Both the position numbers and the translations under genes were made by a program. A stretch of DNA of 64,000 bases. Origin: Sipunculus nudus (lineage: Eukaryota; Annelida; Sipuncula; Golfingiida; Sipunculidae). Location: assembly GCA_026874595.1 (NCBI GenBank), contig CM049309.1:26105033-26169032 (forward strand), written 5' to 3'. The notes beneath the pieces were generated by a model. The model did no database searches, was not told where the DNA came from, and saw nothing but the letters and a program-made list of their open reading frames with translations. Shown here piece by piece: positions 1 to 64,000 of the stretch (positions within the stretch are counted from its first letter, which is position 1; every line of letters starts with the position of its first letter).

Positions 1-64
1 ATATATAAAAGAAACAGAGTTTTTATTAAGAAATGATATACAAAGAGAAATAAAGCGTATCATC

Positions 65-107
65 AATACGTATCGGTATCGAATTAATTGTATCGCAATA
101 CGTATTG
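65..107. repeat. Short inverted repeat with ATACGTAT arms
   Basis: CAATACGTAT near 65 is mirrored by ATACGTATTG near 98-107, with a GTATCG-rich loop. It could be a decayed transposon end or a chance palindrome. I see nothing else in the first 150 bases. Confidence 0.35.
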
Positions 108-149
108 TACCGGATGAGGCAGACCAATACCCAGGCCCTAATTTATACA

Positions 150-590
150 CATGAAAATTTCAGGCTGATACGTAGAACCAGTCCAGAGATATTAGCCTGG
201 ATGTCTGCAGCATAAATGTGATTGTAGGTGGCATCACCTCTCATATAAACAAGAAACCTATCCATGATGTCTATATGCGTAAAATTTCCCTCAAATTAGG
301 CAACCATTGCAGAGATATGAGTAATTTTAACCCAAGGCAGACAAACAGATGGATGCTGTGAAAAAATGGCTTTAGATGGAGCCACTAGTTTTGTGTATGA
401 TATAAAGCTATCAAAAAGCATTACTCATGCAAAATTTCAGCTTTATTGGTCTAACAGATATACAGATGGACCTCTGCAGAGAGGAAAGGTCTAAGGTAAA
501 CCCAAAATGAGGGCGCAGCAGTTCACGTGCCCCATTCATAATTCCAAGTTTCAAGAAGATTCTACGTCCAACAGTAACAATTAGCACCAT
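150..590 (+). mobile_element. R4-family relic, both ends missing
   Basis: The stretch follows the same order of phrases as the better copies at 5899-7066 and 58833-59606: 'ctgcag.ataaatgtgattgtaggtggc', then 'cagacaaacagatgga', then a degenerate ggtggcgccacc palindrome (here gatggagccactag), then the 'gcagttcacgtg' segment. The 5' hairpin and the 3' GTATC..GATAC hairpin are both absent. No coding potential is visible; the short ORF on the minus strand at 411-611 has no recognisable family. Confidence 0.6.
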
Positions 591-599
591 GTTAACAGA

Positions 600-928
600 C
601 CTCTGCTTCATTTGAAGGTCTCAAAAATACAGAAAAAAAAGATGGCACCACCAGTCTGCAGGAACTGATGAAACTCTCCATGATCAATATGCATGCAAAA
701 AATCATGGCAATCAATGCATTAGTTATTCAAATACTGGAGCTTTTGTATCAAATTTTTAATTATTCTTTGGGATACTCACAAGCCCCATAGCTCAGGGGA
801 TGTGGGTTGCAGAGACCTCATTTTAGGTTTCCAACAATTTGTGCCTTGCTAACCGATGATAGGCCAGCTAGACGACGGAAGAGTGATCGCTATAGCTCAG
901 GTGACTTTTAGTTGGCTGAGCTAAAAAA
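600..928 (+). mobile_element. R3b element, 3' part with terminal hairpin
   Basis: Contains the R3b body ('aggaactgatgaaact', 'gatcaatatgcatgc', 'atactggagcttttgtat'), also seen three times in 33438-34450 and once each near 57600 and 61520. It ends with TAGCTCA..TGAGCTA around 894-924 followed by an A-run, preceded by 'gacgacggaagag', a remnant of the GACR-rich stretch. The 5' end is not identifiable. Confidence 0.6.
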
Positions 929-1062
929 AAGTGCCATGGTCAAAGATCGGCAAAATTTAAGGTATTGATTTTTTATTTATGTTTAAAATTTTTTAATTTT
1001 ACAAAATTCAGATCGAATTTTTGGTATACAATTGAATCTTGATAAAATAAAGTTTATTCCTG
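929..1062 (+). mobile_element. Fragment of R3 body, broken by the retrotransposon
   Basis: 'gtgccatggtcaaag..ggcaaaatttaaggtattgattttttatttatg' and 'attgaatcttgataaaataaagtt' match the middle of the R3 copies near 9490, 23060, 32130 and 37500. The match stops at about 1062, where LINE coding sequence begins, so the LINE fragment probably landed in an R3 copy. R3 sequence does not clearly resume after the LINE. Confidence 0.5.
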
Positions 1063-1063
1063 C

Positions 1064-2440
1064 ATGATATTGCATAAAAATATTCAAAGCTCTATTTTGA
1101 ATAATGGTTATACAACAGGGTATTATTACACGTTAGAAAGAGGAACTAGCCAGGGAGATCCACTTGCAACATATTCATTTATCATGGTAATAGAAATACT
1201 AGCAATAAAAATACAGAATGATGAAAATATATCTGGAATAGTGATTGGAAACACCGCAATACCATATTTGTTCAAAACTCTGAATCATTAGGCCCAGCAT
1301 TCTCTACGCTCGTTACACAGCACTTTACCCATTGGCAAAATACCTATATCATAAGCACTGTTTGTTTTGACCTTGTATCCTGAATCTCTACACAAGGGGG
1401 GAGCACTGTATTTTGGTCCAATAAGGTGAGACAAGTGCTGGAAGACAAAACGGTTTACCAGCCAAGCGAAGAATACACGAAGCCAGTGTTGTTCATTTTG
1501 TTTTGAGAGACAGCTCATCGCCCCGGTGACCATTTGAACAGGCCACAGGCTCAGAGAGAATAGTCCCACACCTGGTTTCTGGGCGGAGCCCGATGCCTGT
1601 TGAGTGTTTCTTGACTTGCATTTGGTTGGCTGCTGGTCACATCAGCAGTTTTTTTCAGCAGACAGGCCCATGTGCACCACCTGGTGTTTACGTGCATCAT
1701 AAATGGTCAAAGCTGGCAGCGGGAAAATCAGTAGCTTCTTCAGAAGCGCAAGATTTCCGCTGCCTCGGGAGCGTAAGCACTCTCTGTCATGCAAACATTT
1801 GAATATTATTCTTTATTAAAACAAAATGTAACAAAATCTGCAGCTACATGCATTGGATCTATGAAAAGTTTAATAATGTAAAGAATTCATATAATTTGAA
1901 GTGTATCAATTTGACAAAGACAGCTATAAAAATACTTGGGATATGGTTTTCTTACAATAAAGATATTATATTCAAGGAGAACTTTCAGAGAGTTGAGAAT
2001 AATCTCAGAACTACATTGACAATGTGGAAACCAGGAATCTTACACTCTATGGTTGAGCTGAAGTTGTCTGTTCACTTGGGATTTCAAAGGTTTTGTATGT
2101 GCTAGCATCACCCACAAAGACTCTTGCAAAGCTTGAAGAAACAATTTTGTAATTTTATTTGGAATGCTAGAAAGCCAAAAGTTAAATACACCACAGTAAT
2201 CAGGAAATGTGAGCAGGAGGGGTTAAATGTGCCAGATATTGAGAGCAAAATAAGAACCCAGATGATGTGGGTCAAGAGATGTCTCGGACCACAAGAATCT
2301 GTTGTGAAGAGATGCTGAATTTCAGACTTGGGTGTATCTAAGGTTTAAGGTGTATCCGAAGCAACCCTTATATTAATGTGCTACCAATGATATTGCCAAA
2401 ATTTTATGCGAAAAATGTTTGAAAAGTGGGCTTACTATGT
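1064..2440 (+). pseudogene. Dead non-LTR (LINE) retrotransposon, reverse transcriptase fragment
   Basis: The first segment (about 1064-1285) encodes the RT motif RGTSQGDPLATYSF followed by 'VIEILAIKI', the conserved R-G-x-x-Q-G-D-P block of non-LTR reverse transcriptases. The following FADD/YADD catalytic block is missing. After an unrelated insert, coding resumes at about 1840-2318 with 'IKILGIWFSYN', 'LTMWK', 'FIWNARKPKVKYTTVI', 'LNVPDIESKIRTQ' and 'MWVKR', typical of the region downstream of the RT domain in L1/Tx1-like elements of marine invertebrates. A weak continuation ('LPKFYAKN') lies near 2390-2420 in another frame. It is 5' truncated, interrupted, frameshifted and lacks catalytic aspartates, so it is inactive. 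The clade is inferred from memory of the family. Confidence 0.85.
1285..1803 (-). repeat. About 0.5 kb interspersed repeat inserted in the LINE
   Basis: This block is GC-richer than its surroundings and is the reverse complement of 58020-58535. Shared phrases include 'ccaataaggtgagacaagtgctgg' (split by differences), 'cagcagttttttt', 'ggcctgttcaaa' and 'ccgaggcagc'. It splits the reverse-transcriptase frame. I find no target duplication and no terminal inverted repeats. A weak Pol III A-box-like string (TGGCC.ATGGGTAAAG.GC, minus strand) lies near one edge, but no B box follows. It could be a SINE-like or non-autonomous DNA element. Confidence 0.6.
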
Positions 2441-5012
2441 ATCTGTTTAACCACAGACAGAAGACGAAATAATGTATCAACATGTATATTAAAGGAGGCT
2501 TCTATGTCAGTTTGTACACATTCACTGACAAGTGCGGGATGATCCATTCATATGGTTTTAGGTGAAGGTTGTCAGGTGATGGTCTTGAACATTTTGGTAG
2601 TCAGTCAACAGAGGTCACAGCTAATTATGATTATATGCAACTGGGGCAGTCTGTGTCACATTTGTAAGTGGCCTGTTTTTTGCCACTACAATTTTCAGAA
2701 TATCTGTATCAATACCATTTGCTAATTTAAGGGTTATGCACACTAATTATCTGAAGAAATTTTTTTATTTCATAATTATGAATCAACTGTACAGAGAATA
2801 TCATCAAACATAAGACAGCCTGGGATGCAGTACAGTAATTCTAACATTTCTTGATTGGCCTCATGACTATGAAGTCAACCTTCTTTTCACAGAAACAACC
2901 TCCTTTTTTAATATTTTAATATATAATCTCCCTGTTTCTTCTTGTAAGCACCACTGGTAAGATAATGTTGGAATATTTCCTTTATGTGCCTGCATGAGTC
3001 GGCCTGGCCTGGTTCAAACAGAAATAGATGGCACGCCATGAATCCCATACATGCAAGTCTCCCAAGTACATCATTTCCCACTTCTTTAAATCAGTAACAA
3101 GAAGTATGGCTGTTCCAATAGCTCTCCAATTATTTTAAGACCTTGCAGTAAATGGGTCTGTCATTAACCTATATCCATCATAATGTCAGCTTCCCCGTTG
3201 GTGATCTAGCTATAACACTAAACTACTTCACCATCAGACAAGCAGAAATCAATACAAAATGATATGCTGGGTATCTGAAGCATCTTCTACATTCATATCT
3301 GATTAAACAGTGCTTTGTACTGAATGGAGTATAACACAGGGTACTTACTGTATATCTGATGTGGATAGTCACTCAACAGTAATGCCTCCTTTCAACCAGT
3401 ATACTGCAACAAGCAAAGGAATATTAAACACAAATTCAATGGTATAATACCTATGTCACCAATATGTTTGCAACAAAAACTAACATAACAGAGCATGCAG
3501 CAGATGAAAATATCCTGCAGCACACATTCTTTAAGCATATATATATACTTAAAGTACAATCTACAGTTATACCTACTGGCAGTTTTCCTGATACACATTA
3601 ACATGTTATATTGAAACAACCAGACACAGGTTAATGCTTTCAAAAGTCAGACAATAAGCAAGATCCTTATAAACATACAAAGCAATGGTAGCTGCAGGTG
3701 GACCAGGACAACTCCAGGTAGACTGGACACAATTCACAAAGGTAGTCCCAGTCAGATGTGACTGATAAAATCCAAGAATCTTATTTATTTATCCCTGGAA
3801 GCCCTAGGAGATCACAGCATCCCCAAGAGTACCTGAACTGGGAACCGATCTAACACTCTCAGGACCTGTACATCCTTGCTTTGTTACAAACCACTGTCTG
3901 GCATTAGAAGATGCTACAGAGCACTTTGATAATGATTGGTCAGATCGGAAGACGAGTTCTCCATTGATTCAGCCTGATATGATCTCAGGACTAGCAGGGA
4001 GAACCAACTGGTAGCACACATTTATTGATGGATTTTGGATTGCAGTCTGCAGCTCCCCCGTTCAGGATTAATCCCTCCTGCTGAATGGCAACCATGTGGA
4101 TGCCTTGAGAGGAAAAACTTGCCTAAGCCCGTAGTGATTAATCATGTCTGACTGTCAGGCCGTCAGCTCTTGTTTCTGTCACTAGCACTTTTTGTCTGTA
4201 CTGTTCTTGAACTGCATGGTAAGAAAGATCATGGCCCCAAATGAAGGCAACAACATGAAGTTTTAAGTCAAGTATTTACCCTTTTGTTCCAATAACAGCC
4301 TGATGTATCATGTTTTTTTTTTGTTACGTACCATTTATCTGCAGACATCTGCAGGATGAATGTTTCATGCAAGAACATACTATTATAACAGTGAATGACT
4401 GTCTTTTAAGAGACATGCATTCAACCACATATATAATGTGGTAACATTTCAATTGTTGTTATAATATGATATAAAACAGGAAGGAAACTTGACCAGGAGT
4501 CCTGGGCCACTACCAAAGGAGAACAAATGGCCAAATAGGAGCAATCAGATGCTATGCTTAATTTTATGATCCAGTAACCAAAGACAAAAAAAATAAATAA
4601 ATCTCAAATATCAGTCTTGCACTGCATGTTCACTCACTACGATATACCACATGTATTTCACCATTTTTATTTAAAACATTTACACTGAAAGTTGTAAAAA
4701 CCTGATGTCCAATGAAACATTTCATTTGACTTCTGGGGTGTCACTTTGCTTACAGCATTCAACCATGAGGAATATTCTTGAGTTAATTTCTGAAATATGA
4801 AATTTACAGACCTTTGAATATTGGTGTCCTGCAAATATTCAGTACAAACTATAACATGCAACTTACATTGTACTTGGCAAATCAAGCTAAAAGAGAGATG
4901 CATACACTTACGTGGCCTTCAGGTCCTGTCAGGCATGACAGTACCAGGACCTACCCTTGTTAAAGGAACAGACAGTACTTAATACAATTTAAACAAATTG
5001 ATTATTCTTTCT
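2441..5012. other. No recognisable gene or repeat
   Basis: AT-rich sequence without long open frames. The ORFs at 3392-3643 (minus) and 4667-4903 (minus) are short, low-complexity or hydrophobic, and match no family I know. The section 3790-4150 is somewhat GC-richer and could be an old repeat, but nothing in it recurs in the window. Confidence 0.5.
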
Positions 5013-5880
5013 ATGATGACTTCAGGTCATGCTTCACAGGTGCTCCAGAGGTGCTTATTCTGTGCTTCCATGATGACTTCAGGTCATGCTTCACAGGTGC
5101 TCCAGAGATGCTTATTCTGTGCTTCCATGATGACTTCAGGTCATGCTTCACAGGTGCTCCAGAGATGCTTATTCTGTGCTTCCATGAGGTCTTCAGGTCA
5201 TGGTTCACAGGTGCTCCAGAGATGCCTATTCTGTGCTTCCATGATGACTTCAGGTCATGCTTCACAGGTGCTCCAGAGGTGCTTATTCTGTGCTTCCATG
5301 ATGACTTCAGGTCATGCTTCACAGGTGCTCCAGAGGTGCTTATTCTGTGCTTCTTTAATGATGACTTCAGGTCATGCTTCACAGGTGCTCTGGGGATGCT
5401 TATTTTGTGCTTCGATGATGACTTCAGGTCATGCTTCACAGGTGCTCAAGAGATGCTTATTCTGTGCTTCCATGATGACTTCAGGTCATGATTCACAGGT
5501 GCTCCAGAGATGCTTATTCTGTGCTTCCATGATGACTTTAGGTCATGCTTCACAGGCGCTCCAGAGATGCTTATTCTGTGCTTCCAAGGAGGACTTCAGG
5601 TCATGCTTCACAGGTGCTCTGCTCGGGATGCTTATTCTGTGCTTCTTTAATGATGACTTCAGGTCATGCTTCACAGGTGCTCTGGGGATGCTTATTCTGT
5701 GCTTCCATGATGACTTCAGGTCATGCTTCACAGGTGCTCCAGAGATGCTTATTCTGTGCTTCCATGATGACTTCAGGTCATGCTTCACAGGTGCTCCAGA
5801 GATGCTTATTCTGTGCTTCCAATGAGGACTTCAGGTCATGCTTCACAGGTGCTCAAGCATTGCTTGTTGTGTGCTTCTAT
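5013..5880 (+). repeat. 57-bp minisatellite, 15 copies
   Basis: A unit of 57 bases (ATGATGACTTCAGGTCATGC... to ...CTGTGCTTCC) is repeated head to tail about 15 times. Some units carry a TTTA insertion (60-61 bp) or small changes. Because 57 is divisible by 3 and the unit lacks stops in several frames, long ORFs appear in at least three frames and on both strands. One plus frame reads MMTSGHASQVLQRCLFCAS per unit. The frame is lost where the insertions occur, and no upstream gene signals are seen, so I treat it as non-coding. Confidence 0.93.
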
Positions 5881-5898
5881 AATGTCTTCAGCAAACAA

Positions 5899-7066
5899 AT
5901 AGAATACGGGTAGTCAACAAGCGACTAAGTGTATCCACCTAAATCAGAGTGGAACGGGTGAAGTGAGGCATGGATTGCGTGGCTAGGGGAAATAGAGTGA
6001 AGTGTTGCATATTAGCATGGATGTCTGCAGCCAAATTGTGTATGTAGGTTGCGCCACCTACCACAAAATCAAGAAAGCCGTCCAAGTTGTATACATATGC
6101 AAAATTTAAGGCAGATAAGTCAAACCACTACATGTATATGAGAGATTTTTGCCTTTGGCAGACAAACAGATGGACGCTGTGCAAAAATGGTTGCAGGTGG
6201 CGCCACCAGTTTTGCGTATGATAAAGAGCTATGTGAGAACTATACACATGCAAAACTTTGGCCCAATCGGTCAAACGGTTCCCAAGATATGAGCTTGGAT
6301 ATCTGCTGCATAAACTAGAATGTAGGTGGCGCCACCTGTCATAAAATCAAGAAAGCTGTCTGGGATGTATAAACCTGCAAAATTTTAGGCAGATATGTCA
6401 AACCACTGCCGAGATATGAGTGATTTTATCCCATGGCAGACAAATAGACAGGAGCTGTGCAAAAATAGCTGCAGGTGGCGCCACCAGTTTTGTGTATGAT
6501 AAAGAGCTATGTGAGATCTATACACATGCAAAATTTTGGCCCAATCAGTCAAACAGTTCCATAGATATGAGCTTGGATGTCTGCAGCGTAAACTTGAATG
6601 TAGGTGGCGCCACCTGTCATAAAATCAGAAAAGCCATCCAGGATGTATAGGCATGCCGAATTTCAGGTGAATTAGTCTGCAGAGATATGAGTGATTTTAA
6701 CCCAAGGCAGACGAACAGATGGACACTGTGCAAACATGGTTGCAGGTGGCGCCACCTTTTTTTGTGAATGTTATAAAGCTCTCCAAGGGCTACATTTGTG
6801 CAAAAAATTTTTCCTGATTGGTCAAACGGTTCCCGAGATATGTGGGTTTATGTGTGGAAACAGACGCATAAACGGACCCAGAGCGCAGAGGAAAGGTCAG
6901 AGGTCAAAACAAAATCGGGGCACAGCAGTTCACATGTGACCCGAACATAATCCTGGGTTATGTAAAATTTCGCCCAGCGGTTATGGAGGAGTTCTCCGGA
7001 CACCTACGCTGCCGCGGCGGCGGTCTGAAAACATAGTATCGGCAAAACTCTGTTTTGGCGGATACA
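5899..7066 (+). mobile_element. R4 element, near full length (about 1.17 kb)
   Basis: The 5' end at about 5899 reads AGAATACGGG, then TAGTC-loop-GACTA, then GTGTATCCACC. The 3' end is a CGGCGGCGG stretch, then a hairpin at 7036-7065 with arms GTATCGGCAAAAC and GTTTTGGCGGATAC. The interior alternates two phrase blocks, each holding the perfect palindrome GGTGGCGCCACC, at 6196, 6325, 6474, 6603 and 6745. Blocks are about 278 bp apart (6196 to 6474; 6325 to 6603), so the core is a dimeric tandem repeat. No protein is encoded. Non-autonomous Helentron-like status is inferred. Confidence 0.75.
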
Positions 7067-7391
7067 ATGATGTCTGTAAAATACATATGTTCTGCCTACA
7101 AACCATATTGAGACTAATTTTTTAAACATTTTTTCACATTTGTCCCAATAAAACAATTAGAGAGTTGGTACATATGATCAAGAGGTAATATTTCCCAATC
7201 ATTGCAACTAAATCATAATAGTAATTAAAATTTACATTCTTGTTAAATTTAACTTTTTTTATTTAATTATACTTTTTTTAGGTATTAGGTTAGTCAAACA
7301 TTACGTAAGGGGATACCTATAATTGAATGATGATTATAAGTATACTCATCAGGTATATTTTTAAAGATAAGAAATTACTATCTCAGCTATA
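7067..7391 (+). mobile_element. AT-rich left flank of an R3 copy
   Basis: The last part ('gaaattactatctcagctat') matches R3 sequence at 22527-22545 and 36963-36985, so this is the left half of an R3 interrupted by the R1 insertion at 7392. The 5' terminal GACCCATGGGTC motif is not seen, so the copy is 5' truncated or diverged. No gene. Confidence 0.55.
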
Positions 7392-8958
7392 ACTAGATGT
7401 GTCAGAACGACACGAATGCCCCTGCCTGGGGCAAATTAGAAATATTTGTTAAATTTTGTAAAAAATTTTTTAAGTTCAGGAGGTGTCATATGGTCAAAAG
7501 TAGGTCAACAAGGGCAAAATGCAAACTCGATCTGTAACGGATCATTATCAAGCAACACAACAAAAATCAGGCCAGTATCTGCAGGCATTGTGAAAAAGTC
7601 CATACATGTGCATTTTTATAAAAATTTCTGTCTTTCATGATATTTTCTTTGTTCAGGATCTGTCATATGGTCAAAAATAGGTCAACTGGGAAAAAACACA
7701 AACTCGATCTGTTAGTGGTCATTATGCGCCCACAGACCAAACATTAGGCCAGTATCTGTAAGCATTGCATTGCGAAACTAGAATATTAGCAAAAGCTGAT
7801 AATCGGTTATAAATTTAAATTGGAGAGGTATGTACCATGTTTCATAACAATCCACCAAATTGTTCCTGAGATATAAGCTTCTGAGTGTTTTTGTATTATC
7901 AGCTCTAAAACAAAGAAAAATAGGTCAAGGTCACCCATATTTGCATTTGACCAAGATTTTGTTGATAAACATCTTCACTGATGAAATAAAATTCCAACGG
8001 TGAATCCTTTTAATAGAGATATCCTGCTCACAAGACCAAAATTGAAAAATCCGATAAAAATTGATTAAAAAATGAGAAATTGCAGGTGGTGCCACCGAAA
8101 TTGTGCAGCACGTACAGACCATCAGTCCCAATGATCATAGTAAGTTTTGTGAAAATCCACACAATGGTTCCTGAGATATAAGCCTCTGAGTGTTTTTCTA
8201 TAATCAGCTCTAAAATGTAAAGGTAAAAGTCAACAGACGCGGGCCGGACGGACGCCAGATGGACAGACAGACGGACGGACAGCTTGGGTGACGACAATAG
8301 CCCATCAGCCTATGAGCTGAGGGCTAAAAAACAGCTGTACATGTACATTTGACATGAAAATTTATATTTTTCATGAAATTTTCTATGTTTTGGAGCCGTA
8401 AAACAATCAAAAGTATGTCAACCGGGACGAAACACGAACTCGATCTGTAACTGGTCATTATCTGGCCACACATAAAAAATCAGGGTGGTATCTGCAGGCA
8501 TTGCGGAAAAAAAGTCTGTACATATGCACTTGTTATGAAAATTTCTATTTTTCATGAAACTTTCTATGTTCAGGAGCAGTCAAATGGTCAAAAGTAGGTC
8601 AATTGAGACAAAACAATAACTCGATCTGTAACTGGTCATTATCTGCCCACACACCAAAAATCAAGCCAATACCTGCCGGCATTGTGAAAAATAGTCCGTA
8701 CATGTTTATTTGTCATGAAAATTTCTATTTTTCATGAAATTTTCTAAGTTTAGGAGTCGTAAAACGGTCAAAATTTGGTCAACCGGGACGAAACGCGAAC
8801 TCGACCTGTAACTGGTCATTATCTGCCCACACACCCAAAATCAGGCCAATATCTGCAGGCATTGCGAAAAACAGTACGTACAACTGTTTGATTTCGGAAG
8901 GACGGAAGGACGGACATGGGTAAAACTATATTCCCCCGCCACTTTGTGGTGGGGGCAT
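7392..8958 (+). mobile_element. R1 element copy A, carrying a nested R2
   Basis: Starts ACTAGAT, then hairpin GTGTC-AGAAC-GACAC, then TGCCCC..GGGGCA. Ends with a GGAAGGACGG microsatellite, then a hairpin at 8931-8957 (CCCCCGCCAC-TTT-GTGGTGGGGG), then CATAA. Between are two diverged and about three better-conserved copies of a 180-bp monomer ('aactcgatctgtaactggtc', 'tctgcaggcattgcg', 'tttttcatgaaattttct'), plus R2 at 7778-8326. The outer flanks join across the element to match the uninterrupted R3 sequence near 22545-22580, so the insertion limits are supported by paralogous empty sites. Confidence 0.82.
7778..8326 (+). mobile_element. R2 element nested inside R1 copy A
   Basis: Begins ACTAGAATATTAGC in an A-run of the R1 monomer ('gcattgcgaaa'). 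Ends with GACGGACGGACAGC and a hairpin at 8298-8326 (TAGCCC..TCAGC..GCTGA.GGGCTA), then an A-run. The R1 monomer resumes immediately ('gtacatgtacattt'). It contains 'aggtcaaggtcaccc' and a ggtggtgccacc core. The start in this copy lacks the GCCCTCAGCC block present in the longer copies, so it is internally shortened. Confidence 0.8.
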
Positions 8959-10060
8959 AATAAAATACTGAAATTAATATTCAATTTCACTCCTTGTGAA
9001 AAGAATGCAGTTATAAAAAGAATAAAGGAATACCTCATCTTATGAACATCCACACTTTTACAGCTATACATCACTTTGTGGACAAAATTAAATGTGCACT
9101 TTAATTATTGTAACCCACTGTGATAGAATACAAAATCCAAAATGCAGCAATAATCTAAAATAAGAATGAATCAAATACAGACAATTATAACATTCATCAA
9201 GTTTATGCATGATTCTGGGGGGGGGGGATGCAGGGCTGAGGGGAAGGTAAGCCAAGCTGAGCCAAGGCAGCTGCCTTAAATGGGTTACAAAACACAGGTG
9301 AGGGTTGCATAACTCACTGTACTGGCCAGTGGCTTGATGTAAACAACACTTGAAATGGTGTCTCAAAACCTGAATAAAAGCTCCTTTTTTCAATCAATTC
9401 CTTTGAAATTTCAGATTTTAAAAGATTAAATCCATAAGTAAACATGCTTAGAAAATTAAATCAACAGTGCATACAGAAAAAAAGTGCCATGGCTAAATTT
9501 GGACAAAATTTAAGGTACTGATTTTTTATTTATGCTAATAACTTGAAAAATTTGCAAAATTCAGATCTAATATTGGGTATACAATTGTATCTTGATTATA
9601 TAAAGTTACATCCCTGAAAAAAAAGTTTCCAGCTTTAATAATTTTCATGTAAAGTGAGTAAATATATTTCCTGATTTTTAACAAAGTGATATAAGTTTGG
9701 GCCCATAACTTCAATTAATTACACAACACTGATCTAATTTCTGCAATGAACATAGGAAATATATAGAGGAATGGTTACACTAAATATGATCAATATTAGA
9801 TCAGTGGTTTTGATACCATTTAGGTTATTACAGTGAAACAATGGGTTTTTAATGGAAAATTGAGATTATTCCTTAATATCTCAAAGGAATGAAATGCTAG
9901 TGACCTAATTTTAGGTAAGGAAGGAGATTTTGGGGACATCTAACTGTTTGCAAAATTTTGGATTTGTAGGTCAAACGGTTTCAAAATGTGCCCTGTTAGC
10001 GGACGGAAGGATGACGGACAAAGGACCATGACTATAGCTCAGATGACTATAGCTCAGCTA
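8959..10060 (+). mobile_element. Right part of an R3 element (3' end)
   Basis: Follows the R3 order: 'gaacatccacacttt', 'cactttgtggacaaaattaaatgtgcacttt', a G-run at 9217-9227, the 'gtgccatggc..aaatttggacaaaatttaagg' block, 'gggcccataactt' and 'ccttaatatctcaaaggaa'. It ends with 'gcggacggaagg' and ACTATAGCTCAGATGAC..TAGCTCAGCTA. It is the continuation of the copy interrupted at 7392. Confidence 0.75.
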
Positions 10061-13000
10061 AAAACTGAAATTTTCTGTATAACTATGAGTACAGCTTAAA
10101 TCAGAAATACTAACATTGTTATAAGAGTTTTCAATATTTTCCACATATTAATTGGAAAATGACACTTTGGATCATGTGCCAAATTTTAAAAAATTCAACC
10201 ACAATCAGACATTGTGAGATTTCATTTTGCCTGAAATGGATATTAAGATGAAATAAAAGAATAGGAATAATTTTGATTGAATAAGGGAAAAAAATTGTAC
10301 ACATCTTATCTGCTACACAAAATGTCTGCAAAAAAAACCATGAACACACTTTGAAAATTTAAAATTTCAAAATGCAATTGTTAAAAAAGAGAAACCAAGC
10401 TTATCAATCAATGTGTAGCAGGCTCAACTTAACTGTTAGGCTATGGTTCTTTGTTCTGGGCCCTGGGTTTCCAGGATGAATTCAAAAGCTTAGATCATAG
10501 GAAAAGGAATGTCATATACACACCAAATTTTACACATACAAGCTATCCTATATATATTTAAAGTATCTACTGTCTTTTCATAACTAGATTTTATTATTTC
10601 TCAGTATTTTAGATTATCATCATCATCATAATTTTTCCAGGAATAATATTTGGATTATTTGTAATATCTCATTAATCCTTGAATGTTCAGCTTTTAAATT
10701 TGAGATACATAAACATAAACCAGATTACATTAAGTATTGTTGGTGTTATGAGTTTTCATCAAGTAGTTCAGATGATACATATAATTATTTGTTTTTAGAA
10801 ACACAGCTTTATGTTATTAGGTTAGCCATGTGGCCCTCAGCAGGGGTGCTTCGTTCAGGTCCGCACAGCACTTATTTAATGACCTGTCCTGCTGGGCTGC
10901 AGAGGAGAGAGAGTCCAGCTATCTGTATCTGACAAGTCAACATTAAATGTGATCAACAGCCAGCCTGTCTTCTTTGTGTATAGCATACAGCCCGTGCTAC
11001 AAAAGCTATTTAATTTGGTGTACAGACATAGCACATTTAAGTAAAACATGGTATTTTCAACTGTTTGAATTTACATGAAGCCAACTGCTTTTGGAGATTA
11101 TTTGATGGCAAATATTTTAAATTTATTATTTTTAAAATTTAAAATTGCTTAAATGAGAAATAACATTTGTTAAACGGTTTGAGTCAATTAAAATGGTTAA
11201 ATTCATATTTAGAAGAATCCCTGCAGGGTTTAACAGAAAAAAAATATTTTAAATATAACCATATTTAAAATTCCATTTCAATTAATACAGAAATTTAAAT
11301 TTATAATGCTTCTTATATACCCAGCAAACCAAAATTAAGAAAAATGGGTGTTCTACTGGCTTTGATACAAAACATCCTCAATATCTTTTCATTTTTTTAA
11401 ATTAAATTTTGAATTAAAATTTAAAACTGAATTCCATTTAAGTGGAGCATTACAACAAAGACATCTCCAACTGCTTCTGGCATGCTGTATGTCAAGTTAT
11501 ATAAAACTTGTCACGAAATAAAGGACACTATGTTTTGTTTACTTTTTTTCAAAAATATACCCACATTTCAAACTTAAATTTAAATTGAATTCAATTTTAA
11601 AGATAAAAACATGGTAGCTGAATTGTTAAATGCTTCTAATTGGACAGTCAGTGCCACACTAAATGCCAAATCAACTTAGAATATGAATGTATTTCAAATT
11701 TTTAAAATTAAATTTAAATTTGAATTTAAACTTAAATTCCATAATTTTTTTTTTAACCAATCTTGTGGAGTCGTTAAAACAAGTACATTTCTCTAAATGA
11801 CTATATGTGCATTAATGTGACAACTTGGCTTCTAATATCACAAGGGTTCAAACTTTATATTTTACTTTTAAAATATTAAAATTTAAAACCTCTCTTAAAA
11901 AGAAGCAGATTTTAGCGGATTTTGGATGTCATTCTACAGACTTTAATTTGGTAAATATTTGTGCTGTGGTTCCAGAGATAAAAGGCAACAGATTTTGCGT
12001 CACACATGCAAAAGGGATTTATAGAATTTGGTGATCAGAAAAATTCAATTTCCTGTGAAAATATCATTTTGAAAATAATGACATTAATTTTACCCTAGCT
12101 CCAATGATTCCTTGCATGATTTGTTGCTTCAGTGTTCTTATTTACAGATTTATCTGAAGGAAAGTGGGAAAGGTTATTCTGGACCACAGAAAGAAGTTCA
12201 ACAGAGATGACACCACCTGTAGGGTATAATCACATGACAGTCATGTGATAAGCACATCTTCATCATTTTGTGAAGAAAGCATCAGGGGTTTTTGAGATAT
12301 ATTGTAAAAAGAATGGGGCAGGACAGATGGACCATTTTGGTATTCCTCCCTCCTACTGCTGGGGAACTACAAATAGCGAAAATAATGAGACTGAACCTAA
12401 GTCAGCATTATGTTGTCCATGCAACTATCTGTAAATAAGATGCCACCCATAGTTGCTTTGTCATGTTTTACAGTTTAGCTGGTATAACTGCAAGATAACT
12501 GTCAATCTTGTTTAATGAAACATTAAAAATACTCACCTCTCTGCACACAAAGATTTCTGGAGCTATTTCTTATGAATATTTGAATCACTTTCCCATTTAA
12601 ATATCATGTCTCATGATACATAAAGATAACTGATATTCAGGATCACACTCACTAGATAAGGGCACAGGTCTGATTCATGGATTTCACAGGTCCTGAATAG
12701 ATTTTCACACAAAGATGTAATGAAATAAACATAACGTATTTTAATTTGTTCACAACATATTCTATATAAATCAGAAATAATTAGAATAAACTTAATATTT
12801 AAGTTGTGGTTGACCTTTACTTAATTTTATTCTTAAAAAATATCTTGCTTATATCTATCATTTTCAAGGAAAAATTCCAGCCATAAAATAATTATTTATT
12901 TATATATTTTCACCTAAACCCAAGTCATCAAGGTAACATTGATACATTACATAAGTATAATAATATAATCAAAACAGAAAACTTGTCCCAGCTCTCTGCA

Positions 13001-13480
13001 TGGTGACAGTATGTTGAGCTCAACAAATGATCCTGATGTCCCCTCCACAAGTTATTCAGATTACTCGGTCACAAAACAGAGGACATTTAGTTTCTGCCAG
13101 TCAGTAAATATAATCCCCAGGTACTGACAATGATGAGATTAACTAAGTGCTCACCATGATCATGCCCTTTGCTAACTCCCTATTATCTGATCAGACTCTG
13201 TCATTAACAATAATTAACCTTTGTAATTTGTACTTTGAGGGTTCCCAGGTGACATGTTTAGGCAATATGCTGATTAGCTTTACTGATTTCATGCCTTCTC
13301 TCATAATTATGTGCACTGTTTTTGAGGCAATTATGGGTTCTAATCTTTATTAGAAGTATTCTTCATTAAATCTAGCAATATTGTCTCTAATTGCATTGAA
13401 AGGTTCTATGTTGGGTTTACAGACTGACAATTACTTTTTTTCCAAATTTTGCCAAACTTGGTAAAATTGCAGTATTGTAA
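10061..13480. other. AT-rich region without recognisable gene
   Basis: Between about 11100 and 11760 the sequence is dominated by AAATTTAAATTT-like self-complementary words, probably a decayed low-complexity repeat. Elsewhere there are only short unrelated ORFs (10131-10349 minus, 11825-12034 plus, 13147-13353 plus). None shows a domain or splice context I can defend. Confidence 0.5.
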
Positions 13481-13980
13481 AATATACACAAGGGACCCAT
13501 GAGCCACAGTGATAAGCTGACTTAAATTTGTCTATGAGAGAAAAATATATAATCCTTGCTTATGGAAAAGAGGTTACAGTTTTTGCATAATGGTGCACTT
13601 GAAAAGTGTAAATCCTAATGCTGCAGCCATTTGACATAAGCATATAAAAATTTTACAGATGGACATAAAGAACTGATCATTTAACTTCATTTTCTGCTGA
13701 GGCAAGGGAATAATGGTTTATATTAAAATAATGTACACATATTTGCATTAGATCCTTTTTTTATCATTTTCATTTTTTTTCTAGTATACAAATTTTATCA
13801 ATTATCAATAAAAAACTGAAATTTTAAGTAAATTCAGAATTGTAAGTTGACTAAATTGAATCATTATTTACATTTATGGCTCATACCATATCAATTAATG
13901 CATAGACATATTTTATTATTTTCATTATACTTTATCACTTTTATCATACATGTTGAAACTTAAGTTAAATAAAAATCACA

Positions 13981-15438
13981 AACAAGTGACCCATGGGTCA
14001 TGACCATCAGCTGACCAGCATGCCATTTTAGTCTAACATCACAACAGGAATTTCATCATCTGAAAATCATCTTGAGATTTACTGCAGATGTGATCTTGAC
14101 ATTTGACCTTCTGACACCACAGTCAACAGGGTTCCTGCATAAGTGATGTGTCACACATGTGTAGACTGAATTCAATCATAAATGGTCCATACTGGTTGTA
14201 CAAGAAAAGAATATGATAAAAGTCAGTTTTCTCCTTTGAGAGGTCATCATGACCTAGATTCAGGCTTCCAAGAACATTAAGCAAGAACCTCCCTGGATGT
14301 TGGGTATAAAGATTTTAAGCCCAACAGATACAATTTTCTTGATGCTCAAATCATGTTCTTCTACTTTAGCTCGCAGAACACAGTTCATGTTTCTAATTTC
14401 ATGTTTCCATGGACATTTACCCAGAAACTCCCTGAATGTCACATTTGTCTTTGTGCCCCTTCTGACTCTGTGTGCTAAAAATCATATTTCTGACCAATAG
14501 CGCAAAGAATAAAGGTCACCATGACTTAATTTCACGTGGTCCCCCCCCCCCCCCCCCCCCGAATCTCACATCAGAAGATTATAGGCCAAATGGATACAAT
14601 TTGTGCCCTGTTTGACTTTCTGGATGCTCAAATTATGTTTTTGTCCAATAGCCCGCAGAATATAGGTCATCATTACGTTATTTAAGCGTACTGAGGGGAT
14701 TTGCTTAGGATCTCTCTGGATATATGGTAAGAAGTTTCTAGGTCTGACGGATACAATTTGTGCCCTGTCTGGGTGCTAAAAATTATGTTTTTGACCAGTT
14801 GCTCCCAGAATTATATGTCATCATGAATTAGTTTCAGGTTTCCAAGAAAATCAGCCTAGAACCTCTCTGGATGTTATGTCAGAAGATTCTGGGCCAAACG
14901 GATACAATTTGAGCCCAGTCGACTTTCAGGTTGCTCAAATAACATTTTGACTACAGCTCCCTGAATATAGGTCATACCGAACTGGAGTATTCTAACAAAC
15001 TTGAGAGAGATTGATTCAGGGATTATTTCTGTGAAATACTGAACAAATTGTCTGGATGGTTTTGGAGAAGAAGATAGCTCCAGCCATTTCTGAAATTGTA
15101 ATTTTAGTATGCTTTTTTTTGGCTAAATGATGAAATCAAACTGGAACTCATTCAAAGAGAGACTGTTTGACCTGGGATCATTTCTGTAATATATATGTGA
15201 CAATTTGGCTGAACAGTTTCGGAAAAGATTTTGAAAGGTTTTTTAACTTTTTCCCTACAAAATTAAAGTAAATGCAAATAGTAAAGATAAGCTCAATCCG
15301 ATAGAGTTGTTACAGATGGCAGATTTTTTGTATAAAATTTGGTGATGCCTAGCTCCTGCAGTTTTTGAGATAGTATGGGTGAACATAAGGACGGAAGACG
15401 ATGGACAACAGTACACCAAATATATAAGCTCAAAGGTT
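13981..15438 (+). mobile_element. Composite R3/R5-like element with degenerate tandem core
   Basis: Opens with ACAAGTGACCCATGGGTCATGACC, the R3-type 5' end (palindrome GACCCATGGGTC split here for brevity). It closes at about 15438 with an R5-type 3' end ('aagctcaaaggtttgctaaaa') after 'gacggaagacgatgg'. The core 14230-14985 holds about 4.5 degenerate units of roughly 160 bp ('aggtcatcatgac', 'cctctctggatgtta', 'gatacaatttgtgcc', 'gatgctcaaat'). A C20 run sits at 14541-14560. No protein is encoded. Whether this is one element or neighbours is uncertain. Confidence 0.5.
14541..14560. repeat. Poly-C run (20 bases)
   Basis: Twenty uninterrupted C residues inside a degenerate repeat unit. The length is probably polymorphic or affected by sequencing error. 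Confidence 0.95.
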
Positions 15439-16264
15439 TGCTAAAAAGGCAGAGTGTATCATGTTTCCTGTATAAGTTTTGGATTTTTGTGACCAGAAAT
15501 AGTTGTATATTGTTGGTTAATACTTCTGGTGGCAAATACTTTGCAAAGGGTAACTAATTTATTTTTATCACAGCAAAACTCCATACAGGATAAGTTTGTT
15601 GATATTTTTAGTTTTTTTTAAGCAAGTGGAAACACAGCTTAATTCTTGGTGAACCTAAAATCTTCTAGCTCCTTTGAACATTAGTTATAAGCACCATCAA
15701 CCACTTTCAGTCAAGTGGTTCACCTGATGACATAATATTATCAGAACTGCCATGAAAATACCACTTATATGGTGACAGGGTGCTTCAGGGCTGGATGGAT
15801 GTAACCCTTTACAAAAATTAAAAGTACTCACATATCTGTGCCTTTTCTGTACTTCATATGGGAACCATATGTCCCTTAAAGGGACTTGTATTTCCTTCAT
15901 AAGTGCTATGTATGGCAGTTACATTTATATTGCAGCTATATTATGTTTAGTCAGGCACTGTTATATATGAGTTATAAAGGAGTTGTATGCTTGTTATATA
16001 AGTTGCACATAAGCCGTTCGGGATATTTCAATTATATGCGACTTGTATGGGAGATGTAAGGGAGCTCCACATGAAGTTATCAGTTTATATACCGGGTACT
16101 TTGAGGCTTACTGTTCTACAAGATATAGGATAGAAACTTCAGTCCCAACTCAGACATGGTTTTCAAACAAAACAAATTTTAATTGAGTATGTACCCAAAA
16201 AGTATGGTAATATGGGTATCAAATATCCAGCTTCCTCAAAATTTGGTAAATATTAGAAAATTGG
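15439..16264. other. No recognisable gene
   Basis: AT-rich; contains a small palindrome GTCCCTTAAAGGGAC near 15871-15885. The ORF 15697-15900 (minus) has no family I recognise. Confidence 0.45.
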
Positions 16265-16266
16265 TA

Positions 16267-17779
16267 CCGTAGATCCGCGTTTTGCCGCCGCGGCCATAAA
16301 ATAAGACTTGCAGCTAAAAATCCTGACTAATATTTCTCGACAAGAAATGCGGCTATTAAACGCAGGTTAGGCTAAATTCAAAGATGTACATGAGACTCAA
16401 CGGCCCGCCGAGGCACAATGGGCGATAATAGGCTGAGGAAGGAGGAAGTGAATACTGAGAACGTATATATTTTATGATACTGCATATTTGTATATTAATT
16501 TTATTCACTGTTAATTTTATTAAATGTAAAATTGATATTTTAATCATTCTCATATGTATTATAAAACTTTTCTGATTCAGTTATAAACCACGGCCATTTT
16601 CACGCAATGATTGATGAAAGATCGATATTCACTTGCCAAATTATGCACTGTAACCAGACTAACGGTTGTACCTATATTTGAGTATGGCTGCAATACCGGT
16701 AAAACATTATTTTAAGATATTTCTTGAGCATATCATTTCTTTTAAAATAAACTGTAAAACAAAAGATAATCAAAGACCGTACGTTCTTCGTCAATTAAAC
16801 CTGCGTTCACGTTCAGATATTTCTTCGTTCATCTAATTGTCAATAGATGGCGCTCAAAGGTCATATCCTCACCAGCTAGTTCCGTAATCCTTAAATATGG
16901 CACATAATGCTAGCAGACGGTTCGGGCATCAGTGTGCATATTTTATGATCAGCAGGACCCTAGGAGTACGCGTACAGGCTGTCTAAACATCGACGCGGGA
17001 TTTTTGTCAAGGTTGACCGACGTTGTACAGAGTATAAATAAAAGTCATCACAAAAAGTACCGTTGGCTTTGATGTCCCATTGAAGTTTAATTAGCCAGGG
17101 TAAAGGCGCAAGGTACCCAAGGCCCGCTAGTTCCGTAATCATTTTATGTGGTTTGTTTTGCCGGTTGACCGTTCAGACACCATTTTGCATATATTATGAT
17201 CAGCACAACCCAAGGTCTTCTGGCAATATGATCACCGACTCCGGTGTCGTTTATTTCAATGTTTTGTTGTTAAATGACCAATGATGTATAATGTCTAAAT
17301 AATATTTAAATAACCGTCGTGCCATACAATGCTTTTATGTCTCACTGAACTTTAATTAGCCAAGTTAAAGAATCCTGACATTCAATGATGTGTCAAATTA
17401 ATTTCGTGGCCCTACTAGGATTTGTCTTAGATGAGTCATCTATTCTAATTGGGTAGATCAGGCTGTTTAACCAATTAATTTAATCAATTAATTAGCAAAG
17501 CAAAGCAAAATACACAGTTGCAACTGTTTCCCAAAACTGTTATGCCTGACCGCATATTAGCATACCGCAGCGTTCCTAGCTGCAGCCTAGCGTTTAAGAA
17601 AAGAACGTTTTCGTTGTGTTCCCCTACACCACTCGGCAATGGAACGGTGTGAGAATGTGGTGCGGCCATTAAGTAAGGTTTAGGGAATTTTTTACTCTAG
17701 TGAAGGAGCCTTCCAGATATTTTACGAACATGGGGTGTGGCCATTAGACGACGTGCGGCGGCAAAACGCGGATCTACTG
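16267..17779. mobile_element. TA-flanked TIR DNA transposon, non-autonomous (about 1.5 kb)
   Basis: Terminal inverted repeats of about 26 bases: left CCGTAGATCCGCG-TTTTGCCGCCGC, right (reverse complement) CAGTAGATCCGCG-TTTTGCCGCCGC, one mismatch. TA dinucleotides lie immediately outside at 16265-16266 and 17780-17781, as expected for the target duplication of Tc1/mariner/pogo-type elements, whose ends often begin CAGT. The interior has no transposase. It holds a degenerate direct duplication of about 250 bp ('ctagttccgtaatc', 'ttttatgatcagca', 'gtttaattagcca') at about 16873-17120 and 17125-17360. It is visibly richer in CpG than its surroundings. The superfamily is inferred from ends and TA only. 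Confidence 0.85.
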
Positions 17780-17781
17780 TA

Positions 17782-18098
17782 CTATCAATTAAAAATTTTA
17801 TTGTGCTACTTTTTTGCATCTGATTTGTACCTTCAGTGGTATAAACTTATATCATTATAGCAATTATGCGGTTAAAATTAAACCCATTTTATTTCAAATT
17901 GTTAATAAAATGTGCCATTGATAAAGAAACATTTCTTTTGGAATGATGTATATATACAAGTATTTCAGCATCCCATTTATTACTACTGATAATTACTTCA
18001 TAAATACAGAACATGGGGTACTGATGTAGAATGCTACAGATTCCAAATTTTATGGGAAATCCTAAAGATTCAAAATTTTATGGGAAATCCTGAATCTT
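17782..18098. other. No gene; short direct duplication
   Basis: AT-rich. A phrase 'attcaaaattttatgggaaatcct' occurs twice near 18035-18090 (second copy slightly changed), next to the hAT insertion site. Nothing else seen. Confidence 0.5.
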
Positions 18099-18106
18099 AT
18101 CATACT

Positions 18107-18991
18107 TAGTGGTGGGAGTCGGTTCCTTTTTCATAATCGATCATCGGTTTGGGTAAACCAATCGATGATCAATTATTAATCGGTTAAGACAAATAAAAAG
18201 AAATATGCAATTATTTGTGAAACTTTACTCTCTTAACCCAGTCCTATGTCTTAGTAATTCTACCATATGAAAAGAAAATTTTGCATTTTTTTATATTTTC
18301 CTATTATTACTAAGATATGCAATTCAAAGTTTCATTTTAATTAATTATAATAATCAAGAAATAAACCACAGTCAAGGACATCTACTTGCTGGCCCTCATG
18401 AATACTCCTGCCTATCATTTTAACTTCACCACCAGCAAGGACTTTCATTTTATAACAATTATGACGACTTCCGACATGCATACTGGTTTCACAGGCCCAT
18501 ATAATTTTTGATAAAAATTTTAAAAAAGTAACTGAAAGCTAAAACATAATTACTCATGCAGCAGCGGCACCTGGCATCAGTTGAAGAGATTATTTCTAAG
18601 AGAATCTCGCGAAATTGGCATAGACCTGGAGAATTATGTAGCATTTTAACGCCATATTGCCCATATTTTGCAATGAACATCTCGTTAGAAAACTCTGCTA
18701 ATTCTGCAGCTCTCTGCCAGTTCATAGAGTTTTAATAAGTCCCTAGTTCTCTCATCTACAATGTCATACTCAGTTAGATACGGAGGTTATTTGGGAACAC
18801 AGACTCATCATATGAAGTGCGGAATGTTGTAAAAAATGGAAGAATAATTTTTGCCTATAACATAAAGACATTCTGGAAAAAAAACAATCATGAGTATGAT
18901 GTAATCGATAGTTGCCTTTGGTAATCGAGCTCTTGAAAGTGGCAGCAAACCAACTGACTTTCAAAAAAACTTGATGATCGGCCCACCACTA
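18107..18991. mobile_element. hAT-type non-autonomous transposon with perfect 8-bp TSD
   Basis: The left end TAGTGGTGGGAGTCGG and right end (reverse complement) TAGTGGTGGGCCGATC form imperfect inverted repeats, a familiar hAT-like terminus. The 8-bp target duplication ATCATACT is exact at 18099-18106 and 18992-18999, the length typical of hAT elements. The 885-bp interior has two minus-strand ORFs (18489-18725, 18770-18964). I cannot match either to a hAT transposase, so the element appears non-autonomous. An internal near-palindrome AATCGATCATCGG / CCAATCGATGATC lies just inside the left end. Confidence 0.92.
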
Positions 18992-19273
18992 ATCATACTG
19001 GTTTTAGAAAAGCTTAAACACACCTGCCTTCCAGCTGTAGATATTGCCATAGAAAATCAACAGGATTTATCAAAGCATTGATATTTAAAAAACAACAACA
19101 AATTTATATATTTTTAATATTCTTCAGGCCAAGTAATCAGAAATATTCATATATATATATATATGATATATGTATCCCTCCCCTTCTCCCCCCCACCCCC
19201 CCAAACACTGAAAACAACCTGAGTCAAGACTCAGCCATGAACTTACTGAGCTCTAGCTGACTGTGATACATGT

Positions 19274-19407
19274 AGGATATCACACAACACACTGGGTATG
19301 AACACAACTTCCAATTCCAGTTGTGACTGGGGAGATTTTAAGGATATCACATAACACACTGGGTATGAACACAACTTCCAATTCCAGTTGTGACTGGGGA
19401 GATTTTA
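19274..19407 (+). repeat. 67-bp direct duplication
   Basis: AGGATATCACA.AACACACTGGG and the following sequence to 'ggggagatttta' appears twice in tandem with an offset of 67 bases and very few differences, so it is a recent local duplication. A short (AT)n tract lies at about 19148-19166. Confidence 0.9.
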
Positions 19408-19768
19408 AGACGGAAGTTGTGTTTGTCAACCAGAAAAGGAATTTATTGCTGAATAATGTCTCACTGGTGAGTACTCTTGCACTATTTCAGTTCTTTTTGC
19501 ATGTTGAAACCACTGATTGCATAAAGATGACGTTTAGTCATCTTGGTTTGCCATGCAAATACACAATATGTGTGTTTCATTAGCTAAGAACATGCCTGTT
19601 TTTAGTGCTGTCCTATCTGCAGAAAGGTGTGGAAGATTCCAGACTCAGCAGCCAGCCACAAGTTTACATGTTGATGTAATTTCTGGTTGTTCTCTGTGAC
19701 ATGATGATCAGTTAAAACCTACATAAAGCTAATCAGCACTCAAATGCTTTTATTTGTTGAACCTACAG

Positions 19769-19833
19769 GTATTGGCCATGTTATAACAAGGCTATTTTCT
19801 GAAATAAAGTTCCTCCCCATAGAGCCCTACAAG
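19769..19833 (+). CDS. Candidate internal exon (65 nt), unidentified gene
   Basis: A T-rich tract ending CCTACAG precedes the segment and AAG|GTAATG follows, giving consensus acceptor and donor sites. The 65 nt are open in one frame, reading IGHVITRLFSEIKFL-PIEPYK after a 2-nt partial codon and ending in phase 0. I do not recognise the family. The segment lies outside any repeat I could detect. Short exons are easily mimicked in AT-rich DNA, so this is a suggestion only. A second exon-like segment lies at 23919, on the other side of the nested transposons. Confidence 0.3.
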
Positions 19834-20504
19834 GTAATGTTGTTCCCTTTCATTTTTGAAAATGACATGAATTTTTCGTGTATACAGCTGATATGTGTCA
19901 GGTTTTAAGGCTGTCACAGGCATCATGTATTCAAGTGATAAAAAGGATGTGCATCATGCCCATGTAATAAGATTACATTCATCATACAGGTACAAAGTTT
20001 AAAGACAAATAATCAAACAATCTCTTCAAAATTAATGCTTGCTGGCACATTTGCAAAACTGGCTGAAATACACCTAGTATAAAAAAACAAGGGACCCATG
20101 TGTCTCGGTGCTCAGCTGAAGTTTGAAAATTTTGCAAATGCAAATTATGCATAATATTCTATTGTGATGTTTTTCATATATATAAGCATTTGAGAAGCTC
20201 AGAGGAGAGGGGCCCTCCTACTTGGTTATATTAAAGTTCTATATATATGATTGCAAAACTTATACTCTGACAAGACTGTTATGAAAGAAACAGTAAAAGT
20301 TTTGAGATACTGTGATGCATATGAAAAATTTACAGATGGACAGGCAAGTGGATAGAATGGACTAATACCTTTATTTCACTTTCAAGGGAATAATGCATAA
20401 AAGTTTTTATATAAGCCTATTTTTTTAGCATATCCACTTTTTCCATTAATAGTTTTTATCTGATTCATTTTTTTTATTTACAAGTTTTATAAATTTGTAA
20501 TTAA

Positions 20505-22176
20505 ACTAGATGTGTCAGAACCACACGAATGCCCCCGCCTGGGGCAAATTAGAAACATTTGATAAATTTTGTAAAAAATTTTTTAAGTTCAGGAGGTGTC
20601 GTATGGTCAAAAGTAGGTCAACAAGGGCAAAATGCAAACTCGATCTGTAATGGGTCATTATCAAGCAACACACCAAAAATCAGGCCAGTATCTGCAGGCA
20701 TTGTGAAAAAAGTCCATACATGTGCATTTTTTTATAAAAATTTCTGTCTTTCATGAAATTTTCTATGTTCAGGATCTGTCATATGGTCAAAATTGGTCAA
20801 CTGGGATGAAACTGGAACTTGATCTGTAAGTGGTCTTTATGCGCCCACAGACCAAACATTAGGCCAGTATCTGTAAGCATTGCATTGCAAAACTAGAATA
20901 TTAGCAAAAGCTGATAATCAGTTATAAATTTAAATTGGAGAGGTATGTACCATGTTTCATAACAGTTCCACCAAATGCTTCCTGAGAAATAAGCTCTTAA
21001 GTTTTTTTCTATACTAAGCTCTGTGACCTTGAAAAGTAGGTCAAGATCTTTGAACTTGACCAAGATTTTGTAAATATCATGCAATAGCACAGAAGAAATG
21101 AAGTTTCTGTGTTGAATACCTTTGGAGATATCCTGCACAAAAGGCCAAAATAGAAAAATCCGATAAAAAAAATGTAGGTGGTGCCACCAAAATTGTGCAG
21201 CACGCACAAACCATCATTCCAAATGATCATAGTAAGTTTTGTGAAAATCCACACAATGGTTCCTGAGATATAAGCTTCTGAGTGTTTTTCTATAATCAGC
21301 TCTAAAATGTTGAAAAATGGGTCAAGGTCACCCATCTTCCAACTTGACCAAGATTTTATTGATATACATCATCACTGATGAAATAAAATTCCAACGGTGA
21401 ATCCTTTTTAGAGAATTCCCGCTCACAAGGTAAAGTTAACAGACGAGGGACGGACAGACGCCGGACAGACAGACGGACGGACAGACTGACAGCTTGGGTT
21501 ACGACAATAGCCAATCAGCCTATGAGCTGAGGGCTAAAAATGGCTGTACATGTACATTTGTCATGAAAATTTATATTTTTCATGAAATTTTCTATGTTTA
21601 GGAGCCATAAAACAATCAAAAGTAAGTCAACCTGGACGAAACGCGAACTCGATCTGTAACTGGTCATTATCTGCCCACACATAAAAAATCAGGGCGGTAT
21701 CTGCAGGCATTGCGGAAAAAAGTCCTTACATTTGCATTTGTTATGAAAATTTCTATTTTTCATGAAATTTCATGAAACTTTCTATGTCCAGGAGCAATCA
21801 AATGGTCAAAAGTAGGTCAACTAGGACAAAACAAGAACACGATCTGTAACTGGTCATTATCTGCCCACACACCAAAAATCAGGCCCGTATCTGCAGGCAT
21901 TGCGAAAAAAAGTCTGTACATGTGCACTTGTCATGAAAATTTATATTTTTAATGAAATTTTCTATGTAAGGGCACCGTCAAATGGTCAAAAGTAGGTCAA
22001 CTGGGACAAAACGTGAACTCGATCTGTAACTGGTCATTATCTGCCCACACACCAAAAATCAGGCCAATATCTGCAGGCATTGCGAAAAAAACTCTGTACA
22101 ACTGTTTGATTTCGGAATGATGGAAGGACGGACATTGGTAAAACTATATGCCACGGCCACTTTGTGGCGGGGGCAT
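20505..22176 (+). mobile_element. R1 element copy B, carrying a nested R2
   Basis: Starts ACTAGATGTGTCAGAACCAC, then TGCCCCCGCC-TGGGGCA. Ends with a hairpin at 22149-22175 (TGCCACGGCCAC-TTT-GTGGCGGGGGCA) preceded by 'ggaaggacggac'. The 180-bp monomers flank the R2 at 20892-21536. Outside the element, 'tttataaatttgtaattaa' and 'aaatctgaaaatataagttaaaat' are contiguous at 31258-31300 in another R3 copy, giving a clear paralogous empty site. No target duplication beyond A/T is visible. Confidence 0.88.
20892..21536 (+). mobile_element. R2 element nested inside R1 copy B
   Basis: Starts ACTAGAATATTAGC and ends with 'gacagacagacggacggaca' and hairpin 21508-21536 (TAGCC..TCAGC..GCTGA.GGGCTA) plus A-run. 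It occupies the same monomer and phase of R1 as the R2 in copy A ('ctgtaagcattgcattgc' just before it), so the R1+R2 pair moved or was duplicated as one unit. Confidence 0.85.
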
Positions 22177-23918
22177 AAAAATCTGAAAATATAAGTTAAA
22201 ATATCAGATTTCTAAGTTGCAATCATTATATATCCAGAGTGTAGCTCATATTCGATCATATTATGCATACACATATATTTAATTATTTTTAAATCACAAA
22301 TGTTTAAACTGAATTTAAAAAGAAAATAATGCCACATCATTGCATCTTCAAGATTATCCCTTGAAACACTTTTGAAATGTTTTGCACATTGGAGTTTTTA
22401 GTACATGCTTAATTTTATTCACTGAAATAAAATAAAAGATTAAGTAAATTTGATAAAATAAAATCATCTTTTCAAATAAAGTATATATACTGTTGGTTGA
22501 ATGAGGGACAAAAAATATCATTGTGCTAATTACTATCTCAGCTATAATTTATTACTGGAATAATAGTCAATTTCACACCAGAAGTTTTTACTCTTCTGAA
22601 GTAAGGAATTACTTATCTGATGAATATCCACACTTTCATAGCAATACACCACTTTGTGGACACAATTAAATGTGCACTTTAATCATTATAACCCTGGTGG
22701 TACAATACAAAATCTAAAATGTAGCATACCCAAGAATAACAATGAATAAAATACAAAAAATTATAACATTCATCTAGTTAAATGCACCATCTGGGGGGGG
22801 GGGAGTGCAGGGCAGAGGGGAAGCCTGCTAATAGTTGCCAAGCAGAGCCAAGGCAGGCTGCCTGGGGTAGGTTACATAATGCAAGTGAAGGCTGTACTAC
22901 CAGGTCGGCTAGATGTAAACAACACTTGACATGGTGTATGAAAACTTGAATAAAAGCTACACTTTTCAATCAATTCCTTTGAAATTTCAGATTTTAAAAG
23001 ATTAAATCCTTATGTATATATGCTGTGAAACTTAAATCAACAATGCTTACAGGGAAAAAACGTGCCATTGCCAAAATTGGACAAAATTTAGGGACTGATT
23101 TTTTATTTATGCTAATAACTTGAAAAATTTGCAAAATTCAGATCTAATTTTGGATAAACAACTGAATCTTAATCAAATAAAGTTATATTCCTGAAAAAAA
23201 GTCTCCAGCCTCAGCACTTCTCAGGTTAAGTGGGTAAATATATTTCCAATTTTTTTTAAATTGCATTATATTTGGGCCCATAACTTCAAAGCAACATGCA
23301 ACACTGACCTAATTTTTTGGTATGTTGATAGAAAATTTATGGAAGAATATGAATACTAAATATGATCAATAACAGATTAGGGTTTTGAAATAAGGCAGCC
23401 TTGAAGTGTAACAATGGCTTTATTATGGAAAACGGAGGTTTTTCCTTAATATCGCGAAGGAACAAAGTTATAGTGACCAAATTTTCGGTATGGTAGGAGA
23501 TTTTAGGGAGATCTAACAGTATGCAAAATTTTGGATTCGTAGGTCCAATGGTTTCAAAACGTGCCCTGTTAATGGACAGCCGGACGGCCGGACAACGGAC
23601 AAAGCACCACGACTATAGCTCAGATGACTTATAGTTAGCTGAGCTAAAAATATCATTTGTTCAGTAATGGTGATATATGGAATCTGAACACTGATGAACT
23701 TAACAATCTTAATGAATCATTTTGATAATCATTTTATTCAAATATATCAACCATAATCTTTGTTGAAACAAAACTGACACAAGTGGGCACTAAGCTCTTG
23801 TGGCCTTCTTTGTTGTTGTAAGTTTATCTTGATATATAATCACAGGCGAGTCATACTCAGTAGTTATTTTTAAATCAGTTTTCACTCAATTGTAAATAAA
23901 TGTCTTATTGTTTTACAG

Positions 23919-24085
23919 GGTATTGCAAACAGCTGAAGAGGCAGTCACCTGCAGAGATTAAGCAAGCCATTAGAAACAATTTAGGGTATTCCAACCAGGA
24001 ACAAGAACAAGTCAAGTGGAGCCAAGAAAAACAAACTATTCAGTTTCCATATTATACTGATATTTTTATCTGGTCATCTTATTAA
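23919..24085 (+). CDS. Candidate exon, unidentified gene
   Basis: Preceded by ATTGTTTTACAG, a good acceptor. One frame stays open to a stop at 24083-24085 and begins YCKQLKRQSPAEIKQAIRNN. The residue composition (charged, helical, Q/E-rich) is more protein-like than the surrounding ORFs. The phase-0 donor at 19833 would not keep this frame through the first acceptor; an alternative AG at 23931-23932 would. The family is unknown to me. It could be a chance ORF. Confidence 0.25.
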
Positions 24086-24089
24086 ACAC

Positions 24090-24544
24090 TCATCTCATTT
24101 GGGTTATATTGTGGCATGGGCAACATATGCGTTTGTACATTAACCTTTGGTAACTTTCCAGAAAATTCTATGGATATTCATGAAACTGTGAATTATCTCA
24201 CTTGCGTTAAATTCTTGACAATTACTCTTGACTAAATATCTAATTAGGTCTGAGGTCATCAGACTTTGGTATCACAATGATAACTGATCAGGTATTTGGT
24301 GGATTTTAATAACAAGGCCTACAGGCCTAATGCAAACCTGTGCAAAGTTTGGGAGTATGAATGGAGGTTTATTTTTAAAATTTAATATTGATCCTCTTAT
24401 GTCTTGCATATCTACCTTAGTCATTATGATTTCAGCAAATTGGTTTCGGACCTACAAGTTTTGGACTAGGACATTTTAAAACAAGGATGTATCAGTCAGG
24501 ATATTTTGGATATGTTCTTTTTGCCAGGGTGGATTACTGGGACA
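24090..24544. other. No recognisable gene
   Basis: AT-rich sequence without repeated phrases I recognise. The 24430-24540 part ('gcaaattggtttcggac') leads into R5 sequence. Confidence 0.45.
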
Positions 24545-25232
24545 GAAGAAAGGACAATATGGCAGCATGGTTTTGGAGAAGAACATTTTTTAATGTTTTT
24601 TAGCTTCTTCCCTATAAAATCTAAGAAAATGCAGTAAGCCGATAAATAAGCAAAATCCGATAGAATTTTTTAGATGACATATTTTTTGCAAAACATTTGG
24701 GGATGCTAGCTCTTGCCCTTTCTGAGATAGCTATGACAAATGATGGACGACGGAAGACGGACGACACCACACCATTGCATAAGCTCACAGATTCGCAAAA
24801 AATGTAAACCAAGTTTTTACAAACAGTTGAAAGATATAGTTCCAATAATCTGGGAATTCTGCATCTAGACACATTGTCTAGACACCAGACAGAGCCAGAT
24901 CAGTTGCCATGGTGATGTCTGGACCCCACCTGGTTGTACTGAGTGACCTCTCGACTTGGCTGCAGAAACTCAGCATGTTGTCAAATCTGTTTTCAAACAC
25001 AGAAAGCCAAATTGCCGGACAGTTTCGGAGAAGAAGATTTTTAAAGCTTTTTTTAGCTTTTTCCCTATAAAATCTCAGAAAATGCAGTTAGAAAAAAATA
25101 AACAAAATCCGATAGAGTTTTTATTTGCAAAAAAATTGGTTAAGCTATCTCCGGCCATTTTTGAGATAGCTATGGTAACATACAGACGACGCAGGACGCT
25201 GCACCATCACATAAGCTCACAGGTTTGCTAAA
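24545..25232 (+). mobile_element. Two successive R5 3' bodies
   Basis: The R5 body ('gttttggagaagaa', 'tttttagctttttccctataaaatct', 'aaaatccgatagagtttt', 'tttgagatagctatgg', then 'gacggaagacggacgac', 'ataagctcacagg' and 'gctaaaaa') occurs at about 24570-24800 and again at 25015-25232. Related bodies lie near 15220-15438, 28320-28489, 47140-47375 and 51290-51560. The 3' terminal stem (AGC..GCT) is much shorter than in R1-R4. Confidence 0.6.
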
Positions 25233-25504
25233 AATCACTATGGGTGTTAACCAATAAAGTAACTCATCTGAGTTTGATTTTCGGTAAAATCTGCGTATAT
25301 ATAATGAGGTCTTAAGACAAGCATATTATTCACTCTTGCCGTACTCTTGTTCAGGGTATATAATATGGCATTCATCAGATAACAGGTAAAGTGCCGGCTG
25401 TCAATAAAAATCCTGATCATTTACATTTGTATGAAACAGGGACACTTCATTCTTTTCATAATTATTAAATCTCATAACAGTTAATTTAATAATATCTTTC
25501 TCCA

Positions 25505-25910
25505 TTCTTTGCATTACCATTGAAGTAGCTTTTCAAAGCCTTTAAAGTGACTTTGCATTGCCTTTGCAGAAGCTTTGCAAGGCCTTTGCAGTGGCTTTGC
25601 ATTTAATTTGCAGTAGCTTTGCCAAACCTTTGCAGCAGCTTTGCAATGCCTTGGTGTGGCTTTTCCTTTTCTTTTTACTGCAGATGCAGTGGGTTTGCAG
25701 AACATTTTCTAAGTGATTGCAGTACCTTTGCATATATCTAGGTAATTCTTCACAAAGTGTGTTTGCAAAGTGTTTGCAAAATGTTTGCAGTATTTGTTCT
25801 AGTTCCATACATATGCAGCACATGTGTTGCAGATATATGCAGCAAATATTCTGCAAATAGTTCAGCAAAAGTACTGCAAAGGGATTGCACCTTTGCTGCA
25901 CATGGGTCAT
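25505..25910. repeat. Degenerate TTTGCA-rich tandem repeat
   Basis: CTTTGCA words recur roughly every 9-21 bases, often as CTTTGCAGTAGCTTTGCA-type pairs. The repetition decays toward the right (TTTGCAAAGTG, TGCAGATATATGCAGC). The minus-strand ORFs here are Q/A/K-rich by-products of the repeat. Confidence 0.8.
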
Positions 25911-26028
25911 TTTTGTGTGGGTAGGCAGTTATCTGTCAAAGAGTGTTAATGTAATGCTATATTGACCTCCTCTGTCAACAAAAAAAGGCAAAGTCCAGCA
26001 GAGACTTCATGGAGAAAAATCCCTAATC

Positions 26029-27285
26029 TCAATGGACAGTCCACAATACAAGCACACACCTCCAGGACATGTATCCCCAGTGTCAATGAACAGTCCACAA
26101 GACAAGCACACACCTCCAGGACATGTATCCCCAGTGTCAATGAGCAGTCCACAAGTCAAGCACACACCTCCAGGACATGTATCCCCAGTGTCAATGAAAA
26201 GTCCACAAGTCAAGCACACACCTCCAGGACATGTATCCCCAGTGTCAATGAACAGTCCACAAGACAAGCACACATCTCCAGGACATGTATCCCCAGTGTC
26301 AATGAAAAGTCCACAAGTCAAGCACACACCTCCAGGACATGTATCCCCAGTGTCAATGAACAGTCCACAAGACAAGCACACACCTCCAGGACATGTATCC
26401 CCAGTGTCAATGAAAAGTCCACAAGTCAAGCACACACCTCCAGGACATGTATCCCCAGTGTCAATGAAAAGTCCACAAGTCAAGCACACGCCTCCAGGAC
26501 ATGTATCCCCAGTGTCAATGAAAAGTCCACAAGACAAGCACACACCTCCAGGACATGTATCCCCAGTGTCAATGAAAAGTCCACAAGTCAAGCACACGCC
26601 TCCAGGACATGTATCCCCAGTGTCAATGAAAAGTCCACAAGACAAGCACACACCTCCAGGACATGTATCCCCAGTGTCAATGAAAAGTCCACAAGTCAAG
26701 CACACACCTCCAGGACATGTATCCCCAGTGTCAATGAACAGTCCACAAGACAAGCACACACCTCCAGGACATGTATCCCCAGTGTCAATGAAAAGTCCAC
26801 AAGTCAAGCACACACCTCCAGGACATGTATCCCCAGTGTCAATGAAAAGTCCACAAGTCAAGCACACGCCTCCAGGACATGTATCCCCAGTGTCAATGAA
26901 AAGTCCACAAGACAAGCACACACCTCCAGGACATGTATCCCCAGTGTCAATGAAAAGTCCACAAGTCAAGCACACGCCTCCAGGACATGTATCCCCAGTG
27001 TCAATGAAAAGTCCACAAGACAAGCACACACCTCCAGGACATGTATCCCCAGTGTCAATGAAAAGTCCACAAGTCAAGCACACACCTCCAGGACATGTAT
27101 CCCCAGTGTCAATGAAGAGTTCACAAGATAAGCACACACCTCCAGGACATGTATCCCAAGTGTCAATGAACAGTCCACAAGTCAAGCACACACCTCCAGG
27201 ACATGTATCCCCAGTGTCAATGAACAGTCCACAAGTCAAGCACACAACTCCAGGACATGTATCCCCAGTGTAAATGAACAGGACA
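26029..27285 (+). repeat. 54-bp minisatellite, 23 copies with higher-order structure
   Basis: The unit is 54 bases (TCAATGAAAAGTCCACAAGT...CATGTATCCCCAGTG). Units differ at a few positions: AACAG/AAAAG, CAAGT/CAAGA, and CACACA/CACACG. The variant order over units 7-13 (26356-26733) repeats in units 14-20 (26734-27111), a 378-bp higher-order duplication. Translation gives [18 protein letters not shown] per unit in one frame, but another plus frame and a minus frame are open over the same 1.2 kb. That is expected for a stop-free unit divisible by 3. No coding role is supported. Confidence 0.95.
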
Positions 27286-27289
27286 TGTT

Positions 27290-28320
27290 TCCTGACAAGG
27301 TACCTTCAGTTATTTTGATATTTCATAACACACCGGCAAGAAGTGACATAGAGTGATCTGTCAACGTACAATGTGACAAAGATAATACCGCAGTTACTGG
27401 TATGAAAATGATTCAATATTTCTGAGTAATTCAAGAATGAAGAATTTTGGTCATAGATCAAGTTTTCAAGATATTACTTTTTGAATTAAAATATAAAGTG
27501 GCTTGAATGGATCAGCAGAACATTTTTTTTCTAAAAAGTAATGGAAAATCAGTTTCAAACAAGAACACAGCAAGGCATATAAAGCCTACAAAATGCGTAT
27601 ACTCACCAAATTCCATCTGCTGTGGTGACATGTTCTACCATTTATATACATAAGCAGTTTTCTCCTCTAACAGTATTTAAATACATACAATATATCCGTG
27701 AATGTATAAAAAAATAAAAGATTGACCAAAAGTAAATGAATGGGCTATACGAAATCAAGGATCAAGGTTGGCAGAAACGTGACATGGGGGCAAGAAGATC
27801 GGCTATTGATATGGCGGTACATGTATCAGAAATGTGGAAATATATCAATAAATTACCTGCAAAATTTGAACTTTTATAGATATTTTAATAGAGATTTTAT
27901 AGCATTAAAAAAATTACATATTTTGATTTTCTGAATATTTCTTATAACAATTAACATAGAATCCAAGGCAATCCAGCTCCACAAAGTAATGAACAGTTGA
28001 ATGGTAATACAGAGTTTGTCCAACAGATACTGCCACCAGTCCTCACTATGAATAATCTCATTCATTTTAATCTTGTAGTCATTGTGTTGTTATTGTTCAA
28101 TGTTAACATTTTAAAGTGACAATTTGTATACGAATAATTTTTATATTTTATATGAACATTTTGACAATACAATTGATACAATAATTCTGTGACTAAGAAG
28201 AGTACTTCCTCTGTGGTGTGCTTGATCTTCTATTAACACCCAAAGGAGTGCCATGTCCAGGCGAGTGGTCTTCTCACAGTTCATTTAAGACAAACCATCT
28301 ATTTAAGGCTGCACCCTGAA
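27290..28320. other. No recognisable gene
   Basis: AT-rich. The short ORFs (27740-27934 plus, 27874-28065 minus) overlap each other and resemble nothing known to me. Confidence 0.45.
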
Positions 28321-28321
28321 T

Positions 28322-28489
28322 TAATCTCAATCTGTCAAGAGTTTTACAGATGACTGATTTTTGCATAAAATTAAGTGATGCTAGCTCCTGCTGTTTTTGA
28401 GATAGTATGGGTTCACAGTGATACAAACAAAGGACAACGGCTGATGAACGATGCAGCACCATCGCACAAGCTAACAGGTTCGCTAAACA
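28322..28489 (+). mobile_element. R5 3' end fragment
   Basis: 'aattaatctcaatctgtcaagagttttacag', 'gttttgagatagtatggg', 'ggacaacgg' and 'cacaagctaacaggttcgctaaac' match the R5 3' segment. It runs directly into the next element's 5' end (ACAAGTGTCCCATGGGTCATG). Confidence 0.55.
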
Positions 28490-28990
28490 AGTGTCCCATG
28501 GGTCATGACACTCAGCTAACAAGCATGAGATAATGGCCTAATTTTTACAACTTTTATTTAGAAGAAAGTGATTGCAAATATTATTAAAATTTTCGGGAGG
28601 GACAGGAAGATTTGTATGCATAAAGCACATTACTTGATGGTTCAGGGGAAAATAGTGATACTAGGCATGACTGAACATTTGCCATGACCATGACCTTATT
28701 TAAGGTTAAGGATTTTTTTTCAGCTGAGCTAAAAAGTACAGGTAGCACCACAAACCTTCAGTAACTGACAGAAACAATCATAATCAATAAACAGATGAAC
28801 TTTCAGGACAGTAGATGAAACCACAGTTGATCAAAGAGCGCCAGAGCTCGGAAGATATGGGTAACAGAGACCTCATTTAAAATTTCCAAGGAGATTTTTC
28901 ATGGACCTCCCTAGATCTATGTCAAGTTAGTTGTTACAAATTGTGCCTTGTTAACAGACAACAGCATCTTGAGAGGTCTAAAAATAGAGA
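28487..28990 (+). mobile_element. Short R3 derivative followed by an R3b body
   Basis: The 5' motif ACAAGTGTCCCATGGGTC with CTCAGCT is followed only about 250 bp later by TCAGCTGAGCTAAAAA at 28731-28745, an extremely shortened R3. From about 28740 an R3b body follows ('cttcagtaactgacagaaac', 'gatatgggtaacagagacct', 'ttgtgccttgttaacagac'). Confidence 0.5.
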
Positions 28991-30259
28991 AACAAGGGAA
29001 CCATGGGTCTTGGTGCTCAGCTGATTGTGACAGTTATAACTGCATCACCATAGATTTTTTGAAGTTGCAATAAAAATACTATCCTTAGGATATAAATACA
29101 GAATGCGGAATTAAATTCAATGGTGCTAAAGGGACTGGTGGGAGTTACAGCACCTCTGCATATCCATAAAGGATAAAATTTAATTTAAATGAAATTATCT
29201 TTAAATATTTAAAAACAGGCAGAGAGATGAAAAACAAAGCAAATAACTTTAATTTCCATTCTACTGAGACAGGAAAATAATGAACAAATATTTGCATTAG
29301 ATCTTATTTTTTCTTTTGTCAAGTCATTTTTTTAAGTTTATAAATTTTACTATATAATTACAGTATATCATATATATCTGAATATTTAAATTGGTGTTAG
29401 GGTAGGGCCCATGAAAATATGTGTATGTTTATTACAGCAGGGGTGTTCTGCAAGTGCTGCATCACTAATAAGGTTACCTAGGCAAGGCTGTAGTGAGCAA
29501 GAGTGGGGTCTTGGATATACAAAATGAAAACTTGAATACATTAGTGCATCTGAAAAACTTCAATAATTAGAATAAGTTTTAGGCTTTTACTTTCAAATTT
29601 TCAGAATTCAACAGATTAAATCCACATGAATACCGACGGTGAAAAATAAATTAAATATACTTACAAGAAAAAAAATGTGCCATGGTCAAATTTGGGCAAA
29701 ATTTAAGGTACCAATTTTACATTTTAGCTAATATTTAAAAAAAAAATTTTTTGATCTACTAATTTTGATTATACAATTAAATTTTGATTAATTAAAATTA
29801 TATTACTGAAAAAAAGTCCCTAGCTTTAACATTTTTTGTGTTAAGTGACCAAATATTTTTCCTGATTTTTACAAAGTGCAATATGTTTGGGCCCATAACT
29901 TTTTTAAATTATATAATACAGACCTAATTTCTGGCATGTTCAAAGTAACTATATAGAGGAATATTTATGGTAAATATGAGGAGAAACAGATGAGTGATTT
30001 TGATATTAGGCAGTCCTGAAGTGTGAAAATAGGTTTTTAATAAAAAAAATGGAGGTTTTTCCTTAATTTCTCAAATGAACGAAGTCGCAAAGACCCAGTT
30101 TGCGGCTTGATAGGAGATCCTGGGGACATCTAACATTATGCCGAATTTTGGATTTTTAGGTCTAAGGGTTTCAAAATGTGCGACATCTACTGACGGAAGG
30201 ATGGACAGACATCAATGGACCACAACTATAGCTCAGATGACTTATAGTCAGCTGAGCTA
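28991..30259 (+). mobile_element. R3 element, complete (about 1.27 kb)
   Basis: 5' ACAAGGGAACCATGGGTC with GCTCAGCTGA at 29014-29023. 3' 'gacggaaggatggacagac' and hairpin 30229-30259 (TAGCTCAG.TGAC-TTATA-GTCAGCTGAGCTA). The interior shows the R3 body, including 'gggcccataactttttta' and 'aggtttttccttaatttctcaaa'. Only about 20 bases separate it from the next R3 start at 30279, so they are head to tail. Confidence 0.82.
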
Positions 30260-30278
30260 AAAATGCTTAAAAATAAAA

Positions 30279-33200
30279 ACAAGGGACCCATGGGTCACGG
30301 CGCTCAGCTGATCGTGATTGGACTATAAATGTTTCTCCACTGTGATACTATATCGAGTCGATAAAGCTTATGAATATCATGTACATGTTGGGCTATTATA
30401 AAGGAATGTAATGTAATATGTGAGTAAATGATAAATGAAATTACCTGACTGATGGATTAATAGAGTCAAATAAAGTGGTTTATTTTTTATTTATTTAGGA
30501 GGGGTTGAAAATTGTGATATATTTGAGCAAATATGAATGCAATGACAGCAGTAATAAGCAGTAGTAGAATGATGATAAGGCTATTTGTTGAAGGATCTAA
30601 AGTGTATGGTAGTCTGCAAGCGTTCAATTTGACAGATATGATGTTATGATTAACTATGCTGATGAAGTGATTTATGAATATGTGACTGTATGACACAATA
30701 TCTCTTTAGTCTTGACAAGGAACATTATTGTGATGCCCACTATGTCTACATATTACACAATATTGACATAATTTCTGGCATGTACATAGGTACCTATGGA
30801 CGAATAGTTATACAAAATATTAAAGTATGAATATATCTGATTCATCTTGTTCTTGCTTACTGAGGCTGTTTTTGGGATGGGGTTCGGAGAAGGGAAAAGT
30901 GAGGGCAGCACGAAGGTGGATGTAGAAATATTCTATTGTAATGGTTTTCATTTATATAAGAATATGAAAAGCTAAGAGGAAAGGGGCCCTCCTACTTGGT
31001 TATAGTAAAGTTCTAAATATATGATTACAAACTTATACTCTGACAAGACTGTCATGAAGAAAAACAGTAACAGTTTTGAGATACTGTGTTGCATACGAAA
31101 ATTTACAGATGGACAGGCAAGTGGAACGAATGGACTAATACCTTTATTTCACTTTCAAGAGAATAATGCATTTAAGTTTATATATAATCCTATTTTTTTA
31201 AGCAGATCCACTTTTTCCATTAAGAAGTTTTTATCTGAATCATTTTTATATTTACAGGTTTATAAATTTTTAATTAAAAAACCTGAAAATATAAGTTAAA
31301 ATATTAGAATTGTTGCAAAAGTTGCAATCATTATATGTACAGTGTAAAAAACATTGGGTCATATTATGCATACACATATATTTTATTATTTTTAAATCAT
31401 AAATGTTTAAACTGATTTTAAAAGAAAATAATGCCACAACATGGCATCTACAAGAATATTCCTTGAATCACTATTAAAAAGTTTTGCACATTGGAGTTTT
31501 CAGGATATGCTTAATTTTATTCACCAAAATAAAATAAAAGTAAATTTGATAAAATAAAACATCTTTTCAAATAAAGTATACACACTGTTGGTTGAATGAG
31601 GGACAAACAATATCATTGTGCTAATTACTATCCCAGTTTTAATTAATTACTGGAATTAATAGTCAATTTCACACCTGGTGAAGTTTTTACTCTTCTGAAG
31701 TAAGGAATTACTTATCTCATGAACATCCACACTTTCACAGCAATACAGCACTTTGTGGACACAATTAAATGTACACTTTAATCATTGTAACCCTGGTGGT
31801 TCAATACAAAATCTAAAATGTAGCATGTCCAAGAATAAAATAAAATACAGAAAAATTATAACATTCATCTAGTTTATGCACCAGCTGGGGGGGATGAGTG
31901 CAGGGCAGAGGGGAAGCCTGCCAGTAGTGGCCAAGCTGGGCCAAGGTAAGCTGCCTAGGGTGGGTTACATAATGCAAGTGAAGGCTGTACTACTAGGTGG
32001 GCTAGATGTAAACAACACTTGACATGGTGTATGAAAACATGAATAAAAGCTATTCATTCCAATCAATTTCTTTTGAAAGTTCAGATTTTAAAAGATTAAA
32101 TCCTTATGCATATATGCTGGGAAAATTAAATCAACAGTGCCAAAGTTGGACAAAATTTAAGGTATTGATTTTTTTATTTATGCTAATAACTTGAAAAATT
32201 TGCAAAATTCAGATCTAATTTTGGGTAAACAATTGTATCTTGATTAAATAAAGTTATATTCCTGAAAAAAAGTCTCTAGGTTCAGCAATTCTCATGTTAG
32301 GTGAGTAAATATATTTCCTGATTTTTTAAAAAATTGCATTATGTTTTGGCCTATTACTTCAAAATAATACCCAATACTGACCTAATTTTTGGTATGTTCA
32401 TAGAAAATGTATAAAAGAATGTGAATACTAAATACGATCAAAAACAGATCAGTGGTTTTGATATTATGCAGCCTTGAAGTGTAACAATGGCTTTATTTTA
32501 TGGAAAACAGAGTTTTTTTTCCTTAATATCTCGAAGGAACAAAGTCCTAATGACCCAATTTTCGGTATGGTAGGAGATTTTGGGGACATCTAAAATTATG
32601 TCAACAGCCTGGGGAGCATAGAGATGTGCACTGAATGACCTACAGTCATCAAAGTGGACTGCTTGACAATATAAGGGAATACAACAAGAGCCTCCAAAAA
32701 AATTCAATAACTAGCCTAATTTTGCAGCTTTTATTTTCAAATTTCAGATTTTAACAGATTAAATCCTTATGTATACATGGTGTGAAAATTAAATCAACAG
32801 TACTAACAGGAAAAAAACGTGCCATGGCCAAAGTTGGGCAAAATTTAAGGTACCAATTTTATATTTTTGCCAATATTTAAAAAGATTTAACAAATTTTGA
32901 TCTAATTTTTTGTATACAATTAAATTTTGATTAATTAAAGTTGTATTACTGGAAAAAAGTCCCTACCTTTAACACTTTTGGTCTTAAGTGACCAAATATC
33001 TTCCTGATTTTTTTACAAAGTCCATTATGTTTGGGCCCATAACTTTTTATAAATTATATAATACTGCCTTAATATCTGGCATGTACATAGGAACTATATA
33101 GAGGAATATTTATGGTAAATATGAAGAAAACCAGATGAGTGGTTTTGATATTAGGCAGTCCTGAAGTGTGAAAATAGATTTCTAATAAAAAATTGAGGTT

Positions 33201-33434
33201 TTTCCTTAATATCTCAAAGGAACGAAGTCCTATTGACCCAATTTTTGGCATGGTAGGAGATTATGGGGACATCTAACTGTATGCCGAAATTCAGATTCGT
33301 AGGTCCAACGGTGTCGAAACGTGCCAGTCTTACGGACGGACATCCAGACGGACGGACGGACGGACAGACAGACGGACCGACGACGGACAATGGACCATGA
33401 CTTTAGCTCAGATGACTTATAGTCAGCTGAGCTA
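30279..33434 (+). mobile_element. R3 composite, complete outer ends (about 3.2 kb)
   Basis: 5' ACAAGGGACCCATGGGTC and CGCTCAGCTGA; 3' hairpin 33404-33434 with a long GACGGACGGACAGACAG-type run before it. The body occurs twice: 31020-32600 matches copy a, lacking its 3' end, and 32700-33434 is a second body with its own 3' end. It is therefore either two truncated elements or an internal duplication. It carries the uninterrupted sequences that serve as empty sites for R1 copy B (31258-31300) and R1 copy A (31625-31665). Confidence 0.75.
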
Positions 33435-33437
33435 AAA

Positions 33438-34450
33438 ATCAAGATAGCATCACCAGTCCACAGAAACTGATGAAACACTCAATGATCAATATGCATGCAA
33501 AAAATCATGGTGATCAATGCATTAGTTGTTCAGATACTGGAGCTTTTGTATAAAATTTTCAATTATCCTGGGGGTACTTTTGAGCCCCAAAGCTTGGAGA
33601 ATATGGGTAACAAAGACCTAATTAACTGGTTTCCTAGGAGATTTTTCTCCTAGGCCCCCCTGGCTGTCAAGCTGGAAGATTCCAAGTCCATTACAATTTG
33701 TTCCCTGTTAACAGATGACTGCATCTTTGAAGGTCTCAAAAGTATAGATAAAATGCCGAAAAATTTTTAAAAATCATGGTGGTGCCTCCAGCCTGCAGGA
33801 ACTGATGAAATACTCCATGATCAATATGCATGCAAAAATTAATGGTGATCATTGCATTAGTTGTTCCGATACTGGAGCTTTTGTATAAAATTTTAATTAT
33901 TCTGTGCGGTACTTCAGAGCCCCATAGCTCTGAGGATATTGGTAACAGAGACCTAATTTCAGGTTTCCATAGAGACTTTTCATGGACATCTATGAAATAC
34001 AATGGTTATGATTTGTTCCCTGTTACCAGATGACTGCATCTGTGAAGGTGTCAAAATTAGAGATAAAATGTATAAAAATTCAAAAAAATCTAGGTGGTGC
34101 CACCCGTCTCCTGGAACTGATGAAACAAACCATGATCAATAAGCATGCAAGGAATCATGGTGAACCATGCACTAGATGTTCAGATACTGAAGCATTTGTA
34201 TCAAATTTTCAGTTATTCTGTGCAGTAATTCAGAGCCCCATAGCTCGAAGTATATGGGTAATAGAGACCTAATTTCAGGTTTCCAAGGAGATTTTTTATG
34301 GACATCCCTGGATGTCAAGTTAGAAGATTCCAGGTCCAGCAGTTACGATTTGTGTCCTGCTAAGGGACATCCATTAGCACAACAGAAGGACGATGGACAA
34401 TGACCCTTCACTATTGCTCAGGATGACTCAAAGTCAGCTATGCTAAAAAT
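33438..34450 (+). mobile_element. R3b element with three tandem bodies (about 320-335 bp each)
   Basis: The phrase 'ggaactgatgaaa..ctccatgatcaatatgcatgc' followed by 'atactggagcttttgtat' and 'ccccatagctc' recurs at about 33450, 33785 and 34097. The last unit ends with 'acagaaggacgatgg' and TTGCTCAG.ATGAC..GTCAGCTATGCTA. GGTGGTGCCACCC occurs at about 34091. No protein is encoded. Confidence 0.7.
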
Positions 34451-34629
34451 GAAATCAGAAAAACCATTTAATGAAATCAGGAAAAATTCCATTTTGTCAC
34501 CACTTGGTATCTTCTGGATCAGTCCTTGGAACACTCTTTCCAAAACGAATGGAATGAAATGGAAAGAGGTTTTCAATTTTAAAATTAACCATTTAACTAA
34601 AATAAACGATTAAGTAAAATTGATAAAAA

Positions 34630-36910
34630 ACTAGATGTGTAGGAACGACATGAATGCCCCCGCCTGGGGCAAATTAGAAACATTTGTTAAATTTTGAAAA
34701 ATTGTTTAAGTTCAGGAGGTGTCATATGGTCAAAAGGAGGTCAACAAGGGCAAAATGCAAACTCGATCTGTTACAGGTCATTATCAAGGCACTGTGAAAC
34801 TAGAATATCAGCAGAAGCTGAAAAAAGCCCTCAGCCAAAAGAACAGTGTTTAGAGGTGGTAACAGTAACAAGTACTAAATATCTGTTCTCACATGGATGT
34901 ATATCTGTACATGTCTCAGTTATAAATTTAAAATGGAGAGGTATGTACCATGATTCATAACAATCCACCAAATGCTTCCTGAAAAATAAGCTTTTAAGTT
35001 TTATTCTATTATAAGCTCTGTGACTTTGAAAAGTAAGTCAAGGTCACCCATCTTTGAACATAAACGAGATTTTTGTCAATATACATCTTCACCAAAGAAA
35101 TAAAATTCCTATTGTGAATCCTTTTAGAGATATCCCGCTCACAAGGCCAAAGTTGAAAAATCAAAGAAAAATTCAATAAAGAATCAGAAATTGCAGGTGG
35201 CGCCCCCAAACTTGTGCAGCAGTTACAAACCATTAGTCCCTATGATCATAGTAAGTATTGTGAAAATCCATCCATTGGTTCCTGAGAAATAAGCTTCTAA
35301 ATGTTTTTTCTATAATCAGCTCTAAAACGTAGAAAAATGGGTCAAGGTCACCCATCTTCGAACTTGACCGAGATTTTGTCAATATACATCTTCAACGAAA
35401 AAATAAAATTCTTACGGTGAATCCTTTTCAAGATATCCCGCTCACAAGGTAAAAAGTTAACGGACGCCGGACGGACAGTTTGGGTGACGACAATAGCCCA
35501 TCAGCCTAAGGGCTGAGGGCTAAAAAGTCCATACATGTGCATTTTCCATAAATATTTCTGTCTTTCATGAAATTTTCTATGTTTAGGAGCCGTAAAACAA
35601 TCAAAAGTAGGTCAACCGGGATGAAACACGAACTCGATCTGTAACTGTCATTATCTGCCCAAACATAAAAAATCAGGGTGGTTTCTGCAGGCACTGAGGA
35701 AAAAAAGTCGGTACATATGCATTTGTTATGAAAATTTCTATTTTTCATGAAACTTTCTATGTTCAGGAGCAGTCAAATGGTCAAAAGTACGTCAACTGAG
35801 ACAAAACAATAACTTGATCTGTAACTGGTTACTTTGTGTCTACACACCAAAAATCAGGCCTGTATCTGCAGGCACTGCGAAAAAAAGTCCGTACATGTGC
35901 ACTTTTTTATGAAATTTTCTATGTTAGAGCACCGTCAAACGGTCAAAAGTAGGTCAACTGGGACAAAACATGAACTCAATCTGTAACTGGTCATTATCTA
36001 CCCACACACCAAAAATCAGGCCAATATCTGCAGGTATTGCAAAAAAAAAAAAAAAGTCAGGACATGTGTATTTGTAATAAAAATTTATATTTTTCATGAA
36101 ATTTTCTATGTTCAGTAGCCGTAAAACATACAAAAGTAGGTCAACTGGGACGAAACGCGAACTCTATCTGAAACTGGTCATTATCTGCTCACACACAAAA
36201 AATCCGGCCAATATCTGCAGGCATTGCGAAAAAAGTCTGTACATGTGTATTTGTCATGAAAATTTATATTTTTCATGACATTTTCTAAGTTAAGGAGCCA
36301 TAAAACGTACAAAAGTAGGTTACTGGGATGAAACGCGAACTCAATCTGTAACTTGTCATTATCTGCCCACACACCAAAAATCAGGCCAATATCTGCAGGC
36401 ATTGCGAAAAAAAGTCCGTACATGTGTATTTGTCATGAAAATTTATATTTTTCATGAAATTTTCTAAGTTAAGGAGCCGTAAAACGTACAAAAGAAGGTC
36501 AACTGGGACGAAACGCGAACTCGAGCTGTAACTGGTTAATAACTGCCCACACACCAAAAATCAGGCCAATATCAGCTGCAGGCATTGCGAAAAAAAGTCC
36601 GAACATGTGTATTTGTCATGAAAAATTCTATTTTTCATGAAATTTTCTAAGTTTAGGAGCCGTAAAACGGTCAAAAGTAGGTTAACCGGGACGAAACACG
36701 AACTCGATCTGTAACTGGTCATTATCTGCTCACACACCAAAAATCAGGACAAATTTTTATATTTCTGCAGGCATTGCGAAAAAAGTCCGTACATGTGTAT
36801 TTGTCATGAAAATTTATATTTTCAAGTTTAGGGGCCGTAAACGGTTTAAAGTAGGTCATCCAGGACGAAACGCAAACTCGATCTTTAACTGGTCATTATC
36901 TGCCCACACA
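34630..36910 (+). mobile_element. R1 element copy C, 3' truncated, long 180-bp array
   Basis: 5' end ACTAGATGTGTAGGAACGAC, then TGCCCCCGCC-TGGGGCA. An R2 sits at 34799-35522. Then about eight to nine 180-bp monomers run to about 36910, where the sequence switches within 'cacacac' to R3 sequence ('taaaataaagtatacacac'). The R1 3' hairpin is absent here. Confidence 0.8.
34799..35522 (+). mobile_element. R2 element nested in R1 copy C
   Basis: Starts ACTAGAATATCAGCAGAAGC with GCCCTCAGCC about 20 bases later, and ends at hairpin 35494-35522 (TAGCCC.TCAGCC-TAAG-GGCTGAGGGCTA). It interrupts the first R1 monomer after 'gcactgtgaaa' and before 'aaaaagtccatac'. In copies A and B the R2 is in the second monomer but at the same phase. 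Confidence 0.85.
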
Positions 36911-38063
36911 CTAAAATAAAGTATACACACTTTTGGATGAATGAGGGACAAACAATATTGTGCTAATGACTATCTCAGCTATAATTTATAACTGGAATTA
37001 ATAGTCAATTTCACACCTGGTGAAGTTTTTACTATTCTGAAGTAAGGAATCCCTTATCTGATGAACATCCACACTTTCATAGCAATCCACTTGTGGACAC
37101 AATTAAATGTGCACACTAATCATTGTAACCCTGGTGGTACAATAGAAAATCTAAAATGTAGCAAAACCTAGAATAAGAATGAATCAAATACAGAAAATTA
37201 TAACATTCATCTAGTTTATGCACCATCTGGGGGAGGGGGTGGAGTGCAGGGCAGAGGGGAAGCCTGCTAATAGTGGCCAAGCTGATCCTAGGCAAGCTGC
37301 CTAGAGTGGGTTACATAACACAAGTGAAGGCTGTACTTCTAGGTGGGCTAGAAGTAAACAACACTTGACATGGTGTATGAAAACTTCAATAAAAGCTACT
37401 CTTTTCAATCAATTCCTTTGAAATTTCAGATTTTAAAAGATTAAATCCTTATGTATTTATGCTGTGAAAATTAAATCAACAGGAAAAAAAAAGTGTTGTT
37501 ATCAAAGTTGGACAAAATTTAAAGTATTGAATTTTTATTTATGCTAATAACTTGAACATTTTGTAAAATTCAGATTTAATTTTGGGTAAACAATTGAATC
37601 TTGATTAAGTAAAGTTATATCCCTGAAAAAGTCTCCAGCTTCAGCAAATCTCATGTCAAGTAAATATATTTTCTGATTTTTAAAAAAATTGCATTATATT
37701 TAGGCCCATAACTTCAAAGCAATATGTAATACTGACCTAATTTTTGGAAGGTTCATAGAAAATGTATGGAAGAATATGCATATTAAATATGATCAAAAAC
37801 AGAGTGGTTTTAAAATAACTCAGCCTTGAAGTGTAACAATGGCTTTGTTATGGATAATGGAGGTTTTTCCTTAATATATCAAAGGAACAAAGTCCTAGTG
37901 ACCCAATTTTCAGTATGGAAAGAGATTTTAGGGACATCTAACTGTTTGCAAAATTTTGGATTCGTAGGTCAAACGATTTCAAAATGTGCCCTCTTAACGG
38001 ACTGACAGACAAGGGACACAGGACCACGACTATAGCTCAGATGACTTATAGTCAGCCGAGCTA
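36911..38063 (+). mobile_element. R3 element copy c, 5' truncated
   Basis: Begins abruptly at the junction with R1 ('aaataaagtatacacac') and contains the full R3 right part: 'ctatctcagctataatttat', 'gaacatccacacttt', the G-rich core, 'gggcccataacttcaaa'-like text and 'ccttaatatatcaaaggaa'. It ends 'actgacagacaagggac' and TAGCTCAG.TGAC-TTATA-GTCAGCCGAGCTA. Confidence 0.75.
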
Positions 38064-38066
38064 ATA

Positions 38067-39430
38067 AAAAAAGAATTTACATAGAAAATTACAACATTCA
38101 CCCTGTTTAAGCATCTTAAGATGAGGGAAGCCTTGCTCAGCTCACCAAGGGAACTGCCCTCAGTAAAGTGGTTAGCTAATGTGCCAGGTGTGGCTACATG
38201 GAGGGGGAGGGAAGCCTAGATCAGCTCACCAAGAGAACTGCCCCAAGTAAAGTGGTTAGCTAATGTGCCAGGTGTGGCTACATGGAGGGGGAGGGAAGCC
38301 TAGCTAAGCTCACCAAGGGAACTGCCCTCAGTAAAGTGGTTAGCTAATGTGCCAGGTGTGGCTACATGGAGGGGGAGGGAAGCCTAGATCAGCTCACCAA
38401 GGGAGCTGCCCCCAGTAAAGTGGTTAGCTAATGTGCCAGGTGTGGCTACATTGAGGGGGAGGGAAGCTCAGCTCAGCTCACCAAGGGAGCTGCCCCCAGT
38501 AAAGTGGTTAGCTAATGTGCCAGGTGTGGCTACATGGAGGGGGAGGGAAGCCTAGTGCAACTCACCAAGGGAGCTGCCCCCAATAAAATGGTTAGCTATT
38601 ATGTGCCAGGTGTGGCTACATTGAGGGGGAGGGAAGCCTAGCTAAGCTCACCAAGGGAGCTGCCCCCAGTAAAGTGGTTAGCTAATTTTGCCAGGTGTGG
38701 CTACATAGAGGGGGGAGGGAACCCTAGCTTAGCTCACCAAGGGAACTGCCCTCAGTAAAGTGGTTAGCTAATGTGCCAGGTGTGGCTACATGGAGGGGGA
38801 GGGAAGCCTAGATCAGCTCACCAAGGGAACTGCCCTCAGTAAAGTGGTTAGCTAATGTGCCAGGTGTGGCTACATAGAGGGGGGAGGGAACCCTAGCTTA
38901 GCTCACCAAGGGAACTGCCCCCAGTAAAGTGGTTAGCTAATGTGCCAGGTGTGGCTACATGGAGGGGGAGGGAAGCCTAGCTAAGCTCACCAATGGAACT
39001 GCCCTCAGTAAAGTGGTTAGCTAATGTGCCAGGTGTGGCTACATGGAGGGGGAGGGAAGCCTAGATCAGCTCACCAAGGGAGCTGCCCCAAGTAAAGTGG
39101 TTAGCTAATGTGCCAGGTGTGGCTACATGGAGGGGGAGGGAAGCTCAGCTCAGCTCACCAAGGGAGCTGCCCCCAGTAAAGTGGTTAGCTAATGTGCCAG
39201 GTGTGGCTACATGGAGGGGGAGGGAAGCCTAGTGCAACTCAACAAGGGAGCTGCTACCAATAAAATGGTTAGCTATTATGTGCCAGGTGTGGCTACATTG
39301 AGGGGGGAGGGAAGCCTAGCTAAGCTCACCAAGGGAGCTGCCCCCAGTAAAGTGGTTAGCTAATTTTGCCAGGTGTGGCTACATGGAGGGGGAGGGAAGC
39401 CTAGCGCTGCTCAACAAGGGAGCTGCCAAT
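38067..39430 (+). repeat. 84-bp tandem array, about 15-16 units, with higher-order pattern
   Basis: The unit is 84 bases (gggaagcctagctaagctca ... gccaggtgtggctacatgga). Unit variants include gatcag, ctcagctcag, gtgcaact with ATTATG insertion, and attttgcc. Five variants in a row (about 38298-38700) recur in the same order at about 38970-39395. The left edge (38078-38115: 'acatagaaaattacaacattcaccctgtttaagcatc') and 'gagggaagcctagc' resemble the interior of R3 ('acagaaaattataacattcatctagtttatgcaccatc', 'gaggggaagcctgc'), so the array seems to have grown from R3 interior sequence. Confidence 0.92.
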
Positions 39431-41071
39431 ACTCAATAATTCATATTCATTTATATTATATTATTCATGTTATATTGTCTGCAAAAATAGAATGTTTTTA
39501 CAGAAAACATTATGTCTACATATCCTTATTATCAAATTGGTGAGTCAATCCCACCAGAACTCATTAGATATTGGTCTGATTCTGTTCAAACTGTGTATGC
39601 TGATATTCACAAAGGTGTAGTGAGAAATAAAGTCTTGATTTTAATTTTTATAATAAAACACAAAATCTTTATTCAGCAGCCACTGAGAAATTTCAGTGCA
39701 CTCCAGTTTTTGCCCTTAAGCTCTTAAAATAAAGGTCACTAGATTTTCAAGAAGAATTCCCTAGGACCTCCTTGGATTTTGTATTAGAGAATTCTAGGTC
39801 AAGCAGCTATGATTTGTGCCCTGTAAAGGGATGACTTTAGACAGCAAGATGACGAAGAATGGCCAATCACTATATCTCAAGATGATTTAACACAGTTTAT
39901 CACCTCAAACCTTTCTCCCTATAATATACACAAATAAACAGACAAGCAAAAACAATCATGAGAGACACTGGTTAAAAGGATAGTTCCTGTCCAACTTCCT
40001 CATATCTGTAGTCATGTATGCATGTTAGCCATATGCATATGTATAAACACAACCCTGTGGCACATACGCCTTTGCCATCAGAGTATTTTATACATAATAA
40101 GGCAGGTCTACTACAATAAAGATTCCAACGGAAGTGATTATAAACCACCATCATCTGTCAAGTGTGTCTGCCACTAAGGTCAACAGCAAGATACATGCCC
40201 CCCTCCATTTTATGGCACCAAAGCCGAATGGCCATCAAACTGCAGGAACACTCTCAAATTGCTCTTCTGGGAAAGGTAATGTTCAATTACATGTAATGCA
40301 TGTAAAAAGTTTATGTCAGTAGCCATATAGTTCTCTGTGTCACCAGGATTTCTAAACAGGAGTCCCACAGAGACACCAATGGACAGGAGATTCAAACATG
40401 GATAAAATATCTTCATATTCCAATGTTTTTTCCAAATTCCAAGATATGCTAGCTTTTTAAAGATGTTTTATTACCATCAGTCCTAATCTGATAAATTAAC
40501 ATTGATTCAATGCCAATGGCAAACTCTAAAACTTCAACAGAATATTCAGGATTCAATAAAGGAAAAAGAGCATAATTATCTTTTAATGCAGTATTCCTGA
40601 ACACCTCACTGCTGCATATAATATTACCTGAAAAACATACATTATAGGCTCAAGTTTTCCATGGGTCTGCCGTCATCTGTGAATAGCAAAGTGACATGAT
40701 ACTGTTCCAAGCACTTGCCAAGAACCCTCCTTTAAATGGGGTTTACAATGACATACATAAATAATTAGAATACTGATGATCAACAAATTTTAGTAAGTTT
40801 TCTCCCTATATGTACACCTGAACTGGAACTAACAAAAACAAGACAAATGTAGTTGGTACAACAGTCTCCCCCATGCCTGAAGGACACAACAATTTCAGAA
40901 AAATCTATGAAAACAATTCTGAGAAACATCAATAATTGCTGAACTGATGGAGAGCAAACAGCTGACAAATACACACTCTGCACTTTATTTCAATTTTTTT
41001 ATGTTTATTATCTGAGACAGTATGGTATCCCTTCAACACTAATATAACAATTAGTAAAATACAATGATCTA
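39431..41071. other. No recognisable gene; small R3b relic
   Basis: About 39740-39900 resembles an R3b 3' body ('aggacctccttggatt', 'gatttgtgccctgtaaaggg', 'tatatctcaagatga'). The rest is AT-rich. The ORF 39512-39727 (plus) begins MSTYPYYQIGESIPPELIRY but has no context or family I recognise. Confidence 0.45.
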
Positions 41072-41620
41072 TGCATGATAGTGACTTGTGTTTACTATAT
41101 ATTAATATGAGTGACACCATCTTGTGTGGTTACAGGGACTTGTGTTTACTATATATCAACAAGAGTGACACCATCTAGTGTGGTTACAGGGACTTGCGTT
41201 TACTATATATCAACATGAGCAACACCATCTAGTGTGGTTACAGGGACTTGTGTTTACCATATATATCAACATGAGTGACACCATGTAGTGTGGTTACAGG
41301 GAATTGTGTTTACTATTTATCAACATGAGCAACACCATCTAGTGTGGTTACAGAGACTTGTATTTACTATATATCAACATGAGCGACACCATGTAGTGTG
41401 GTTACAGGGACTTGTGTTTACCATAAATATCAACATGAGTGACACCATCTAGTGTGGTTACAGGGACTTGTGTTTACAATTTATCAACATGAGCAACACC
41501 ATCTAGTGTGGTTACAGAGACTTGTATTTACTATATCAACATGAGTGACACCATCTAGTGTGGTTACAGGGACTTGTGTTTACTATATATCAACATGAGC
41601 AACACCATCAAGTTTGTTTA
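41072..41620 (+). repeat. 54-bp minisatellite, about 10 copies
   Basis: The unit GGGACTTGTGTTTACTATAT..ATCAACATGAGTGACACC..ATCTAGTGTGGTTACA recurs every 54 (occasionally 56) bases. It is unrelated in sequence to the 54-bp array at 26 kb. No open frame runs through it. Confidence 0.92.
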
Positions 41621-42785
41621 GATTTTGCATGAATCAGAGTCAGTCCGTTTCTAAGGAAGACACAGGAACTTCTTTTCAAGCACTTAATTTCCTTTTAGAC
41701 AGAAATATTAAATTGACATTAAATACATTTTTTATTAAAACATTAATTTATACACACCGCATACACACAAATATCACACGTACCAAAACAATGACTAATA
41801 ATACAGAAAGATGATATATTGTCATTTATTATGACGAAAATTATTATCTACTTGATATGACTAGAAAAACATGTAATACATGACAATACAAAATGCATAC
41901 TACAGTGATCAAAACATATAATACATTGATACTATTACAAAATGGACAAGTTTAAAAACTAATGACACTGTTACAAAATGGCTAAGTTTAAAAACCCTTT
42001 CTAATTAGTATCTATTTTAAGCTTTCCTTATTGTGGCACTAACTGCCCCTCCTAAAACTGATATCAATAACAAATGACAAAGAGTTGGTGCATCCTAAAT
42101 ATCAAACCTATCAACTATCTGTTCAAAAGTGAATGGTGAGTGTAGGTGGGGTACAAAGTATCCGCCCCGGCAGTAACTAGCGAAAGAATGTTAAAAGAAA
42201 ATAAGAATGGGCGGCAGGAGGGGAATTGGAGGAATTAAATTTTTAACAGTTGTTGATGGTGCTGTTTCTTCCGCTGTTGCTTGAAGAGTGAACATAAGGA
42301 ACTGGAATTAAAGCAGGGATGCTAAAGTCACGTGACCAGTGTCCCGTGACCAATTTGCTGCTCCTATTGGCTAGCTCTCATGTTTGACCTAATGAACCTA
42401 ACTCATACTAAGACAAAGTCTTTATAGACTGACCTAATGAACTGACCTAATGAACCTCTCACATGAAAACATCCTCTCCTGTTGCTTGACAAGTCTGACA
42501 CTTGACATGCGTTAAATTAATGTTAACAGCTGTATGTGTATCTGTGTGTATAAATGGCTGTGTGCTTTTGACACCAAGCTTTATATGTTACACACTCAAA
42601 CTGTATGTTGGATCATGTCCCTTGAGATTCTAAAACCATCAACTCACAGACTAACATATTTTTCTCAGCTGTAAGTCCCTGAATCAAGAGTTTTATTAAC
42701 ATTATTATCATAACTGTTAATACAGTTTATTTTTAACATTAGAAATGAGTACTAATTTTCTTGTCAATCACTTTCTAGAAAGTAA
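41621..42785. other. No recognisable gene
   Basis: AT-rich with a less AT-rich patch at 42130-42350. Contains a local duplication around 'gacctaatgaac' (42390-42450). The ORF at 41614-41814 is low-complexity (T/N/I/K-rich). Confidence 0.45.
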
Positions 42786-42787
42786 AA

Positions 42788-44141
42788 AGGCATTGAGGAA
42801 AAAAAGTCAGTACATATGCATTTGTTATGAAAATTTATATTTTTCATGAAACTTTCTATGTTCAGGAGCAGTCAAATGGTCAAAAGTAGGTCAACTGAGA
42901 CAAAACAAGAACTCGATCTGTAACTGGTCATTATCTGCCTACACACCAAAAATCAGGCCCATATCTGCAAGCACTGCGAAAAAAAGTCCATACATGTGCA
43001 CCTTTTTTATGAAATTTTCTATGTTAGAGCACCGTCAAACGGTCAAAAATAGGTCAACTGGGACAAAACGTGAACTCCATCTGTAACTGGTCAATATCTG
43101 CGGATACACCAAAATTCAGGCAAATATCTGCAGGCATTGCGAAAAAACGTCTGTACATGTGTATTTGTCATGAAATTTCATATTTTTCATGGAATTTTCT
43201 ATGTTCAGGAGCCGTAAAACGGTCAAAAGTAAGTCAACCAGGACGAAACGCGAACTCGATCTGTAACTGGTCTATATCTGCCCACACACCAAAAATTAGG
43301 CCAATATCTGCAGGCATTGCGAAAAAAAGTCCGTACATGTGTATCTGTCATGAATATTTCTATTTTTCATGAAAATTTCTAAGTTTAAGAGCCGTAAAAC
43401 GGTCAAAAGTAGGTCAACCAGGACGAAACACGGACTCGATCTGTAACTGGTCTATATCTGTCCACACACCAAAAATCACGCAAATATCTGCAGGCACTGA
43501 GAAAAAAAAAAACGTACATGTGTATTTGTCATGAAATTTCATATTTTTCATGAAATTTTCTATGTTCAGGAGCTGTAAAACGGTCAAAAGTAGGTCAACC
43601 AGGACGACATGCGAACTCGATCTGTAACTGGTCTGTATCTGCTCACACACCAAAAATCAGGCCAATATCTGCAGGCATTGCGAAAAAAAAGTCTGTACAT
43701 GTGTATCTGTCATGAATATTTCTATTTTTCATGAAATTTTCTAAGTTTAGGAGCCCTCAAACGGTCAAAAGTAGGTCAACCAGGACGAAACACGAACTCG
43801 ATCTGTAACTGGTCTATATCTGCCCACACACCAAAAATCAGGCCAATATCTGCAGGCATTGCGAAAAAAAGTCCGTACATGTGTATCTGTCATGAATATT
43901 TCTATTTTTCATGAAAGTTTCTAAGTTTAGGAGCCGTAAAACGGTCAAAAGTAGGTCAACGGGGACGAAACGCGAACTCGATCTGTAACTGGTCTATATC
44001 TGCCCACACACCAAAAATCAGGCCAATATCTGCAGGCATTGCGAAAAAAAGTCGACAACTGTTTCATTTCGGAATGACGGAAGGACGGAATGACGGACAT
44101 GGGTAAAACTATATGCCCCGGCCACTTTGTGGCGGGGGCAT
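42788..44141 (+). mobile_element. R1 element copy D, 5' truncated, with 3' hairpin
   Basis: About seven 180-bp monomers in exact register: the 'gcaggcattgcgaaaa' phrase recurs at 43321, 43681, 43861 and 44041, with a variant at 43501. They are followed by 'ggaaggacggaatgacgg' and the hairpin 44114-44140 (TGCCCCGGCCAC-TTT-GTGGCGGGGGCA). There is no 5' end; it begins within a monomer at 'ggcattgag'. No R2 is nested in it. Confidence 0.85.
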
Positions 44142-44149
44142 AAAAATTC

Positions 44150-44450
44150 AAACCTGAGTACAAGCAACATTTACACATACATCACTCCTGAGATATACTG
44201 GCATTGATATATTGAAATAATTGTACGTGGCACCATCAGTCTTGTGCAGAAGAAAGCCATCTAACATGTATGCAAGGACATTCAGAATTTCAGGCAGATA
44301 TGTCAACCACTCTTGATTTATTTCTACAGATGCATGCAATCCAAAAGCTATTTTAGGTTGCGCCGCAAGTCTGGTATATGACAAAACTATCTGAGATCCA
44401 CAATTTCAGGCAGATATGTCAAATCAATCCTGAGAAATAAGCAGGGACAC
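44150..44450 (+). mobile_element. Relic with GGTGGCACCACC-like cores (R6/R4-related)
   Basis: 'aacctgagtacaagcaacatttacac..acatcactcctgagatatactggcat' is shared with 48797-48990. It contains 'gtggcaccatcag' and 'aggttgcgccgcaag', degenerate forms of the palindrome. No ends are identifiable. Confidence 0.5.
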
Positions 44451-45760
44451 ACACTGTGCAAAACAGGGCTTGAAAAATCCACTCACCTACTCGCTTTCTC
44501 AAGTGCAAATTGAGTAAGGTGGAGCGATTTTCGGTGACTGCTTGCCCTATTGGGTGAGTGCACTTCCTATCTCAGAATTATGAAGGATGTTTCTTCATGT
44601 TATTTACCAAATATATTTACATCTGAAAAATGCTTGAGGGCAAGTCTTTGTTTCTGGTTACATGACCAACCCTAAAAAAGAACCAGCAACCCAAAAAATG
44701 TATTGAAAAATTCAGGTGCTAAAACTTGCAAAACAGACAACTGTCAGTCTATCGTTCCTCAATCTCATATTTGTGCTGTATATGATAGCTCCCAAGTGTT
44801 AAACAACAAAGGAATTCATGCAGCATTTAACATGAACAAATACTTTCACTTCTGTCTGCTAATGTGATATAATTTATCATTTTTTTAAACAAATTAAGAT
44901 CGTTTTCTAGTCCTACAGTTGCCTGTTTGCATGAGTGTGAAGCAAGGTCGATGGTTTTCTAATAATTGGAAAGTTGGCACAGAGTTGGAGAATTCTTGAG
45001 GAGTTTCATTTGAACAAACATCCCCTTAAAATTAGCTTTAAACGAGTTTTTATCTGCATATACGATGAGATTGGATTATGAATATTTTGTCATCTTATTT
45101 GCATGAAAAATCTAACCAAGAGCTTAATTTTACAGCTTATATAATAAATCGATGTTAAATCTCGGTCCCGCCTTTATTCTCAAAGTTTTAGAAGTTCCAT
45201 TTTGTCGAAATCTATCACGGAAACAATACCTCCCGGGCGTTTAAAAAAGGATAGCTTCTCCAGCCAAAATGCCACATATGGTATCCCAATATATATAATA
45301 AAGAAAATGACGACTTGTGTGTCAAATTAAACAAATTGATAATATCGGTCACAGAAGCTGTACTTGATTATTTAAGTTTGTTCCAGTGTTCCTATTCTCG
45401 TACTGCAGTAGTACAAATTTGGACATGCACATAGATTTCCTGTGGGATATTCACTCAAAACACATACAAAATTAAATGATAAATAAATAAACATGAGTAA
45501 ACTTTATGACAAACTGTTGCTACAATTGTTAAAAACTTTGACAGAAATAATTGATTTATGTCTTACAATTAAGAAAGACCCGCCAGAAGATCGGACCTAC
45601 ATATTCTCCCATTCAATTACCCTTTAGTCAGATAAAGCTCAAATTCTCCCAACCTGACTCTAGCTGCACCTGGGACATACAATGTGCCTGGCCCATTTAT
45701 TCCTACAGCGTTTGGCTGGGTAGGGATAAAAGCGAAGCACTTAATACAGAATGTCAAGCA
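44451..45760. other. No recognisable gene
   Basis: AT-rich. CAGGGCTTGAAAAATCC at about 44463 looks like the kind of sequence that begins some DNA transposons, but no matching inverted end was found downstream. The ORF 45551-45835 has no recognisable domain. Confidence 0.4.
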
Positions 45761-45774
45761 TACATCTCAATATT

Positions 45775-47105
45775 CTGCTACATGTACAGATGGATGCTAC
45801 AGAAAAATGATTGCAGATGGCGCCACCAGTCTTGAGTACAAGATGGAGGAGTCCAAGATCTATAGATATGCACAATTTCAGGCCAATAGAAATCACTCCT
45901 GAGAAAAGGGCATTAATTTATTCTACAAAAACGGGAAGGTAGGTGGCACCACCTGTCTGGTTTACGAGGAAACTTTCCAAGATGGATGGACTTCCGAAAT
46001 TTAAGACCAATACCTTGAACCACTCTGGAGACAGATTAATTTTCACCGAAACCACATGAACAGATGGACACCATGGCAAAATGATTGCAGATGGCGCCAC
46101 CAGTGTTTGAGTACAAGATGGAGGTGTCCAAGATCTGTGGATATGCAAAATTTCAGGCAAATAGGGCAAATCACTCCTGTGAAAAGGGCATTTATTTATT
46201 CTACAAAAACGGGAAAGTAGGTTGCACTACCTGTCTGATTTAGAGAAAATTTTCCAGGATGGATGGACATGCCAAATATCATACCAATACCTTGAACCAC
46301 TCTGGAGATATGAGCAATTTTCACCAAAAGCAAATGTACGGATGGACGCCACACAATAACAATTGCAGATAGTGCCACTAGTTTTAAAAACAAGATGGAG
46401 GTATCCAAGATCAATGGACATGCAAAATTTCAGCCCAATCTGTCCATTAGTTTTAGACTTATTATGCTCACAGTAATGTCAAGTGACAATGGTGGTGTAT
46501 TAAAAGGGGTGAAAACTAGAACAGGACAGAAGGCGGTGCCACCTGTCTTCTGCAGAAGACAGAGCTATCCAAGATCTTCCATCAGTTTGATTTTTTTACC
46601 AATCCATGCATCCCTTATTGAGATATTTATGATTTTGTCTGATTTCCAACATATAGGTCAAGGCCACTCTCATAGAAAAGGTCATGACCTCAATTTAAAT
46701 ATACATCATCCAATAACCAATGTCTATGTATATGCATAATGTGAAAGAAATCTGTCCATTAGTTTTTGACTAATAATGCTCACAGTACTGTTAAGTGGCA
46801 ATGATGGGGGTATTAAATGGCAGGAAAACAAAAAAAAGATAATAGGTGGCACCACCAGTTTCCGGTACATGACAACATTATCCAAGATCTTTTGTTGATT
46901 TTTGGATCAATCCATTCAAGATTTCTTGATATATATAAGAATATGTATGATTTTCCCCCAAAATGGCCCTATGACTTTGAATATATTCAAAGTCAAGGTC
47001 ACTCTCCTAGTGAAGGTCATGACCCTATTTTAAAAAGGCTTCGTCCTCCCACCCATATCTATGCAAATGTCAAGTTTGGTAAAGATCTGTGAAATATTTT
47101 TGAGT
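45775..47105 (+). mobile_element. R6 element body with tandem units
   Basis: The first part is a roughly 285-bp unit ('acagatggatgctaca', 'gattgcagatggcgccaccag', 'caagatggaggtgtccaagatc', 'gaaaagggcatt') present about 2.3 times to 46440. The second part (46440-47100) has two units of the 324-bp type that is amplified at 54.4-56.4 kb ('ctgtccattagtttt', 'aatgctcacagtactgt', 'aggtcaaggccactc', 'aaaggtcatgacc'). Confidence 0.65.
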
Positions 47106-47109
47106 AATC

Positions 47110-47375
47110 GCGTAAAAAAAAAAATCTCTGCTTTGGTTTGAGTTTCAGAGAAGATTTTTAAAAAGTTTTTCTTTCTTTTTTCCCTATAAAATCTAAGATA
47201 ATCCAGGTAAAAGCTCAATGTGACTTTGTTTTACAGATTTTTTTTGCATAAAATTTAGTGCTCCTCCCATCTTTGAGATAGTATGGGTTAATGTACAGAT
47301 GACAGACAATGGCAGACAGTTAATAGATGATGCCACCCCATCACTTAAGCTTGCTCACAGATTGGCTAATAAATC
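47110..47375 (+). mobile_element. R5 3' body
   Basis: 'cagagaagatttttaaaaagttttt', 'tccctataaaatctaag', 'tttgagatagtatggg', then 'gatgacagacaatggcagac' and 'cttgctcacagattggctaata' match the R5 3' region. Confidence 0.6.
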
Positions 47376-47379
47376 ACTG

Positions 47380-48790
47380 GGTCACGAGGCTTTTACATAA
47401 AGCGTGGGCATGTGAACACACAAGACAGGTCACATAGGGCTGGCAACCTAAATGTACATTGATTCTGGTGGTTTTTATACAGTGGGCATACAAGGTCCCA
47501 CATTTGAAGCATTATGTGCTTACAGTAACAACAGAGCATGACAACCAAATGCAAGATTACAGCCAAACATAAAAATCAATACACAAACATGCAGTTCATG
47601 GAATATAACCCTTTTAACACAGTGACAGTTGATGGATGAAATTTTTTTCCAAGATAAAAATCATGGGCTTTCAACAGGCAGTGAATAAATGTTAAAGAGT
47701 AAAAGCATGTTGTATCAGTGCTGGTGTCAAACAAATCAAGGAATATAACACACAAATATGTCCAATCAGTTCAGGTGGCAAGAAAATCTAACTGTCCTGC
47801 ACAGGGATGACCTTTGAATGAACTGTTACTCTTGTGGAGGCAAGTGATGAAATGGCACTGACAGAACTGTTGCAAATGTAATCAATAAGACTTTCTTAAC
47901 TGTAGCTTTATCTGAAGATAAGGCAGAGTGGCTCATCAACTTAACATGCAGGAAAAATATAGTGATAAAAGTGAGTATTTGATGTAAACTGCTTGTGCAG
48001 ATTTGAATACTTAAACAGTTTCTCAAACAGTGCTTTCATCATGGTCCTATCTATTCAGCTTATATCCCTTAACAAAGTGAACCAATGCTGTCAAAACCCG
48101 CTCTCCTGCTGACAAAACTAATTCATCTGTTTATGCATTTATTGAAAGTAATAAACTGCCATGGCTTCTGATGATCTGGACCACCACAATGACAATACCA
48201 TGGATGCAAATGGTGCGTGTCAAAATTACAGCAATATTATTTCATTAGAGAACACATTGCACAGTAAACAAAATGTAACCACATATAACTTAATATCCAT
48301 TTGTGAAATTTAAAGGCTGAACATGATGTGATGATATCCAGATATATATGGACTGAACCTGGTTTAACAGTGGGGATTGCAGCTTGAATTACTGCTCACT
48401 CCGGGGCCAGGGTTTACGTCTTGTACCACTGGTATTGGCCATATTTCAGGCTGTATCATGGGGTTTTATGGCTCACCTTGAACAGCCATCAAAATGTTGC
48501 ATCAGGTCCTGAGAGAAGAGGTAATATTAGCAAGGCTGACGGTGGCTTCTCATCTGTCAGCCTGCTGCCTTTCTTGCTTACTGTCTCTCATTAAACATTC
48601 ATTTGTGACGTGGTATTTGTTTTATGATCAACAATACATCCATCCTCTACATCTCCTAACAAGGTCTATAGGCCTTAAGAGAACCTTTGCAATGGGATAT
48701 ACATCAGGTAAAATGTTCCATGATAATACATGCTGGACCATAACTTTTCAAGGACATGTGTGACATGAACATGTACAATGCAAGTACTAA
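47380..48790. other. Mostly unrecognised sequence; holds a candidate first exon
   Basis: No repeat family from elsewhere in the window matches. The longest ORF (48494-48763 plus) shows no domain that I can name. See the separate entry at 48161. Confidence 0.45.
48161..48212 (+). CDS. Candidate initial coding exon
   Basis: CTGCCATGG gives a strong start context. The 52 nt read MASDDLDHHNDNTMDAN and end AAATG|GTGCGT, a usable splice donor in phase 1. The segment is outside detected repeats. The protein family is unknown, no downstream exon could be linked, and such short matches arise by chance. Confidence 0.22.
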
Positions 48791-48796
48791 ACATTT

Positions 48797-48990
48797 TGAA
48801 CCTGAGTACAAGCACACATTACACAAACATCACTTCTGAAATACTGGCATGGGTGTACTTATAAACAACACAAAAACGATTGAAGGTGGGGCCACCTGAG
48901 TCTTATGTATGAGAAAGGCATCGAAGATGTATGGAGGTGCAAAAATTCAGGCAGATACTTCAAACCACAGCTATGTGCACAGATGCATGA
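48797..48990 (+). mobile_element. R6/R4-related relic
   Basis: Matches 44155-44340 ('aacctgagtacaagca', 'acaaacatcacttctgaaatactggcat') and contains 'aaggtggggccacctga', a variant of the 12-bp palindrome. Confidence 0.5.
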
Positions 48991-50520
48991 ACCCATGGGT
49001 CACTGTGCTCAGCTGAAGTTGACCTTGAAGTTAAAAATAATATCAAATGGAGTCTAAGAGGAAAAGGTAATATAGGTCATAGCTGGTTGACATGATTGGT
49101 TTGTATTGATGAGTAAGAAATTGTTGTCAATAATGTTTTGTGACCAAACCATGCAGTTCCTAATGTTAAAATTTAAGGTTGTGAGCAGTTATTGAACATA
49201 AGATGTATATTAAATTACCATGATCATTGGTTGGCTTTTGATAAACTGTTGACAGTTCAGTAGTTTACACACTTGTTTAATTGGATCAATTTTTATAATA
49301 TATATATATTATCAAATATATGTAATTTTTATGTTATAAAATGTATACAGTTAAAATATAACTAATGTCCTCAGTCAACAGGTGCAAGGATGTAGTGGTG
49401 GGGATATGGGGCAAGGGGGGGGAGGGGATTAAATAATGGGAGTTACAACTTAATTCAACAATGCTTACAGGATAAAATAGTTTAATCCCAATAACTTAAT
49501 ATATAAAAAAGGACAGCTGATAATTTATGAAGTTTCAGTTAATGTTAGTATTAGATCCTCTTTTTTTATCACATCATTTTTTTTATAATAAGTTTATATT
49601 TCTATAAATTTTCATTATAACATATATATCTGAATATAAAAGTTGATTCATAATTCTAAATTGCATCATTATAAATCACAATGTTCTCAGATAACACCAC
49701 ATCATGCATACAAATGAATTTATTTTATTACCACAAAAATATATGTTTTAAATTTGCAAAACAATAAATATCTAAAAATGATACTTGATTCAGATTTCAC
49801 AATTTTAAATTGTTTCTTTATTTTCCCATAATTTGCATGATATTTTATAAATTTATGCATACTGAAGGGTTTAATTATATTTTAATTTGTTAAAAGAATT
49901 TAAATGAAAATTGATTTCTTTAAAAATACAACATGAACACAACATGGCATCTTCTGGATTACTCCTTAAATTACTTTTTCAAGAGAAATTTTGTATACTG
50001 GAGTGGAAACAACAATTAAGGAAATACAGTGCAAAAATAACAATTATAGCATAACACCTGGTGGAGAGGGTTGCAGTTGATATGAGAATAACTGTATACC
50101 TGTCACAGCAGGGGATCTCCCCCAGTGACCTGTAACACATCACCAAACCTGGCACAGCAGAGTTCCAGTGACCAGGAGTGGTCTACCTGCAGCTGGACAA
50201 AGCAAGAGCCTCAAGAAAAAAATAACAAGCATATTTTACAACCTTTCATTTTCAAATTTCAGATTTTAACAGATTAATACTAATGTTTGCATGCTGTGAA
50301 AATTAAATCAACAGTTATCACAGGAAAAAAATGTGCCATGGTCAAAGTTGGGCAATATCTAAGGTACTTAGTTTATTTTTACGCTTATTACTTAAAAAAA
50401 TTTCAAAATTCAGATCTAATTTTGGGTATACAATTGAATCTTAATTAAACAAAGTTATATACTTGGAAAAAAGTCTCTAGCTTCAATAGTTTTCATGATA
50501 AATGACTAAATATTGATATT
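48990..50520 (+). mobile_element. R3 element, 3' truncated
   Basis: The 5' end GAACCCATGGGTCACTGTGCTCAGCTGA lies around 48988-49015 (split motif GACCCATGGGTC plus GCTCAGCTGA). The R3 body is recognisable at about 50040-50520 ('cagattttaacagatta', 'gtgccatggtcaaagttgggcaa', 'gatctaattttgggtatacaattgaatctt'). The GACR run and 3' hairpin are missing. Confidence 0.6.
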
Positions 50521-50699
50521 TTGTAAATACTGATAATCCCTTCAGCCTGATATAGGTTTCTCAGCCACAATTATAAAGTTCTTCAGTTTTCTCTGACTCA
50601 AAAATCAATGAACCATATTTATTCTTGTACAACTTTAAGATTCCTACAGTTGGATAATTTTTGTTAAAAATTAAACCTTTTGGTTGAATTTCATCCTGA

Positions 50700-51560
50700 A
50701 ACGTTATAATGTAGTTACTGAAAAGGGTTAAAATTACAAGTTTTTTGCCTGTAAAAAATGGTTTGATGAAGGTGGCGCCACATAATTCTCAATTTCAAAT
50801 ATAAATCATGTGACCAACATTTGAACAAAACTTGGTGATTCTAGCTCCTGGGATCATTTCTGTGAATTATTGAACAATTTGGCTGAATGGTGTTGGGGAA
50901 GAATGTTTTCTAGCTTTTCCCCCGGAAAATATAATTTGATCCAGGTGGTGCCACAAAAAGCTCAATCCAACAACATTTGACATGTGACTGACTTTTACAT
51001 AAAATTTGTTGATGCAAGCTCATGCTGTTCCTGAGAAATTATGAGTTGATGTAGGTGGTGCCACCAAAACATCAATTTCAAATATGACTCATGTGACCAA
51101 CATTTTCTTTAAATTTGGTGATGATAGCTGCTTTCTGAGGTTGAAATTTTAGTATGCTTTTTTGGCCAAATGACAAAGTTCACCTTCCTGTAACTTGGCC
51201 AAAATCACCATACTGGAACCATTTGAACAAACTTGAGAGAGACTATTTCTGGGATTATTTCTGTGAAATACTGAATATTTATGGCTGGACGGTTTTGGAA
51301 AAGAAGATTTTTTAAAGGTTTATTAAGCTTAGATTTTATAGGGGAAAAGGTTTATTAAGCTTTTCCCTTATAAAATCTAAGTCAATGCAGATAGCAAAAA
51401 ACCAAGCAATATCTGATAAAGTATGACATGTGACTGATTTTTCTACAAAATTTGGTGCTGTTAGCTCCAACAGTTTTTGAGCAAGCATGGGTTAACTTAC
51501 CGCAGACGCTGGACGGATGCCACCATGCCATCACATAAGCTCACAGGTTTGATAAAAAAA
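50700..51560 (+). mobile_element. R5 element with tandem ggtggNgccacc units
   Basis: Three units carry 'aggtggcgccacataa' (50771), 'aggtggtgccacaaaa' (50943) and 'aggtggtgccaccaaaa' (51055), each followed by 'caatttcaaatatgactcatgtgaccaacattt'-like text. The R5 3' body then follows to 'ataagctcacaggtttgataaaaa'. Unit spacing is about 110-170 bp. Confidence 0.6.
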
Positions 51561-53197
51561 GGAAAACCACACTTAACTTTAAGACTTACTTTTTTTTAAC
51601 CTTATCACTAATGTTCACATTAGACTTATCTGTCTTCAGGCTAGGGGTGCTTGATTAAATAAATTATGCATTAAAATAAATGTAGGATTTTATTCTGTCT
51701 TGTCACTCATCACAGAAACATTATTTTTCTTTGGTTTATAGATGTCTGAGAAATGTTGATGAAATGTAAATGAACCATGGCTACCATAACCAAGTCATCA
51801 GATTTTGTCTCAACATTTCTACACATCAAATTCATATTGATATGTCATCCACAGATTACACCATTCTGAGTCAACTGAGAAATCTATTTGCTGAAAGGTT
51901 GTCATCCAAAACATGTGGTAAACTGCTGAAAGGTGTACATTGAGTTATTAAGGGACAGTGAACTAAATACCTGTTTTTAACTGTTGCTGTAGGCAGCCTA
52001 TGGCAAGCAAGTTCCAATTAGTGAAGCAAAGTTTTTCTCCAGCCGTACATGTTACCTTTACCATTCTGGAAGTTTAGAAAGACATTAATGGTTCATTTGA
52101 CCATACCTGATGCTGATAATTACTCATGATGGTGTCTGGACAGTGGAACTGAGTGGTCTTAGAATGATGGCCAAACAAGCACACATAGCAAGCACTCCCA
52201 ACATTTAGTGGACTGTTAACACTGAATGTCACAGCAGAGGTGGCCAGTAAATGCCAACTTCACCATCAACAAATGACACCACATAACCAAATATGGATGA
52301 CTTCAAAGACTACAGGATAAGGTCATGTAATAACACAGCAAGTTCCATTCCATCTGGTTAACACTTCTGACTGATGGTTCCTAACAAACATATGGAACAA
52401 ACAGCATCAAGTTTCCTGACAGACTGATTGATCTATTTCTAAGCATTTTTCCCACTAACAGACATTGATCGTGCGGTGAGCAGGATTATATATCACTTAT
52501 ATGCCAATTTAAGGCTATTTGACAACATTTGTACACCAATAAAATTATAAAATTACAAATTGACTTAGAACTGCTGTTGAAAGCTGCTGCTCTGTATGGA
52601 CAAGGTTTTATGCTTTGTCAGCAGACATTACAAGCATCCAGCAAATAAATGCAAAGGGCAGCATTAATAAATAAGCAACCTCACTTCACTGTAGTAGACA
52701 CCAGCTAGGCCACATATGAGCTGAGCACAGGGGTCCACAGTAATTTGGACAAGCTGTGGTTGAATATTAATTGAACAAGATCCATCCCATGGTGACAACA
52801 TGATCATGTGACAGCCTAATGAGGCCATGTTCATTCCAATCGTAGCCACCCAGCTGATCAGGCAGAATTATCCTTTAATAGACTCTCAGCTAGGAAAAGT
52901 TTCCCTGAGTGGTGTTAACACCCATTTCATGATCTAATCCTCCTGGCATAAAGGTACAAAATATCTGATTAACTGGTAAGATGTAAAGTTTTCACCCTCA
53001 GGGTCTAGTACTGGAATCAAGTCAAGTCTAGAACTCTGCCTGCCAACTTTGCTGGGAATTCCAATGCACTATAGTTCAGACAGGAATTCTAATGTAAAGT
53101 AGTTTACATATAAATTGGAATTCCAAAGCAAATCTGCAACAGTGTAAATTATTTTAATAGTTTACAAAATTCTTATATTTTGTCAGGTATCCACAAA
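51561..53197. other. No recognisable gene
   Basis: AT-rich to mixed sequence with no recurring phrases. The ORF 52664-52849 (minus) has no family. A patch near 53060-53130 repeats 'ggaattc' words. Confidence 0.45.
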
Positions 53198-53710
53198 CTA
53201 GAATATTAGCAGAAGCTGACAAAGGCCTCAGCCAAAAGAACAGTGTTTATGGGTGGTTACTGGGATGCACAATAATTACCAAAACATCTGTTCTCACGTG
53301 GATGTGTATCTGTCCATGTGTCTCTAGTTAAAGTTTTAAATTTGAATTATAGATGCATGTGGTACCCTTGCAAGTCTGTTGACAGAAGTGAAACAGATCT
53401 GTACTGTGTAGGGGAATATCTGTAAAACAAGTTGTCTTAAATTAGCAACATGTGTGAGCACAAATTACCCCTTTTTGTACCCAAGCAGCAGTTACAGACC
53501 AGAGAGGCCAATAATCACATCATGTTTCTTAATGATCCAATTCTGAGAAAGAAGCTAGTTAGTTTTTTCTAAATATCGCTGAGACCATGAAAAGTAGGTC
53601 AATGTGACCCATATTCAAACTTGACTGAGATTTTGTGCATATGCATCTGCCATGAAGAAATGAAGCATCTATGTTTAATTCTTTTCAAATATCCCGCTCA
53701 CAGGGTAAAA
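53198..53710 (+). mobile_element. R2 element, 3' truncated
   Basis: Starts ACTAGAATATTAGCAGAAGC with GGCCTCAGCC, then 'ctgttctcacgtggatgtgtatctgt', and ends after 'atcccgctcacagggtaaaagtt'. The GACR run and hairpin that should follow are absent. The sequence at 53720-53800 ('ctggacagcctgcttccatc') is unrelated. Confidence 0.7.
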
Positions 53711-54049
53711 GTTGGAAGCTGGACAGCCTGCTTCCATCAAGATGCACATGTGGAAAATTTAACGCAAATCTGCCCATGCAAACCATTGCAGAAAAAGGCT
53801 AAAAATAAGGTAACAGACACCAAAAGAGTTGATACATGGATGGATGCCAACAGAGGTGAAGTAAGGACCAATGGTTCTCAACTCTCAGCTGAATGTGTCT
53901 GTTAGGATATTTTATGAGGTTTTCCAAAATGTATGTCTTATAACTTTCACCTTTGACCTCAAAATAAATAGTGTTCTTCACATTTTGGTAGGTAACTACA
54001 CATGAAAGTTAGAAAGTTTTAGATGACAATTTTGGAATTAAATGCATAA

Positions 54050-54215
54050 ACATGGGACCCATGGGTCTTGACGCTCAGCTGAATTTGATTTAAGGATATT
54101 TATGTGGCTCCAGTGACCTAACCAATGACCTTGTGACCAAAAATTTCAGAAGTTACTATCCTTGAACGTACAGCATTTAGATTATCTTAACAATCTAGTT
54201 GCATGATATATACTC

Positions 54216-54217
<2 letters not shown>
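54050..54217 (+). mobile_element. R3 5' end fragment
   Basis: ACATGGGACCCATGGGTC followed by GACGCTCAGCTGA is the R3 5' end. The following 'ccagtgacctaaccaatgaccttgtgacc' shows nuclear-receptor-like TGACC words. It is cut by the AT microsatellite. Confidence 0.55.

Positions 54218-54285
<68 letters not shown>
54218..54285. repeat. (AT)n microsatellite
   Basis: About 68 bases of nearly pure AT alternation with one AAAT interruption. Confidence 0.97.
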
Positions 54286-54389
54286 ATTATAGACACTAAC
54301 TAGATATTTCTTGGCAGCGCAGGTGCCATAGTTCCCAGACAATTAATCCCCCCCCCCCTTTAAGAATAGGCCCCCAATCTTCAGCAACA

Positions 54390-56564
54390 ATTAATATCAG
54401 ACCACACTCATAGAAAAGGTCATTCTCATAGAAAAGGTCATGATCCAAATTTCAATATACATCATCCCCTAACCCATGTCTATGTATATGCAAGAAATCT
54501 GTCCATTAGTTTTTGACTTATAATGCTCACAATACTGTTAGGTGGCAATGATGGGGTATTAAACGGCACAAAAACAAGTAAAAGAATAACAGGTGGCACC
54601 ACCTGTTTCCCGTACATGACAACACTATCCAAGATCTTCATTCAAGTTGATTTTTGGACCAATCAATTCATCCCTTATTGAGAAATTAATGATTTTGTGT
54701 GATTTTCACCATATATGGCAATATTCAAGGTCAAGGCCACTCATTGGAAAGGTCATGACCCCTATTCAAATAAACATTATCCTATAACCCATATCCATGT
54801 ATATGCATAATATGAAAGAAATTTGTCCATTAGTTTTTGACTTATAATGCTCACAGTACTGATAAATGGCAATGATGGGGTATTAAACGGCACAAAACAA
54901 GTAAAAGAATAACAGGTGGGGCCACCTGTTTCCCGTACATGACAATACTTTCCAAGATCTTCGAAAATGTTGATTTTTGGACCAATGCATGCATCCCTTA
55001 TTGAGATATTAATGATTTTGTGTCATTTTCACCATATATGGCAATTTTTCAAGGTCAAGGCCACTCTAATAGGAAAGGTCATGACCCCAATTTATATATA
55101 CATCATCCCATAACCCATGTCTATGTAAATGCATAATATGAAAAAAACCTGTCCATTAGTTTTTGACTAATAATGCTCACAGGTTATAAATGTACTGTTA
55201 AGTGGCAATGATGGGGTATTAAACGGCACGAAAACAAGTAAAAGAATAACAGGTGGCGCCAACTGTTTCCGGTACATGACATTACTATCCAAGATCTTCG
55301 GTCAAGTTGATTTTTGGACCAATGCATGCATCCCTTATTGAGAAATTAATGATTTTGTGTGATTTTCACCATATATGGCAATATTCAAGGTCAAGGCCAC
55401 TCATTGGAAAGGTCATGACCCCTATTCAAATAAACATTATCCTATAACCCATATCCATGTATATGCATAATATGAAAGAAATCTGTCCATTAGTTTTTGA
55501 CTTATAATGCTCACAGTACTGATAAATGGCAATGATGGGGTATTAAACGGCACGAAAACAAGTAAAAGAATAACAGGTGGCGCCACCTGTTTCCGGTACA
55601 TGACATTACTATCCAAGATCTTCCAACATGTTGATTTTTGGACCAATGCATGCATCCCTTATTGAGAAATTAATGATTTTGTGTGATTTTCACCATATAT
55701 GGCAATATTCAAGGTCAAGGCCACTCATTGGAAAGGTCATGACCCCTATTCAAATAAACATTATCCTATAACCCATATCCATGTATATGCATAATATGAA
55801 AGAAATCTGTCCATTAGTTTTTGACTTATAATGCTCACAGTACTGATAAATGGCAATGATGGGGTATTAAACGGCACGAAAACAAGTAAAAGAATAACAG
55901 GTGGCGCCACCTGTTTCCGGTACATGACATTACTATCCAAGATCTTCCAACATGTTGATTTTTGGACCAATGCATGCATCCCTTATTGAGAAATTAATGA
56001 TTTTGTGTGATTTTCACCATATATGGCAATATTCAAGGTCAAGGCCACTCTCATAGGAAAGGTCATGACCCCAATTTAAATAAACATCATCCCATAACCC
56101 ATATCTATGTATTTGCATAATATGAAAGAAATCTGTCCATTAGTTTTTGACTTATAATGCTCACAGTAATGTCAAGTAGCAATTTTGGGGATATTAAACG
56201 GCATGAAAACAAGTAAAGAATAATAGGTGGCGCCACCAGTTTCTGGAACATGACAACCCTATCCATGATCTTCGATCAACTTGATTTTGGGATCAATCCA
56301 TGCAAGTTTTCTTGAGATATTTAAGAATTTGAGTGATTTTCCCCAAATTGAACCTATTCAAGGTCAAGGTCACTCTCCTAGTTGAGGTCATGACCTCATT
56401 TTAAATAGGCGTCGTCCTCTCACCCATATCTATACATATACCAAGTTTGGTAAAGATCGGTGAAATATTTTTTGAGTTATTGTGTCCAAAAGAAATCTCT
56501 GCGGCGGCGGCGGCGGCACGACCGTGCCTAAACCATAGTATCTCCAGACTATGTCTGGCGATAC
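54390..56564 (+). mobile_element. R6 element: six 324-bp tandem units and a 3' hairpin
   Basis: The phrase 'ggtcatgac' marks units at 54436, 54751, 55077, 55411, 55735, 56061 and about 56385 (spacing 315-334, mode 324). Each unit carries a GGTGGCGCCACC palindrome or a one-base variant (54594, 54915, 55250, perfect at 55576, 55900 and 56226). Units at 55411 and 55735 look identical over about 310 bases. The element ends with GCGGCGGCGGCGG and a hairpin at 56538-56564 (GTATCTCCAGAC-TAT-GTCTGGCGATAC), the R4-type 3' end. Short minus-strand ORFs are repeated with the units and are not evidence of coding. Confidence 0.85.
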
Positions 56565-56791
56565 AAATATGATCAATAAATGCATCACTAGATAACATCA
56601 CATCTAAATACTGACAATGCTGTGATTTGATGGGAGAAAAAAATACAGGTGTCACTACAAGTCTTCTGCAACTGATGCAACTAGTCAATTTCATTAAACA
56701 TACCTGGTTTCAGAACACCAGGTGAAACCACAGCTGAGAAACTGGCATGATTGCTGTCATTTGACATTCTCAAATATAAAAAAAAATAAAA

Positions 56792-57588
56792 ACTAGAATA
56801 TCAGCAGAAGCTGCCAAAAGCCCTCAGCCAAAAGAACAGTGTTTATAGGTAATAACAGTAACAAGAATGAAATATTTGTTCTCACATGGATGTATATCTG
56901 TACATGTCTCAGTTATAAATTTAAACTGCAGAGGTATGTAGTACTTTTGCAAGTATGGTAAGACTGATCTCATGCAGGACTTAGAGATCATCAAGCTTAT
57001 TGTTATACAATGTTTCATAACAATCCACCCAGTGGCTCCTGAGAAATAAGCTCCTAAGTTTTTTTTTTATTCTAAGCTCTGTGACCTTGAAAAGTAGGTC
57101 AAGGTCACCCAACTTAAAACTTGACCAAGATTTTGTTAATATGCATCAGCACTGAAGAAATGAAGTTCCTGTGTTGAATACCTTTGGCAATATCCTGTTG
57201 ACAAGGCCCCAGTAGAAAAATCCGAAAAAAATTCATTAAAAATCAGAAATTGTAGGTGGCGCCCCAAAACTTCTGCGTCAGGTACAGACCATCAGTCCCA
57301 ATGACCATAGTAAGTTTTTGTGAAAATCCACCCATTGGTTCCTGAGAAATAAGCTCCAAAGTTCTTTTCTATTCTAAGCTCTTTGACCTTAAAAAGTAAT
57401 TCAAGGTCACCCATCTTCGAACTTGAACAAGATTTTGTCGATATACATCTTCGCCAAGGAAATAAAATTCCTACAGAGAATCCTTTTAGAGATATCCCAC
57501 TCACAAGGTAAAAGTTAACGGATGCCGGATGTACGGACGGACAGCTTGGGTGACGACAATAGCCCATCAGTCTTAGGGCTGAGTGCTA
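56792..57588 (+). mobile_element. R2 element, complete, stand-alone (about 0.8 kb)
   Basis: 5' ACTAGAATATCAGCAGAAGC and AAAGCCCTCAGCC. 3' 'gatgtacggacggacagc' and hairpin 57560-57588 (TAGCCC.TCAG..GGGCTGAGTGCTA). The interior has two related halves, each with 'cctgagaaataagctc..aagtt', 'aggtcaaggtcaccca', 'gaacttga.caagattttgt' and 'aatcctttt.gagatatcc', so the body is a degenerate dimer. It lies in an A-rich site and gives the reference length for the nested copies. Confidence 0.82.
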
Positions 57589-57599
57589 AGAAAAAGCAG

Positions 57600-57932
57600 A
57601 ATAAATGCAGGTGGCTCCACCATTTTCCAGACCTGACAAAATTAGTCATGGTCAATATACAAGGCAATATTTATGGCAATCTATGCATAAATATCAAGAT
57701 ACTGGGGGTTTTGTATCAAATTTTATTCTGGGGGGTACTTACATGCCCCATAGCTGCGAGAATATAGGTCGCATTGATACTCACGGGATATTCACTCAAA
57801 AGTTTCTAGGTCCAGGGGTTAAGATTTGTGCCCTGCAAATGGATGCCCCCACAGCCGGACGCCCCTACGGACGACAGACAAAGCGCCATTCCTATACCTC
57901 AGCAGACCATCAGACAGCTGAGCTAAAAAATC
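57600..57932 (+). mobile_element. R3b element
   Basis: Has 'gcaggtggctccaccat', 'gtcatggtcaatatacaagg', 'gatactgggggttttgtat', 'gccccatagct' and the 3' text 'ctatacctcagcagacc.tcagacagctgagctaaaaa'. It follows the R2 directly. Confidence 0.6.
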
Positions 57933-58019
57933 TTTCTGAAGAAGTGGATCATGTGACCCTGATGTTTGACCTATGTGAACTAAAAAACTACAGGTTTCTT
58001 CTCCTATTATCAAGTAAGG

Positions 58020-58535
58020 AGTTTCTGAAAGATGGAAGGTGTACACTCCCGAGGCAGCGGAAATATTGCGCTTCTAAAGAAGCTACTGATTTTCTTGCTG
58101 CCTGCTTTGACAGTTTATGATGCACTTAAACACCAGGTGGTTCACATGGGCCTGTCAGCTAAAAAAACTGCTGATGTGACCAGCAGCAAACCAAATGCAA
58201 GTCAACAAACACTCGACAGGCATCAGGCTCCACCCAGAAACCACGTGTGGGGCAATTGAGCCTGTGGCCTGTTCAAACGGTCTCCGGGGCGATGAGCTGT
58301 CACTCAAAACGAAATGACAACATTGGCTTCGTGAATTCAACGCTTGGCTGGAAAACCATTTTGTCTTCCAGCACAGGGTCTCATCTGATTGGACAAAAAT
58401 ACAGTGCTCCCCTCTGGTGTAGAGATTCAGGATACAAGGTCATAACAAACAGCTCTTATGATATAGGTAGTTGGCCTATGGGTAAAGCGCTGTGTAAAGA
58501 GGGTATGGAAGGTGTGGCATTAAAAGGTTGGCCAA
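58020..58535 (+). repeat. About 0.5 kb interspersed repeat, second copy
   Basis: Inverted relative to 1285-1803. Same GC-richer composition and same order of phrases: 'ccgaggcagcgg', 'caccaggtgg', 'gctgatgtgaccagcagc', 'ggcctgttcaaac', 'gtcttccagcac', 'gattcaggatacaaggt', 'gggtaaagcgctgtgtaa'. Compensating one-base indels put the copies in and out of frame, so conservation looks nucleotide-level rather than protein-level. Confidence 0.6.
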
Positions 58536-58539
58536 TACT

Positions 58540-58832
58540 TCAAACCTCAACAAATATCCTAAATTTCCACTAATCTGACAAAGTTCAAGGTCATCCATAT
58601 CAGAACTACTCCCATAACATGGATGAAACAATAGGTGTATCAAATTTAAGGAAACAAACATGCAGTACTCTAAAATTTATGAGGTTCATATTTATCCTTA
58701 ATTACAACAACTTGGACTTTCAAGATCAAGGTCAACAGTTTCCGAACCTATCAGACTTGGTTAAAACCATTTGTGTATCAAATACTGAAAGGAAATATGC
58801 CACACTTTAAAACTTATGGGATTTACCATATA
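58540..58832. repeat. Degenerate dimer with aaggtca words
   Basis: 'aaagttcaaggtcatccatatcag' and 'gatcaaggtcaacagtttccgaacctatcag', each followed by 'tgtatcaaat', indicate about two units of roughly 160 bp. No ends identified. Confidence 0.4.
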
Positions 58833-59606
58833 AACTAGAATACAGGTAGTCGACAAGCGACTACGTGTATCCACCAAGATTAGGTGGACGGGTTAAGTGA
58901 GGCATGGATTGAGTGGCAAGGGGGGAGTTACGTGTTACATATTAGAATGGATGTCTGCCACGTAAACATGATTGTAGGTGGCTCCACATGTTATTTGAAT
59001 GAGAAACTATCCCAGATGTATACACATGCCAAATTTCAGGTAATTTGGTCAAACCACTGCAGAGATATGAATGGTTTTAACCAAAGGCAGACAAACAGAT
59101 GGATGCTGTGCAAAAATGGCTGCAGGTGGCACCACCATTTTTGTGTGTTATTAAGCTATCCAAGGGCTAAATTTGTGTGAAATTTTTTTCCTGATTGGTC
59201 AAACGGTTCCCGAGATATGAGCTTGGATGTCTGCAGCGTGAACGTGAATGTAGGTGGCGCCACCTGTCATAAAATCAAGAAAGCTATCTAGGATGTATAC
59301 ATATGCCAAATTAAAGGTGAATTAGTCAAACCACTGCAGATATATGAGTGACTTTAACCCAAGGCAGATGAACAGATGGACACAGTGCAAAAATGGCTTC
59401 AGGTGGCGCCACCATTTTTTGTGTATGTTATAAAGCTATCCAAGGACTAGGCTGGTTAGGCACCAGTTCACATGTGACCCGATAATTGGTGTAAGTTTTG
59501 AAAAAATCCGTCCAGTAGTCTCAGAGGAGTTCACCGGAAACTAACGCGGCGGCGGAACCCGGTCAAAAACATAGTATCCGCAAAACTTCGTTTTGGCGGA
59601 TACAAT
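58833..59606 (+). mobile_element. R4 element, complete ends (about 0.77 kb)
   Basis: 5' ACTAGAATACAG, hairpin GTAGTC (58846-58851) with GACTAC (58859-58864), GTGTATCCACC with its own CCACC..GGTGG hairpin. 3' 'gcggcggcgg' then a hairpin at 59574-59603 (GTATCCGCAAAAC-TTC-GTTTTGGCGGATAC). Perfect GGTGGCGCCACC at 59253 and 59402. Shorter than the 5.9 kb copy by about one dimeric unit. Confidence 0.8.
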
Positions 59607-60300
59607 TATGTATTTTAGCTGATTTGACCTTGAACATCAAGGTCAATGTCACTGGTTTTCCAAACCCATCCGACAACTTACCATCTACCACCTTTAATTT
59701 TTGAGTTGCTTTCTAGATAATTACATCCATATAATATTTTGATTTTTTTATACCAAATAAGGAAATATTCAAAGTTAATGTCATCCTCACATTGAAGGTC
59801 ATGACCCTAATTTTAAAAAGGATTCATCTTACAACCAATATCTATGCATGTATGTGCATAATATGAAAGAAATCTGTCCACTAGTTTTTGACTTATAAAG
59901 ATCCCACTACCATAGAGTTGCGAAGATGGGGGTACTAGTAGGCATTAATACAAGAAAAGGATAATAGGTGGCACCCCCAGTCTTCCATACAAGACATATC
60001 CATCCAAGATCTTCAGTCAACCTAATTTTTGGAGGAATCCATGCAATTTTTCTTGAGATATTTAAGATTTTTTGTGATATATTTATGAAAACCTGACCCA
60101 TTCAAGGTCAAAGTCACTCCCCTGGTAAAGGCCATGACCTCATTTTATACAGGCTTCGTCCTTTTACCCATACATATACACATGTAAAGTTTTAAAAAGA
60201 TCCATGAAATATTTTTAGTCATCTCGCTCATAAAATTTTCAGCGGCAGTGGCAGGACCAACTTTAATTGGGGATACAATAAAGTTGGCGCCCCCAGACCA
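59607..60300 (+). mobile_element. R6 unit with degenerate 3' end
   Basis: 'gaaggtcatgacccta', 'tgaaagaaatctgtcc.ctagtttttgacttat', 'aggtggcacccccagtcttcc' and 'ttcttgagatatttaag' follow the 324-bp R6 order. It ends 'agcggcagtggcagg', then CCAACTTTAATTGGGGATACAA, the R4/R6 3' end with its first arm damaged. Confidence 0.6.
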
Positions 60301-60459
60301 AAGCAGTATTTAAACATCTGAACCAATGTGAACCAGTGATAGTCCTGTATGAAGGTGTAGGAGTGGAGCATTCCAAGCATTAAAGGCGCATAATAACATC
60401 AAATGTATTAAACTGTAAGCCTGTTGAAGCATATAAATCAGTAGGATGGTCCTTTGACT

Positions 60460-61280
60460 TTAACCTTTGAACTAGTGATGTTGAAACCAATATGGTTCTT
60501 CCCTTATTGTTCAGTGATTCCAAAGTGAAAGATATTGGATGAAACATTTACAAAGCATCCACAATCTTTTTTTAAGATTTGGATGTGGTGACCTTGACCT
60601 CTGACCTTGTGATCCCAAAATCAAAAGGTTCTTACATTAGTGGTGGGCAATTAATAAATCAAACCATATGTCAATTCAAACTGGAAGTATCATACAGAAA
60701 CAAATTTGAAGACAGATGGCTCATCTGACCTTGACCATTGACCTTGTGACCCTAAGAATGACAGGAATCTTCATCTACTGACAGGGGAGCTATATGTGCA
60801 AGATTGAAGGTCAGGAATGAAAAGTTTCATTTAAAATGAATCCTCAGTCTTTTTAAATATGTGCGTCCTGTGATCTTGCCCTTGAACCTCATGACCCCAA
60901 AATCTAGAGGGTTCTTGTTTTAGAGGTGGTCCATACATAGGTCAAGTTTGAAATCCATATGTCAATCCAAACTGGAGTTATAATCCGGAAATCAATTTGT
61001 AGACTGATGGATCCAGTGACCTTGACCTTTACCTTGTGACCCAAAAATCTATAGAGATTTTCCCCTATTGGCAGGTATCCCATATGAGCAAGATGGAAGG
61101 TCTCAGATATAAAGTTTGGCTTAAAATGTATACACAATCTTTTAAAAATATGTGACCTTGACCTTTGACCTTATGCCCTAAAATCAAAAGGGTTCTTGCC
61201 TTAGCGGTGGGCCATATATGTCAAGTTTGGAATCTATATGTCAATCCAAATTTGTGGCATATAGACAGACAAGGTGATTA
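60460..61280 (+). repeat. Degenerate tandem repeat rich in TGACCT words
   Basis: About 2.7 units of roughly 280 bp: 'gaccttgacctttgaccttgtgac', 'aaaatcaaaagggttcttg..tta', 'ggtggtccatacat', 'atatgtcaatccaaactgg' and 'cctattggcaggtatccc'. Direct repeats of TGACCT are clearest at 60590-60612, 60727-60748, 61018-61038 and 61153-61172. Confidence 0.7.
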
Positions 61281-61862
61281 CTATAGGGCAGGACCCTAAT
61301 TATTGAGTTACCTGTGTATTAAATTTACCAAATTCTTGGGTACCCAAACAAGCTGTGTGGAGAATAAAGGTCGCAGTGACCTAATTACAAGTATCCAAAG
61401 GGAACTTTCAAGGACCTTTTTTGATGTAAAGCAGGAAATTTCTAAGTCAAAAAGTTACAATTTGTACCCTGGTAATGAACCATCCTCATCTGATTGTTTA
61501 AAAAAGAGCAAAAATGCCTAAGAATTGGCTCTACCAGTCTTCAGGAACTGATGAAACTGTCAAAGATCAATATTTAAGGCAAGATTCATGGCAATCCTTG
61601 CATCAATTAATAAGATACAGAAGCCTTTGTATCAAAATTTTAATTATTCTAGGGTGCCCAAACAGCCTACATAACTCTTGAGAATATACGTCACAGTGAT
61701 CTAATTTCAAGTGTCAAAGGAGAACTTTTATGGAACTCTAAGAATTAAAAGTTAGAAGACACCAGGTCTTATGGTTATGAATTGTCACCTGTTAAGTGGA
61801 CGGCCAGACTGACAATGGACAAAGGCTGATTGCTGTAGCTCAGCTGAACTTATTGTCAAAGG
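61281..61862 (+). mobile_element. R3b element, two tandem bodies
   Basis: Two bodies of about 310 bp share 'aataaaggtcgcagtgacctaatt', 'caaagg.aacttt.' and 'gttacaatttgtaccctg'-like text. The second has 'cttcaggaactgatgaaact' and 'gcctttgtatcaaaatttt', then 'gtggacggccagactg' and GTAGCTCAGCTGAAC, a damaged 3' end. Confidence 0.6.
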
Positions 61863-62007
61863 ACCATTTGAGAGATTTATGATCAGGCCTAAAATAAAGG
61901 AAATTTTTTTATATTTCTAACAAGAGCACAAGGACAGTGCATCAAAAGTGTAACAGTCTCTCAAGTTCAAGAGTACAGAACTATGTCAAATGTGGCAAGT
62001 TTATTCA

Positions 62008-63316
62008 ACAAGTGACCCAGGGGTCATGATGCTCAGCTGATCTCTGACACTGAGATATTCTATCAACTTAGACTGCTGTCATTTTAGTAAGTTTGCAATT
62101 GTGTCTGTGGCAGTTGTAAAGAATCTATTAAATGGATTTTCCATGGTGAATGCAGTTTTTCTTTTCCAGCCCAGGACACTAATATGAGCCTGATTTTCTT
62201 AGTGCTAAAATCACACAAAAGGTTACATTACTCAAAGAAAATGCATTAAAAAATTTAAATTTCACCACCAGTTATGCACAGTTGAAAGGGCCATCCATGA
62301 TCATCAAGCTTACTAAATTTCAAAATATACCAACTGGGTGACCATTACTGAGATATCTCATTTAAAGTTTGAATTTTAGGTATAAATCAGATGCTATATC
62401 TGTATTCTGCTATGTGTCTGCAGCTGTGAAGAACAAATGGACCAGATTTTCTTCAAATTTTCCATGATGATACAGACGTGTTAATGATGCATGTTAGCTG
62501 GGCTACAATTGTGACATTCTCCATCCCTTTTCTAAGTCTATAAAAAGTATTAAAAATGAAAAAAAAATAGAATTTTAGATGGCACCACCAGTCTTGCAAA
62601 GCTGTAGGGGCTATATCCATGATCAATAAGTTTACCAAATATCAGCAAGATCCATGCAATCATCACTGAGTTATTTTATCTAAAGTATGAATTTCACACA
62701 ACAGCCCAAAACCTTAATTTTCACAATTGTGTTTGCAACAGTTCTGAAGAACTGGCTGGGCCAATTTTCTTCAATTTTTTGCATGGTAGCAATGTCGTAT
62801 GTGCAGAAGATGCACATCATCTTTGTTTTATGGTTTGGTGCACTGATCTATGCAATCATAACTTAGATATTTTATCTAAAGTGAAGTATGAATTTCATAC
62901 ATCAACAGCTGAAAATGTTAAAATTTTGTAATTGTGTCCGCAAAAGCTCTGAAGAACTGGCTGGGCCGATTGTCTTTAATAATTGCATGGTATCAATGTT
63001 ATATGTGCAGTTGATGCAAAATGTTTTAGTTTAGGGTTGAGTGCAAAATTTTTGTTTTGCTGCCAAGAACACTAACAAAAGTCTTATTTTCTAAGTGCTA
63101 AAAACATACAAACATACAACATGCATAACTCTGTGACACTGACCTAATCTTAACTATGGAAGGAGATTTACCAAGGACCCACTTTGTTATCAAATAAAAA
63201 CTTTCTAGATCAAACATGAACAATTTGTGCCTAGTTAACCGACAGACAAACTGCCAGAAGGACAATGGACAATGGGTGATCACTATAGGTCAGATGACCT
63301 TTAGTCAGCTGAGCTA
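62008..63316 (+). mobile_element. R3 element, complete (about 1.3 kb)
   Basis: 5' ACAAGTGACCCAGGGGTC and ATGCTCAGCTGA. 3' 'aaggacaatggac' and hairpin 63286-63316 (TAGGTCAG.TGACC-TT-TAGTCAGCTGAGCTA) then an A-run. The interior has degenerate units with 'gaagaactggctgggcc.atttcttcaat' and 'tgagatat.ttatctaaagt'. It differs strongly from the R3 bodies at 20-38 kb while keeping the same ends. Confidence 0.75.
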
Positions 63317-64000
63317 AAAAGGATGTTATTTTTCTTGTAAATCTAAGATGGATGAATGTACATTCATATATGAGTGACTGAAGTTAACATGATGAACTCT
63401 GGTGATGAAAAATAGATCTTTACTTAATGCCCAAATCAATTATTTGTCATAACTGCATTCTGTATTCTCATATGTAGTATCAGTGTCTTATCCCATACTA
63501 AGTGTACTAGCTTCACCAGGTGATTCTGGGAACTATATCACATTTTATATTCTGTCATGTATAGCAAATGTATACACAATTTATAACAGGCAGGAGACAA
63601 GCCCATAGGTTAACTAAGCGGAACTGCCAATGGCACTAGCATATTTGTAGGTAATATTATGTTTCTTTCAATTAGATTTTTCTTATTGTATAACTGTTCA
63701 ATTCACAGGGTTCAGCTACTGGGTGATTTGAGTTATGGATTTAAAACAAGCTTAGTAGTTACAGTATGTTTAAAGGGACAAAATCAGGAGAAACATTATG
63801 CCTATTCTTTCATACTTTCAGTTAAGTTTTGCTTTATACAAAGGTTTTTCAGCAAAACCATAACAGCATACATCTCAGTACCTCCAATACAGTTGTTTAA
63901 AAGCTTGTTATAGTTTTCCCTGTGAGTAAACACAGCCCACTTGTCTGGTTACAATGACTAAGCTGCGTGCTTACATATCCAATTTTGCGCATGCAAACAA
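63317..64000. other. No recognisable gene
   Basis: AT-rich. The ORF 63659-63913 (plus) is hydrophobic and unrecognised. No repeat phrases from elsewhere in the window are seen. Confidence 0.45.

Follow-up and report, generated by a model that had tools for sequence, protein, structure and literature searches.

HINEs and DINE-1 elements carry subterminal inverted repeats (subTIRs), with an inverse repeat and a microsatellite at one end and a palindrome at the other (PMC4067079, PMC7492417). They insert into T runs without target duplication, and their partners encode Rep, helicase and endonuclease (PMC4067079). As far as the relevant passages of a study in the oyster Crassostrea gigas go, the HINEs of that species (Cg_HINEs) could not be related to any autonomous element (PMC7492417).

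Four repeat families with this type of end, R1 to R4, are present in the window, i.e. the whole 64,000-nucleotide stretch of Sipunculus nudus DNA analysed here. In our judgement they are, with a probability of about 0.9, non-autonomous Helentrons (DINE-1-like HINEs) moved by their own Helentron Reps, and their common layout reflects Helentron ancestry rather than one enzyme. The pearl elements of bivalves (CvA, CvE and CvG) are built of arms around tandem cores of about 160 bp. They are mentioned in PMC7492417 and PMC11136912 and are likened here by layout alone to R1, in which the core repeat is 180 bp.

End layout and copies of R1 to R4

The original prediction described four families with different bodies and one end grammar, and reading of the window sequence bore this out. 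All four have inverse-complement subterminal motifs and an A-run edge; one edge carries a small palindrome, and the opposite one carries a hairpin and a GACR or CGG microsatellite. The motifs, hairpins and microsatellites are located at the predicted places. On the strand first read, the ends are 5′ ACTAGATGTGTCRGAACGACAC..GCCCCCGCC and 3′ GGCGGGGGC in R1, 5′ ACTAGAATATYAGCAGAAGCTGA..GCCCTCAGCC and 3′ GGCTGAGGGC in R2, 5′ ACAAGKGACCCATGGGTC..GCTCAGCTGA and 3′ TCAGCTGAGC in R3, and 5′ ACTAGAATACRGGTAGTC..GACTACGTGTATCCACC and 3′ GGCGGATAC in R4. This strand is the reverse of the published HINE orientation, and the end grammar is the already known HINE/DINE-1 (Helentron) layout read on the opposite strand.

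In published orientation, R1 to R4 start with a T run, a subTIR that pairs with an inverse repeat of its own into a 5′ hairpin, and a short microsatellite; tandem core repeats, a second subTIR, a palindrome near the 3′ end and CTWGT before T make up the remainder. The families resemble HINE/DINE-1 elements in their subTIRs and in the opposition of a hairpin-and-microsatellite end to a palindrome end, and R2 does so also in T-run insertion without duplication. The microsatellite is of the GTCY type in R1 to R3 only; R4 differs in having CGG, not GACR. The subTIRs match as inverse complements over 9 bp exactly in R1, 10 bp exactly in R2 and R3, and 9 bp with one mismatch in the window copies of R4, where GGCGGATAC departs from the 5′ motif; a GTATCCGCC version is present in the genome. 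At 9–10 bp (by eye), these subTIRs are shorter than the 12–15 bp given for mite HINEs (PMC4067079).

The copies in the window are as follows, with strand given in published HINE orientation and the basis of each assignment in brackets:

5897..7115, minus: R4 copy, both ends, CGG microsatellite (profiles R4_3 5941-5897, R4_5 7115-7045)
7392..8964, minus: R1 HINE copy, R2 nested within (profiles R1_3 7430-7389, R1_5 8964-8905; sequence)
7775..8330, minus: R2 nested in R1, ACTAGA-end subterminal motif GCCCTCAGCC lost (end profiles; junctions)
13983..14872, minus: R3 end plus a stretch that is 75% similar to the 3′ region of the R3-type Helentron C, at a distance from the R3 end similar to that in Helentron C (end profile; sequence comparison)
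20505..22182, minus: R1 HINE copy, R2 nested within (profiles R1_3 20543-20502, R1_5 22182-22123)
20890..21540, minus: R2 nested in R1, ACTAGA-end subterminal motif GCCCTCAGCC lost (end profiles; junctions)
28992..30261, minus: two R3 ends at 1.3 kb from each other, read as a single copy (profiles R3_3 29024-28992, R3_5 30261-30206)
30279..33436, minus: R3 ends bounding a stretch (profiles R3_3 30311-30279, R3_5 33436-33380)
34630..36957 (end approximate), minus: R1 copy that contains a nested R2 and an array of the 180-bp core; no hairpin end found in the end-profile search (profile R1_3 34668-34627; arrays)
34797..35526, minus: R2 nested in R1, both ends kept (end profiles; junctions)
42788..44147 (start approximate), minus: R1 copy with 180-bp core and hairpin end; no ACTAGA end found in the end-profile search (profile R1_5 44147-44088; array)
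48986..49234, minus: R3 end adjoining what is left of an R3-type Helentron endonuclease at 49208-49053, both on the same HINE strand (profile R3_3 49016-48986; tblastn, 46% over 52 aa, E 5e-7)
53195..53760 (other end approximate), minus: R2 copy, ACTAGA end only (profile R2_3 53236-53195)
56790..57591, minus: R2 copy, both ends (end profiles; sequence)
58832..59614, minus: R4 copy, both ends (profiles R4_3 58877-58832, R4_5 59614-59583)
62008..63318, minus: two R3 ends at 1.3 kb from each other, read as a single copy (profiles R3_3 62040-62008, R3_5 63318-63262)

End profiles built from the window copies gave 37 non-overlapping matches in the 64,000 nucleotides (seeds included), every one on the same strand; weaker overlapping matches on the opposite strand, due to the palindromic ends, were left out. 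The window had no matches to Rfam at gathering scores or in a tRNA scan. Genome-wide, exact end patterns matched 3,695 times for R1 (456 for a reversed-pattern control), 1,320 for R2, 20,096 for R3 and 6,222 for R4 (control 0 in each of these three), and are thus above chance level. The genome also has R4-type ends around another core, namely the 278-bp repeat found at 45782-46433 of the window (locus L068).

The predicted difference between an ACTAGA edge in R1, R2 and R4 and an ACAAGK edge in R3 was seen but is not strict, since R3-type ends beside Helentron genes have either ACAAG or ACTAG. That the machinery reads structure more than sequence is not shown, since each family conserves the sequence of its subterminal motif and edge. 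The R3-type palindrome varies between two forms with matched sides, GACC..GGTC and GGCC..GGCC, with a mixed pair in none of 32 ends (by eye), and this hints at a structural constraint too.

The insertion sites of R2 and R3 agree with this class of elements. Where R2 is nested in an A run of an R1 repeat, the empty site can be recovered and there is no target duplication, including the long duplications that the original prediction had named as contrary evidence. In R3, A directly precedes ACAAG in all 20 copies read, and T occupies the first flank position of R3-type ends in 30 of 32 cases (by eye). The R2 empty site shows the T-rich insertion without duplication expected of HINEs and Helentrons, and the R3 flanks show an A/T-run edge. 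Canonical Helitrons have 5′ TC and 3′ CTRR and insert between A and T; here, CTWGT stands before T and insertion is into A/T runs. The terminal inverted repeats with target duplication that mark cut-and-paste MITEs were not found for R2.

Helentrons carrying R1 and R3 ends

Both R1 ends bound two Helentrons of about 12 kb, C3 (about 41766494-41778497) and C5 (about 20300944-20313328), inside which R1 core repeats can be recognised by eye. Pfam domains are DUF6570, Helitron_like_N and PIF1 in C3 and Exo_endo_phos_2 in C5; the two carry Rep, PIF1-helicase and endonuclease coding sequence, with reading frames broken in both. An R1-type end follows the endonuclease of this lineage (H) at six of eight loci and is absent at two, and R3 ends were found at none of the eight.

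R3-type ends accompany Helentrons of lineage C/D/E, following the endonuclease on the coding strand in 20 of 27 pieces (other strand, 1/27). The expected end is missing in seven, and R1 ends occur in 0/27. In Helentron C, a reading frame of 2,342 aa is open, with R3 hairpin ends and R3 core 6–7 kb upstream and an R3 palindrome end 1 kb downstream. With the patterns used, no downstream R3 end was seen within 4.9 kb at locus D, and no upstream hairpin end within 6 kb at locus E. In the pieces examined, each of the two end types, R1 and R3, keeps to a Helentron lineage of its own, and the endonucleases of these lineages are about 34% identical.

The original prediction had proposed an assembly search for Rep-helicase elements with the same ends; such partners, with Rep, PIF1 helicase and endonuclease, exist for R1 and R3, as separate elements, and R2 and R4 ends were found in none of the 72 pieces examined. 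This absence is weak because only part of the matches was followed (47 of at least 143 for Rep and 25 of 150 listed for endonuclease, 150 candidates being scored per search). R2/R4 end patterns excluding the HINE-specific bases next to the subTIR gave 2, 0, 3 and 37 matches; three of these 42 were retrieved (L067, L068 and L087) and rejected as HINEs or deleted copies, none coding for a Helentron, and the rest were judged from the matched letters.

None of the four end types occurs in 16 pieces of lineage A (A, B, F, G and relatives), and termini of this lineage were not identified in the 12.5–12.6 kb read. At locus L051, a lineage-A-like endonuclease is followed, at about 1 kb, by a palindrome and TTGTT.

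One layout, probably several Helentrons

The Helentron/DINE-1 assignment is supported by the ends, the insertion site and the linked Rep-helicase-endonuclease elements. Judging by that linkage, a Helentron Rep would recognise its own subTIR and palindrome, and each Rep would mobilise the HINEs bearing the same pair, with one strand being transferred into a T run by the rolling-circle route. Because two families match separate long Helentrons, a shared end layout need not mean one machine, and it would have been inherited from a Helentron ancestor. For R2 and R4, partners may be lost or unsampled, or a related Helentron may act in trans.

The original prediction preferred one Helentron machinery that recognises layout rather than sequence and co-mobilises all four families. 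A layout common to families with unrelated motifs, the abundance of R2 and R4 without a detected partner, the local strand common to families and the matched two-sided variation of the R3-type palindrome would all suit it. We consider it improbable, as R1 and R3 ends go with different lineages, never with the other's, in the pieces examined, and end sequences are conserved within each family. It is not supported for R1 and R3, and cross-mobilisation may apply to R2 and R4, for which no partner was found. A narrower version, in which R1 and R3 are moved by cognate Helentrons and R2 and R4 in trans by R1-type or R3-type ones, is a tentative possibility: it would account for the 0/72 result, the R2 edge ACTAGAATA resembles the R1 edge ACTAGATG, and the 100 R2 copies listed hardly vary in the roughly six free letters that separate the palindrome from the subTIR. 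Against it, the partial sampling makes the missing partners a weak argument, and those partners may be extinct.

MITEs, too, can have subterminal inverted repeats and small palindromes, and cut-and-paste MITEs or SINE-like elements might have converged on similar ends. This is very hard to credit given nested R2 insertions without target duplication and the asymmetry of the ends, and it is contradicted for R1 and R3, whose ends are carried by Rep-helicase-endonuclease elements.

The Cg_HINEs of the oyster, compared by layout, resemble R1 to R4 in their satellite-like short core arrays between HINE ends, in the occurrence of several unrelated families per genome and in GTCY-type microsatellites; they differ in that the passages describing them relate no autonomous element to them, whereas R1 and R3 can each be linked to a Helentron of their own (PMC7492417).

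Strand coherence and implications

Copies within about 50 kb of each other tend to lie on the same strand whatever their family. In one 11-Mb stretch, the strand is shared by 53 of 71 adjacent pairs (0 of 5,000 shuffles). As strand controls, a LINE motif offered eight comparable places within 50 kb, three of them same-strand, too few to decide, and a tRNA-SINE pattern was too sparse for use. An imbalance of A/T target runs was rejected as the cause in the window, where runs of at least 4 number 319 and 310 in non-repeated DNA. For the first block, segmental duplication could be rejected from the 120-bp flanks around 20 R3 copies. Apart from six matching pairs, these flanks are all distinct, and those that match are R3 bodies by eye, so that they are read as nested insertions.

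The coherence could stem from strand-directed insertion or from selection inside genes. It is conceivable, if doubtful, that local chromosomal polarity (e.g. the direction of replication forks or of transcription) sets Helentron orientation, the transferred single strand joining one particular exposed strand. The orientation of IS200/IS605 copies follows chromosomal polarity (PMC5371812), although these are bacterial elements with another enzyme, likened here through the shared local strand alone. If the polarity reading is true, copies of any family would record chromosomal polarity, much as the orientation of IS200/IS605 copies reflects the direction of replication in bacteria.

A HINE end grammar held in common can reflect descent of a layout without a single enzyme, and the R1 and R3 cases provide a link from HINE to Helentron of the kind that the oyster study, in its passages on Cg_HINEs, could not make (PMC7492417). 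Should the strand coherence turn out to be an insertion bias, it would offer a way into the question of how Helentrons select their target strand.

Ends and abundance of the four families

The ends of the four repeat families, R1 to R4, are present in the window as originally described, and their assignment to Helentron-type elements was borne out by the published layout of non-autonomous Helentrons (HINEs; available parts of PMC4067079 and PMC7492417) and by Rep-encoding elements with R1 or R3 ends. On the opposite strand, all four follow the HINE order: a T run, a subTIR, an inverse repeat of the subTIR, a short microsatellite (on the published HINE strand GTCY-like in R1-R3, CCG in R4) and tandem cores, then a subTIR, a palindrome and CTWGT before T. 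The published 5′ and 3′ sides are called here the hairpin end and the palindrome end, respectively. Across the 1.43 Gb genome (window at G000:C4:26105033-26169032), the exact end pattern of R1 has 3,695 matches, against 456 for the reversed-pattern control; those of R2, R4 and R3 have 1,320, 6,222 and 20,096, each with a control of 0. The end patterns are commoner than chance. A profile search found 37 non-overlapping R1-R4 end matches in the window, every one on the same strand; this number includes the window copies on which the profiles were trained, and was counted after removal of weaker overlapping opposite-strand matches stemming from the palindromic ends.

Other repeats in the window (window coordinates)
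1300-1775 and 58042-58510, opposite strands: inverted pair of another repeat, segments 88-93% matching
~1.7-2.5 kb, + strand: open segments resembling LINE reverse transcriptase remnants (by eye)
5009-5891: minisatellite, 57-bp unit, its end abutting an R4 copy
26029-27278: minisatellite, 54-bp unit
38123-39427: minisatellite, 84-bp unit
41083-41620: minisatellite, 54-bp unit
45782-46433: 278-bp core repeat
56500-56568: CGG microsatellite plus hairpin GTATCTCCAGAC..GTCTGGCGATAC, forming the 3′ end of an additional family

This additional family has a second copy in L064, one of the genome loci fetched. In another fetched locus, L068, the 278-bp core follows an R4-type end; R4-type ends therefore accompany at least two distinct cores.

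Helentron partners of R1 and R3

PF14214 (Helitron_like_N) gave at least 143 genome matches (195 candidates, 150 of them scored), with frames reaching 2,426 aa. Seven Rep loci of ~12.5 kb were examined, three of them extended upstream, together with the sequence downstream of 40 other Rep matches and of 25 of the 150 listed endonuclease matches. Each of these 72 pieces was checked for the four palindrome-side ends, and lineages were assigned by best endonuclease match. In lineage C/D/E, an R3-type end lies on the coding strand in 20 of 27 pieces (E 4/4, D 9/14, C 7/9) and on the opposite strand in one; R1-type ends were found in 0/27. Lineage H, comprising three loci with the endonuclease inside the piece and five picked through endonuclease matches, has an R1-type end in 6/8 loci (missing in L060 and L063) and an R3-type end in 0/8. 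Outside lineages C/D/E, H and A there are 21 pieces, which contain no endonuclease. Ten of them were picked immediately downstream of endonuclease matches, and eight of these ten have a coding-strand R3-type end, with an extra opposite-strand end in L070; among the other 11, R3-type ends occur in L045 (coding strand) and L027 (one per strand). A third Helentron lineage, A (L001-L004, L011-L014), has frames up to 2,235-2,426 aa; none of the four ends was found in its 16 pieces, and no termini were identified in the DNA read.

Two lineage-H loci, on contigs C3 and C5, have endonucleases 98% alike and carry R1 ends on both sides: upstream lies the hairpin end (oriented positions L065 572 and L066 5), downstream the palindrome end (L031 771 and L035 804). 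The two ends are separated by ~12.0 and 12.4 kb that include R1 core repeats. In the C3 copy, Pfam identifies DUF6570, Helitron_like_N and PIF1, and in the C5 copy Exo_endo_phos_2. The former has its coding split across several frames and a stop inside the endonuclease, and the latter a stop inside the Rep match; with these broken frames, both are R1 partners by family and putative as to activity.

For R3, locus C has an open frame of 2,342 aa; R3 hairpin ends, together with R3 core, lie 6-7 kb upstream of this frame, and a palindrome end follows it after 1 kb. In the window, two R3 copies retain Helentron-like stretches at the corresponding place (49208-49053 and 14720-14872). At locus D, the upstream hairpin end, ~6 kb away, is degenerate, and 4.9 kb of downstream sequence showed no palindrome end; the Pfam domains of D are those of the C3 and C5 lineage-H copies combined, plus a Herpes_teg_N match near the N terminus. 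Locus E has the palindrome end; the 6 kb of upstream sequence fetched contain no hairpin end. As R3 is common, its presence upstream could by itself be coincidence, and the strong evidence is the downstream link. The endonuclease-to-end spacing is similar within a sublineage: C-like loci have ~1.0 kb, most D-like ones 0.5 kb and most E-like ones 0.15 kb (exceptions L048, L071 and L086). The sequence past CTWGT varies among loci, apart from the mutually similar L073 and L078. The R3-type palindrome has two forms, GACCCATGGGTC and GGCCCATGGGCC, which partition by sublineage; none of 32 ends, chosen with a pattern permitting either base on either side and judged by eye, mixes the halves. This matched split may reflect a single event.

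The original prediction held that one Helentron-like machinery, reading structure more than sequence, co-mobilises all four families, and proposed searching the assembly for Rep-helicase elements with the same ends. Such elements were found for R1 (lineage H) and R3 (C/D/E). In the pieces examined, their ends follow separate Helentron lineages, so a single machinery is not supported for these two families; R2 and R4, whose palindrome-side ends were found in 0/72 pieces, may still use a shared one. A reading of structure over sequence was not established. Both the layout of HINEs and their partnership with Helentrons have been published before. An oyster study was unable to relate any of ten autonomous elements to its HINEs (PMC7492417), and a subsequent assembly paper on oyster describes subTIRs in 257/751 Helitron-like elements, termed possible intermediates (PMC7992393). 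No further links were found in the available portions of the open-access literature, including PMC11136912 and PMC10294476.

Insertion sites and strand coherence

R2 inserts into an A run within the R1 repeat unit. Units without an insertion are mostly GCGA..AAAGTC; interrupted units break off in the A run, continue with R2 and then resume. The long target duplications named as evidence against the prediction are absent from these nested sites, where no duplication extends past the A's. R2 versions in two of three R1 copies have no subTIR, and R2 therefore probably reached those sites as an R1 passenger. At the start of C1, an A directly precedes ACAAG in 20/20 R3 copies; the insertion evidence is an empty-site comparison for R2 and the edge base for R3.

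The uniform strand of the window recurs elsewhere. Among the first matches listed per pattern on C1, which cover the start of that contig (0-24 Mb), R1-R4 copies up to ~50 kb apart mostly share a strand, also between families. Nearest neighbours within 50 kb agreed in 42/46 cases for R1-R1, 90/94 for R3-R3, 32/39 for R1 to R4, 37/46 for R4 to R1 and 17/18 for R1 to R3 (each reached in 0/2,000 shuffles), in 20/22 for R4 to R3 (1/2,000) and, weakly, in 41/64 for R4-R4 (126/2,000). The R3 pairs are not independent, because all listed R3 places fall in one mostly plus 3.3-Mb stretch (87/100 plus). In a separate stretch (C1 3.34-14.6 Mb; 131 places of R1, R2 or R4, of which 69 are plus), adjacent pairs separated by up to 50 kb agreed in 53/71 cases (0/5,000 shuffles), different-family pairs in 30/36; agreement was 14/29 at 50-100 kb and 12/30 beyond 100 kb. 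Different-family pairs up to 20 kb apart in the fetched loci agreed in 4/4, three from one locus. Opposed R3 ends in L027, L032, L045 and L070 count against generality. A small LINE control agreed in 3/8 cases.

Over short distances, insertion of one copy into same-strand A runs of another can strengthen the coherence. The available open-access texts yielded no report on the orientation of Helitron copies; a bacterial parallel is described in the accessible part of PMC5371812. The pattern could reflect a replication-linked insertion bias, or selection or transcription within genes. It extends over some tens of kb, a scale that matches genes no worse than replication domains, and a cause acting within genes is at least as likely as a bias linked to replication.
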